Positions 1-64,000 of a stretch of 64,000 nucleotides of DNA are shown one piece after another. How positions within the stretch are numbered: position 1 is the first letter of the stretch; every line of letters begins with the position of its first letter. The position numbers and the translations under genes were made by a program. This stretch comes from Lepraria neglecta (taxonomy: Eukaryota > Ascomycota > Lecanoromycetes > Lecanorales > Stereocaulaceae): assembly GCA_033220425.1 (NCBI GenBank), contig CM065651.1, forward strand, positions 620,001 through 684,000. The letters run 5' to 3'. The notes beneath the pieces were generated by a model that worked only from the letters and a program-made list of their open reading frames with translations, did no database searches and was not told where the DNA came from.

Positions 1-1785
1 CTTTTTACAGCAAAAGTTGTCAGATAACGCTTGGGAACGTTGCTGTAAGAGCTGCAATAAATGTGATCCAGAAAGAGACTCTCCTGATCTGCTTGAAAAG
101 CTTGGTCATATGGTCTACCCCATCGATCGGAATTGTCCGATCCGCAGCCATCGTGATCCGATGTCAATTCAGGAACCACTCTCATCCGTACGGCGTATGG
201 AACGTCGCTCATGAGCTGGCAGTTGAGTTGCACTATTCGACGCATACGTGCCGAATCAATCTGATAATACTTTGACGGTAAGATGCTACGCACGCAGTCC
301 TCAATTGCCTTGGCATCCGCTGCTTTGCGATCTGGGTATTTTCGACGGAGCCCACGGTATCCACTCTCTGACGCGAGAGACGAGAGCTCGTGCCACCATC
401 GTTGCTGTATTGTCGGATATAGACTGTTCTGCTTGGCAACATCTTTTCGGGGGGCCTGGCCGTCCATCGCGGGAAAGTGGCGAAGACTGAACAGAAAGAC
501 CTGTCGGTACGATAGCCAAAAAGAGTCACCGGACGCTAACGTTCGATCCTCGAAGGTAAATTCACTGGTCTGCACCTTTAAACCTGCCTGTCTGTTGTGG
601 AGAGTATGGAATTGTTGCGACATCGACCCTTTACCATTGTTTGGTAGAAGCTGCTTCAGAATTCTGACAGCAGGCTCCAGCCATTTCGAATTTTCGATAC
701 ACACCTTTATTGAGAAGATCATATGCTCCACCGAGCAGATGCGATTGAAGATCTCCGATCGCCGGCTGTCATCCTTGACCGCGGGGAGGATATCGCCCGC
801 CAGCATTCGCATCCGGACGAACGCACGGTCTTCCGTCGATCGGAAAGGACACCGGCCTTGCAGGATAGCGACCGTATTGGCGTCAAGTTGAAGTTGATTA
901 TTTTTCCTAGCCCCAAGGATGTGAGTCCACGTCTTCTTGACTACGCGTAAGCAGCGGGCTACCTCCTTCAATCTCTGTTAGAAGCGAATAGACAATGGAG
1001 GGGAGTCTCAAACCTCCGGGCAATGTAAGTTCAGTAGTCGAGGGAACGTTCCTATTTGTACAGCCGGCCACAAACCTGCGAACGGTGTCAGATCGTCCAG
1101 GCTTTCTAGGAACTTCCCCGGCAATGCCTCCAATCGTAGGAGACACCCCTGCTTGCTTTTTGAAAGCCTGGCGAGCCATTTATCTCTTCTCGAAGAGTCG
1201 TCCGCTAGTGTGGAAAATCGTATCTGCCGAACTATGTCCCCATCAAACCATCTGGAAGCATTGGAGTCTTGTTCTCGCAATTCGTTCCTCACAAGGTCGT
1301 TGAGGTCTGTAAGTGTTAACAAAAGTGCCAGGGAATCGCAGGCTGAGTTTCACACCATCAGAGTAGAGGTCCACAATCCACCATCTGTCGCCCCCTTTGA
1401 GAAACTTACGTGCCGCTTCCAGGCGGTGTCTCCCGCGTAGGACTCGTAAAGGAGACTCCGGGATTAACCGTTGCGGCTCTTCGAAGACACCGCCGCCGAC
1501 CCCGCCAGAGGGACAGGCTTGGGGCAGAGCGGAACGAGATATTAGCGCAAGCATGTGGTTTTCCGGCTCTCGAGGCCGGCAGCCTTCCTTATGAAACACA
1601 TCCAGCAACCTCGCAACGTTCTTGCCGTCGCGTTGCCTTGGATTTTTGGGAAGCTGTTCATGCTCGAGTTTGTCGAGAGGTATTTCGAACGATCCGCAGA
1701 AGGTCCTGCTCTTCTCTCGAAATACCTGCAGGTCATTAGCCGATGGTTTGTCCATCATGACACGAGAAATACTCCGAGAATTCAC
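1..1785 (-). CDS. DUF3723 family protein, 3' end beyond the left edge
   Basis: Partial gene reading leftward off the window. ATG at 1785; exon 1 1785-1356, intron 1355-1307, exon 2 1306-1014, proposed 39-base intron 1013-975, exon 3 974 to the edge, open throughout. Family-like segments in order: a Pro-Glu-Asn 'EPENHMLALI' block, 'RWWIVDLYSD', 'WLARLSKSKQ', 'KTWTHILGAR', 'RAFVRMRMLAGDILPAVKD', 'FSLRHFPAMDGQAPRKDV' and 'SLFLDHIY'. These match the fungal DUF3723 family as I know it; its biochemical role is not established. DUF3723 (d37) is a recurrent cargo gene of Starship elements, and this copy runs in the same direction as the DUF3435 captain at 16.5-19.3 kb. The second intron is very short and its CTAAC sits almost on the acceptor, so a small frameshift there is an alternative. 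Family confidence is high, exon detail moderate. Confidence 0.85.
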
Positions 1786-2188
1786 ATCCGGCCTTCAGAG
1801 GTCCTTATATATACACCCAGCCAATTTTGGAATTTAAAGACATCAAGAAGTGGATGTATCAAGGCCCAGCCGCAATGGTCTCTCCTACCGTAACCTGTAT
1901 ACTGGTGCTCTCCCCACGATCCGTCCTTGCTCCTGAGCCTCCGTCCCCTTCAACTTCTGCCACCCTCACTTGAAACCGTTCTTCAAACGCTGCGAAAGTT
2001 TTACAGTTCTAGCTATGGTTTTATTCCGGAAATTCGGAGTAGCCGAAAACGGGTATCTACCGTCATTAAAGGCTGCCGTCGGAGATGAGGATATAAGAGC
2101 CCCCGGTGCGGTCAAAAAGCTTTTACACCCTGTACCCTTCACTTCACTCGGATTTTCCTACGACGCCGCATTGCAATATCCGGTTAAA

Positions 2189-4104
2189 ATGACCAAGTCC
2201 ATTCCAAAGGAGATGGACGTGACACAGTTCTATGCTATTGCCGCAGGCGGCTGTATCACTCTTTTATTCATTGTTCATACTTTGATCCGACTGAGTTGGC
2301 TTTTCAAACCGTGTGACGCATTACTGCGGAAGTATTTTCTATATCCGCTGCTCCTCCGACGGCATCGTCTTTTGGGGCCTTGGAATCGTGCCGAGGTGGC
2401 CTTCGAGCTGATCTACTTCGCAGCCAACGCCTTTTGTGCTTGCTTCAAGGTGTCTACTGCCAGCGACGTGGCTACCCGGGCGGGACATTTGTCGCTAGTT
2501 AACATGGTGCCGGCCTATTTTGGATTGCACTTGAGCTTTGTTTGCACCTTACTCGGCGTTTCGCTGCCCACGTACCGGCTTTTCCATGCGTCAACGGGAA
2601 CGATGTCTATCATCCTTGGTGTACTTCATGCCGTCATCAACGCCGCAAGTAAGCCGAGCCTGGGCACGATGGGGTCGGGGCAGGTTTTCAAGATGATTGT
2701 TGGTTGCTGTGCTCCCGACGAATTTCATCCTGCTGACCTTCGCGTTAGGCGGTCCTTTCTATGGTCTTGCTGCGTCTGCTTTCGTCGCGCTGGTTTCGCC
2801 GGATTTCGTATGAGTTTTCCCTTCGCTGTCATCAGGGGTTGGCCTTTATTGTGGCTTACGCCCTGTGGAGACATGTTCCGTCAAGCTCAAAGGTGCCACG
2901 CGCATATCTACTGGCCTCTGGTGGTACCTTTCTGATCACGCTTGTGATGCAGTGCTTCACCGTTCTGTATAGAAATTCCAGCCTCCACCGTGGCTACTCC
3001 AGAGCTTTGGTTGCGAGACAAAACGGCGCTGTGAGAATGACAATCTTCACCCCCCACCCGTGGAAAGTCAAGGCCGGACAACACGTCAACGTTTGGATTC
3101 CATCCGTCAGCGTATGGTCCTTCCTGCAAAGCCACCCTTTCACTATTGCATCTTGGAGCGAGGGCGAAAACCCTAGCCTAGATTTCTTGATAGAACCGAG
3201 GGATGGCTTCACACGGAAGCTATTTGACCGCGCCCCCGAATATAAAAAAGGAAATGTCTCTGTAAGAGGAATGGAGGAAGGCCATGAACCTCAATCAAAC
3301 GCCGACGATATGGACAAGAGACCCTTCGGTGATGCGAGAAACTCCCAAGGTAGCTCGGAACCGTCTGATCTCCACATGGCTTTCTTTAGTGGGCCACACT
3401 GCTCGGGCGCACCCATTGGTAATTACGGAAAAGTTCTGATGATAGCCACTGGGTTCGGAATCGCGGCACAATTGCCCTTCCTGAAAGAGCTAATCCAAGG
3501 ATTCAATCGATCAGAGGTTCGCACGCGCAACATTCACTTGATATGGCAATTGAATGATCTAGGTGAGCATCCCAGGCCTCTCAACACCTGAAGGTATTTG
3601 ACGTTGGCAGGTGATGAGCACCCCGCCATTGAGCTGCTCGACAGAGCTTTAAAGGAAGATACCTTAGATCATGGTTATGTAAGTATAGAACCTAAGGGGA
3701 GCGCCCTTTCTTAGTTTGCTAAGCTAGTGGTACTAGATGCTTCAGGTGTGGCTATTCTTTAGAGATGGAAGACTGGACCCCAGCCCACAGCATGCCGGAA
3801 AGCATCAACGCGCCCTTTACCACAACGGCGTGATAGATCTTCGGCGTTTTCTACTTGATCAAGTGGGGCCACGTTCGGAAATGGATAGAGACAATATTTT
3901 AGTCACGGGTAAGTCCGCAGAGCTCTCGGGGAGAGCCTTATATTGACCATCGATACAGTTTCCGCAAGTGAGCAAATTCGAGACGAGTTGCGAGACCTCA
4001 TTCAGCCACACCTGGGAGTAAGACTATTAGAACTTGACTATCAGCCAGCCGAGAGGAGACGGGGCTTGTGGCCTTTTACATGGTCTCGCAATGTGAAACA
4101 GTAG
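2189..4104 (+). CDS. Ferric-reductase-like transmembrane oxidoreductase (FRE)
   Basis: Five exons: 2189-2698, 2749-3562, 3611-3678, 3746-3908, 3959-4104, giving about 566 aa. The N half is hydrophobic with several membrane segments and His-containing helices ('GVLHAVIN', 'CHQGLAFIVAYALWRH') of the kind that bind b-type haem in ferric reductases. Then come an FAD-binding motif 'HPFTIAS' and a nucleotide-binding stretch 'VLMIATGFGIAAQLPFLKEL' close to the C-terminal NADPH domain. In this family electrons pass from NADPH through FAD and haem across the membrane to extracellular Fe(III) or Cu(II). The start at 2189 (AAAATG) puts a normal short tail before the first membrane helix. An in-frame ATG at 1970 would add 73 residues without recognisable features. 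The first intron has donor GTTGGT and branch CTGAC. FRE genes are a recurrent Starship cargo class, which fits the captain downstream. Substrate is not deducible. Confidence 0.88.
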
Positions 4105-4324
4105 CTCTAGATATTATTAGATAAGCAATCTTAGAAAATTCAATCAAACTTGTTGTGTTGAGATCAAGGCGAGATCCAAGTTTGGCTGCTTCTGGCCCCT
4201 CCTTTAGTTCACTTAGGCTGCTCTTTGGTCCACTTTTGGCTGCAGGGGGGCTCCAGAAGTAGGAGTCCAGGAAATCTGCAGTGCTATATAACTCTCTTTG
4301 GACCCAACTTCGAGTCTTCAGATC

Positions 4325-5440
4325 ATGCCTGAACAAAAGAGACCTATCACTCAGCTTTGGGACTTTTCGCCAACCGTGGCCGGAGATCCATTGCAAAACA
4401 ACTCGGTGACGCCGCCAGACACTCAACCTCTGAAGAAGCTCGCTCCAGTAGTTCAATCCAAATTGTCTCCACCCGATCCAACATCTTACCAAAAAGATGG
4501 GACCAGCACTTCAAATTTTGAAACCAAGAGTATCGAGCAGCCCATTGTGGTTACCATGCAAGGAGCGTATGACGAAATTATGGCTGTCGACCAGGCTGGG
4601 CTGGCCATGATCGGGTCAAATAACAACGAGGAGCCAAGCTTAGTAGCAATCAAAAGGATCAAGAAAGCTGATGAAAGCCCGGTTAGCCGGATAACACCTT
4701 TTACTAGCGACCATCTCGTCCAGATCAGAAACATGTATGAGGATGACGATGATGTTGTCATCGTTTATGAAACAATGGATGTCACCCTCCGACAACTTAC
4801 TGGCATACTGCAAGGCCCGTTGAAAGCCTTCCAAATCGCAGCAATCTGCACGGAGGTCAGCCAACCTCAGTCACGCTGCTTGGAATTTACTCACCGTGGT
4901 GAAACAGCTGGTGGACGGTCTCTTATACCTGCATAGGGAGCTTGCCCACTATCACGGGGCGCTCAGCTGCGGTACAATACTTCTTGATCTTGACGGAAGA
5001 GTGAAAATCGGTAAGTCCCTTCTCGAAAGGAAACGGCCGTTGCTGATGGTCTCTAGCCAATATCGGTGAGTCATTCATCAAGAATAGAAGGCTCAACCCG
5101 GAAAGCGAAAGGAACGACATCCGCAGCGTCGGATCAGTCATGATGGAGTTAATGGAGCCCGAAACTTTCATTCTTGAACCTCATTCCACCGTGCTCAAGA
5201 ATGCGGATGTGTGGAAGGACGGCTTCGGTATCAAGGATTTCCTGGCCGCTACGCAGCATAGTCCCTTAGAAACATTGAAAAATGTAAGTTTCCGAACCTG
5301 AACTGGTCCCATCTGTCGGCCTGACAAGAACCAAGCACGACTTTCTCCCCAAAAAGCCCATTTGGAAGTGCCTTAAACCTCATGTCTTCTGTGCAGTGAG
5401 AGCAGCCAACCTCGGCTGCGATAAACTCTCACTCCCATAG
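4325..5440 (+). CDS. Protein-kinase-like protein, probable pseudokinase
   Basis: Four exons 4325-4855, 4908-5010, 5057-5283, 5336-5440 give about 321 aa; all junctions are GT-AG and keep frame. The N-terminal 80 residues are Pro/Ser/Thr-rich and look disordered. After that a kinase-like fold is visible: 'LVAIKRIKK' carries the beta-3 lysine, 'VVIVYETMDVTLRQL' the hinge, 'LVDGLLYLHRELAHYHGAL' the helix before the catalytic loop, and 'GTILLDLDGRVKIANIG' the activation-loop start. The catalytic HRD is replaced (HYHG) and DFG is replaced (ANI), so phosphotransfer is unlikely. The C lobe ends 'TLKNHDFLPKKPIWKCL'. Degenerate kinase-like genes of this layout are common in filamentous fungi, often in accessory DNA. 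An ATG at 4298 would add nine residues. The gene follows the FRE gene by about 220 bases on the same strand; a functional link is not shown. Confidence 0.72.
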
Positions 5441-6059
5441 ATTGCTGGAAGAGTGTCCATTCATGTGGCGAGCGTTATCTTGCACCATTAAGCGTTTGAG
5501 GCAGAATAGACTTTACAATAGAAATCATTTTAGTAGAATTACTTGTTACTTTATAGCTCGTTCCCTTGCTACCGGCCGTTGCGCGCTAATAGGAAACCAT
5601 CGATGAAATAATTCCTGAAGTACTAGATACCGAGGGAGGGTTGACTGGGGAGGTAAGCGAGATACTGTAGAGGACAGCACAGCCAGCACCGTACTGAGGG
5701 AGCTGGGATACTCGCTAGGGGGATACTCACGGGTTATTCAAAAGTTGCGGGCTCGTGGGGGAAGTACGGATGCACAAGGACCGTTCTATAATTTGCTAAA
5801 TCAGCAGCAAACGTTCCTATGATGGCGGCCATTCGTTGCTCATTTCTAGGGGCATCCAGACATCGCAGCTATCAGCGGCATCCTTTCTTCTTGCACCCAC
5901 AGCAGCATCCATAATCGAAGGCGCATGAGTATGTTTAAAAAGCACCCCCTTTCTCTAATTTCACGATTCTTTGGTATTATCATTGGAAATCGAAAACCTA
6001 TTGGCACTTTGTCTACCCAGCCCATATACTGCTTATTGTACCCGCAAGAGTCTACAGCG
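5441..6059. other. Intergenic, no supported gene
   Basis: No coding exon in this stretch has both usable splice signals and a recognisable protein. It should contain the 3' UTR of the pseudokinase gene and the promoter of the PLAC8 gene. I see no repeat or mobile-element ends. Confidence 0.5.
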
Positions 6060-6529
6060 ATGTCTAAATCATGGACTCGTCCACTCTTTGACTGCTTCAA
6101 TCCTATGGGATTATGTGAGCAGTATGAATCGTATTGCAGAGGCGGAACGCTTACCATAACTTCAGGTTGCTTGTCCTTTTGGTGTCCATGCATCCTCTAC
6201 GGCAAAACCCATGGGCCTAAAAGCGTAAAAGCCCCTCCCCCAGATTCACACCCGTTTGAGTCGTTCCCTAATCCTTTCCCTAGGGTGCTTTTTGTTGCAT
6301 TCTCTCTTGCTGCAGTCTTCAACCTTTCCTGCAATGTATCAGCCGCGGCGGCATACGCCACAAGTACGGTATCGATGGTAACCCATGCTATGACTGCCTT
6401 ACCTCATGGTGCTGTTCTTGCTGTGTATTGGTACAGGAGGCAAAGGAGTTGGAGGAGCAGAAGGAGCGCTCATCGGGTAACAAACAGGGGTATACCAGTC
6501 AGCCAGAAATGAGTTATGCGCCTCGGTAG
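6060..6529 (+). CDS. PLAC8 family Cys-rich protein
   Basis: Three exons 6060-6114, 6166-6224, 6284-6529 (introns of 51 and 59 bases with clear GTGAGC/CAG and GTAAAA...CTAAT...TAG signals) give a 119-aa protein. The unspliced frame hides the family; once spliced, the PLAC8 signature appears: 'LFDCF' near the start, 'CCLSFWCPCILYGKTHG', then 'GGIRHKYGIDG', 'DCLTSWCCSC' and a Glu/Lys-rich tail 'QEAKELEEQKERS'. PLAC8 proteins are small, Cys-rich and usually membrane associated; in fungi and plants related members are linked to metal (cadmium) resistance, calcium handling or size control. No member-specific role can be assigned here. The length fits the family. An upstream ATG at 5925 would add 45 residues lacking family features, so 6060 is preferred. 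Confidence 0.85.
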
Positions 6530-6574
6530 AATGTGCAGGGGTGCTTTTACCTGGGATGTTCAGTGGCGGTGATC

Positions 6575-6901
6575 TTAAGAAGCGCGACCGAACTTGGCTT
6601 TCTTTAGGGAGACTAGACGGTCTTCTATTATCTGCACTTTTCGCGAAGTCATGATGCAAGCATAGATGTATTTGTTGTAGAAAGCGGTTAGTTGGTAGCA
6701 TCTGCATGTTTCAACGCTGTACAATTGAAAGCCGAAGGTAGACGTCTTAGGACCGCGAGCGGTAGATATCAAGCTTAAAGGAAATATGGACACATGATAC
6801 TCATCAGGGGAGACTTCATCTTTGAATCGAAGCCACTTGAGGCGTCTTTGACTCATCACCGAAGATTCTGACCAATAGGCCGGTGTCGTTGAATGGCGCA
6901 A
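6575..6901 (-). CDS. Small hypothetical protein
   Basis: An unspliced 108-aa reading frame convergent with the PLAC8 gene, with its stop only about 45 bases from the PLAC8 stop. The composition is protein-like, with a mixed hydrophobic middle and a basic C-terminal end ('RLVSLKKAKFGRAS'), but no domain, signal peptide or membrane segment is recognised. It could be a real small gene, an exon of one, or an antisense coincidence. Confidence 0.25.
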   Translation of the reverse strand: MRHSTTPAYWSESSVMSQRRLKWLRFKDEVSPDEYHVSIFPLSLISTARGPKTSTFGFQLYSVETCRCYQLTAFYNKYIYACIMTSRKVQIIEDRLVSLKKAKFGRAS

Positions 6902-7270
6902 GGGTTCGGTCTCAGAAGCAGAGCTTTTTGGTTTCTAGTGACAGTTTTTGCAGCAACAAAACTTAATGCCCAATTGTTACAACTGTTTATGTAAAACTTT
7001 CACACTATTGGTTTATTAGAAATTTTATGAACATCCTGTATCATAAATCTCAAAGTACTTTTTATTTAGTTGTGTGTGTGTGTGATTGAAGTTCATTGAT
7101 TTTTGCCAAGTCCGCGAGGATAGCTCCGCTATGCGTTACCTAGTACTTGCGAAAAGGAGGCAGAGATGCCTGCAAGTCATCTTGTGCGTTAGCGACAGGA
7201 TACCGATTCAACGGGGCGGGAAGACAGTACCGGCAAGAGTGCTGGATTTGACGCGAGACTGTTCGACTTG
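6902..7270. other. Intergenic AT-rich spacer with TG repeat
   Basis: AT-rich spacer with a short (TG)n run around 7070-7084. No gene is supported. It probably holds the downstream region of the minus-strand ankyrin gene. Confidence 0.4.
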
Positions 7271-8308
7271 TCACTCCGCGCACGCTTGAGACGGCAAACC
7301 TCCTCCATGGCTGCGCCGACACTCTGTGATCTGCGCAGATTTAGGTGGCCGCCCTGTGTCGGCTCCTTCCTCCTGAGCCGCCCTTAGAGGCGACGAGTCT
7401 GTCCCGGTCTCGCCCGAACTCGAGCTCCTCACCCTTTTTCGAGACTTCAACAAGCCGCACCGGAAGTCGTGGACGATTCTTACAGATGGCAACACACCAG
7501 CATTTCGTAAAAAGTCTGCAAGAACTGCGCTCAAGGAGGATGTAGGAAGTGGTGATACTCCAGCTGCAGGCTCGACTCGACTCCATTGGTTGTTGCTAAA
7601 AACGAGGTCGGTCGATGCGAGATTGCTTGCAGTCATCCCGAAATAGTCCATTATATCGGGATCGATGCGGGCTCCTAAGAGCTGGTCGAAGACACTATCG
7701 TGTCCTCCAATGGCAGCATAATGCAGCGCGCTCCGGTTGAGGAACGTTGTGCATGATACATCAGCGCCAGCATTGAGGAGCAGTTCAACGATGCTACCGT
7801 TCCCTTTCTCGGCCGCAAAATGCAGTGCCTTCTTGAATTGCTCCCCGTATCGATCGACGTTGAAGCCCCTCTTCCTCAAAACTTTGCCGTGAGCTCGCCT
7901 TGTATTATTCACAGAAATCTTTGCTCTCAAAAGTCTCCGGGCCTCATCTTCTGGTCCAGGAGTAATTGATGTGTTAGGGTCTGCACCGGCTTTCAGAAGC
8001 TCTCGCACGACGATTCCACGTCCCTCGTGTACGGCGCATAGCAAAGCGGTCTCATTCTTTTTATTTCGAATAGTAACGTCGACGGCCTTTTCAAGGAGCA
8101 GGCACAAGAGTTGTATAGAACCTCCAGCAGCCAAGTAATGTAGTACCGTATTCCCGTCATCATCCTGGTTCGAAAGAGCGGCTCCTTCCTCTAATAGCGA
8201 AACGTCAAAGTTATGGGCAGTTATCATCGAGATCCAATCCTTTGGTCCAAGGTATTCTGCAATAAGGAGATGGATATCCATTGGAAGGTTAGGAGGAACC
8301 ATGATCAA
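7271..8308 (-). CDS. Ankyrin-repeat protein with F-box-like N-terminus
   Basis: Single-exon 345-aa frame starting at 8308. The first 30 residues ('LPMDIHLLIAEYLGPKDWISM') have the Leu-Pro-x-(D/E)-(I/V) plus Leu spacing of an F-box-like or short helical capping motif. Ankyrin repeats follow: 'DDDGNTVLHYLAAGGSIQLL', 'NKKNETALLCAVHEGRGIVV...LLKAGADPN', 'FKKALHFAAEKGNGSIVELL' and 'LNRSALHYAAIGGHDSVFDQL'. The C-terminal third is Ser/Arg-rich and probably disordered. Ankyrin repeats bind other proteins; the partner is unknown. Such genes are frequent in fungal accessory regions. The frame stays open to a stop at 7271, although the last ~60 residues are low in conservation cues and an intron near the end cannot be excluded. 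Confidence 0.75.
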   Translation of the reverse strand: MIMVPPNLPMDIHLLIAEYLGPKDWISMITAHNFDVSLLEEGAALSNQDDDGNTVLHYLAAGGSIQLLCLLLEKAVDVTIRNKKNETALLCAVHEGRGIVVRELLKAGADPNTSITPGPEDEARRLLRAKISVNNTRRAHGKVLRKRGFNVDRYGEQFKKALHFAAEKGNGSIVELLLNAGADVSCTTFLNRSALHYAAIGGHDSVFDQLLGARIDPDIMDYFGMTASNLASTDLVFSNNQWSRVEPAAGVSPLPTSSLSAVLADFLRNAGVLPSVRIVHDFRCGLLKSRKRVRSSSSGETGTDSSPLRAAQEEGADTGRPPKSAQITECRRSHGGGLPSQACAE

Positions 8309-8655
8309 GGTTGAACTGCAGAGGTGATGTTAAACAACGTTAGTTGAGGGCAGAAAGGGGGGTGGCGAGCAGCTTTAGTAGGCAAAAGGCGGGGCCGGCG
8401 GGTTTAAAAACGCGGGGGCAACCGAGCCCGAGGCAGCAGCCAGTTCAGGCTCCGGCATGCTGCGCCCCTTGCACTGCCCCGTGTAAATCACCGGGCAGAT
8501 GTCTCCATTTTTACACTGCCTCATATCAGGCAGTAGCTTCCGGAAGGAGTATAGTCCACCCTGGATCACCTTCCTTAGTCACCTAAGTCGCGCGACCATA
8601 GGCTGGGCAACCTTGAAGCAATCGACACTAGACTTCGTAAAGTTCCGCGTTGTTG
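8309..8655. other. Intergenic, no supported gene
   Basis: GC-rich spacer between the divergent ankyrin gene and the minisatellite. Short frames exist on both strands, but none resembles a known protein. It should contain the ankyrin-gene promoter. Confidence 0.4.
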
Positions 8656-8659
8656 CTCC

Positions 8660-9352
8660 TCCGCCGGGGGAGTACACGTCCAAAAGTTGAGCGTTCGCCG
8701 GAGAGAGCACTTGCTGGGGGAGCACTCGCTGGGGGAGTACTCCCACGTCCAAAAGTTGAGGGTTCGCGGGGGAGTACTCGCCGGGGGAGCACTTGTTGGG
8801 GGAGTACTCGCTGGGGGAGTACTCCAGACGTCCAAAAGTTGAGGGTTCGCGGGGGGGAGTACTCACCGAGGGAGTACTCCACGAGTCTCAAGACCAAATA
8901 TGTCTCAAGACAGCCGGGGGAGTACTGTCACGTCCAAAAGTTGAGGGTTCGCCGGAGGAAGCACTTGCTGGGGGAGCACTCGCTGGGGGAGTACTCCCCA
9001 CGTCCAAAAGTTGAGGGTTCGCGGGGGGAGTACTCACCGAGGGAGTACTCCACGAGTCTCAAGACCAAATATGTCTCAAGACAGCCGGGGGAGTACTGTC
9101 ACGTCCAAAAGTTGAGGGTTCGCCGGAGAGAGCACTCGCTGGGGGAGCACTTGCTGGGAGAGCACTCGATGGGGAGTACTCCAGACGTCCAAAAGTTGAG
9201 GGTTTGCGGGGGGAAGTACTCGCTGGGGGAGTACTCGCTGGGGGAGCACCCCACGAGGCTCCAAAAACTGAGGGACCAGAGGGAGCACTCGAGCTAATCC
9301 AGAAGTTGAGGGCCTTGCTAGGGGAGTACTCCCACGAGGCTCCAAAAAAACT
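8660..9352. repeat. G-rich compound minisatellite
   Basis: Dense repetition of two modules. One is an ACGTCCAAAAGTTGAGGG-type segment: seven near-exact copies starting about 8675, 8737, 8827, 8930, 9000, 9101 and 9185, then looser copies to 9350. The other is runs of CTGGGGGAG(C/T)ACTCG. A segment beginning ACGAGTCTCAAGACC recurs at 8881 and 9052, giving a higher-order unit of 171 bp. The module GGGAGTACTCCC is a perfect 12-bp palindrome. Repeated GGGGG runs lie on the plus strand, so G-quadruplex formation is possible. Several frames on both strands stay open through the array because the unit lacks stops; I do not call those as genes. Confidence 0.9.
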
Positions 9353-9391
9353 GTTCGCTAATTCGGCGGAATTGCAAACGCGAGCTTAGCT

Positions 9392-10219
9392 ATGGAGTTG
9401 TCCATGTTCAGGGTTGTGTTCCAGGACATACCTGAGTGTAGAACAGCGATCATACGCTGCCTCACGGGCGGAAACCTAATGGCACTTAGAAAGGCGATCG
9501 GGTTCTGGCTATCGGGAAATGAAAAGAAAGCACACTTAAGCTTGCTGTGGGATGTATTCGAGGACATGAACTGGACTAAGGATGCAGATAGAGTCACAAT
9601 GATGGGACGAGGCCTCGACTTTCGCCGAGCCGAAGCACAGATCCGAGACAGTGCTCTGATCCACTGTAAAAAGATGGTCCCTTTTATAGTCATGATTCGA
9701 GCTCCTGTCGATTACGAGACACTGGTCCCATGGACCAAGCAGGTCTTGTCAAACGTCATGTGCTCTACTAGGATGGATGTCGTGGAAGGCGATAAACGTG
9801 AAGACAGATGGGATTCGAAGTCCATTGCCACCATCGAAGGGTTCGCAGCTGGCATTGAGATATCTATTCCAATCACGGTCTTAACTCAGGAGACACCTCA
9901 AGACCAGCTCGGAACTACAACCATAGACTGGACTGTCGCCATGTCCATTTTCAAGCCTACGCTTAAGAATGTGAAACGGATCGCAATTACAAAAGTAGAG
10001 TGGAACAAGGTTCAATACGAGACGGCGGCTGTTATTTCGTACAAGACCGTCGATACATTACGCTTCATCATCAGCGGCCCCCCATTTATGACCAATGTCT
10101 CCCTCATACTGAGATCGCCCTCAGTATGCATGCGAGTGGTAAACGGATACGACAGATCCTTATCGTACGATGAAGAGTGGGCAGCTCTAAAACTCCGGAA
10201 CGGACGCGAGGGATGGTAG
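9392..10219 (+). CDS. Hypothetical protein, 275 aa
   Basis: Uninterrupted 275-aa frame beginning 40 bases after the minisatellite. The N-terminal 75 residues look like a helical, F-box-like or ankyrin-cap region ('RTAIIRCLTGGNLMALRKAI', 'FWLSGNEKKAHLSLLWDVFEDM'). The rest is mixed alpha/beta with no recognised domain. No signal peptide or membrane segment is seen. The long open frame and good composition support a real gene, but I do not recognise the family. Its promoter would lie in or next to the minisatellite. Confidence 0.6.
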   Translation: MELSMFRVVFQDIPECRTAIIRCLTGGNLMALRKAIGFWLSGNEKKAHLSLLWDVFEDMNWTKDADRVTMMGRGLDFRRAEAQIRDSALIHCKKMVPFIVMIRAPVDYETLVPWTKQVLSNVMCSTRMDVVEGDKREDRWDSKSIATIEGFAAGIEISIPITVLTQETPQDQLGTTTIDWTVAMSIFKPTLKNVKRIAITKVEWNKVQYETAAVISYKTVDTLRFIISGPPFMTNVSLILRSPSVCMRVVNGYDRSLSYDEEWAALKLRNGREGW

Positions 10220-10656
10220 AGACTGTTCCAAGAGCATAAGATGACGTTGCCCTGGAAGATACGTAGGTTTTGAGTGCTGTATCTGATAGCCAAGCCGGAG
10301 GAGGGCAAATTGCATGACAGATGTACTGCTTTTATCTACGGCAGCATGCCAGGTACTTTGCTGTTGTCCTTGATTGGATGTGAATCGAGAAGGCGTCAGA
10401 AGTACATGTGATTTGGAAAGATGAACAAAAGGTTGTGGATTCCTGAGGTAGAATAGTGGGCCTCGAAATAATAATCTCGGCCTACTTTCCCCAACTGACC
10501 ACGAGTCTGAGCTCAAAAAGCACGTAAACTTTGTCAGAGCACGTTTTAGCGCGCTTCATCATATAATTCTATATTTCGCAAACCCAGACTAGAGACTACA
10601 AGTACTATCCTTAAGCAGCCGCAATAACTGTGTCTCGTGCGTTGTCCCTCCCTCGC
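10220..10656. other. Intergenic, no supported gene
   Basis: Convergent spacer between the plus-strand 275-aa gene and the minus-strand acidic gene. Minus-strand frames here overlap the upstream gene and look like shadows. Nothing else is seen. Confidence 0.4.
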
Positions 10657-11304
10657 TTACTCATTATACTCTGATTCGCTGTCCTCATCATACTCATCGT
10701 CATTCATATCTTCTTCCATGTCTTCATCGTCATCATCATCGCTGTCTTCACTCTCCACCGCAAATTCACTTCCATCATCGCCCTTACACCCTAGTACATT
10801 ATTTTTGTCGTTATTGCCGTTCTCAAATTGAGCTGCATCGTCGTTCTCGCCTTCGATTTTCACAAGCTGGTATATATGTGCCAGCAATATATTCTCGATG
10901 GCGTTGCAGTAGATTGACGGCGCTCGGTTTCTAGCCACCTTCACTGCCACCTCCAACCAATCGACTTGATCCAGGAGGGAGTCTAACACCCTCTGAAGTT
11001 CCGTCGACGAGATATCCAAAGACGGAGTCGGCGAAGAATGGCACAGACCAGAATTTGGAGGGGCGTTGAGTCTTGGCCTTCGCTCCGCTTCATGTTCCGT
11101 CGTGTGGACCAGGTGATCCCATGTCTCAAGTGAAGAAGGTGACCAATCCTCTGTCTCTGGGACCGAGGGGTAAGGAGTGAGCGGGTAAGGACGACGAGAG
11201 TAAGCGTTCGTGAAGCTTTTGTTACCATGCGAGTCCTCCTGGGACAAGTGAGATGGAATTTGAAGATATTGAGTTGGCATGTGTGTCATATCTGGAGGGT
11301 TCAT
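10657..11304 (-). CDS. Hypothetical protein with acidic C-terminal tail
   Basis: Single-exon 215-aa frame. Residues 1-100 are Pro/Ser/Thr-rich and probably disordered. A short helical region around residues 100-150 ('LQRVLDSLLDQVDWLEVAVKVARNR') is the only likely folded part. The tail is a long Asp/Glu run with Ser ('SEDSDDDDDEDMEEDM'), typical of nuclear or chromatin-associated proteins in general but not diagnostic. No family recognised. The acidic run is partly encoded by a GAT/GAA-rich tract that could also arise by slippage. Confidence 0.5.
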   Translation of the reverse strand: MNPPDMTHMPTQYLQIPSHLSQEDSHGNKSFTNAYSRRPYPLTPYPSVPETEDWSPSSLETWDHLVHTTEHEAERRPRLNAPPNSGLCHSSPTPSLDISSTELQRVLDSLLDQVDWLEVAVKVARNRAPSIYCNAIENILLAHIYQLVKIEGENDDAAQFENGNNDKNNVLGCKGDDGSEFAVESEDSDDDDDEDMEEDMNDDEYDEDSESEYNE

Positions 11305-11838
11305 GAGTATAGTAAAGAACCTGCTGGGCTCCTTTTTGGAACTTCTGCTGGCTGCTGTGAAGACTGACTGGGCTTCAGAGATCTAGCTACGTTTTAATAG
11401 ACATCTACGCCCTCCAATAATGGCGGCCCACCCCTGCAAGTTACAATCCTCTGAATATGACGTCCTGCTCCAGATTTGGCCGCTGACTGCCTCAAATTCT
11501 GGCCTAGTCACGCCGCTCCAGCATATACTGCCCGGTGGAAAAAGCGAACGCCGTTCAGCACTAATTGGGACGCCGTATATACTCGGCCAGTATTCGAAAT
11601 AAGATCGATGGGCCGATAGGGTGTTGTGATTCCTAACGGGTTTCTGGAAGCTACACCATTCACTACAGCCACATCGGCAACGCGAGCAGAAGTTGCAAAA
11701 CGTCCATTGCAGCAAACGAATTGAGAGATCTAACGTCCTACTGGCTAAACACCCTCGCTCATCTTCCTTCCAAGCCACAAACAGCCTCGAGCCTCTCCAT
11801 CGCTCCACCAGAATTCCTGAACTCGCGCAAACAAGGCT
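11305..11838. other. Intergenic, no supported gene
   Basis: Frames of up to 141 codons exist on the minus strand (11383-11808), but the product is unusually rich in Cys, Trp and Arg with no family likeness. I treat the stretch as spacer upstream of the acidic-protein gene. Confidence 0.35.
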
Positions 11839-12842
11839 TCAGAGCAAATCTTCGATGTGGACCACAACCATCATCTCCCGTATCTTAGCCATCCTCTCGG
11901 GAGCCGTCTTCGCGACCCGAGCGCTGCGCCTGCGGTTGATGCGCTCATTTCGCGCCTGGAAAGAAGACCGAACCCAACTTATGTCGTCGATGTCGCTCCG
12001 GCGAGTCCAACACAATTTCCACCGAATCAGATAGATGACTTTGCCTTCAAATTCGCCTCTCTGTATGGGCGTGTCGACATGAGACCCAAGATCGCCATCA
12101 CAATCTGCTCGGGAAGCACGACGGTGTATCTTCTCGCTCCACTGGTGTGATTGGTACCGCTGAAGCTTGGTCTCTAGTGCCGTCTCTGCTCCACTGATGT
12201 TGAAGTCGCTGGGAAGCATCCATCGATCGACACTCTGAAGAAGCCATTCCTCTTCCCCGTGTTGGACGCAGAATCTAGATTCGTGCGCAGCGATGTGGTC
12301 CCACTTGCCATCCTGTGGAACGCCAACATCGTCGAAGTTCTGGACAAACTTCTCGACATTTGGAATGGTCGCGAGCTGTGAGGTGGTATCGTGGGGAATG
12401 GCGTCGCCGAGACTACCAGTCTTCGCGCCAGCCATCTCCATTGGCGGGGGTGAAAGTGGCTGAGGAGAGGTGGAACCGTTCTGGAGGCTTGCCTCCTCAC
12501 CTACTCCTTGTTAGCGCAAACCTTGCACCAAATTCCGGGAAGGAACTTTCACTCACCTCCAGTCCAAGGTCCTGGGCCTTCATCACATCCAGTCAGAAGG
12601 GCGTGGCTGTCAAGATTGGATCCTCCTGGCAGATTCACCATCGGAGCCCATATTCGACCGACTCCGTGGTCCACGTGAGCTGCGTGGGCTGGCAAAGAGA
12701 AGCGACCAGCACGTTGTCTGCTTTTCTGATGAGGTGGTTGAGCAGCCCATTCTGCAGGCTCTGCAAGGAGAACAGCTCCAGAACGGAGGCGACGCGAGTG
12801 TTCAGTGACATACTGGCGGCGTTGTCGGCGAGTAATGGCCAT
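11839..12842 (-). CDS. Hypothetical protein with chromo-like C-terminal segment
   Basis: Two exons, 12842-12557 and 12500-11839, joined across a 56-base intron (GTGAGT donor, GCTAAC branch, TAG acceptor), give about 315 aa. The N-terminal 95 residues are basic ('MAITRRQRRQYVTEHSRRLR'). The middle is acidic and unremarkable. Near residues 245-280 a stretch 'KVIYLIRWKLCWTRRSDID' followed by 'WVRSSF' and an Arg-rich run resembles the beta-strand/Trp pattern of chromo or chromo-shadow-like domains; this likeness is by eye and weak. An upstream alternative start at 12941 is rejected because a TATAAA box (12913-12918 on this strand) lies between it and 12842. Function unknown; a nuclear role is only suggested. 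Confidence 0.55.
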
Positions 12843-12912
12843 TGTGAACGAAGGTTGAGTGAATGTCTGAGGAGAAAATAGAAGAAGGAGGGAAGGTGGG
12901 TAGGACGTCAGC

Positions 12913-12918
12913 TTTATA
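12913..12918 (-). promoter_or_regulatory. TATA box of the chromo-like gene
   Basis: TATAAA on the minus strand, about 70 bases upstream of the chosen ATG at 12842. This spacing suits a fungal TATA promoter with a short leader and supports that start. Confidence 0.45.
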
Positions 12919-12942
12919 GGCGTCACTCGACCCTCAGCCACC

Positions 12943-13429
12943 TTGTCAATGCTACAGCAGGGGGTTGCATGGCCTTCTTGGTCTCATCCTTCCCTGCGCC
13001 ATACCTCGGTGGCAATACTCGGCCCGGATGCTTCTCGTTCCCGATTACTGGTCCTGCTTAAGGTAACCCCGGAGGGCTTTGCTGCCTGGCTCTCCGCCCA
13101 TTTCCATGGTCACCTGCATGCGCACGTACCTGATGCTGCTCGAGATCGTGGTCACAATCGAGGAGTGGGCGACGGTCCTGGCCCTGGGCGGGATACCGGC
13201 CACGGTGACGAGGCGGTGAAGAACAGCCCCGTGACCGTATTCGTGTCGGTGGTCCTGCAGCGCGCGCGCAATTGGTAGAGGCCACGCCCACGGTCGAGCA
13301 CAAGTGAGGAGAGCGAGTAGGTTGAGATAGCTCTTGGGACGTGTATGTATACGTTGCTCCCAGCTCTAGTTGGAGACCTTCATTATGCCACGTCACGTAT
13401 AAGGGTGTTTTGTCATAAATGCAAGACGT
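12943..13429. other. Intergenic GC-rich stretch, no supported gene
   Basis: Overlapping frames are open on both strands because GC is high. A minus-strand frame around 13060-13250 reads like plausible protein but has no start context or family likeness, so it is not called. Confidence 0.3.
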
Positions 13430-14580
13430 CTAGTCATGCGAGTTACTCGTGCACTTCCCAGTAATGCAAATCCACTCCCCAGCGCAGTTATCATATGACT
13501 GGCACGGATCACCAATACATCCGTTCCAGGATGCACAGCCGGCGTACGAGGCTGCCATTTGTTGCGTGTATGTCATGCCTGGCATCCATATTCTTCCTTT
13601 TGAGCTTCCTACGTTAACGGCTGGTGCTGGGGATAGGGTTGGTTTTGAGACTGTTGTCACGAGTGTAGTTGGTATAGGAGGTAAAGATGCAGGTGCAGGT
13701 GATAGCGAGGGAGACGGGGAGGCGACGGGCATCACTTCAGCTTTGATCTGCTGAGGTTTGTTCTGCCCTAGCTGGTAGCCCGCTGGAGGGTTAATGACTT
13801 GTGGAGACGGCGTCACGGGCGTAGTAGTTGGGAATGTAGTGCTTGGGGTTAAGCTCGGTGATAGAGCTAGAGCTGAAGACCCGCCACCGGGTGAGGAGGA
13901 GCCACCTGAGCAGAGGCCGCTGGTGTTAGGGTTGGGGAACACCATACCGGCAGATGGACTGTTGTGGCAGGTGCTGCCGTCCCAGAGAGCGCCGTTGTTG
14001 ACTGGGAGGTTAGTTGGAGGATTGCGAATGATGGTTTGATCTTCAACTGCGCCGAAGTCGTCTTCACAGGTTGTCTGAACAGCTCCACCATTGGTGTCAG
14101 AGCCGATCCAGAGGTCAATGTGGGTCAATCCGTTGGCAAGGTCGGTGATTGGAAAGGGGTTAGTTTGCCAAACCCAGCGTGCTATAATAGATGAGACTTA
14201 CTGCATTGCAGGCAATGATCGTTATATCGGAAGTATTTTTGAAGGTAGGGGAGATAGATGATCTCACATTCCTTAAAGTTGGTGTTGGTCAGGGCTGTTG
14301 CAAAAGTCTCTGGGTCTTCATAGGTTCCACTGCCTGTAGATCGTCAGGATATCTTCTTGGGCGTGAAGATTGAGATTTGACAGGCCACACCTCCAGCAAT
14401 TCCACTATTGTTCCCCTGTCCAGTTGGAGAGGTGCCACTGCACCCAAAAGATGTCGTATCGCTATTACCATCTGGGTATCCATAGAAGGTGAATTTCACG
14501 CCGGTTTCGGCGGTACAGGTTTGCGAGTAAACGAATTGAAATAGTAAGGAGTGGATAACGGCAATAAGAAAGAGTGACAT
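13430..14580 (-). CDS. Secreted DPBB-like (RlpA/expansin-type) protein with Ser/Pro linker and Cys-rich tail
   Basis: Exon 1 14580-14391, intron 14390-14334, exon 2 14333-14202, then a problematic junction, then exon 3 to the stop at 13430. The first 19 residues are a signal peptide ('FLIAVIHSLLFQFVYSQ'). The mature N-terminus 'TGVKFTFYGYPD', 'IAGGSGTYEDPETFATA', 'ECEIIYLPYLQKYFR', 'DHCLQC' and 'LTHIDLWIGSD' match a fungal family of secreted double-psi beta-barrel proteins. A Pro/Ser/Thr-rich, likely O-glycosylated linker of about 80 residues follows, then a tail with six cysteines ('CASWNGCIGDPC', 'CAGEWICITGKC'). The enzyme activity, if any, is unknown; wall binding is plausible. At exon 2/3 only a 20-base GT-AG span or a 56-base span ending in CA restores frame, so a noncanonical site or pseudogene is possible. 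Confidence 0.75.
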
Positions 14581-14714
14581 CTTGCCAGAAGATCAGATAT
14601 ATGGTCAGAGAATGAGTGAATGAATGACTGCCAGCGGAGGGGCTTGGGAAGGATAGGAAAGACGGGAAAAAGAGAAAAGAAAGGAGCCACGAGGCAATGA
14701 GGGCTATTATTAGA

Positions 14715-14935
14715 AGGGGGCTGGCCCAGAATTGGCGGTAGGGTGCCAGAATTGGCGGGGAGGGGCCACAATTAGTGGGGGGTGCCAGAATTGGCGGGGA
14801 GGGCCACAATTAGCGGGGGGATGCCCAAAATTGGCGGTAGGGTGCCAGAATTGGCGGGGAGGGCCACAACTTGCCGGAGGGTGCCCAATTAGCGGTGGTT
14901 TGCCCGGAACTGGTGGGGAGGCCTAGAATTGAAGC
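14715..14935. repeat. G-rich minisatellite upstream of the DPBB gene
   Basis: Imperfect 15-17 bp units alternating GGTGCCAGAATTGGCGGGG and GGCCACAATTAGCGGGG, about 12 in all. The G-rich strand is the plus strand. It starts about 135 bases upstream of the minus-strand DPBB gene ATG, that is, in its promoter. The CCA-AA-TTG-GGGG layout recalls the 8.66-9.35 kb array. Confidence 0.85.
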
Positions 14936-15093
14936 TGGTGAGCCAGTGCGGGGGGTTGAACCACCCAAACCGAATGAGAGTCTTGGACATGGTTTTTTCA
15001 ATAGAAACAAGCTTCGGACATCTGATCTACTCTCTCGATTAGCCCGCCTTCACGAAGACTCAAGCTCCGCGTACCTCCTCTCCGCATATAGAA

Positions 15094-15831
15094 ATGGCTA
15101 CACTCCGGTCAAGTAACTTAGACCGTGCGGCTAATAGAACAAAGTGCCGACGGAAATTATCCGAACACATCTGTAAGGCCCAGCTATCCAAGGGAGAATA
15201 TATACAGCTAACGAAGTCACGAAGTGACCAAGCTTGGAATCTCAATCGAGCCGGTAGAAGTACGGCTGATCACAAGCGCTGATGATCCGTATACCTGGCA
15301 AATACTGCCAGAGAAAGAGCACCTCTTCAAGAAACATTTAAGCAAGCATTCTATCGGCGCTTACAAAGAATTATGTCGAGAAGTTGGTGTATCATTTGAA
15401 GCTGTTCTGGCACCGGAGTCAAGCAACGCTGCGGAGTGGAAATTGCTCGAGGAAAGACGAGGAGCGAGAGTAGGTGGACTTTTCTATTGCTCAGCCATGA
15501 CTAACGGAATAAACAGGATACTTCTAGCCCTAAGATCAGCTTCACCGCAGTAATCTCTCAATTAAAGAGGGAGAAGCTCGAAATGGCCACTGAGCTGAAC
15601 AAATTACATGATCAGGCGACAAAAGTGACCGAATTAAAGCATCTGGCTGAAGAAGAAGCGGCTCGATTAAGGTCAATAATACAAGCAGCTGAGGTAGACA
15701 AGCAAATGCTGCAGCAAGAAGTGCAAAACCTAACAGGTATGGTGGAATACTTTAGAAACACAATAGCAAACTCTGTACATGAGGTCCTAAAAAGACTCAA
15801 GCTTGACCTGAGTCTTTATACCAGTGGGTAG
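15094..15831 (+). CDS. Hypothetical coiled-coil protein, 212 aa
   Basis: Three exons 15094-15172, 15225-15469, 15517-15831. The 52- and 47-base introns have GTAAGG/CTAAC/AAG and GTAGGT/CTAAC/CAG signals and keep frame. The N-terminus is basic ('RAANRTKCRRKLSEH'). The middle ('DDPYTWQILPEKEHLFKKHL') is a mixed alpha/beta segment. Residues about 130-195 ('QLKREKLEMATELNKLHDQ', 'LAEEEAARLRSIIQAAE') form a strong heptad-patterned coiled coil. No family is recognised. A dimeric scaffold or DNA-associated protein is possible but not shown. It is the first gene downstream of the captain on the inner side of the putative Starship. Confidence 0.6.
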
Positions 15832-16515
15832 CATGCTGGTTGGAAGGTTCCATTAAAATATGCGAGATGTTTGTCAGATAAGATGCAAAGCTGTATGAGC
15901 TGAAGGCTAGCGGTATCAAATCACAATCTTGTTGAGCCTTGCCTAAGGACCGAGACGTAGACTATCGGTGACCCAGGCACCAGACCAGTCGTTCTGGAAC
16001 AGGCGTAAGGTCTAAGGTAAAGCAGTTTGGAGCCATAATACGAAATTCTGAAACGCTTCTAGATGTGATTCAAGATGGCTCTATTGTTTGGATTCTCTGG
16101 TCCAGGAGCACCATCGAGATGATGCGGGGAGCCGGTTGTCACCCATGCAGAACGGACAAAAAGCGGGACGGAAGAGTGTATGGCAGTGGGTGATAGATCC
16201 GCATCGCTTCGAAGAAATCGACTCTGCAGGAGGAAACGAGAATTGTTCAAAATAAACTATGTGAAACAACTGACAGGATCTCATTATGACCTCGCACTAA
16301 TCTAGGTCATATCAACAAAACTGCACAATTCGAATACAATTGGCAAGTGGTAAATAAAGCTATGGAACATTATTGATAGACGAAGTAGAGACCACAGCTC
16401 CAGGACACACAAGCGAAAATGATAGATAAATGAACAATGTGGGATGATGTTTGCTCTACTAGCGCTGTAGACATGTGAAATAGGGTGAAGACTTTACTCG
16501 TCGTGAAGGCGAGGG
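15832..16515. other. Intergenic between coiled-coil gene and captain 3' end
   Basis: Convergent spacer. Small minus-strand frames (16059-16284, 16370-16500) carry no family likeness; the last may be captain 3' UTR. No repeat is seen. Confidence 0.4.
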
Positions 16516-19333
16516 TCAAGCTTGTCGAATATGTCGGTGCACACAGACGATGCCGGCGTCTCTGTGGCATCTGTAATCTCGTCCGTGCCGGAGGTGTTTT
16601 GATGGAGACGAACGTTCCGAGCTGATCGAGGGAGTTGTCGATGTTCCAGTGCCGTATTGGCCACATAGCTTTGTCGTCTCATGCACAAACTCATATGTAG
16701 ATTGGGGCCACGAATCCAGCTTGACGTCCGGGTCGTAGTCCTTGGTCTTTCTTAACTTCTTTCTTCGAGCCGGTATGGTTTCCACTTCACTTCCGGATCT
16801 ACGCCTTTTGGTCCCTTTGGTGAGCTCGATGCAATGGATATCCTGGAGGTGAAATTTCATCTTCAGAACGGATGGGAAGGCGTCGACGCATTTCGGTCTC
16901 GGATGTGGGCACTTGGTAGCTTTGCAGCCGTCCAGCCCCTCGATGTGTCTGTCGATGTGTGCTTTCCATTTTTCTCGGTCGAGGAATTGCTGCATCCGAG
17001 TGGGAGCTGGAAGTGCGGTATCCCCTAGACAGAAAAGACAATATCCAGGGCAAGCAAGGGTTCCGCCGTAAACGAAAGGATTGCACTGGATGGGCAGTGT
17101 TTCCGGCCTCCGTAAGTGGTCCTGACAGTGATCGTTCCACTCTTCCTTGCCGAGAATCCACTCACTGCAGTCGAAGCATAACTCGGCGAAGTCATAGGTG
17201 GTCAGAAGCTTCTTTTTGTAGCAACCGTAGATATGCCTCCATCTCTCGGCCGCCGGTTTACTATGGAGAAAGCGCCTTATCAGTCGCTTTCTTTGTCAGG
17301 GGAAGGTTGAGAGGTGGAAACGTCACGAACCTATCAGACTCCAGCTTGTGGTCGGCCATCAGGCAAGTGCACTTTTCCGGCTCCAAGCCCGGGCGGAAGG
17401 GAACCTCGGCATCCTGTTGGCAGAGTGCGATCATATCACGGAGGACGGATCGACCTTCATCACTCCGGATTGGAGCGACGAGGAACAGACTCGATGCCAA
17501 CCGGTCTCGTTCGGGCATGAGACGGCGAACGCGGTGGAATTGGGTGCGGTGGTAGCCCGTCAAGTCGGCGTCGTCGGCGTTAGAGAGAAGCTTGCTCGGT
17601 TGGAGCTTCTGGCACTTGAGAAGTTCTTCAGAAACCAGCTTTCGCTTCTCTGCCATCAGCGCCCCTCGACGGTCTTTTGCAGCTGGGTCGGTCTTCGCCT
17701 CCGGCGCCAGAGCCTCAATCTCATCTTCAAGGGTGGTAAACCCCGGGCTGTTCTCCAACTTGTGCTGCTCTCTGGCCGGCAGTGTCTGTAGTAGTTCCGG
17801 ATTGCGATGGAGGGTCAGCCCACGAAAGCGATCGTTCACGATACTGCGAAGCTTTCCATCGAAATAACCCCCTTGGAGGTCGGTTCCGGCATTGTTAGGC
17901 ATGTAGGAATCGCCAAAGGTCCGCTCGTCTTTATGTCCACCATGCTTCATCCTCTGAGCCGTCGAATAGAGCTTGTCTGCAGCCCAGATGAGCCCGGGAG
18001 ATCAGGTGAATCGAGGAAAAAGTGAGAACATACCGATGAGGTACAAGCCTTCAGCCCGGAAGTCGTGGATGGTCGGGGGACGAAGATATCCAGCGCGGAC
18101 TCCCAACTCCCTGAGACGCCGGCTGAATGTGTCGGCCTTCTCCATCTCCCCATTGGAGATTACCTGGAAAAAGGGCTTGCTAAGCACACTTTCGTTTTGC
18201 CGGAGGTGATACATCTCGTCTTCCGGAGGCTCGATTTCCAGGAGTTCTTCCATGGTGCTGTAGTCCCGGAATGCATGATCCGCGATGGCTCTGGCGAGCA
18301 TCGTGAGCACTGGATTGCAAAAAAGTGGTCGAGGCTCTAATCCCTCGTGGACTGAGTGTTCCGGCCTGTTCATCAGATCAATCGTCAGTAAAGCTGTGAC
18401 GACTCGGATATTTTGGATGGGTGGACGCAAACCGTTTCTCCGGTGTCAATGTCATGTTCTTGGCGTCTCGCACGACTTGAATAGCGAACTCGGCTTTCCC
18501 GTGTTCATTGCGAAAGACTCCAAAGGTCATATCCTGAACGAGATAATCTTAGTTGACAGGATCCTCACCTCATTCTGTGGACTGTACTTACACGGTAATA
18601 GAGGCCGCGGCCGGAGCCGGCGCGGCAGGTGGACTCGATATACTCACCCACCCTTGCTGAAGTGAACACGTAGAGCTGGATCTTCGCCCATGTGTCCACT
18701 CGGATCCGTGGCTTGTCGTATATCTGCCAGTCCTTCTCCCAAAGCTGCGTTCCCAGGTGTATGAAGTGGTTGGTGGTGCCGTAGCACCTGAGTCGCTTTC
18801 TGTGAGCAAGGCCAAGCTCCTCTCGCAGGGGGGTCTTGATGAACTGTATAATTATCAGCCTCGATACTGAGAGCACAAAAGCCACGGAGTACCAACGTTT
18901 GTGACGGACTGTGTCGTTTCGGGAGGTATGAGGGAAGCATGCCTCCGCCAGCCGGCCGTGAAGTCTTTCCAATATTGGAGGACAGTTTTTTCACCAGCCG
19001 TGGGATCATCGTAAATGCCATCGATCCCGTACGCAATCTCCCTCACAAAGTCCTTTAAGGTTTCCAAGTCGTATGGGTCAGCGCCAGGGTGGCTCTGTGC
19101 GTATCTGTTTGAAGTAGGATGGTGTCAGGTAAATGGGCTTCTGGAGAAAAGGGCAAGGGGCCAGGGCGGTAGACCTACCCATTCCATAGGTCCAGCGACC
19201 GTGCGTAGTTTTTCTCCGTCTTGGGTTGAAGGGTTTTCTTGACTGCAGTGCCATTGACGATGGCTTTGTTGATGTTAGAACCCTTCTCGCGAGCTCGCTG
19301 GAAGAAATCCTCTGGGGACTTCTTCTTCGGCAT
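16516..19333 (-). CDS. DUF3435 tyrosine recombinase, Starship 'captain'
   Basis: About seven exons, roughly 815 aa, no break found after splicing. Start ATG 19333 ('MPKKKSPEDFFQRAREKG'). The DUF3435 landmarks occur in order: 'LQPKTEKNYARSLDLW', 'LETLKDFVREIAYGIDGI', 'VLQYWKDFTAGWRR', 'PLREELGLAHRKR', 'VFTSARVGEYIESTCR' (box-I arginine), 'FRNEHGKAEFAIQVVRDAK', 'RPRPLFCNPV'-type block, 'TIHDFRAEGLYLIDKLYS' (H-x-x-R box II), 'KHGGHKDERTFGDSYMPN' (final His and probable nucleophilic Tyr), 'LRSIVNDRFRGLTLHRNPEL'. The C-terminal part carries Cys/His knuckles ('CDPERD'-like absent here; 'CFDCSEWI', 'CLFCLGDT', 'CPHPRPKCVDAF...H....H'). Captains cut and rejoin the ends of Starship elements and are the first gene inside one end, reading inward. 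Here that places the element to the left. Assignment to the family is very strong; exact splice sites were read by eye. Confidence 0.93.
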
Positions 19334-20687
19334 TGCCGACAACAGGTGGAGCAGGTTGGACGAAGGGAAGAGCACAACGAAGAGGTGGGGAAAAGGAGAG
19401 ATAGACAAGGAGAGAGTGCCCAGGTATCGTAGAGGTATGTCTTGCGAGAAGCAAAGAAGGCGCACTGAAGGCGTACTGCGAGATGAATAGCAGAACGACG
19501 TGAAAGACAGGTAGGCAGGAAGAAACAGAAAGAACGAGGGCAGCAGACGATGCTCTATGCGAGACCGTCGGGGGGAAGGCATGGCGTAGTCTTTGCATCC
19601 AGTTTTGCAACCCAGGGAGCCAGCTCTGGCCCTACTCCATCTTGCTGGGGTTCGCCGTCTAAAGTTGACGAGTTCGAGCTGGCAGGATGCACTAAGAGTC
19701 GCCAGAATAGGACGTCAAGAGAGTAGGAGGGAGCAGTGCCTGAGCCGTGGGTGTACAAAGGTGAGCAGACGTGAGCAGCGGGTGAGGCGAAGGTGCTTGG
19801 TGGGTGAGCAGAGCGGCGGGAGCTGACTAACCCGACTCAGCGGGCAAAGACATTTTGATGGGCCACCCTACCGAAGTAGACTGACGAGGTGATCCACGCT
19901 AGCTGCCTCGTTACCGGAGCCATCCGTATTTATTACTGGTGCAAGAATGCCGAGCTTCTAACAGATGCGAGTGACCCCAATGTGAACAAATGGCGTACGT
20001 CCATCTTAGCTCAATCCCTTAACCTACACCCTTGCTGGATTGTTTCGACCAAGAAAATATAACATGGAGCCTACACTTGATCTTTAATCTGCCTTGGGCC
20101 TTGATGAGGGGCCTGGCTTGCAGGGGCAAGCCAATTCGCGTCTTGCATATTCGCTCGTGTCCCCACTTCTAGAAAATTCGTCGAGTTTTGCAAGTAGTGC
20201 TGACTGGTTCGGTAACAGAATATGATACGCTCGTGCAGATTTGGGTGTTTCTCGAGATGAATGTGTCGGTGATCGCCGCGTGTCTTCCAACACTGGCTCC
20301 CATCCTTACTCTATCGGTCTATGCTCGACTTTGGGGCAGGATCTACTCCTTCTCATCGTTCCGTCACCACGACTCCACCCAGAAGCAGCTTGGAATGAAG
20401 CAGAGGCACACGAATAGCCACCACCATAAGAGGCACATTGATATAACAGATATCGAAATGGCGCGTATCTTAACAGACTATGGAGAGCAAGCAACGCAGT
20501 AAATCGCCCTTTCTGTTGATACAAATGGTCATATCGCGCCAAATTCATGGCCCTATATAGAGTAGCAAGACGAATGTGATGTTATCTTCGGTTTTTGTAA
20601 AAATTTGATCCTTTTTTCCATCCTGAGCTCCTCTTTATTTCGGGGAAAATTTCCCATTTACTCCGTAAATACCCGAGATACCGTACT
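19334..20687. other. Captain upstream region; candidate captain-side end of the Starship
   Basis: No gene is supported: frames at 19339-19758 and 20084-20502 on either strand have no family likeness. The stretch should contain the captain promoter and, by family rule, the element's captain-side terminus. Base composition is ordinary to about 20.58 kb, then becomes AT-rich, with a 13-bp palindrome GGGAAAATTTCCC near 20.65 kb, followed by an LTR at 20688. I cannot place the terminus to the base because the other end is outside the window. Confidence 0.45.
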
Positions 20688-21345
20688 TGTCACGGTGCCA
20701 GCATAGAGCGCGTCATATGGGTCTGAATAGACTAGGATATCGAATCTAAGGAGAAAAGATCTATGGAGGCGCGGAAGAAGCAGAAGTAGTCAGGGGTTGC
20801 CAAGCCAGTACCACATGTACATAGCCATGATCCGAGGTACGCCCGTAACATCACTCCCCTCTCTATCAAGCAACGCCCACGTTGCTACAGCCTAGTACTC
20901 ATAGAAACTGCCTTAGGGGCTTGCCAATAACCCTGTCCAGCGGCAGCGACGTTAACCGTATCTCTCAGGCCAGTAGTAGTAGCGCATCAGGCATCGTTAC
21001 TATCTCAGGCCGACTCTTGGCGCACTACAGCAGCTGAGTCGAATCCTGATCGATTAGCGCATTCTCCGAGGCTCCACCGAACCTGATACACGTCTTGGCG
21101 CCCGATCATGTAACTCCGAATGCTCTACTAGCATACCTGCTTGCCTGCTACTACTACTGCCCTAGCCACCGCTACCCATATAGAAATGTAGAAAATCCAC
21201 CTCTTGCCTGCCGTCCATGTGTCTTACCACTCATCTCGCTATTGCTGGAGGTAGGTAGGTAGGTAGGTAGGTAGGTAGGTAGGAGAGAATCGAATGCCAT
21301 TAGAGCAGGCTCACTCTGTAGGGTATTGACATACTTATCGCCGAG
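20688..21345. mobile_element. LTR and adjoining internal fragment of the 40.3-41.7 kb short LTR element family
   Basis: 20688-20850 starts TGTCACGGTGCC and ends CCCGTAACA, matching the LTRs at 40256 and 41563 in order along their length. The following bases (TCACTCCCCTCTCTA...) match the internal start of that element, so this is an LTR plus internal part, not a solo LTR. The right limit is unclear. Fossil, incomplete; less AT-shifted than the block to its right. Confidence 0.7.
21250..21282. repeat. (GGTA)n microsatellite
   Basis: About eight tandem copies of GGTA inside the LTR-element remnant. Confidence 0.95.
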
Positions 21346-22166
21346 GTCGCTAATTGACTACTGAACAGGCCGAGTATATAGTAGTAAGAAAAGTTGGGTG
21401 GAAGGAGGCATTTGATAGATGGACTATATAAATCTTTCCATAAGACCCAATTAACGAGCGCTTCACATGGCAAGTAATTTATGGATATACGCTCCTAGTA
21501 ACTTCTCGCCCAAACCCTAAGCTGCTCTGGAATATAATATCCCTTACCGTGCTTATCGAAATAGTCAAGTACGCGATCAATCGCGAATAGGGTCGCTCCG
21601 TCGATTTTGCGAATAGCTATAGTACTAAAGATCGCTAATCTAGTAACTTCTGAAGCAGAGCAGTTTCGCGCTTTGTAACCTATTTTATACACCGTCTATT
21701 CCAAGTCTAGACTTATAGATATAAGGCGGGACTTATACGGAGCTCTGTCCTTATTAAGGTATTTACCTACTTCTATTACAAAATTATCCAAGCTAAGAGT
21801 AAGTTATATACCGGTATCTTATCTTAGATCCTATTTCTCCTTAATATCTTGAAAGAAGTTAGCGCGGAAGCTAGGTAATTTATCTAGATCTTTTGAACTT
21901 CTAAGGTTACTAATATCCGCGCGGAAGATATATATATAACAAGTAAGTGCCCGTAATCTTCACAGAAGATTATCGTAAAAACGGCTATATCTCGCTTATT
22001 TTATACTCGATTTAAAAAAGTAAAGCGGTATTAGAAATTCCTCTATATATAGTATATTTCTTATATATAAAGTTAAGTTCTAAATATTAGCGTAGACTAT
22101 CTAATTAGATACTAAGTAATAGGTTAAAGATAATTAGTAGATAATAAAAGAAGTAAGGATACTAAG

Positions 22167-22581
22167 TATTACGGGCCAAGAACATGCTGGTAGGAACGCG
22201 CTAGAGGCGCACGAACCATCATGGGCTTGGCGGAACATGGTTTAGACGAATCGATATTCGACTCGTTCGACTCGGATATAGTTCAGACGAATCGATATTC
22301 GATTCGTTTGAACATGAATGCTTGGCATGGATTTCCTATTGCTATATATACGGAGCACTACTTATTACTTGGAGTATCGTACTCAATTTACTTCCTATAT
22401 CTATTGTATCTAATTATATACGATAGATCTCTTAGGCTAGGCACTGAATATATATTATCTAATTATATACTAGACCCGCTTAGTATCACTTGAAGCCTGC
22501 TTTATACTCTTGTAAGGTTGTACCTCCATCCCTATTGAGAATCAATCTATACTACGATACCGGTACGTACGGTTCGTAACA
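22167..22581 (+). mobile_element. Solo LTR of the Ty3/Gypsy family seen at 34.8 and 45.6 kb
   Basis: Begins TATTACGGGCC and ends TTCGTAACA, flanked on both sides by CTAAG (22162-22166 and 22582-22586), a 5-bp target duplication. The last ~265 bp match the LTR ends at 28050-28315, 35045-35303 and 45845-46099. Fossil, RIP-altered. Confidence 0.8.
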
Positions 22582-24934
22582 CTAAGCTCGATATACTAGA
22601 GCGAAGTAAATAGTAGAAGTAAATAGTTAACTTAATAAGTAACTATAGAAGAGGGGCCTCTATATATATTATATACTTTGGAATTAATAAAGTATCGATT
22701 ACTAAACTATAATTACTAAACTATATTTTAAAATCAATAAGATATTAGTTACTAAACTATATCTTATCTATAGTTAAGCTATATATAAACTTACTAATTA
22801 ATACTAAATCTAATAGAGTTAAAGTTATTAAGAGTTAAAGATATTAGTTCTTTAGAGATACTTTAGAGACGGCTCTAAAGATAGCTTCGAGCTAGATCTA
22901 GAGTATTCTATAAGTAAAATTACTACTTTTAGATTTTCCTTAGCTAAATTCTAAATTCTAAAATTCGAATAGTATTAGAAAGTATAGAGTCTATTCTATT
23001 ATTTTGAAACTACGTAATTATATAGTATATATAGCGTAAAATATTACTATAAATATAGTTATATATAGAGCGCGCTAAGCGAAATATTTAGTATTTACTA
23101 TCAAGTATATACTATTAGTATAGATTACCTAAATAGATACTAACTAAATAGTAGATAAAAGGTAATTTAGTAGAAGGTAAAGATACTAAACTCGATATAT
23201 TAGAGTTAAATAAATAGTAGAATATATTTAATATTAATTAATTAAATATTCCAAGATAAATATATAATTTAGTAAATAACTATAGAAGAGAAGCCTCTAT
23301 ATATATTATACTTTAAAATTAATTAACTACTAAATACTAATCTATATTTTAGATTAACTACTAATTACTAAACTATACTTAGTAGAGTCTTAGTAAGGAT
23401 ATATATACAACGCGCAAAGCAATTACAATAAATAAGTTATTAGGATTGAATAAATTATTATTCCTTCTAGCTACTAAGCGGAAGAAATATATAAGGCAAA
23501 GCGCAAGCGCTTACTAACTAATCTAGCAACTATAATAGTTGCCCCCGCCGAAAGATACCGTTCGCCTACGAGGCATCAAGAAGCTAGAAGAAGCTATATA
23601 TATTAAGAGGATTATATTGCTAGTGTCGAGATTCCGTACGACTACGATGTTTCTATTATAAAGGCTTAGCTTAACTATATAGAGCTATCGTAGAAAGGAA
23701 GAATTGGCCGACTATTATTCAGGGTCGTCGTTATCAAGAAAACTAGGTAACTATTATTTAGAGTTACTATTATTAGGAAGGAAAGAAATAGCTTACTATT
23801 ATTTATAGTTACTATTATTAGGAATAAAAAGTCGATAGGTAGAGTATTAGTACCGTGCCTTTTCTTAGCCATATTTATTCGATAATATATAGCTCTCCTC
23901 GAATATTAAGCTCGATATTACTATCTTCTACTAGCTTCGTAAAGTTCTCTAAAGGAGCTTATCTCTAGCTCTTAAATAAACTATTATAAAGGTAATATTT
24001 AATATAGTAGGGAAAGTATCGGTAAAAAGAACTATAGCGTTGTTAATACGCTTAGCGATACTATTATAGTATATCTAATTATCTATAAGTTCGTCTATTT
24101 CGTTCTTTGTAGCTTTAAAAGTACTCTATATCTTTAATATTTATATAGAAACCTTCGTCTATAGTATAAATAATTTCTAGTAGGTAATAATCCTACTCTA
24201 TTTAAATATATATATAGCGTAGCTATTGAATACCTTATAAAATCCTTCAAGTAGCTACGCTATAGCTACTATCTTTCCTTCCGCAATTTATAAATTCTTC
24301 CTAAGGTTTTTATTATCTAGAGTTAGGGTAGCGATAAGCTTATCCTTTATATTATTGTCTAGTAGTAGCTCCTCTTTATCTTTATCGCTATTAATAAGAA
24401 TTATATTCGGCTTCTATTTTACGGGTATAGTATTTTTTAGAGGTAGTAGAGGCTCCTAGATAGGCTACTACGTAGTATCCTTCCTTAGTATAGTCTTCTC
24501 GCCCTTTCCTTTTACCTCGATTACTAACTCCTTTAGTAGTATTCCTACCTTCTAATACTTCGACGACGGGCCCGATATATTTCTTCCCTCTTTATACTTT
24601 AACTTTAACTTTAAAGCTATCTCTATAGCCTTACTCGGCGTAGCTTAAACTTTATAAACTCGGTCGTTAATAATAGTATACTTATTATATATCTTTACCC
24701 TAGTGAAATCCTCCTAGTCTATATTATACGACCGCTTTTCTTTATCTCTATATATCTCTATATATCTAAACGGAACCTTATAGACCTATTTTTCTATCTT
24801 GCTATCGTAATACTTTACTACCTAGCTATAATTCGTCTATTCTAAACGTAGTAGGTCCCTTAAATAGAAGATCGTAGACTATCTCTTATAGCGCTCTATC
24901 TAAGAGATTACTTTATTCTTAGTAATATTAGCTA

Positions 24935-25522
24935 CGTCGGCAAAATCGAACGTGGCCCGAACGTGGCCCCAGACGCCCGGCGGGCGCCCGGGGCCGCTCG
25001 GGCGCCTCACCTAGAAACCGGTCCGACGTGCGTCCGGGGCCACGCCAATCACGGCTAAGGGCGCCCCGTATAGGCCCTAGGCCAACTTTTAATTAGTAAA
25101 AGATAGCGTCGGAAACCCCCTGACTAGTCTTGCAGCTACCCTTGGCAAACCCCCACGAGGCGCACACTACTACACCCTCGTACCGCTGTCGCGTACTGCT
25201 ATCGCGCAATACTGTCGCGCACTGTTTTCACGCACTACTGTCACGCACCGCTATTGCAACGCTGTCGCAACGCGGTCGCACACATTTACCCCGCGAGGAA
25301 ATCGCCCGAATCGATCGATTCCAGCACCGCGTTGGGGCTAACCCCCAGGGCTGCTCTAGAGGGGGGTTCCCGAGTGCTCCGGTCGATTATTGAACATCAA
25401 AAAAATTATATAGGGCTGAAAACACGTGACTTGGCCCGAGGGGCGCCCGGGGCGCCTTGGGCCCCCGAAGCAGCTCGCGCTTTGGCCCGAGAGTGCTAGG
25501 GCCGGGTTTGATTTTGCCGACG
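24935..25522. mobile_element. GC-rich MITE-like DNA transposon (TA target duplication)
   Basis: A 588-bp island with over 55% GC inside AT-rich DNA. Its ends are inverted repeats beginning CGTCGGCAAAATC and flanked by TA on both sides (24933-24934, 25523-25524), as in Tc1/mariner-type insertions. No transposase is seen; the frame 25130-25393 is not a recognised protein. It interrupts a decayed repeat. Being barely RIP-altered, it is probably a later insertion. Confidence 0.8.
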
Positions 25523-26875
25523 TACCTAAAGCAATAAAAGATTAATACTAGTTAGTAGCTATATAGATTCGTCTACTATTATATTATAATTAGGCTTGTC
25601 GTAAAGTAGAGAGTTATTAACCTTCTAATTACCTATCTAGTCTCTATCTCCTTCTTTCTAGTAGATATATATCGGAATACTAGAGCGTAGCTTTATTAAA
25701 GTAGGGGAATTATTATTACTAAAGAGGATCTTAAGGGTAGGTAAATTAATATAAATGAACTTATTAGTAGAGAGGTATCCTTTCGAAGATTTAAGCTTAC
25801 TAAATAGACTAGTAGGCTTACGGAAAGGAAGGACTAGAGTATCCTAGAGATTATCGAGCTCTCTCTTTAGATCTAGCCTCTCTTCTAGTTAATTTAGGTA
25901 GTTAGTATACTATAGTACTAGTTATAGAAAATACGTATAATTAATTTAGAGGGTATAAAGGTTAAGACCTTAGTATAAGTCCGAGTAAATAAATAACTCT
26001 ATATATAGGTTTTTATTAATAGGATAAGCTAAGAGACTAATAAATTCTCTAAAAGTTACCTTAAAAGGATCGTTTATAAAATTCTATAATATATTTACTA
26101 GCTCCTTAGGTTCTATAATAATAGATAGAAGCTTAGTATTTACGGTAATAGAGTATCTCGGAATAATATATACGTTAATTGTTCCAACGATTTAATTAAT
26201 ATTAGGTCTAAATCCTAACCTAGATAATACGGTCTCCTCGTTTTGATATTATAGATATTCTAATAGCTCGTTAATAGAAGGTAACCTGTAAAGAATAAAC
26301 CGCGCGTTGTTATCTTTAGATAGATAGTACTACAAAATAGCTTCGGCGTAATAGTAATCTTTTAGTTTAAAAGGTATAGTCTAGTAGCTATTATATAAGG
26401 GTAAGGGAATAATAAACTTAGCTTCTATATTCTTTTCTTCCGTATAGTCTTCTTATAGCTCGAATTCGTATTCGGAAAAAGATATAGATTATACTTAATA
26501 TAATATCGTATATAAAAGGTATAGAGTATAGGTAAGTCAAGTAAGGTAAGGTATTATAATCTTCGCGAAGCAAAATAAAGTATATTACTACAAGTTAGTA
26601 CCCGTAATCTTCATAGAAGATTACCGTAAAACCTACTATATCTCGCTTATTTTATACTCGATTTTAATAATTTAAGCGGAATTAGAAAGCCCTATATTTA
26701 TAATATATTTAATATATATAAAGCTAAGCCCTAACCCTAATATATCGAAAGTTATTAAGTGTTAAATATTTGAGTACTCCGGAGGCACTTCGGGGGTGAC
26801 TGCGGTGGTAGCTTCAGGGAACTCCGTAGGCAAAAACATGTTTTTAAAGCTTTCCTTAGCTAAACTTTAACTAAA

Positions 26876-27490
26876 TTTTAAAATTCGAACGGCGTCGGAA
26901 AGTACATACTTGGTTCTAAAACTTATGAAATTATCTCGATATTATATAATATATATAAGGCGGGGCATTGCTACGAAGAAGTTATAGTACGCATTCAACT
27001 TTTAATATTCCAGGGTCCGGGGGCGCCAAGCTTAATACTTGGTATTTACTACTAAGCTTATACTACCTACAAAATATAGTAAAAATATATCTTTTACTTA
27101 TAACTATTATATAAGTAGACTAATTTTAAGATTTCGACGGTATTAGAAAGTATATACTTAGTTCTAAAACTTATAAAATTATCTCGATATTATATAATAT
27201 ATATGGCGTAAAGAAGTACGTAGTATATTCAACTTTTAATATTCGAGGGTTCGGGGGACGCCAAGCTTAATGCTTGGCATTTACTACCGAGCTCGCGCTA
27301 TCTATAAAATATAGCGAAAACGCTTCTTTTACTTATAACTATTACGTAAATAGGCTAATTCTAAAAATTCTTAATATATAAGCAAGCTAATAATTGACTC
27401 TAAAATATATAAAATCATCTTGATATTATATAATATATATTGTATAGGGAAGTAGTACGAAGAAGTTACAATATAAATTCAAGTTTTAGT
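26876..27490. repeat. Tandem array of ~240-bp units
   Basis: Three diverged direct copies. Each has a 'CTAAATTTTAAAATTCGA'-like start, a 'TCTCGATATTATATAATATA' segment and, in the first two, a less AT-rich core around GGGTCCGGGGGCGCC at about 27012 and 27246. A related single unit lies near 22930-23110. The array is RIP-altered; its origin (LTR-associated or satellite) is unresolved. Confidence 0.6.
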
Positions 27491-27894
27491 AGTTAAAGGC
27501 GCTAGCTAAGAGAGGGAATATAGAATATAGGGCTAATCTTATTGGCTATAAGTACGGAATTACTTCGAATTTCGCTATAATCTATTATTAGAAGAAAGAT
27601 ACCGTAATAAATATATAAAAAGTACTACCGAAAAAATCTCTATAGCCCTCGCTTTTATATTACTTATTCGGCTTTATTAATCCCGAAATATTTATACTAA
27701 CTTATACTAGAGCTATATAGATATATACTATTTATACTAGAGTTATAGCTAGATATAAGTTCCTTCTACCTCTACTAGAAGGCTAGTTAATATCCTCGTC
27801 GTCCTAAATAATACTCCGGGCCTTTAGTAAAATCTACTATATTTAATATCTAGCTTAATAGTATACTAATAAGTAATACTTATCGGCGCGTAAG

Positions 27895-30800
27895 TATTAG
27901 AACTAGAGGGTTCTAATAGGACTATCGCGAAGTACAACGGACTTCGGGTAGAATAGGTAACTCTAGCGATAATTATTATAATCGGGGGCTAATTATTCTA
28001 ATTATAAGTTTAATTGGTTAGATTATAGTCTAATTATCCTAATTATAGGATGCTTGGCGGGATTTCCTATTACTATATATATAGAGCGATATTTACTACT
28101 TAGAGTATCGTGCTTAACTTGCTTTATATTTACTATTCAATTATTTACTATATATAATAGATCTTTTAGACTAGATACTAAATATATATTATCTAATTAT
28201 ATACTAGACCCGCTTAGTATATATTAAAGCCTGCTTTACCTTTTACTCTATATACCTCTATCCCTACTAAGAATTAATCTATATACGATATATAGTATAT
28301 AATATAGTTATAATACTTTAAGTACCCTTAAGGATAAGTACTATACTAAGAGACCCTAGGGTACCTACCCTAAGCTCCTTAGAAGGAGGAAGCGGATAAT
28401 AATACCTAACTATTAATAAAGGACTTAGTAGATATATTAAGATAGCCTAGCCTAACTTATACTATAGAGAGAGAGATAAGCTCGAGGAATAGCTATCCTA
28501 GATATTACTTTACTTAAAGTTCTAAGGAGACCTTATACCTATATAATAATATCTTATCTTTACTATTACTTACTTATATAGAAGAGCCTAAAAGTAGGTT
28601 AATTCGTTTCTAAAGAATTATATAGAAGATAATAATAAAGATAGCAAAATTAAATAATAGATAGAGAGTATAGCTATATTTAGACTCGAAATCCGCTATA
28701 TATTCGGTCTATTAAACAAAGTTAATATAGTAATATAAACTATCTAGTATATAACCTAGAAGAAATCTATATTAGAGTACTCGACTTAATTTTAGTAATA
28801 TATAGTAAAGACTAACTAGGATGATAATATATTAATAACTATATACCGAAGAGGCCTTAAGGATAATATTAAAGATAAGCTTATAAGATCGAGGATTATT
28901 ATTAATACCCTAGATAAGTTAATTAAGGAAGTAATCGAAATTAATAATAAGCTATTTAAAAGAACTATAGAAAAAAGGTATAATAGAGGAGTCGATAGAA
29001 TAGAATATTTAAGCTTTTTTACTAAATCGAAGAGCTATTACCTAGTATATAAAGAATATAACCCCTATAGGTATATATCTATAGAACTAGACTTTATAGA
29101 GAAGAAAGGAAAGTAAGTATTTAGAGGGCCTATAAGGGATAAGAAGTAGTAAGAGGGTAATAAGAAAATACTAAAGTATTATAGCTATAGTAAACCGGGC
29201 TACTTTACTAGAGACTACAAGTTAAAAAATATAGTATATCGACTATAGCTAAATATACTAGAGAAAGTATATATCTAGGATAATATAGATAGTACGCCTA
29301 AGGAGATTCTACTAGTATAGAATAAAGTTAAAGAAGATATTAGTTCCTAGTATAATAGAATAATATAAGAAGAGCTTAATAAAGAATCTAAAAATAATAA
29401 TAACGATTTTATAAGGAAATTTAATATACGTATTAGGGAATACTATAGGGATAACCTAAATACTAAAGACGGTAGTAAGGCTTAAGAAGAAGAATCTAAG
29501 TAGAATTAGGATAAGAGTAAGATAGACCTAGAGTAGAAAGAAGCTCTTAGTATATTAGAAGCTAAGTAGGAAGAAATATAACTACTAGGGAAAGTAGTAC
29601 CTAAAACTACTATATCTAAGGAAAAGAAGAAAGAAGACTCTAAGGAACTAGAATAGGAATATACCTTAAAAGACTATCGGATAGATCGAAACTATCGTAG
29701 TTATAAGAGTATACTATAGGAAGAATATATATCGCTTTACTATATATAGTATAGTATACTAAGGAATATAGCTAGGGGACTAATAAGGGTACTACCCTAC
29801 GGATATAACTTTTATAACTATTATTAAGAGGACGAATATCTATAGTACCTTATAATAAAAAGAATTTACTAGTTCTTCCTAGGATATAATAAGAGATAGT
29901 TAGAGAAACTTAGAAAGGACTTAAACTATAACCCGTACTCTAAGAACTATAACTAGTTAGAATAGTATACTTATTTATATAATAACTATGTAAAATATAT
30001 ATAGTCGAAGTCGGAAGCTAGATTTCTACTCCTATAAGCAGGAAAAGAGTAATCCCTTATAGTAGAGATAGCTATAAGGAGATTAATATATTAACCCCTA
30101 AATAATATCTATATTCCGCGCAATACGATATATATATAAAGATACCGGTAATTATTAATAGATAGCGGACCGTTGCGATAATAGATTCTAGAGCTACTAG
30201 GAACTTTATCTCGCGAGACTTAGTATAGATAATAGGAATACTAACTCGAAAGAAGTTATAATAGTATAACCTTTAGATAGCTAACGGGTTAATACTATTA
30301 ATAGAAAAGGTAGACGAAGAGATACTTTCGTTATCTATTATAATTTAGCGCTACTATAAGGAGATTACCTTTAATATTATTAGAATAGCTACCTATTATA
30401 TAGCCAGTATAGAGCGAATTATATAGGTAGTAATTGACTAAGATAACTAAGCTAAGGAGAGAAGAAGAAGTATATATACGCGATACTTGGTATTGCTACA
30501 AATGCCAAGCCCCTAGTAGGCTAAGACGTACGTAGTCGTACTAAGAAGTACCGTTAAGACCTATAGTAAGTGGTTCCTATATATATACGCCCGTAATACT
30601 ACCTATTATATAATTTTAGGAATACTTTAGTTAAAGAAGTATAACCTAATAATTAATTAGACTCGAGGAGTACTCAAGATAGATTAATCCGGTAATATTA
30701 CTAGGATTATATCTATATATTAGTAGCGTTTAATAGTAGATAAGAAGTCGAACCGAAGACCGGTCGAGGTATATATTACCTTAGCTTTATATAAGGACGG

Positions 30801-33800
30801 TACTAAAGGGTAGTCTAACTCTATAGTTACTAGTAAAGGTTAGTAGGATAATAAAGTAAGAGTTAGAAGAGGAACTAATATACCCTCTATCCCTTAGGAA
30901 TATAATAAGTAGGTATATTTATTCGAGGAAGAGACGAATATAGAAGTATTACCTAGGTACTAGCTATAGGATTATAAGATCGAACTCGAACCTAGTAAAT
31001 AGCCGATATTTAGACCTATTTATATATTATTAGAAAAGGAACTTAAGGTACTTTATAGGTATATCGACGAGAACCTTAAAAAGGGATTTATTCAAGAATC
31101 TAAATTACTAGTAGATTATCTAATCCTCTTTATACTAAAGAAGGATAGAAGCTTAAGACTAGATATCGACTATTAGAAGTTAAATAATATTACTATTAAG
31201 AATAGATATCTATTACTAAATATAGAAGAGCTATAGAATCGGCTCGGAAAGGCAAAAATATTTGCTAAACTAGATCTTAGAGGTATATATAATCTAATTC
31301 GGATAAAGGAAGGCGAGGAATAGAAAACTACCTTTAGGACGAGATATAGCTACTATAAGTATCTAGTAATACCGTTTAGACTTACTAATGTACTAGTAAC
31401 CTACTAAGTACTTATTAATAATATTATACAAGTATACTTAGATTAAATAGTAATAGCGTACCTCGATAATATACTAATTTATTCTAAGAATAAGGAAGAA
31501 TATATTATATATATATAGGACGTCCTTAGATACCTATCGTAAGTAAAACTTCTCCTTAAACTAGAAAAGTATAAATTTTATTAATAGTCGGTAGAATTTC
31601 TAGGATTTATAGTTAGTATAGAAGGTATTAGTATAAGCCTAGATAAGATTAAAGCTATAGCGGAATAGTCTATACTATAGAACGTCAAAGTAGTATAAAG
31701 CTTCTTAGGATTTGCTAACTTTAATAGGAAGTTTATCGAGGGCTACTCTAAGAAGGTACTATCTCTAACGGATATTATAAAGAAGGATATCGGATTTATA
31801 TAGAGAAAAGACTAATAGAAATTATTTAATATATTAAAGAAAGTATATATAGATCTACTAGTACTCTATACCTTTTAGGCTAACGAACTAGCCTATATTA
31901 AAATAGATATCTCGGATCTTATAATTAGAGTATATCTATATTAAATAAAGGACTAAAAGTAGTATCTAGTTACCTACTATTTAAGGAAGATATTAGTAGT
32001 AGAATAGAACTATAATATATACGATAAGGAACTATTTACTATAGTTTATATACTTTAGAACTAGCGAGTATATATAAAGAGCTATTTAGATCTAACTATC
32101 TTTATAGACTATAAGAATCTTCTTAACTTTATAATAATAAAGGAGTTAAATAGAAGATAAGTTTAATAGTTAGAACTATTAGGTCAATATAAGTTCAAGA
32201 TAACTTATACCCTAGAAAAGGATAATAGTTAAGTAGATACCCTTAGCCGGCGATTAGACTATATAGTAGAAAAGAATATTATAGAATAACTAATTCTAAA
32301 GAAGGAGACGGATAGATTATTAGTACTATACTAGATATTAGCTATAACCCTTCGTATATTAGGACCTAATATAACTAATAAGATTGTAAAGGCCTATAAT
32401 AACGATATATTCGTAATAAACCTACGAAAGGATTAGTAGGATTTATTATTACTTAAATACTAGGATAAGACCTACTTACCTAATATATACGTTGAAGAAG
32501 TAATTAGGGATTACTATAATAACCCTTTATAAGGTTACCTAGAGGTATCTAAGACTATAGAACTTCTAGGACGAGGATACGCGACGCTAAAGCTTCGAGC
32601 GCGTATTAAAGAATATATTGAGTACTAGCAAAATTAAGCTATATAATACGCTAAGTACGGATAAATATAATTTACTTCTATACTAGAGTTACTATAGGAT
32701 AATATTATAATAGACTTTATAGTTAAACTACTACCTTTAAAGGACCTAGCTACGTAGGATACCTTTAATTCAATTATAGTTATTATAGATAAACTTACTA
32801 AATATATAATTATAATACTATTCAAGGAAACCTATAAAGTAGATTAGCTAGCTTTTATATTACTCGATAAGCTAGTAAGAGATTATAGTATATCTAAGTC
32901 GATAATATCTAATAGAGATAAGTTATTTACGTCTAACTACTAGAGAACGCTATTAGTAGTAATTAGAACGAAACTTCGGATGTTAATAGCGTATTATCCG
33001 TAGACTAATAGATAGATAGAACGTGCAAATCAAATAATAGAAGTATACTTAAGATATTACGTGAACTAGAAACAGGGCAACTAGATTTTACTACTTCTAA
33101 TAGTATAATTCATCGCGCTTTCCCAAAAGATTATATTATTAGCGTTACAGCTAGTTTTGCGCTGCTAGTAGGCCGTATAGCGATTAGGGTCTATATCCTA
33201 TATCAATTGCGGGCCGAGAAATCAATAGGATTAGCAACTCCGGTTACTATTAGCAACTCCAAGCAGCAACCAAAAATCATCCCCGAAGACATGCGACCGC
33301 GCGCAATGATTACGATACTACGACGCCGCAACTAAACCCCTAGGGTAGCTACGAACATCACCCCCGCGAGAATTTGGGCCCAATCGCACGATTCCGGGGT
33401 CCGTTTTCAGCTGGTATTGATAGGGCTCTAGGGGAGTCACTGCCGTCGATGGCGACGATTATAGAAAATCAATATTTTGCTTAGTTATTAATTACGTAAT
33501 TCGCTAAATACTTGCTAATCCTGCTAATCCTGCTATTAGCAAGCTAGAGTTGTTGAATACGCTGAAATCACGCTATTAGCGAGCGCTATTTGCTGATTAC
33601 GCTGAAATCGACCTATTAGCGGGCGCTATTTACTGATTCTACTAATAGGCTAATTTCAGCCCTATCCGCGCGTCTAGCAAATTAGAAGTTCTTAGCAAGA
33701 TTTGGGGAAGCGCGATATTAGTATATAACGATAAGAGGTTAGATATAATAGGACTAATACTATTCTTTACTAACTACGGAAAGAATATAAATATATTTCT

Positions 33801-35303
33801 AGATCTAAGGAAAGGATCTAATATAGAAAAAGCCTTAGTAAAGGTAGGAGAGCTAAAGGATTTATATAAAGATATATAGAAATTAATTAAGAGCTTAAAT
33901 AGTAAGTTAAAGGAGTAGATAAATAAGAATAGAAAGAATATTCCTTATCTAAAAGAGAGGGATAAAGTATATCTTCTAATAAAAATATAAGAACGATAAG
34001 ACTAAGTAAGAAACTAGATTATATTAAGGTTAGACTATTCTTAATTAAATAGATAAAGAGATCTATTAACTATAAACTTAAGCTTCTACCTAACGCCAAG
34101 GTATATCCGGTATTCTATATCTTACTCTTGGAGCTAGCAGACTCTAATATACCCTTATAGGAAATATTTTACTATAATATTAAAGAAGAAACGGAGTTCG
34201 AGGTCGAGAGGATTCTAAATTAGGTTAATTAGAAGTATCTAGTTAAATAGAAAGGGTATAACGATATCGAAAATATCTAGGAACCTCTTAGAAACCTCCG
34301 GAACTACTAGGACCTTCTATAGAAGTTCCGGGAACGATCGGGAAGGAGGATAAATTAGTTCTGTCTAGGAAGCTAAACTATTCGGACGAGATATTGAATA
34401 TCTAGTCGTCAGGGATACTAGGAATAGACCGCTAGTCTTCCTCTAGCTCCTTAATATTCTATAACTCTCGATCTACTATCTTCTTCTTTTTATCCTCTAT
34501 AGTATTTAGTTATAATTAGACACGTATAACTTTCGCGAGCGCGTTATCCAGCTCTAAACGAAGTTCGTTTCGCCGTTTTTCGATATAACGTATCTTAAGG
34601 GGCGATACTATAAGGTCGCACTTCCTACCGCTACCTATATAACTAGAGTATCTATTAGAACCTGTACCTATTAGATACTACTTGCTACTAGCAACGTATC
34701 GGGAACACGGCCGTATCACAAACTCGGATAGCTTAGTAGCGAGTTCCTTCGATCGGATAGAGGGGTTAGCGGATTATCTAGTACGTTGGGCTAGTATAAA
34801 GGATAGATGGTTTCTCGGGACGAGAAATCTAGGAGAGGGAGCTAATATTACAAGCCATAACCGTGCTATCTTGAATATATAGTTGTCGAACGTTGTCGAA
34901 CGGGCTTAGCACTAAGTCGAGCGAATTAGTATCCGACTCGGACAAGACCCTAAGGCTTAGTATACTAAGCGACGATAGTAATAATAGTAGTGTAATTAGT
35001 ATAATCAAGAATGATAATAGTAATAATAGAAGTGCGATCGAGAATGCTTGGTAGGGATTTCATATGTCTATATATACGGAGTACTATTTACTACTTGGAG
35101 CATCGTGCTTAACTTCGTATCTTACTTATACTTGGTTATATACGATAGATCTCTTAGGCTAGGCACTAAATATATATTATCTAATTATATACTAGACCCG
35201 CTTAGTATATATTGAAGCCTACTTTACCTCTTGTTAGTAACACCTCCATCTCTATTGAGAATCAATCTATATACGATATACCGCACGCAACGTGGTCGTA
35301 ACA
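27895..35303 (+). mobile_element. Decayed Ty3/Gypsy chromovirus-like retrotransposon
   Basis: LTR-like ends at 27895-28315 and 34846-35303 (the latter starts TATTACAAGCC, preceded by a purine tract GAGAGGGAGC, and ends GTCGTAACA). Between them ghosts of gag with a zinc knuckle (~28.4-29.3 kb), protease (~30.2 kb), reverse transcriptase (~30.95-31.6 kb), RNase H (~31.85-32.2 kb), integrase (~32.4-34.0 kb) and a chromodomain-like tail (~34.1-34.3 kb) follow Ty3/Gypsy order. Broken by very many changes of RIP type; old. A GC-rich DNA element sits in the integrase part (33.1-33.7 kb). The two end LTRs share only their 3' ~265 bp, so the pair may be mosaic. Confidence 0.75.
33112..33714. mobile_element. 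GC-rich MITE-like insertion
   Basis: Island of about 600 bp, less AT-rich than its surroundings, interrupting the integrase part of the Gypsy fossil. Its ends form an imperfect inverted repeat (CGCGCTTTCCCAAAA / CGCGCTTCCCCAAAT). The target duplication could not be fixed. No transposase. Its internal core around 33359-33400 resembles that of the 24.9-kb and 35.7-kb islands. Direct repeats around 33545-33640 (GCTGAAATC...TATTAGC) are also present. Confidence 0.6.
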
Positions 35304-35736
35304 AGGAGCTTAAGAATTTATATAAGGATATATAAAGGTCTATTAAAAGCTCGAACGGTAGGTTAAAGGAATAGATTAATAAGAAAAGAAAGAATATTCC
35401 TTAGCTAAAAGAGAGGGATAAAGTATATCTCCTAATAAAAAATATAAGAATAACGAGACTAAATAGGAAACTAGATTATATTAAGGTTAGACTATTCTTA
35501 ATTAAACGTTTAAAAGGACTAGTTAACTATAAACTCTAACTACTATCTAACGCTAAAGTATATCCGGTATTTTATATCTTACTCTTAGAACTAGCGGACT
35601 CTAATATACCGCTATAAGAAACGTTCTATTATAATATCGAAGAAGAAATAGAGTATAAGGTTAAGAGGATCCTAGATAGGAAGAATTAGTTCTATCTAGT
35701 CAAGTAGAAAGGGTATAACGAAACGGAGAATACCTA

Positions 35737-36576
35737 TATCTGCAAATTATTTCTGCCTCGGCAAATATTAGCTTCCGCGGATAGCGCCCGGAGCTCCTAG
35801 AGGTGCCCCCGCTGCCTCAGCCCAACGCGCAATGCTCCGAGGCAGCAGAGGCAGCTCTAAGGCAGCCCGAGTAGCCAAGCTTCGACACCAAGCGCCCAGA
35901 AGCTTAACCCCGAAAGCCGTGATGTTCCATGATCGGCGGCAGCGCTCGGGAGCCTCACCACCCAGCAGCGCCATGTCGCAGCCCCAATATCTGCTTAGAT
36001 TCGGGCGATTCAGCCAAAGTTCTCGCGGGGGGGTGCGCGCGCCTGTGCAGGCTCTACAGCACATGTCATCGGCGTAAATCTATACGTATTCGGTGGACTT
36101 GCGCATTTGCGCTGATTACACTAATTGCGCTGACGTTTATAGCGCTCGTTAGAGGGCTACTAAGGCCTTAGCTTTGTTAATATCTGGGCGCTGGACGCGC
36201 TGCTTCTAGGCGCGTTATTTGGGGCGTTGCTAGGCGCGTTGCTAGGCGCGTTGCTGGGCGCGTTGCTAGGCGGGTTGCTGGGCGCGTTCCTAGCGCCCGC
36301 AGCCCCAAACTTCAACCTTTCAACGCTGCGTAGTCGAATAACTCGCGTAATATGGCATCTACGGGGCCCTGATTCAGACTGATTTATCGCATAACCTTTG
36401 CGCGGGTGGCCTCTAAATCTGGGGCCCAACGGAATCGATTTAGGGCTGCCTTGTAACTGCCTCGGGGTGCCTTAGTGGCCTCTAGAGGCGCTCCTGAGCT
36501 AGCTTTCTGGCACACCCTACTCATAGCCTCGGAGGCCACTGAGGTACCCCCGAGGTAGAAATATAATTCGCAGATG
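35737..36576. mobile_element. GC-rich 840-bp MITE-like DNA transposon (TA target duplication)
   Basis: Ends are inverted repeats: left TATCTGCAAATTATTTCTGC, right (reverse strand) CATCTGCGAATTATATTTCT, continuing to CCTCGG. TA flanks both sides (35735-35736, 36577-36578), and removal restores the flanking Gypsy sequence as seen in the sister copy at 34.27 kb. GC is about 57% with little sign of RIP. Contains a minisatellite of GCGCGTTGCTAG units at 36200-36290. The frames 35832-36077 and 36160-36429 have no transposase likeness. Confidence 0.85.
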
Positions 36577-39526
36577 TAGGAACCTCTTAGGAACCTTGCG
36601 GGGAACTGTAGGGAATATCTATATGAGTTCTATTAGAGATAAGAGAAGACTAGTTAAAACTCTCAAGAGTATCTAGCCTACTAGGGAAGTTAAATCGTTC
36701 GGATAAGACGTAAAATATTAGATTATCAGGAGTACTTAGAGCGGACCTCTAGTCTTCCTCTAACTCCTTAATATTCTATATCTCCTAGTCTACTACCTTC
36801 CGCTTTTTATCTTTAGTATATTTATATTATATCTAGAGATATATCAATTTAGTCTAAAGACGTATAGTCTCTTCTATATAATAGGCCAGCTCTTCGCGCG
36901 TAGTCTTTAGTTAGGCCTATAATTCCTTTCGTTCGTTCTTGATACGACGTATCTTAAGGGGTAATACTATAAGGTCGTATTTTCTACTACTATCTATATA
37001 GTTAGAATACCTATTAAGAATTCGGCGCTTAGTAAGCGCTTGGCGCTTGGCAAGTAGCTTTTAGCTAAGTAAGCTTCTCTTACTTAGAATAACTAACTAA
37101 TTAATTAACTAATCAATTATTCAATTATATAGAAAGTCTATTGTCCTTGACAAATAGTAGTAACGGGTCTTATATCTTGCCGAGTACTATTCCAATTACT
37201 CGATAGATATCTAAAGATCTAACTAGCTCGTCGCCGTTCCTAGGAACGCCGGATAAGCACCAGTTTTAGCGTCGCCGAAGTACTAGCTATATAGTAGCCA
37301 CCTATCCTCCCTATCCTCTCTATCCTTCCGCTACGCCAGTAGCTCCTCTAAAGCCTCTACAAGCCCTAGCTATCTTAGTACTACTTCCGCCTATACTAAC
37401 ACCTCAAGCTCGTCGAGTATTATAGGCACTTACCGGGAAAAGAATCTATACTACGCGTTTCTCCTCAAAAGGTCTTCTATATCCTTAATACCTACTATTA
37501 TAAGAAGTCTTTACTATAGCTTCCTTAAGCTATAACCCGGTCAGCCGTAACGCTATCGTTATCGCTTTTTATTAAGTTAGAATACTTCTACGCCGAGGCC
37601 GTTAGCAATCTTACTCGCTATATTATTTCTTATCTTATCAAGAATAATTTTAGACCCGCCTAGTAAGGCCGTATTCTAGGTACCTAAGACTACTAAACTA
37701 GATTATAGTCTATTAAAGTACTATCCTAGCTATCCGACTAGGCTCTAGATCATTCTATTTTTAGAGCCGCTCTAACTAAATTCGAGAAAGATACCGAGCG
37801 TTCTAGACGACTTCTTTAGGAACTACCTTCTACGGGAAGTACTCCTCCTAGAACGCCGCTTTCTTCGACAGCCTCAAATCCTTCTAGTAGTAGTACTACT
37901 ACTATAAGAGTAACCTCCGCCGAAGAAACCATCTATAATTAGCCTACTAGACCTTCTATTCTCAGAGATAATATAGGTACTAATATTATACCTAAAATAC
38001 AAGCTATTATCAACGCCGCTATTATATAGTATATATATAAATACCTATCTTAGCCTGGGGAGCGAGGCCCTCCGGGACCTCCGGGGGATCTAGGTATAGA
38101 TAGAGCGAGTGCGAATACCGGTAGTAGTAGCTATTCCTTAAAGCCGGAAGAAATCGGATTCTTCGACAACCTCTTTGCCTACGAAGGTCTAGTCGACACC
38201 GAAAATAATCGGACTATCTTCTATAATATCTACGTCTTTATTAATAGATTAAAAGATATCGCTACTACTAAAAGCGAGTCTAAAGTTATCGAAGTATTAC
38301 TACTATACTTCTAAGGGGAGGCTCTCGCCTAGTATATAGATAAGCTTTTAGAGCTTAATAAGAGTCTACTCAGGAGAGCTAATCTTTAGTTATAGGTCGA
38401 GATACTCGTTAAACGTTTTAAGGAGTAACCTATAGTAGTAGTATAGGCTTTATAGACCGAGTATTATACTATAGCCGATACTAGGAATAGTAAGTATCCT
38501 TGTACTTACGTATAGAATATTCGGCGACACGCTAGGGCGGCCGAGCTCCTTACTGAATATAACTAGCTTATAGTTACTTAGAATAATATATAGCTTGAAT
38601 TTCGCCTTTATATCTCTAAACTAATACTATTAATAACGCTTAAGTAATTCCTAGATCAGGTCGACTCCAAGGCCAATTTATGGTTCGAGCTTGCTCGGCT
38701 AAATCAGCGAGAATAATATTCTTAGAATTAGTAAGTCGATAGGCGGTCGATAAGATCTAGTTAGTATTAGTCTAGTAATCGTTAGTAAGGTAGATTTTCT
38801 AGATTACTATTTCCTTATTAGTACGAGTAGCGATAACTCTACTAAGGATTTCCGTAGCTATCGTACAATAATCTTTACGGTAATAGCTTCGCTAATAGTT
38901 CTTCCTATTAGCCAAATAATACGCTAATATAGGCTTCTCGTTCGCAAAATTCTGCCTTGCCTTCTACTTACTAACCGCTCTAGATTACTATAGGAAACTA
39001 AGGCGGCTCGTTAGGTTTCATAAATTAGTCTTTAAATTAGTAGAATTCTCAAGCTAGTAATAATAACACGGGATCTAGAAGGCCGTTAAATAGACTAAAT
39101 AGAGGCTTCCAAAATCGAGACCGTCGATTTCCTCGTTTAGGAATTACCTACTAAGCGAATAAAGTCTCTAAAGGCGCTTCTAATAGACCGTCTAAAGCCG
39201 ACTAGTCTCCTACCCAGGACCAGCAGAACGCTAATTTCGATCCATCCTATAATAATAGCGGTAACTACTACGGAGACGAAGATCTCGACTACTACGAGCT
39301 ATAGTAGGATTACGACGCCGAGAATTTCATCGGTAACGCTACTATAATAGCTTCAGCTGCTATAGTAACGTCGAAAATTTCTAAGATATACCGATACCGA
39401 CATTGTCTCTAGGCCTTTTCGTCCAAGAATCTACTCTATAAATACTTTAGTAATTCCGGCAAAGGTTAAGCTACTGTATTAACGACTTACTAGGGATTTC
39501 CGACGAAGGGAATCGTTAATACTATC

Positions 39527-42500
39527 TATTAGGAGAAAGAAGCTCTCTATTTAAGTATTGAATAATATTGATAATAAGTATAATATTGAGAAATCTATAA
39601 TGGAAGAACTACGTATAAGTATGCGCCAAGCCACTAGTAGCCCTAGCCCTAAGTGGCAAATATAGATGCTTGTATAGAAGTATACTATAACTATAATAGT
39701 TACCGCCAAAAAGAGAAAAAATGGCGACACCCTCGTTGCCACAGCGACAGTAGGGGTTTATAGCTTATATATTATCATAAACGTGCGTATATACAGGAAC
39801 ATTACAACCCCAACCAACGTCTATATAGTAGCCTTATACTTCTTCGCTAGAGTTACTAACGTTACCGTTATTATAGATGTTACTAAATATACGTAGTGTA
39901 TACGAGCTGGACGGTGTAAATCTGCTAGTACTAGAAGCTATAGATTCAACTACCGGGTTTGCATAGTAAACGCCATTTCTCGGCTGAGATATACCAGGTT
40001 TAGGTAGCTTAGCACAGGTATATTACTCTGCTTAGGCAGTAGGCGCAGGTCTAGATCTTGGATGTCCAAATCCTATCCTTCTTATATACGGTTGAATATT
40101 GTAGCGGTTAGTAGGCGGAGCTGAATTTGAAGGTAGGGAGCTTTCTAATTGGCCCGGAGTATAGTTCCGAGTTCTAAAATAAGTATATATATTAAACTAT
40201 ATATACTTTTTGGAATCCAATTAATCGATAAAGTCCTTAACACTAGTATACTTAGTGTCACGGTGCCGCCTAGAGTCAAGTTATAGGGGTGGAATAGATT
40301 AGGATATCGAATCTAAGGAGGAAAACTATATAGAGCGAGCGAAGGATCTATATAGGCAGCAACCCCTGAGCTCGGCCCGAAGGTCCGATAGGGCTGACCA
40401 GGAGGCTGCGAGGTATACCTATAATATCACCCCCCTCTCTAACAAGGCATCGACCGCGATGCCTACAGCTATCCTTTGCCTCCAAACCCCTCCTATATCT
40501 TAGCCTGCGGCGGCGGCGATATCAAACGGATCGATTTGGCTATATAGTAGTGGCTGCCAGGGCCGAAAAGGCGCGCTGTAGATCAAGCGCGATATTAAGC
40601 AAAAGTGTAGCCGAATTTGAATCGATCGAGGCATTCGAAAACATGCCCTAAACTTGGTGGCGTTCCTGATGCTTGGCGCTCATCACGTGATCTCAACCCT
40701 GCCAGCTATATTGATATACACCTATATACTCCACCGTATCCATCCTATATGTAGTCCTACCAAGCTTCCTAGCTCTTACCCTAGCTTGGTGTTACTATTA
40801 CCTTGCCAAGTTATCCTAGTCCAGCGTTGCCATCGCCTTGTAGGGGTCGTGATCTTATAGGTTGGATAGTAGGTAAAAGGGCCATCGAGCGGTAGGCGTA
40901 AGAAGTGTATGATAATGAAATGAAATATACAGTTGGCTCATAGCGATGTAAGCGCTGCAGGGTCGTTAGGGGTGCGATGTGAGCATAGCGTCATCGCATA
41001 GTCAATGCTATTATAGTAGGCTTACTAGGTGGTGCCATTACAGCAGGCTCACTATTTGGCTTGTCGGTTAGATTATTGTAGTTATAGACGGGGCAGAGCT
41101 CAAACGAGGTGCAATTGACGAATTGTCCTGATTATTATACTTTGCCGTTCAAGCAGGCTCACTATTACTGGTGCCGTTCAAGCAGGCTCACTGTTACTAG
41201 TACCATTCAAGTAGGCTCACTATTACTGGTGCTATTCAAGCAGGCTCACTCCAGTAGGTGCTCACTGCCGTCTCTAGTGATTCTATTCTAGTCTCTAGTC
41301 GGTGCCATTGTAGCAGGCTCACTCCAGTAGGTGCTCACTGCCGTCTCTAGCGATTCCATTCTAGTCTCTAGTCGGTGCCATTGTAGCAGGCTCACTGTTA
41401 GGGGTAGATAGCTGCTTTGTTTTGACTCGCAGTTGTAACCAGTACGAGTAGTCGGCCATTCTTTTAACTCACGTGCCTTTATAAGTGCCACGGTTGTTTA
41501 AAGTCACCCGCGCGACTATACCTTATTTAACATCGCCAGTCAACGATAGAGATTCGATATAATGTCACGGTGCCGCCTAGAGTCAAGTCATAGGGGTGGA
41601 ATAGACTAGGATATCGAATCTAAGGAGGAAAACTATGTAGAGCGAGCGAAGGATCTATATAGGCAGTAACCCCTGAGCTCGGCCCGAAGGTCCGATAGGG
41701 CTGACTAGGAGGCTGCGAGGTACGCCTGTAACACTTAGTAGGAACGACTAGGTTTATTCTTAGCTAGTCTTCGAAGCGTAGGAAGTATTCTATTAGCTGC
41801 GTGTGAATAGAGTCGTTTCTATATATCTTTATAATTGTATACAGATATTCGATAGGGTCCTTTTTGGCAGCTATATCCGAGCGGCCATATTTAGCTTTAT
41901 TAAGCTTACTAAGCCGAATTAACTCATCCTCCTTAAATCGTTCTACTAGTACTATAGTCCAGGCACCAATACTATTAGTAGGGTCTATTATCTTAGCTTT
42001 TTATAGAGTAAGTAGCTCCTATAGCTACTAGGTTTCAGCAATGGTTCCAGCTAGAAATAAGGCGGGAATATACGTTTGAATACTACGGGGCCCCCTAATA
42101 TAGGCAGTTTATTTAATACGGGCGACAAATATAAAGATATTATCATCTTTCCTATTGAAATCTCTAAGGTCTTTTTAACGCCATCTATACTTAGAAGGGT
42201 ATATACTAGCGGCTGAATAATACCTTAGCGGTAGAGTATATTAAGCAGATTGAAAATTTCGTTAAGGTATTTGACTTTGTGGAGGTCCACTAAAAGGTTC
42301 TATACTTAGCTCTCTAAATTGACCAAAATCCGATGATTCACTACCAAAATTTGGTGGGGCCTCGTTGCCGTAGGAGTCCGAGGTATAGAAAGCTTTGGCT
42401 GGATTTGCTGAGGCAGATTATTTAGGTCTAGTAGAGGCAATTTATAAATTGCTCAGCGTATTATTCAAGTAGTTGAATCTCTTATCTATTCAGGCCATAG

Positions 42501-43267
42501 TGAAGGTATTAGTAGCAGCTACAGCAGCTGCAATAGCTGCGTCTAGCGTTTTTGCTTATTTAGAGCTAAAGCCTAGATATCGGCCTGGATTCGATAGGTA
42601 GGGCGGAATAGTAGAATTTTCGTCCGTAGCTGAACTGCTAGCTGCAATACCCTTAGGTAGTGACGTAGGTGGCTGACCAGGTCTATTTATATATCTATCT
42701 CTTTTAGGAGCTTGCTAAGAAGCTTATCTAGCTGGTTACTTACCTTGTAAGCGAGTTGAGTAGGATATAGTCGACGGTTCTAGTAAAAGACTCGACTTGG
42801 TAGGCTAGTAGTAGAGTGCTACCGCGGGCGTCTCTGGATTAGGGCAGGTAGACGAGTATATAGTTGGTTAGTAGTAGAGTACTACCGCTGGCGTCTCTAG
42901 ATCAGGGTAGGTAGGCGTAGAATGTAATTGATTGATAGCTTAGTAAGACTATCTACAAACGAGTATCTAGCGAAGGAGTCGTTTGCTCAGCGAATAGATT
43001 AGGATAGGTAGGCGTAATTCGATATTGAGGTAGGGAGATCAGGGTAGGTAGGCGAAGCTGATTGGTTGGTGGATACGGTATTCGTTACTACCAATTGTTA
43101 GGAGAAAGAAGCTCTCTATTTAAGTATTGAATAATATTGATAATAAGTATAATATTAAGAAATCTATAATGGAAGAACTACGTATAAGCATGCGCCAAGC
43201 CACTAGTAGCCCTAGCCCTAAGTGGCAAATGTAGATGCTTGTATAGAAGTATACTATAACTATAATA
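39527..43267. mobile_element. LTR retrotransposon with 172-bp LTRs nested in the Gypsy element
   Basis: LTRs 39527-39698 and 43096-43267 (T(G/A)TTAGGAGAAAG...ACTATAATA), nearly identical, flanked by CTATC (39522-39526, 43268-43272). The interior holds no convincing pol genes, so it is probably non-autonomous or decayed. Superfamily not assigned. It is itself interrupted by the short LTR element at 40256-41733. Confidence 0.85.
40256..41733. mobile_element. Short non-autonomous LTR element (TRIM/LARD-like), third nesting level
   Basis: LTRs of about 171 bp at 40256-40426 and 41563-41733 (TGTCACGGTGCC...GTAACA), flanked by CTTAG (40251-40255, 41734-41738). The interior is 1.1 kb, coding no retroelement proteins, with direct repeats of AGCAGGCTCACT-type units at 41150-41400. 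LTRs are near-identical apart from a few C-to-T type differences; it looks structurally whole and is the youngest of the three. Confidence 0.9.
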
Positions 43268-46099
43268 CTATCCTTAAGGATTCTTAAGAAATCGTCGACA
43301 CTGTCCCTAAGGCTTCCGAAGCCTACCTAAGCACTATTACTAAAGCTTCCGAGTCTAGGCCCGTTACTAACGCTTCCGAGGAATTCGTCTAGTTAACTTC
43401 GAACTCTACTAAAGAAGTTAGTACTAGGTATATATTCCGTAATTACTATTACGCTATAGCTAACGCCAAGTTATTATCTGACGGTGAAATCTTTATACTA
43501 TATCTTAATACTAGATATAGTATTACTCTACTAGATCGGAAGTATTCTCGTACTATTCCCGACTTTTAGATACGGAGAATAGTAAGCCCTATCAAGGTTC
43601 GTAGAGTAGGATTAGATATATACGAAACTGATAAGTATAGTATTATACCTATCCTTTTCCTTAGGAAGCGAGATAGTAAGGATATAATAGCTATAATAGT
43701 ACCTAGAGAGGTATACCTCGTCGATAATCTTAAGGCGAAGTTACTTATTAGTATAGATATTATAGTCCCTGAGAAAATCGATATTATAGCTTTAAAATCG
43801 ATAGTGTCGATTGGAAGCTACGGAGTCGAAATTCCTATTAAAGTCAGGACACGAGGCCGATCTATTACCTATCCGGTATATACAAAAAACACTGTTATTA
43901 TTCCTTCGCATTCGCAAGCGCAGATTCTAGTATACTACGCCTCCTTACCGGATCGAGATTTCTTCTTTAAGCTAGACCAAGGCGAGCTTTCGCTTTACGA
44001 ACAGCTCGATATCTTATATAGCTATACCTACACGATTTCGGCACTTATTAAGCTCAGTCTAGAGTTATAATAATAGATTCTCGATGGATACTAGGCTAAT
44101 AAATCCTGGCGGAAGATAATCGATACCCTCGATTCTAATAAGAATACCGGCGAGGACGCCGCTTAGCTTCCTTTTACCCGGGATCCCTAAGGCCTTATCT
44201 AGAAGGTCGACGCCGCTATAGATGACTATACCTTCTTGCCTGATCGTCTCTGCGTTCCGAAATCTTATATTAAGACCTTCCTAGAAATCGCTCATTCCGG
44301 GAGTTATCTAGGCTTTACTAAATACTATAAGAGTATCTCTCGACAATAGTATATATATAAGCTTACTAATTATCTCCGAGACTTTCTTCAATACTGCCCT
44401 TAATACTAGCTATTTTAGACACGAAGATATCTATCGTATAGCTCGCTCCAATCGATTATAACACCTCCGATGCCTTTCTATACCCTAACGATTGATTTTA
44501 TCCTTGCCTTGCCGCTGTTAACGAAAGGTTATAACGTACTTATATCAGTTACTAACAAGTTCTCGCGGAAGATCACATTAATTCCTGGCAAGACGAATTT
44601 CTCTGCAGAGGATTGGGCACTATAGCTACTCCGACGTCTTCGAAAGATTGACTGGGGCCTGCCTAAGGCCATTATTTCTGACTGTGATCGGAAATTTCCC
44701 AGCTATCTTTAGAAAGCGCTGTTTACTAAGCTCGGTGTTAAGCTACTCTACTCAATAGCTTACCACCTATAGACAGATCCTTTCCGCCGAAAGCGCCTAG
44801 AGGAGCCGCCTTCAGTATTCGTCAAGGGAGATACTGACGACTAGAAGTCGTACGAAATCGAAAAGCTCCTTAATAAGAGGACGATGAAGAAGGGGCGTGG
44901 TTTCGCTATAAAGTACCTAGTCAAGTAGAAGGGTTACGGAGCCTAGTAGGACGAATGGCTGAATATCAAGCAGCTAGGAGATGCTCAGAGATTGGTCGAC
45001 GAATATAAGAGGTATACTGAGACGCTACTAGTACCGAATCGATGTCGTCGAAAAGACGATGCGAAGGAATCCTAGGAGATACCTTCTCCGGCGGTGCCGA
45101 AGAAGCGCGGGCGGCCTAAGAAGTCTTAACCAAGGAAATACATGGATTAGTGGCCTCGGAGGGCCCGAAGTTTCTTGTTGGCTGGTTCCTTATCAGGTAA
45201 TTCCTAACTAGTATTTGCTTCTTAACGAGTGTATTTAGCTAGTTATCGACGAGGACGCCGATATCTTTTTTATTGCCGGCATTTGTTAAGAATTCGGCGC
45301 TTAGTAAGCGCTTGGCGCTTGGCAAGCAGCTTTTAGCTAAGCAAGCTTCTCTTGCTTAGAACAACCAACTAATCAATCAACCAATCAATCATTCAATTAC
45401 ATAGAAAGCCTATTGTCCTTGACAATACCTATTAGACTCTGCTCCTATTAAGTACTATTTGCCGCTAGCGACGCATCGGGAATATAGTCGTATTACGACC
45501 TCGGATAGCTTACTAGCCAGTTCCGTTCGGCGAACGGTTTATCTAAATGTTTAGTACGTCGGGGTAGTATAAAGGATAGATAGTTTCTCAGGACGAGAAA
45601 TCTGGGAGAGGGAGCTAATATTACGATTAGGAAATATAATTAAGGATGCGCCCAAGGAGTGTAGCGCCCGTTATAGTCCGAGTCGGCGAATTAGTATCTG
45701 ACTCGGACAGGACCCTGAAAGCTTGGTATGTTAAGCGATAAGCGCAGGGAGCGTAATAAGCGCAGTGCGATTAGTGCGATCAAAGTGATCATGGATGATG
45801 AGCGTAATGAGCGCAATGAGCGTAGTGCGATTAATGCGATCAGGAACGCTTGGTATAGATTTCGTATATCTATATATGCGGAGTACTGCTCACCACTTGG
45901 AGTATCGTGCTTAACTTCCTATTCATTGTTTACTACATGCGATAGATCTCTTAGGCTAGGCACTGAACATATATTATCTAATCATATACCAGACCCGCTT
46001 AGCATCGCTTGAAGCCTGCTTCACCTCTTATTGGTTACACCTCCATCCTTATTAAGAATCAATCCATAAATACGATACCGGAACGCACGGTTCGTAACA

Positions 46100-46797
46100 G
46101 GCCCCTGACAACACCAATCCGTTCGACTCGTACCATGACGGGCACTACGCCTCCTATACGTATCCTCGATTATAGTTTCCTAATTATAATACAAATACCA
46201 AAAACTAATCTACGATACCCTTGCTCCTATAGAATACGCTCGGAAGATAATTCGATGACGACGATCACTTATTATACCTAAGGTATTCTTGAGGCCTGAG
46301 CACGGCGACTTCCTATATAATCTGCAAAATCATTAACAGCAAAAATTTTGGTATTGTTAGATTAGTCGATGCGTTATTTACCTACGCGCACGCTGTAATC
46401 CGGTAGGAAAAAGTGACTAGCGTATATAGAACGTAGAAATCTCGCTCCGAGCGTAGTTTACGACCCAAAAATTAATGGTTTAGGTAGTAGTTTTAATAGA
46501 TTTTGTTCGTGGTTGTTTCGTAGAAAAGTGAAAAGCTGCCCGTATTATGGAGTTTTGCGCTCAGACGTGCTGCCCTTACGCTGCGTAGTCAGCATCGCTA
46601 ACCCGAAGGGGCTTAGCGACCGGCTTGCCGGCCAATAACAGCACGTCTGAGGTACTGAGGCAAGCTGCACCTGGTTCTCCATACCACTCGGACCCACAAC
46701 TCGCTCAGCCGAAAAGTGGACTCGACAACGTAATGGTTTCGCTTCTCTGATAAGCATAGCCCATTAGGCGGCAGGCCCCCCACGTTTCACGAGGCGC
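46100..46797. other. Transition from AT-rich block to gene-rich DNA, no supported gene
   Basis: Base composition returns to normal by about 46.55 kb. A 70-codon minus-strand frame (46545-46757) has no family likeness. No element ends recognised. Confidence 0.4.
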
Positions 46798-47003
46798 CAC
46801 CACCCAGGCACCCAGGCTCGCGCGAGCGCAAAGCGGCGCTCACCCTAGGCCCGGTGGGGGGTGAGGCTGGGGCAGATTGGTGTCTTCTTGGCTAGCGGAT
46901 AACGAATATAATACGCCAAGAAGACAAAAATCTGCCCCGGCCTCACCCATCGGGCATCGGGTGAGCGCCGCCTTAACCTCGCGCGAGCTGGGTGATGGTC
47001 GTT
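46798..47003. repeat. Near-perfect foldback (inverted repeat, ~90-bp arms)
   Basis: Arms about 46798-46892 and 46914-47003 around a ~21-base AT-rich loop. Matching blocks inward: CACCCAGG/CTGGGTG, CTCGCGCGAG, GCGGCGCTCACCC, GGGTGAGGC, GGGGCAGAT, GTCTTCTTGGC. Could be a small foldback MITE or a strong hairpin in the promoter of the next gene; no clear target duplication found. Confidence 0.8.
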
Positions 47004-47140
47004 TCTGCTCACCTCCCACCCTGTATCTACTCTTCTTTCTCACCTTAGAGTCTTCAGTCTTCGTTATGTGCAATTGAGGTGTGAATCCATCACCTGTTGA
47101 TCGGTATCATTCATCTTTGACCTTCGTCACGTATTTAACG

Positions 47141-50058
47141 ATGCCACTTGATCCTTCAAACCCTAAAGACAACCTTGTTGCCCTTAAAGTCGAGGTCCAG
47201 AGGGTGGTCGGTGCTTTGCATGACCTGGGCGATTCAGACGAACAACCGTCGCCACTCTTCGACTACTCGTGGGGTAATGAACCGTCGCCGCTCCCCCACG
47301 AATTTGCAGAGATACTGTCGCAATGTCTGCTAATCCAGGCGGAGCTTTCAACGCTCCAAAACCCGTCTGCCATGATTGGTCTTTCACAGGTCGAGTCCTT
47401 TAGCTACAGTAACTCCACTATAATCGCGAGTTTCCTCGCCGATTGTCAAGCTGCTTTTCATGTGCTGTGGATGAATTTGAACGGAGACTTGACTTACGAC
47501 GAGAGTACCCTGAGAAGACTGACCTCCTTTAGTTCGACCTACGAACTGAACAGGCCGGAAATACCCTTTAGTTCGACCTACGAACTGAACAGGCCGGAAA
47601 TATTTAGTTCGACCTACGAACTGAACAGGCCGGAAAGACAACGATCTGATTCGAAAGTCGAAAGTCGCAATCACGCCCAGGATAAGACGGCCAATGCTCC
47701 CCAGTCTAGCCTACCGTTATCCATTTCTACTCAAGACAGAGAGCAAATTACTACCGAGAGGAAAGGGTCTGATCGCACAGTTGTTAAGGTTACGCATCCA
47801 GGTCTTCCAAACGAAGTCAGATGGAACCGGATAGGGATGCGTGAGATCCTGTCACAGCTCAAGAATCAACATGCTGGCCTGATGTTCATAGCTACACATT
47901 TCGCTAGGTTAAGAAGTGAAACGCCAAAGCCAGCCTCATCATCTATTATACTAGATGTGCCCGAGTTCGCCAAAAGTGCGGATAATGCTCGACAATGGGC
48001 CGAATCGCTGCAGCGTATCAGAAATTTCAGGGTTCCTGACTGGGCAGATTTGTCTACAGGTCTATTTTTGGGTATCAAAGACCTTCGAAGCGTCGAACCA
48101 GTTTCGAGCAGATACATCATCACATGGCAACTTCAAGAATATTACCAACAAGAGTGTAAGGGGTATGAAAGGCTGAACGATGTCTTGATCGTGTTTGGCG
48201 ATGGGATGAACGCCCGATGTTTGACGTGTGAGGAGTACTGCTTTCTAAGATTTCGAAAGGTATACTAGAGATCATCAATTTTGCAGCTACCGTTACTGGC
48301 GCAGGGGAACATCGCACGACGTCTTACCCGTTCAATGCGACATGGATCGAGTTCTCGGTGAAAGTTTTCGACATGGAGTCTACAAGGGAATCGACAGATA
48401 ACGCCAACTCCCTTTCCCATACACAAACCCATTTATCTATAACTACGAATTTGCCTTGGCTCCTGGGCGATAATATCGACAGTCTACTAACCTCACTGGC
48501 AGCGGCACTCAGACCTACACCAGAACCTGGGTTAGCAATATCGGAGGCTCGAATGCAACGAGATGATGGTGCGATCACAATTTCTTTGCTGCCCTTGGAC
48601 CTTGTGGTGCGAGAGGCGTGCTGGCATCCTCTCTTCCCCCGTAAAGTCATCTCAAGAGAAGCTTTGACAAGGGAGGAAGGCTTTCTCGGACTTGATATAT
48701 CTTTTGATTTGATGATCGCGCTCTGTGGCACCGACATCGCCATGCTTGAGCAAGGAGGATTTTGTCTAGAATGAGTGTATACATATCTCATCCCAATAAA
48801 ACTCAAGGAGCGTCGCCACGTGCAATGGCATCTATTTTGCGTGGATCAAGATAAGAGAGAGTCTTCAGATTTCAGGCGCAACCTCTGGAACGTACATATG
48901 CCTAAAGACTGGTACAAGACAGACGATCTAGAAACCCTTCGTGGGGGACCAAATACGACCCATTACATTGGCTGGTGCGGAAATTGTGCGATAACCGTGG
49001 GCACACTCATACAAAATGGTCGTAGTGTCAAAGAGTCCAAGGCGCCTGTAGAGAAGACCGAGAAGATCCATTCTAGTACTTCGTTCACTGCGAACGCCTC
49101 GATCTACGGTGTGGGTATCGGTTTGAGCAAAACTACAACACGGGCCTCCCCAGCTCGTAGCCCGTTCGAGGATCGGGAACGATCATTCACCCACTGGCTT
49201 ACCGGATCAATGTCAGAGCAAGTCCTGCTCTACAGTCCGTCAAAGTAGTAGGCATGGATGGTGTCAAAAACATCACTCCTTTTACAATTAGTCCGCGAAC
49301 ACATCAGCTATGTCAGCCAAGCAGATCGCACTCTATATTTCAATCTCCCAGAATGCACCGATGAATCTGCGACACCCCTGAACGCTTACCGCCTTCTCAA
49401 AGAGAACTTAGGCGCTGAATTGCCCGTGCTTGGTGCACAGCGCCCATTCACCGTGGAGAATTTGCTGCTTATTTTTTTGCACTTGTTAGACAAGCTCAGC
49501 CGTAGACGTACGGCCGCACCTTGGAGTCAGAAGTTTTGCGGTTTTGAATTAGCTGATGTGATTAATCAACCACAGGAATTCCAACTAAAGAAGGCTGATG
49601 TTTCACATATCCGAATCGGCAGCCCGGGCGGTTGGACTAAATTGCTAGACATGATTCCCCTTGTGCTCTTCTTTGAGGGTTTAGAAGATCCAATTTTACC
49701 CATCCCAGGACCTGGGGAGTCGCGAGCAAGGACAATTTGCTGCTGTAGTCGCATGCCCATCAAGCAAAATTTCCTGGCTGCAACGTTGTCTAGCTTGCGT
49801 ATTCTCACTAAGGATTTTGAGTATCTGGAAAGTGGCCGGCTGACGGAGACAACTTTTTGGCACTGCCCGAATCCGAAGCATTTATTTCGGGCATGCAATT
49901 GCAATGATACCACCTCAAACAAAGGGCGCCTGCAAGCCATCTGGCCCAGGCATACCGCACAACCTCCAGAATTATATGAGATTAAAGAAAACCCTGGCGG
50001 AGCTGTCATTTTTGCGTCCGGACTTGGTATTTTGGACGATATCGCAAGATAACATATT
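47141..50058 (+). pseudogene. Broken large hypothetical gene
   Basis: A colinear protein-like region of about 970 codons is split into open segments 47141-48268, ~48272-48774, 48775-49248 and 49258-50052. The frame shifts near 48245-48265 (between 'CEEYCFL' and 'KGILEIINFAA'). An in-frame TGA follows 'GGFCLE' at 48772, and a TAG-TAG pair follows 'YSPSK' at 49246-49251; the sequence on both sides reads as one protein. TAG-TAG would come from CAG-CAG by two C-to-T changes in CpA, the RIP context. Motif-like segments: 'DVLIVFGDGMNARCLTCEEY', 'FNATWIEFSVKVFD', 'HYIGWCGNCAITVGT', 'SLLLQLVREHI' and Cys pairs in 'TICCCSRM' and 'CPNPKHLFRACNC'. I recall fungal proteins of this layout but cannot name a domain. 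A sequencing or assembly error at the frameshift is a weaker alternative. Confidence 0.6.
47528..47638 (+). repeat. In-frame triplicated 33-39-bp repeat with internal hairpin
   Basis: Three copies of a unit encoding FSSTYELNRPE, in frame in the broken gene. Each contains the palindrome AGTTCG-accta-CGAACT. Confidence 0.9.
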
Positions 50059-50249
50059 AAAGCAAAGTATCAAGGGGAGATTACAATGTTCTGCAATTGA
50101 AGAGGCGCTTATTGCGGGAAGGAGCAAGCCTGAGGTATTAAGGCCTCAGAATATCTAGAGAAACAATACACATCCATATTCTCACACACAGCCAACTTGT
50201 GCCTTACAGCACTCAAGTTCGGTCAACCTCGCAGTAGAGGACTTTTCGA

Positions 50250-50941
50250 ATGACTGAGCAGTCGCATTTTCTCATCGAATTCGCGTCGTCTAGATCCTCT
50301 GATGGAGTGTACTCTGTTGAGACGGTCTCAGCTGACACATTGAAGGAACATTTTGGCCTCGACATTTTCCGGCACCCAGACCGGCAAGTTGCCGAGAATA
50401 ACAGCTCATATCGGCTCCGGTACCAGATCTGTCATGACAAGTACAGTCTGGGGGTCGTCTACTCGAGATTGGACTCTGGATGCCTTTGAACAGCGACCGC
50501 AGTCTCCGCCGAATTCGGGACAGAAATTTCACAGATCCACCGGAAAAGCGTTACGCGCTTCGCAAAGGCGTGATCGACTTGGCAAAGGAAAAATTGGGCG
50601 TCAGTATGGGGAAAGGGTATCAGCAAGTGGTACTGAATTACTTGAATGTCAAGACCAAGGACGACTACGTGCTCTCCGACTTCTTGCACGAAGAGGCGGA
50701 GCGGATACATCGACAAGCGCTGGCGTTGTCGGAAAGAGTGCTGGGTAAGGAACATCCTGATACGCTGACGAGCGTTTACTGTCTTGCCTATTTGCTGCAC
50801 CAATGGAAACGGTACAAGGATGCGGAAGGATTTTACCATCGAGCATATGCTGGATGTAGAAAGACAATTGGAGAGAAGCACCCGACTACTGCAGCATGCT
50901 CGCGGCACCATTCTCTGATGCTTGAGGGAGAGAAAGGCTAA
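50250..50941 (+). pseudogene. TPR-repeat protein fragment
   Basis: Two open segments in different frames, 50250-50489 ('MTEQSHFLIEFASSRSSDG') and 50480-50941. The second encodes a TPR region: 'IHRQALALSERVLGKEHPDT', 'VYCLAYLLHQWKRYKDAE', 'FYHRAYAGCRKTIGEKHP', the TPR_10/TPR_12 type usually found at the C-terminus of fungal NLR-like (NB-ARC or NACHT) proteins. No nucleotide-binding domain is present upstream, so this looks like the remnant of such a gene. An intron near 50480 could join the frames, but no convincing donor/acceptor pair was found. Confidence 0.45.
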
Positions 50942-51389
50942 CAGGATTCGGAGTTTAATTGTAGTTGCGAAGAAGCTAATTACTTGTGGCTCTGTCGGCC
51001 AACCTTCCCTTCTAGAAGGGTTCACCCCTTCAACCGTCTGCACCCCTCAACGGTCTACCTCCTCTAGCTCTACAGATATAGCGTTTGATAATAAATTTTC
51101 GCGTATGCTATTGTAGATATTATCAATCTCTATAAGTTTCGTACTAAAGACTTTATCGAAACTTACGAAGTTGGCGAGCTGTAGAAAGCTGTAGACTTCC
51201 ACTATATACACCCCTGAGAGCCCCTGGAGCTTTCCCCCGGAGCAGAAAGATCGAGATTTCCGGGCGGCAGCCCTATAAGGCTAGCCGGTTGAGGGGTGCA
51301 TCGGCAAAGTTCCACGAACATTTTTAGACACTCTACCACAACATTTCAACATCTTACGATCTGCGACCTCTTTAATAGTATCGCTCAAG
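50942..51389. other. Intergenic, LTV1 promoter side
   Basis: No gene supported. A patch at 51060-51190 is AT-rich with RIP-like texture, suggesting a short repeat remnant. Confidence 0.35.
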
Positions 51390-52826
51390 ATGCCGCGGAA
51401 GAAGTTGTTAGTCTATGGCCTATCTATCTTTTGCACCTTATCATGCTAATCTCTACACAGTGACAAATCCAACTCCACCACATACCAATTAGTACACCGG
51501 CCTCAAAATGATCCTAAAATCCACGATGCCTCATCCAGCTCTATGGTCTTCCAGGAGCTGGCTCCCTCCCAAGCCCATAAGGTCAAAAGCCGACATGACC
51601 TAGAGTCTGAACTTTTCGGCTCTTCAGACGCAACCAATGGTGTCCCACCCGGAGTCAGAGACAACGAGGGGGAGGCAGCTGAACATGGCATTTACTTCGA
51701 TGATACCGAGTATGACTACATGCAGCATATACGAGATTTGAATTCTGGGAGCGGCAATGGGGAGAGCTACTTTGTAGAAGCTGTAACAAAGAAGAAGGAT
51801 GGGAAGGGCAAGAACAAGATGAGTCTGGAAGACGCATTAAGGGGCGCCTCTCTACGGGAAGAAGGGAGCCTGAGCGGTGCCAGCCAGGATGGAGGATCTT
51901 CGTTGTGGGATGAAGACTTGTTACCTTCACGAGGCTTGAAGAATCTCACTTATCAAGACCAGCAAGACGTACCAGATGTGTTGGCAGGGTTTCAACCAGA
52001 CATGGATCCTAGATTACGGGAGGTCTTAGAAGCGTTAGACGATGAAGCCTATGTCGATGACGAGGAAGACTTCTTTGGAGAGATCGCTAAAGACGGAAAG
52101 GAGGTCAGTCTGGAGGAGTTCGAGGACACAGGCTTCTGGGAAGACGGAGCCGATGATGCTGGATGGGAGACAGACGAGACGGTGAAACCCAATAAGGAGT
52201 ACCAGAGTGATGTTATGCCACCGTTGCTGCCACCCTACACAGAGAAGCCGAGCAAGGAGTGTGATATTGGAGGCATGCCGCCGTCATCACTTCCAAACGG
52301 TGGAGACGCCGTCATGGAAGATGGCCCTGACCATGGAGATGGCGATTGGATGAAAGAGTTTAGCAAATTCAAGCAAGATAAGAAATCTAATAAGACGAAG
52401 AAAGAACCTTGGATGCCTGAGCTATCTTCGGTCATGACAGGGACTTCTATGACTGAAGGACGCCGGAAGAAGAGGAAGGGAGCAATGACTTCGAGCACCG
52501 GCTTTTCGATGACCAGCTCCTCGCTCGCCCGCACCGAAGGGCTAACACTTCTGGATTCACGCTTTGATAAGATCGAAGAAGACTATGCTGAAGACGAGAT
52601 GGACATGGATGATGGTACTGCATCAATTGTCACGGGATCGTCGCTAGCCTCAAGTCAAGCACCGCCATTAACCACAAGGTCTGATTTCGACAGCATTATG
52701 GATGACTTTCTTGGCGGGTACTCGATGATTGGGAAGAAAAGAGTCAAGAAGGGAGGTTATCAAAGTGGAATGGAACAGCTTGATGAGGTACGAAAAGGGC
52801 TTGGGCCTGCAAAAATTAGGACATAG
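51390..52826 (+). CDS. LTV1: LTV1, 40S ribosomal subunit biogenesis factor
   Basis: A 17-base first exon (51390-51406, 'MPRKKF') is joined over a 54-base intron (GTTAGT...CTAAT...CAG) to exon 2 at 51461-52826, giving 460 aa. The N-terminus after splicing, 'MPRKKFDKSNSTTYQLVHRP', followed by 'DPKIHD', is the conserved LTV1 start. Further landmarks: 'YFDDTEYDYMQHIRDLN', 'MDPRLREVLEALDDEAYVDD', 'DDFFGEI'-type acidic block 'EEDFFGEIAKDGK', 'LDSRFDKIEEDYAEDEMD', and the end 'FDSIMDDFLGGYSMIGKK'. LTV1 binds pre-40S particles near Rps3 and Rps20 and is released before cytoplasmic maturation; in yeast it also affects nuclear export and cold growth. Gene looks intact; length is normal. Usually single-copy, which marks this side as host chromosome. 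Confidence 0.95.
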
Positions 52827-53115
52827 AAAGCATGTTGAGCTTTGGCGATGTTATTGCATTTCGTGGGCGTCAATTTGACTGTGGTAGCATTATACCCCGG
52901 GCCTGGCAATGGGCCAGATAGAAGGAATAAGACATTTCAACTTGTATATAATGGATATCATGACCGTATTCGACAAATCATCCCTTCGATGTTGATACAA
53001 ACCCTAACCCTAAACTCGGGACTCCGGCTTGGAAACCGAATCAACATCTCACCAGCAAAGTCTTGTAATTTTTGCATAGAAACCACACAATTGTGCACCG
53101 TACCAAATCAACATA

Positions 53116-54540
53116 ATGGCAGCCAAACAGGATTACGCTCTGCTCTGTCTAGAGAACCCACTGCTAGGTAAGAAGCCTCACCTTGAATCAATCAAAGTAG
53201 AAGAGCTGACATCAGTTCCCTCACAGACATACAAGGTCAAGGGTAAGCACGAATTGAACCCAATGACAACGCTCTCACGTCTAGATGTATTCCCAATTGA
53301 CTCTAATTGGTCCTATCAGAGATGAAGCAATGCTGGAAAAATACGGCCTCAAGCCCAACGACGCCATCCTCGCGGAAGAAAAACACATGGGCATCTATGA
53401 AGACCTGCTCCAGAATCGAAACGCAAAGCTCATAGCCGGCGGCGCTGCTCAGAACACTGCTCGAGGAGCACAGGTGCGTTCAATTCCCTCCCCTCTCTCC
53501 TCCTCGCTCTCCAATTATCCCAGTCCCCTCCATACAACAAACCGCTCACTGACGTTTCCCCCCACAGTACATCCTCCCACCCAACTCAACCCTCTACATA
53601 GGCTGCGTCGGCTCCGACAAATACGCCGACATCCTCCGCTCACGCAACGACGCCGCCGGTCTCCGCGCCGAATACCTCACTTCAGATACCCACCCAACCG
53701 GCCGCTGCGGCGTCATAATCACAGGCCAAGACCGCTCAATGGTAACCGATCTCGCAGCCGCAAACGAGTACAAGTTCTCTCATCTTCAATCCCCCAAGAT
53801 CTGGAAACTCGTCCAACAAGCACGTGTCTATTTCGTCGGCGGATACCATCTCACAGTCTGCGTCCCCGCTATATTAGCCCTAGCAGAAGAAGCAGCGAAA
53901 GAGAATAAGATCTTCATCATGAGTTTAAGCGCACCGTTTATTCCGCTGTTTTTTAAGGAGCAGTTGGCGTCAACGAGCAAGTATTGGGATTATGTGATTG
54001 GGAATGAGACGGAGGCGAGGAGTTGGGCGGAGGGGCTGGGGCATGAGACGAGGGATGTGAAGGAGATTGCGAGGATGATGGCGGAGTTGCCGAAGGAGAA
54101 TGGGGGAAGGAAGAGAGTGGTTGTTATCACGCAGGGGACGGAGGGGACGGTGGTGGCGGTGCAGGGGGAGAAGGAGAGTAAGGAGTTTGGGATTAAGGAG
54201 GTGAGGAGGGAGGAGATTTGTGATACTACTGGGGCTGGGTGAGTTGTTCTCGTCCTTTTTGGAAATTGCTCTTGGGGAACCTGCTGATGTGGTGAATTTA
54301 CAGGGATGCGTTTGCTGGCGGCTTCGTCGCTGGTGTTGTTGAGGGCAAGCCGCTAGACGAGTGCATCGATATGGGTCACTGGCTTGCGAGTCTGAGCATC
54401 AAGGAGCTAGGACCACAGTACGTGCATTCTCTCCTACCAAGCAAATTTCACTACCATTCATCGATTATCAAAATCACAAACAACAAGCCGCCCCTCATTA
54501 AATTAACATCCCCACCCTTCTCCCCAGCAATTACACATAA
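53116..54540 (+). CDS. ado1: Adenosine kinase
   Basis: Six exons, 339 aa: 53116-53167, a 16-base microexon 53227-53242 ('DIQGQG'), 53320-53473, 53568-54238, 54304-54417, 54528-54540. Signature segments: 'YALLCLENPLL', 'MLEKYGLKPNDAILAEEKHM', 'LIAGGAAQNTARGAQYILP' (substrate-binding GG), 'YIGCVGSDKYADIL', 'TGRCGVIITGQDRSM', 'YFVGGYHLTVC', 'SLSAPFIPLFF', 'YVIGNETEA' (NxxE motif) and 'DTTGAGDAFAGGF' (anion hole and catalytic Asp, PfkB family). The enzyme phosphorylates adenosine to AMP using ATP and keeps the S-adenosylmethionine cycle running by removing adenosine. Length normal. The C-terminus is short ('ELGPHNYT') where relatives usually have PFPK-type tails. Confidence 0.95.
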
Positions 54541-54890
54541 AAGACTAGCACGTTCTTAGGCTAATATGAGACTGTCCCCTACACAGATATCCCTTCCCCA
54601 AGCAAACTTACAAGCCCACCTGAATTGAGCAAAGTATAGCATCGGCGTTCGGGTTTCAACAACTAAAAGCAATCAACTTGCACATAGAACGGGCATAGGG
54701 ACGACGACCACGATGCAATGATTGACATGGACTTCATCATCCAGCCGCAAGGCCATGGGATAGAGCTTAGAACTCAACTAGATCGAAGCAATTCTTTTTG
54801 CAGCTTTCGTCCAAGGGTATTTTCTTAGTTCCGCCGGTCAGGCAGAGCATGACGGATTTTGCGAGAGTTTGGCCAGGCCCATGTAGCGTT

Positions 54891-57600
54891 TCATCCAGCA
54901 CCCTGTCCATTTGGTGGCGTTTGCACGTTTGTAGCCGCTTGGACGCGACCACTACCTCCCCAATCGAGACTCGAGCTGTGGAAATTACCAACATAAGTCG
55001 TACTCGCTCTCCGTCCGGAGGTGTAATTAGGAACCGCCGGAAACTCGTTATTCAGATACGGCTGGTTATGATAGCCTCCATTCAAGTTTGGGTGAGGATT
55101 GTAATTGCTTGGGACGGGCATGCTGCTGATGCTAGAGTTGATTTGTTGCTGAAGAGGAATCCTGGTCTGCGAATTTTGCTGAGAATGACTGGGTGTGGTA
55201 CGCTTGGCGGTTCCTGGTCGAGAGCCGGGCGTCGCTTCACCTGGCTGTGGGGCGAAGGGGGAGTTGTAGATGCTGGGAAGCAGAGGTCGTGGGGAGACTT
55301 GGGGATGGTCCTGCGGATCTCCGAAATGGTCTCGCGCCGTTAAGGAGCCTATGAGTCCGTAGCTGGCATCATTACCGATATCTTTCGATCCAAATCTGGG
55401 ATTCGACAAGCCTTGGGCGGCAGCAATTGGGATTTCATCTTCATTTGTGGCCTCGGAGCCCACTAGATCGTCCACCATGCGTTTCGAGGTCAGATCCATT
55501 GATATGCCGCCGGAAGCGGCTTGAGAGGCTCCACCATCAGCCGATTCTGGTGGGTAAGCTATTGCAATCTCGTCAACGTGAGTGATTTCCGCTCGTCCAA
55601 CACTCGTTGAGGATTCGGTCGCTTGATAGCCTGCATCTGATGGGACACCTTCATCCAGATAAACGAATGTTGTGCTGCTAGGCACAAACTCGATCGGGCT
55701 GCTCTACGTTTAGTCAGCTTAAGCATCAAGCAAATCAGCAGTGCAAATGACCTCCTGTAATTGGAGGAACATGCCATCCGTCAAGAAGTCGCGGACCCTC
55801 CCGTACATCTCTACGTTGGGATGGTTCCTCTGTATGCCTTGATCATGGAACTTCGGCTTTGGAGATACGGTATCAGCACTGTAGTATCTTCGTGTGGTAT
55901 GCTCGTTCATGAATGGCTTAAAGCCGAGGGTATCCACATCTTCTTCAAGTAGATACTCAATTGATGGCAGTTCGGAGACAGGAAATGTGGATGCGAGAAG
56001 CGTCAAAGTGCTTGCGTAGATTTTCCACAACTCTCTGACCCCTACACTGAGCGAGGCGTCTCCCGCCTGAGCTGCCAGTATCGAAGCATTAGATACGAGC
56101 CACGAGCTGTACTGTCGCAGGCTAGGAAGCACACGACGCGTGACCGCAGTGAGTTTCGCGGATCCCGAAGTTCTAGGCCCTGTGGCATCTTCTTGGGTGT
56201 CGTCATTGACGAAGCGTTCTAGCTCAGGCGATAGAACCTGGAGAAGAGTGAAGAAAGTCTTAACGTTCAAACGCTGGAAGAAGAAGTAAGAGTGTAAGAT
56301 CTCAGCAGAGCCAGGGTCGTCTAGAGCCGTTTAATGTCTGACAATTCTGAATCGACGGGGCTTCGATTGCTCACCTTGTAGCCGAACCCCTGCCAAGTGT
56401 TCCGCAGCCACGTTGATTAGGACAAATTTGTTGAGCGTACTGTCCAAAGACCGCTCCTTCAATTCGACCGCGAGTTGACTCAATACCTCACTTTCAAGCT
56501 CTTCGTGTTCCGGAAAGTCAACACCTTTGTAACACCGAGCGTGGAGCCGCATGAACCATCCTATCAAAGCTTTTCCGGCTGCTTGGCTATCGCGACCTGG
56601 GTCGTTGTGAAGCAGCTCCCCTTTACTCCAGGCTTCTTGTATCTTCTTGAATTCGATCTCAAGGTTGCCTTTTGCACCAGGATGAGATTCCTCAACAGCC
56701 AGGGCGCGATAAAGATGATAAGTCGCTCGAAGGTGATTGAGGTCGACGAGAGCAATCACTGCTAGCTGATTATGGGATGCCCCTGAAGCAGGATATATCA
56801 TTCGAGCTAGGTCGTAATATCCAACCGCCGGACCCCAGTTGCGATCTTTTGTTGCCACCTGCATTTCTCGCCATCGAGAGAGATCACCTAAACGGACTAT
56901 TGTTTGATGGCACGAGAGAAGTATCGAATGGGCCAAAGGGCCAGAAATTTCGGTTGGTTCGTCCGCTGAAAGAGCTGGACATAACAAAGTCAGCTAGTCG
57001 GCCATTGGTCGGGTCACAAGGAGTCGCACTGCTCAATGTCAACCTGTGAACGACAACTTCGAGCTCCCGAATACCATTGAAGCGTGCTCCTAGCCTCTGG
57101 ATATATCCGCGGTAAAACCGCTGACCCGACTTGATGAAGTCCAAGAAATGTTTATTCATCTTGCGCTGCTCAGCCTGCTTCCTTCTCCCATGCTCTTGGA
57201 ACTATTCGAGTCATCAGCTTCGTGTACAGCTTGCCATATCCGAGCCATGCACAACTGACATATTTGAGCTCTTTGCGAAAGCGATTGTTCGTCTTTCCAT
57301 GCATATCCCAGAGTCGGGCCTCTACCTCTTTGCTAAGGGCGAAATCGAAGTCCTGTAAAATCGTATCCTCGCATGCAGACCGGTATCTTGTAGAGTCAGA
57401 TGTGCCACTGCTGGAAGATTAGGATGCTATACTGAGCCAGAGAGTTTGCGACATCTGGAAACGAGGGGTTTTTCTCCTTCAGCCGCGCCTGCAAGTCTTT
57501 CTCTACTGCTTGAGCATGTCTGCATTGTGTGAGCTTCCATCTCTATGGAATCACTGATAGGCGAGTAATACCTCCATGTTTCTCCAACGGTGGTGGCCAT
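54891..57600 (-). CDS. EST1/SMG7-like telomerase-binding or NMD factor
   Basis: Multi-exon gene of about 770 aa. First exon 'MATTVGETWR' spliced to 'HAQAVEKDLQARLKEKNP'. The EST1 N-terminal domain follows: 'ALSKEVEARLWDMHGKTNNRF', 'FLDFIKSGQRFYRGYIQRLG', 'GIRELEVVVHRL'. The EST1 DNA/RNA-binding-type TPR domain is clear: 'CHQTIVRLGDLSRWRE', 'NWGPAVGYYDLARMIYPASG', 'SHNQLAVIALVDLNHLRATY', 'LEIEFKKIQEAW'. The C-terminal ~260 residues are Ser/Pro/Gln/Asn-rich. No PIN domain is present, as in yeast Est1/Ebs1 and SMG7 rather than SMG6. Family members either recruit telomerase or bind phosphorylated UPF1 during nonsense-mediated decay; fungal single-copy members are usually annotated as EST1 or SMG7-like, and I cannot choose. 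Splice sites read by eye; at least six introns. Confidence 0.85.
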
Positions 57601-59569
57601 GGCGCTCAAGGCAACTTCAATCTTTCATAAAGACCCCACGGGCAGCGCGCCGCTAGAATGAGGGGTGCAGCTCCACAGGCTGGGCTGCTTGTATACGGTC
57701 CATTGGCAAGATGATTTGCCTTGAGGACGCAAATTCGGATGTCGGAGAGACTCCAACGAATGGAGAGTCCAGCGCCGAGCTCACATGTCTGGGTGCACGA
57801 GAATGAGGGCCTCTTCTCGCGCTTAGAGTTCGTAAGGCTGAGCGAAGTGGCCTTAATTCCAACGTCTTAAGCCCGAGCTTGGCGGTGACCCCTGCCTCCT
57901 TTCTTTGTTTACCCTTTGCCATGTGCTTCGTATATGGGCTTCATCTTTCCATTCTACATCGCCCCCGGAAGTATCTTTCGGCTCCAGGACGCGTATCCTG
58001 CAACAGACAACTGAATTGTAGTTCACGGCGACCAAGATTGAGCGGGACTTTAACACGAGTTGAGTCAGGACAGCCCCCTTTGCAGTCCCCTATCGAGATC
58101 TGCCGAATTCCTGCTCATATGCCAGATTTTAACCGCGTACAGCCTTACCGTGGAGCTCTAACGATATCCTTTCCAGCTCAACTTGGGCATAGTTCAAACC
58201 GAAACGCTGGTTCACAGGGGTAATTATCAACTACTTTCAGAGCTGGCCAACGTCGTGTAATGATCGATCAAACATGGGGAATGCTGTGGAAGCCGTCTAC
58301 CAAGTCGACCTTCGTCGAATCTAGTACTTCTGCTATATCGTTTCCAACGCGAAGCAGGGATCGTAGAGTGGAATCTGATGAGGCATAACAAAATCTACCG
58401 ACAGTAATATTGCAGCTGAAGAACATAATCCCGTGAAGGCAGCATCGGTCTATGTCAAATCACTGCTTGCCTGTGTCGATTCTTCTACTTCTATCACTAA
58501 GACTAACTACACGACTTCCTTCGTATCAGATACTGTGACTTTGTATGAAAGACTCCTTGAATTGCTCAGAGATATTCTACTCTTGGATGGCTTGCTACTT
58601 CCAGCAGTCCTCACTTAAAGAGTTTTCGGTGTAATCCTATTTGCCGAGGGAGTCTTCCATTAGACCATGGAGTCTACTTCAGACCCTGGCCCACGGGCTC
58701 GTGAAGTTGATTGGGTTTTCGACCAGTGGCTGCATTGCACTAGCTCCTCTGAAGCCCGCGTTCTCTTTTGCTGTACCGGACTTTGCTAATTTTTACCGCC
58801 CATGCCCTCTGCTTCGATCTAACGAATAACTCTGTCTATGAACGGAATTTATCTTATATGGTGTAGTGGGAACCTTACTAGCACGGGAAAGAAAAGTGGA
58901 AGTGGCTGGCTGAACATGGCGTTCGTGATAGCGCTAACGAGATGGCTAGCGCGGGTCCGGGGAATTTTGACAGCTTCTATCAGCTACTAAATGTGTGACG
59001 ATCATCCTTTTGCAATGGCTAGTCTAGCACATGGACGATCCTACACCACACTGTGGCTGGCTGAAGACTGCGAGTGCAGAGTGGGGCAGCTAACGCAAGC
59101 AAAGGAGTCCAGCACTATTCCCTCAAGCTAGCGAAAACATACCCAACTTGGTCATGTCTAGATTGGGCCATGAAGAACACCTTCCTACATAATGGATGGT
59201 CAGGCATGAACTAATGCGGCGGATCAAGCATCCGGTACCACGACTCAATGCACATGCTGCTGCTGCTGCTGATGCATTGAGAATGCCGATCAATCGACAT
59301 TGGTTGACGAGGATAGCCTCTATATCGATTCGAAAATATCAATAGTCTGTATACGCTCATTTAAGTCCGTATCGCTAGTGGGCGCGCCTCTCCTCAAGTC
59401 TTGAGCTGAGTCGACCGGCATTCAATTACGGCGAGCCGACCATCAAGAGAGTCAGGAGGTTGCAGAAGTATAAACATGGCCTCCGCATCTTTCAATCTCT
59501 AATTTTCCCATCCAAGATACCTGGAGTGATCGTGGCTCTCTTATACATACAGAGAGAAACTTTACACCT
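57601..59569. other. Long intergenic stretch, no supported gene
   Basis: A minus-strand 89-codon frame (57653-57922) and plus frames at 58433-58618 and 58641-58829 lack start context or family likeness. It holds a ~50-bp segment (57832-57880) repeated at 62263, and a short (CTG)n run at 59253-59268 followed by a small inverted repeat. The right part should carry the tyrosinase promoter. Confidence 0.4.
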
Positions 59570-61934
59570 ATGTCGGAGGAAACATATCCCATCACGGGTG
59601 TTCCCTTGGTGCCTGGCCAAAGTCTCCCACTTCGCCAGGAGATCACTACTTGGTACAATAACGATGCCAATAAGTACAAAGTCTCGCTTTTCATGCAAGC
59701 TTTGGCCACGTTCAAGAACAAACCTGTCGAACAACGCTTGTCATACTTCCAAATCGCCGGTCGGTCTCGTTATGCCCTCGTTTCAAAACTGTGAGCTGAT
59801 TATATAGGTATTCATTGCTACCCCCTCGTGGGATGGGATGGCGAGGAAGGAGTCAAAAAGCCCCGGAAAGATTCAGATCCATTCCCTGGCTACTGTGCAT
59901 ATAATAGGGTAACGTTCCCGACTTGGCATCGACCTTACATGCTGCTCTATGAGGTGAGCTCGACACATTCCCCGAGATAATAATGTGCTCATTGAGGATC
60001 CAAGCAAGTACTGTACGAAATCATGCTGGGCCTAATTGAGGACTGGCATAAGACGTTGCATCTAGATCCACAGGAAGAAGACACCTGGCGCGGTGCTGCA
60101 AGCCAGTTCCGTCTTCCTTACTGGGACTGGGCACGAAAGCAAGCTTATGCTCAGGACTTCGCCATTCCGCAAGTTTGTACTTGGGATACCGTAGATATCA
60201 TCATGCCCAACGGCCAAAGAAAGAAAGACTTTCCGAATCCTCTGGTGAATTTCCGGAATCCACCGCTGAAGGAGGGGAAAATCATCGCCATGGGAGATGA
60301 ATTAATGGGGGAGAACAAAATAAAGATGATGATCCAAGAGACAAGGACCATCCCAACTTGCATATACTCCCGGTAAGTAGAGCCAACTACCTTCCAGCTC
60401 ATATTGACCGTTTCTAGTGGAGCAAGTGCGTGGCCACCAGTCGATACGATATCCTTGCAGGTGTGCCAGACTCGCAATGGGTCAACGATGTTAACAACTG
60501 GCAAGCTTGCAATGCCGCCATGAAAAACTCACAATGGTATGGCAATGGCAGTGGCTCGTTCGCTGACGCAGTCAGCCGCATGTTCTCACCAGGCTGTTTC
60601 GAACCTTGGGAGACTTTTGCGTCAACTATCCATAACTCGCCAAAGAACCTGAAGGAGAATCCGTCGGAGGGCGTGTCAGCGGACTCACCGGCGGACTCGC
60701 GGCCAAGGAAGGCGACGGGCTTAATGTCACTTGAATATATTCACAACATCATTCACGTACGTCAAACAAACTCCAGGTCATCTGAATCGAGACGATCATT
60801 TGGTACTGACCATGAGCAGAATGCTACAGGTGGTCTGTACATGGCTGACTCAGACATCATTCCTCCTGTCAAAGGTTATAAAGGACTTGGTCTAGGCCAT
60901 ATGTCTGATATGCCCGTGGCGGCTTTCGACCCTATCTTCTAGCTCCACCATTGGTAAGTATTTCCGTACCACTGGCAGCTAACGCTGTTATTGACTGAAG
61001 CATAGCAATATCGACCGCCTTGTCGCTATTTGGCAGACCTTGAATTGGCACATGTGGTTTGACGACCCTCAAAAAGGAAAAGACCTCCAGCCACTGCTAA
61101 TCCCTTACCTTCTGATCTCTTGCTGCCTTTCCACTATAATACGGAAAAGCATTTATGGTCCTCCGATAGGGCTAGGTGCTGAAAGGAGCTGGGCTACCAG
61201 TACGACGATCTCGTGCCTCAGCCTAACACCCCAGAGGATTCCCCTAAGTACCTTGAAGACCTTCGGAAACACATCAAGGAACTCTCTGTCCAGGGAACTC
61301 CAGGATACACCTTGCCTAACGAAAAGTTCAACGACTACATTATCAACGTCATCTACGACCGATACGCGCCGAGCGTACGCAATTCTCTTCTTCATTGGCA
61401 AGCCACCCGAGCGCTTGAGTAATTACCGTGAGAGCGAAAATTCCGTCGGTGCAGTATACACTTTCAGCGCTCCCGTTATCGGTGAGAATGGATCCACTGC
61501 ATGTGACAATTGCGCACAGCAAAGCTCTCAAGGGGTGCTTTCCAAAGCCCAGATCCCCATAACGGTGCCACTACTTGCGGCTGCTCCACTTCATGCGCCG
61601 ATTCATGCGGGCGACCCTCCACAGGTGCCGATCCCGGGCAATTGGGTTAGGTGCCCTCGATCCGAGACCAGTGGAAAGTATTCTGCACGACCCAGTCGAG
61701 GGGCTGCTGTGGAAGTTTGTAGCGCTTGGAGGGACCGAGATCGAAGCGGAAAAGTTTCCTAACACTGAAATCGCCGTGCTGCATGGTTATGGGTCTCATC
61801 CTGTTGAAGACGACCAGATGCCCGAATACCACAAATACAAGATTCTTAAGAAGGCAGTCAAGAATCGATATCTAGGCTTTGGACATGATGATACACAGCT
61901 CAAGATCATCAGAGATGATCCTGATGAGCCATGA
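59570..61934 (+). pseudogene. Tyrosinase (type 3 copper phenol oxidase), broken
   Basis: Start 59570, first intron 59760-59807, further introns near 59952, 60373, 60756 and 60953. CuA region: 'IAGIHCYPLVGWDG' and 'VTFPTWHRPYMLLYE'; the middle copper ligand expected in 'C-x-H' is Tyr (CAY). CuB region: 'SLEYIHNIIHN' and 'DPIF-stop-LHHCNIDRLVAIWQ'. The invariant Trp of DPIFWLHH is replaced by an in-frame TAG (TGG to TAG, a RIP-type change). A frame change follows 'VIYDRYA' near 61370, before 'AYAILFFIGKPPERL'. The tail 'FPNTEIAVLHGYGSHP' and 'YLGFGHDD' matches the tyrosinase C-terminal domain, ending at 61934. The intact enzyme would oxidise mono- and diphenols to quinones for melanin-like pigment. 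With a lost ligand, a stop and a frame change it is very likely dead. Confidence 0.85.
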
Positions 61935-62498
61935 GCCATGAGCGTGGCGGATTAGTGCATGGGTTTTACGAACAGACTGCGTAAGGAATTCGGACATACA
62001 TGAAAGCTGTGACCCTAGATTGGAAAATTGAGTGTTTCCCTATGCTTGAGACAAATTAGTAGTAACAAAATTTGGTCAACTCCCGTATCCAGTACGACTA
62101 ACGACGTAGCAAGTACTGACTTGGAGAGCAAAAGTGGATCCCTCAGGCAGCAAGATTAGTCCCACAATCTGCTCACTTAGGGGCCGGCTCGAGCCCCGAG
62201 GAGACTTGCTTTAGGGCCCTTTCCAGGTTGCTCGGTTAGGGGTTCTGTAGGCTTCCTCGACTTCGTAAGGCTGAGCAGCTTGGCCTTAGCCCCGTCTCTT
62301 AGGCCCGAGCATTTTGCTTGCTCTTGTAGAGCAAAGAAGGAGTCGAAGCGGCAAAGGCTTCCGTGTTGAACACATCGATTCTAGAGACAGTGTCAGGAAA
62401 ACCGCTGTGTGGAATGCTCTACAGCAAAAGGATACCAAGAATGGACAAGATCTAAACAAAGTAACCTTCGCACCTGCACACCGCTCCCTTCACTCCCC
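61935..62498. other. Intergenic with a dispersed repeat copy
   Basis: No gene supported. 62263-62312 resembles 57832-57880 (TTCGTAAGGCTGAGC ... TGGCCTTA ... CCCGAGC). The right end contains the promoter of the zinc-finger gene. Confidence 0.45.
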
Positions 62499-63394
62499 AT
62501 GCCCAAACGCCCTCGTTCAGCTTCTCCGCCCCCATCCCCCTCCATCTCGTCCTCTCCCTCCTTAACACCAGACGCCTCCTCCCCAACCTCAAACTCCATC
62601 GACGCGCCCTCCCACTCGTCGAAATACCGGCAGACCTCCGACGCGCCCCCTACAAAGGCAGTAATGAAATGCTCCCTCCCACCGCACGCGGAGACGCTCG
62701 CGTTCTCTACGTTTGAAGAATTCGAGATACACTACGCGAAAGTGCATGCATATCGGTGTTCTGAGTGTAGGAAGAATTTTCCGACGGAACATTTCTTGGG
62801 GTTGCATATTAGTGAGAATCATGATCCGTTGGAGGACGCGAGGAGGGCGAAGGAGGAGAAGACGGTACATGCGCCAGAAAGGTGTGCAGGCGTACGGGTT
62901 GTTCTGGTGACTGACGGCTGGTTGTAGTATCGATGCTTCGTTGAAGACTGCGACAAGGTCTGCTCTACACCTCAGAAACGAAGGATGCATCTCACAGACA
63001 AGCATATGTTCCCGAAGGTAAGCAAATGACCTTTGACACTGTTGAATGAATGGCTTTATCTAACGATATATAGAACTATGACTTCCTCATCGTTAACACA
63101 GGCATCGATAAGCGTAGTTCCATGTTGCGATCCAGACACCGCAGACCCAGCTCCGCTGCGTCCAGAGCTTTCCATCGAGAAAAGCGCTCCAATGGGGTGG
63201 AAGAAAACACTTCAATAGCAAATGATTCACCACCAGCAGACATGTCAAAGATAGAACCCCTTGTCGCAGCCAAAACGCCCTCTCCTGATGCAGACGTAGA
63301 CGAACTTGCTTCCACAATGTCTGCGCTCAAATTCGTCCCTCCAAGCGTACGATTCGGTCGAGGTGGGCGACGGGGTGGTTTCAGTCGATCCTGA
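62499..63394 (+). CDS. C2H2 zinc-finger protein, ZNF511-like
   Basis: Three exons 62499-62864, 62928-63017, 63074-63394 give 258 aa; introns of 63 and 56 bases keep frame. The N-terminal 65 residues are Pro/Ser-rich ('MPKRPRSASPPPSPSISS'). Then 'CSLPPHAETLAFSTFEEFEI' and the finger 'YRCSECRKNFPTEHFLGLHI...H', then 'YRCFVEDCDKVCSTPQKRRM' with 'HLTDKHMFPKNYDFLIVNTG'. This order and wording matches the conserved eukaryotic ZNF511 family, whose role is poorly known. The C-terminal part is low-complexity and ends in a Gly/Arg-rich patch ('FGRGGRRGGFSRS') that may bind RNA. An upstream ATG at 62409 is possible but its extension is not conserved-looking. Its 3' end overlaps the convergent gene on the other strand. 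Confidence 0.85.
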
Positions 63395-64000
63395 CAGGAC
63401 TTCACCGGCGCGTATGGAGGTTCGATTCCACCAGTGGTTATTCATCAGCAGCCGGCCGTTTCCATCGAACCTGAAATCCAGTCGAGGGTCTTCTGGGGCG
63501 CTCGAAGGTGCTTTCAGCATTGAGGCTTCTAGCAACTCTTGCAATCCCTTCATGGGAAGTAACCCCCACTCTTGACCATCGGCATATATCAACTTGCTTG
63601 GGTCGTACACTTTGATCCTGATGCTTCCCAGGCCCCTGATCTTTGTCAAACAAAGTACCCAATATGGAAGCCACCAGCCACTCCAGTGGTCGCCGTCGCT
63701 GTACTGACCATTGACTTTCTTGTTCCATGTCTGCGCCGCATGGATCAAATTTATCGGTTTAAGTCGTTGAATGATGTCCGGTATTCCACTTCGATAAGGA
63801 AGCCAGATCTCCAATCTCGCAAGAGGCGATCCTCTGTTCAGGGCGTCCGCAAGTGATTGGCATACATATGCCTACAAGGGTAGATTGCGCAGGCCCCAGA
63901 TGAGCGGATCCGCTTCGCAGCGTAAGATCAGTCTCTTGCATCCGGGACGGCCCCAAGCCTGTATGAAAGCATGGTGCGTGCGTTTCCACAGACGTTTTAC
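63245..64000 (-). CDS. Hypothetical protein, 5' part beyond the right edge
   Basis: Minus-strand gene entering from the right. A coding exon runs from about 63830 down to a stop at 63245 ('LARLEIWLPYRSGIPDI', 'TWNKKVNGQYSD', 'GLGSIRIKVYDPSKLIYAD'). A further exon is suggested around 63890-63970 ('CKRLILRCEADPLIWGLRNL'), separated by a probable short intron. The Leu/Trp spacing recalls F-box/LRR-type fungal proteins, but no domain is certain. The last ~150 bases overlap the ZNF511-like coding end antisense, so the true 3' end may lie earlier through an intron. Confidence 0.5.

Follow-up and report, generated by a model that had tools for sequence, protein, structure and literature searches.

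Starships are giant jumping elements of fungi, each led by its own DNA-cutting enzyme, the captain. The size threshold for these elements is 15 kb (PMC12153272, PMC12134995), and their accessory families are NLR, PLP, FRE, and DUF3723 (PMC12506042). DUF3435 genes are more usually found solo than as captains (PMC12134995). Crypton elements are also transposons with a tyrosine recombinase, but the Crypton and Starship recombinases are very distantly related, and cargo is what sets Starships apart (PMC12134995).

Two described Starships are close to the locus studied here. Sanctuary (PMC12506042) has a DUF3435 captain that lies first in the element and reads inward, and FRE is among its accessory genes. 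Tardis h1 is found in Aspergillus fumigatus, and its predicted target is TACGGAGTAG. The direct repeat is 9-11 bp long, highly conserved, and, according to the same report, conserved among other Eurotiomycetes (PMC12153272). The genome of A. fumigatus is enriched in this motif, which is possibly a transcription-factor site (PMC12153272). Terminal inverted repeats occur in 18 of the 20 A. fumigatus Starships described there.

The window, meaning the whole stretch of DNA that was analyzed, is 64,000 nucleotides of Lepraria neglecta (assembly GCA_033220425.1, contig CM065651.1, positions 620,001 to 684,000 of the forward strand), with no letters other than A, C, G, and T. Its content of intron-rich genes, RIP signatures, and DUF3435 and DUF3723 genes points to a filamentous ascomycete. 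The left 20 kb of the window is likely the 5' portion of a Starship (probability roughly 0.8), and the segment is probably a further example of an already known kind of element. The captain would be the first gene within the 5' end, on the right, and read inward; the genes to its left, FRE and DUF3723 among them, would be accessory genes and cargo. The features are collected in Table 1.

The locus resembles Sanctuary in the family, outermost position, inward direction, catalytic spacing, and length (805 aa here, 786 aa in Sanctuary) of its captain and in carrying FRE. It differs in the sequence of the direct repeat and in the distance from captain to edge, which is 1.3 kb here, measured to the proposed edge, compared with about 350 bp in Sanctuary (PMC12506042). 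With Tardis h1 the locus shares TACGGAGTA, the nine-base core of the predicted Tardis target (PMC12153272), here upstream of the captain. The tenth base differs and only one copy is seen, and this comparison is by target site rather than by captain phylogeny. Unlike in Crypton, the recombinase matches DUF3435 and gene cargo is present.

Table 1. Features of the window, with positions counted from its first nucleotide
Feature	Position	Strand	Basis
DUF3723 accessory gene, cut by the left edge of the window	1..1758	-	PF12520 E=4.3e-89, spliced model
FRE (ferric reductase) accessory gene, limits approximate	1937..4110	+	Ferric_reduct, FAD_binding_8, NAD_binding_6
Protein-kinase-like gene, limits approximate	4325..5400	+	PF00069 E=2.2e-8, 34.3 bits against 31.7, spliced model
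PLAC8-like ORF, under the curated cut-off	5925..6509	+	PF04749 E=2.2e-5, 25.8 bits against 34.4
Ankyrin-repeat gene	7274..8308	-	PF00023 E=3.5e-25
Tandem repeat array within the cargo, periods 15 to 171	8662..9274	+	repeat search
Two ORFs, cysteine-containing protein, possibly secreted (by eye only)	13433..14592	-	no Pfam match above cut-off
Captain, DUF3435 tyrosine recombinase, 805 aa, 8 predicted exons	16494..19333	-	open spliced model and PF11917
Leader, captain to proposed edge	19334..20658	.	no ORF of at least 120 aa besides the one with the captain's first exon
Candidate 5' direct repeat or target site TACGGAGTA, proposed edge	20659..20667	-	shares 9 of 10 bases with the published Tardis target
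LTR (TGTCAC...GTAACA) bordering the proposed Starship	20688..20850	+	similarity to LTRs 40256-40426 and 41563-41733
RIP-marked, repeat-rich flank outside the proposed element	21001..47000	.	composite RIP index
Host genes LTV1, PfkB kinase, EST1	51543..56987	.	Pfam E=2.9e-99, 2.4e-23, 8.4e-43

The captain gene

The first-pass annotation had described an unbroken, leftward-reading DUF3435 recombinase, and the spliced model agrees with it. The frame is open from the ATG at 19333 to the stop at 16494 and has no internal stop. The model removes seven introns of 43-74 bp, all with GT..AG ends, which are predicted from sequence rather than from RNA. The protein matches PF11917 over residues 169-455 (E=2.1e-13; 50.5 bits against a cut-off of 25.8), and DUF3435 is the sole Pfam family that matches it up to E=0.1. 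The captain reads leftward, which is inward, and is the outermost ORF of at least 120 aa on its side. Between 19334 and 20687, the one ORF of at least 120 aa is that holding the captain's first exon.

The putative catalytic residues, assigned by motif and spacing rather than by structure, are, in order, R185, K230, H339, R342, and Y374. K230 was chosen by spacing out of five lysines between R185 and H339. From H339 to Y374 there are 35 residues, the same spacing as in the captain HhpA (Y381/Y416), compared with 34 in Sanctuary (PMC12506042). The R-to-K spacing is 45 compared with 48, and the R-to-H spacing is 154 compared with 164 (PMC12506042). The position aligned with Cre H289 is a His in this captain, as it is in Cre, whereas HhpA and Sanctuary have a Tyr (PMC12506042). 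Acting through Tyr374, the captain would cleave the DNA at the element ends and join it again, so moving the whole block. Mobility, like the catalytic role of Tyr374, is what we infer from the locus rather than what is seen in it.

Among PDB sequences, residues 1-388 of the captain had no match up to E=10. Pattern searches for captain relatives gave 5 matches in viral contigs and 20 in prokaryote genome contigs, none of which was confirmed by tblastn. A second, degraded captain within the window was considered and rejected, the tblastn matches being at chance level only (E values of 1.7, 2.8, and 5.9).

RIP signature and the surroundings

The composite RIP index changes along the window. In 1-kb windows it is negative in 20 of 21 between 1 and 21000, the exception being 8001-9000, which holds part of the tandem array. 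It is then positive in every one of the 26 windows of 21001-47000 and negative in all 17 of 47001-64000. On the 500-bp scale, the stretch 19351-19850 scores +0.17, after which the index is below zero as far as 20850, with a value close to zero at 20601-21100; it becomes clearly positive beginning at 20851. The G+C fraction on the same scale is below 0.40 from 21351. The 500-bp profile therefore places the switch just outside the proposed edge TACGGAGTA and not on it. The Starship would have inserted beside or into this repeat-rich, RIP-marked DNA.

The host genes of Table 1 are found beyond the RIP-marked block, as is a TPR ORF at 50480-50938. Near the TPR ORF, another ORF contains a 39-bp tandem repeat in about 3 copies (47526-47636). 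An imperfect palindrome of ~186 bp (46809-46994), 77% identical to its reverse complement, is located near where the RIP-marked block ends on the right. No tRNA was found in the window.

The proposed 5' edge

The candidate direct repeat TACGGAGTA is on the captain's strand, 1325 bp from the captain ATG. The 1354-bp interval between the captain and 20687 lacks the complete ten-base TACGGAGTAG. Chance was estimated from 2000 first-order Markov sequences of this interval, which are simulations and not exact shuffles. The nine-base motif occurred in 0.25% of the simulated intervals, and 3.15% held one or more of a set of four specific motifs from the literature. The choice of motif was post hoc, since it was sought only after the report on Tardis had been read. 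In the whole window, TACGGAGTA occurs twice, at 20659 and, inside a repeat, at 35075. When the whole window was shuffled 100 times with its dinucleotides preserved, the mean count of the motif was 0.55, and 7 shuffles had two or more copies. Because of the post hoc search and the over-representation of the motif in A. fumigatus, TACGGAGTA is moderate evidence for an edge.

A partner for this end was sought within the window. There is no exact second copy of TACGGAGTA to the left of 20659. The best inverted partner in 1-19000 for the 25 bases inside TACGGAGTA has 8 mismatches, a level that 9 of 100 shuffled queries also reached. No inverted repeats of at least 40 bases were found with a 14-base seed, and none of the weaker ones that a more sensitive blastn found connects the left part with the proposed end. 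Such results would be expected with the other end beyond the window, and just as much if the idea of this edge is wrong.

The chance that the 5' edge of the Starship is exactly TACGGAGTA at 20659-20667 is about even. If so, an element of the Tardis family is the best guess. Somewhat short of even is the chance that the Starship has its 5' edge elsewhere: closer in toward the captain, or farther right than 20688, in which case the LTR would have inserted within the element. Another edge is consistent with the RIP index, which becomes clearly positive only past the LTR. Other published motifs are also present in the interval. There are 4 occurrences of the Hephaestus-like TTAC(N7)A, a count reached by 10% of simulated intervals, and one each of the loose Gnosis and Lamia motifs, as chance predicts; these loose motifs are uninformative. 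Against such edges, the nine-base Tardis core is much rarer by chance.

The repeat that contains the second TACGGAGTA is ~240-280 bp long and has four copies, at 22300-22581, 28050-28290, 35041-35310, and 45828-46099; in three of these, GTAACA stands at the right end or close to it. The motif is inside the 35041-35310 copy, and a one-base variant is found in the 22-kb and 45-kb copies. These four copies are probably the LTRs of another retroelement.

The LTR beside the proposed edge

The first-pass annotation had ended the segment at 20687, which is the last base before an LTR. The repeat is opened at 20688 by TGTCACGGTGCC, is common to 40256 and 41563, and has a mutated copy at ~30400. It has the same ends as the LTRs at 40256 and 41563, followed by a similar leader sequence. 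Since the LTR begins at 20688, 20687 marks the start of a retroelement rather than a demonstrated Starship end, and TACGGAGTA, which is 20 bp inward of the LTR, is the better candidate for the edge. A 3' LTR with a matching target duplication was sought by pattern for the 20688 LTR and was not found.

The related sequence at 40256-41733 is a complete small LTR element with two 171-bp LTRs and the 5-bp target duplication CTTAG on both sides. Its LTRs begin with TGTCAC, its 3' LTR ends with GTAACA, and tandem arrays are present at 41143-41396. It has no ORF of at least 130 aa.

The LTR so close to the proposed edge also bears on whether the Starship is whole. It is possible, though doubtful, that the block is a derelict Starship fragment, one that kept its captain end, lost the other end, and is immobile. 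This explanation overlaps with that of a Starship 5' part, so their odds are not exclusive. The 3' end is not seen within the window, which fits a fragment as the nearby LTR does. Against a fragment, neither the captain nor the DUF3723 gene has a broken frame in the part that is visible, and the block is almost free of the RIP signature. For a Starship that is whole, we infer that the other end is to the left of the window.

Proposed accessory genes and cargo

FRE and DUF3723 genes had been placed inward of the captain in the first-pass annotation, and Pfam matches now support both. The DUF3723 gene matches PF12520 in two stretches, the best of which covers profile positions 185-499 of 508, and its first exon alone corresponds to profile positions 1-100. 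The left edge of the window cuts within this gene, and its frame is open as far as seen. The spliced FRE model is above the cut-offs for Ferric_reduct (3.3e-8) and FAD_binding_8 (6.1e-12). For NAD_binding_6, the spliced model is just under the cut-off (21.5 bits against 22.2), and the single ORF passes at 23.4 bits. The start and 3' exons of FRE are approximate; trial splices reach stops in the last exons.

Several other genes lie in the block. The protein-kinase-like gene is perhaps a pseudokinase because HRD and DFG motifs were not seen on inspection by eye. The two ORFs that may encode a secreted protein match DUF7107 below its cut-off (16.8 bits against 24.6). The ORF at 15505-15828 is coiled-coil-like, with Pfam matches only below cut-off, and other scanned ORFs between the captain and FRE have no Pfam family match above cut-off. 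The tandem array is GC-rich with GTCCAAAAGTTGAGGGTTCGC-type units, and one stray, diverged unit is found 3 kb away at 5720-5763. A G-rich, strand-asymmetric minisatellite with units near CCAGAATTGGCGGGGGGTG occupies 14714-14923.

Two of the four recurrent Starship accessory families, FRE and DUF3723, are thus present. NLR and PLP were absent among the 20 ORFs scanned for families, out of the 140 stop-to-stop ORFs of at least 60 aa in 1-16.5 kb. Because 20 of 140 were scanned, further accessory families may have been missed.

The distance of FRE and DUF3723 from the captain, ~12 kb or more, would suit a solo DUF3435 gene that lies near them by chance in an ordinary accessory region. This explanation is improbable, given that two of the four families named above occur within 20 kb and that the captain is outermost, reads inward, and has a change of RIP signature beside it. 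A 5S-targeting Starship of the Osiris or Enterprise family was set aside, as the window has no Rfam match at gathering thresholds, at which a short 5S remnant could escape. For the reading as one end of a Starship, first proposed with 20687 as its border, the identity, outermost position, and direction of the captain and the accessory families all speak in favor, and that border is the part that was given up.

Implications

The element would span at least 20.6 kb, from the proposed edge to the left edge of the window, provided that there is no boundary between. Starships carry whole gene blocks within and between fungi. The gene content, order, and orientation are plain in the sequence, and the open captain and the candidate edge make this a concrete insertion that can be decided with one related genome. 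It is rather unlikely, though conceivable, that the element is a Tardis-type Starship, either active or newly arrived, and that its captain recognizes the near-palindromic site TAC-GGA-GTA. If that is true, the RIP-free block would have arrived, perhaps through horizontal transfer, after RIP hit the neighboring repeats. Should the Tardis-like site be correct, the locus would add an example of the target described in A. fumigatus (PMC12153272).
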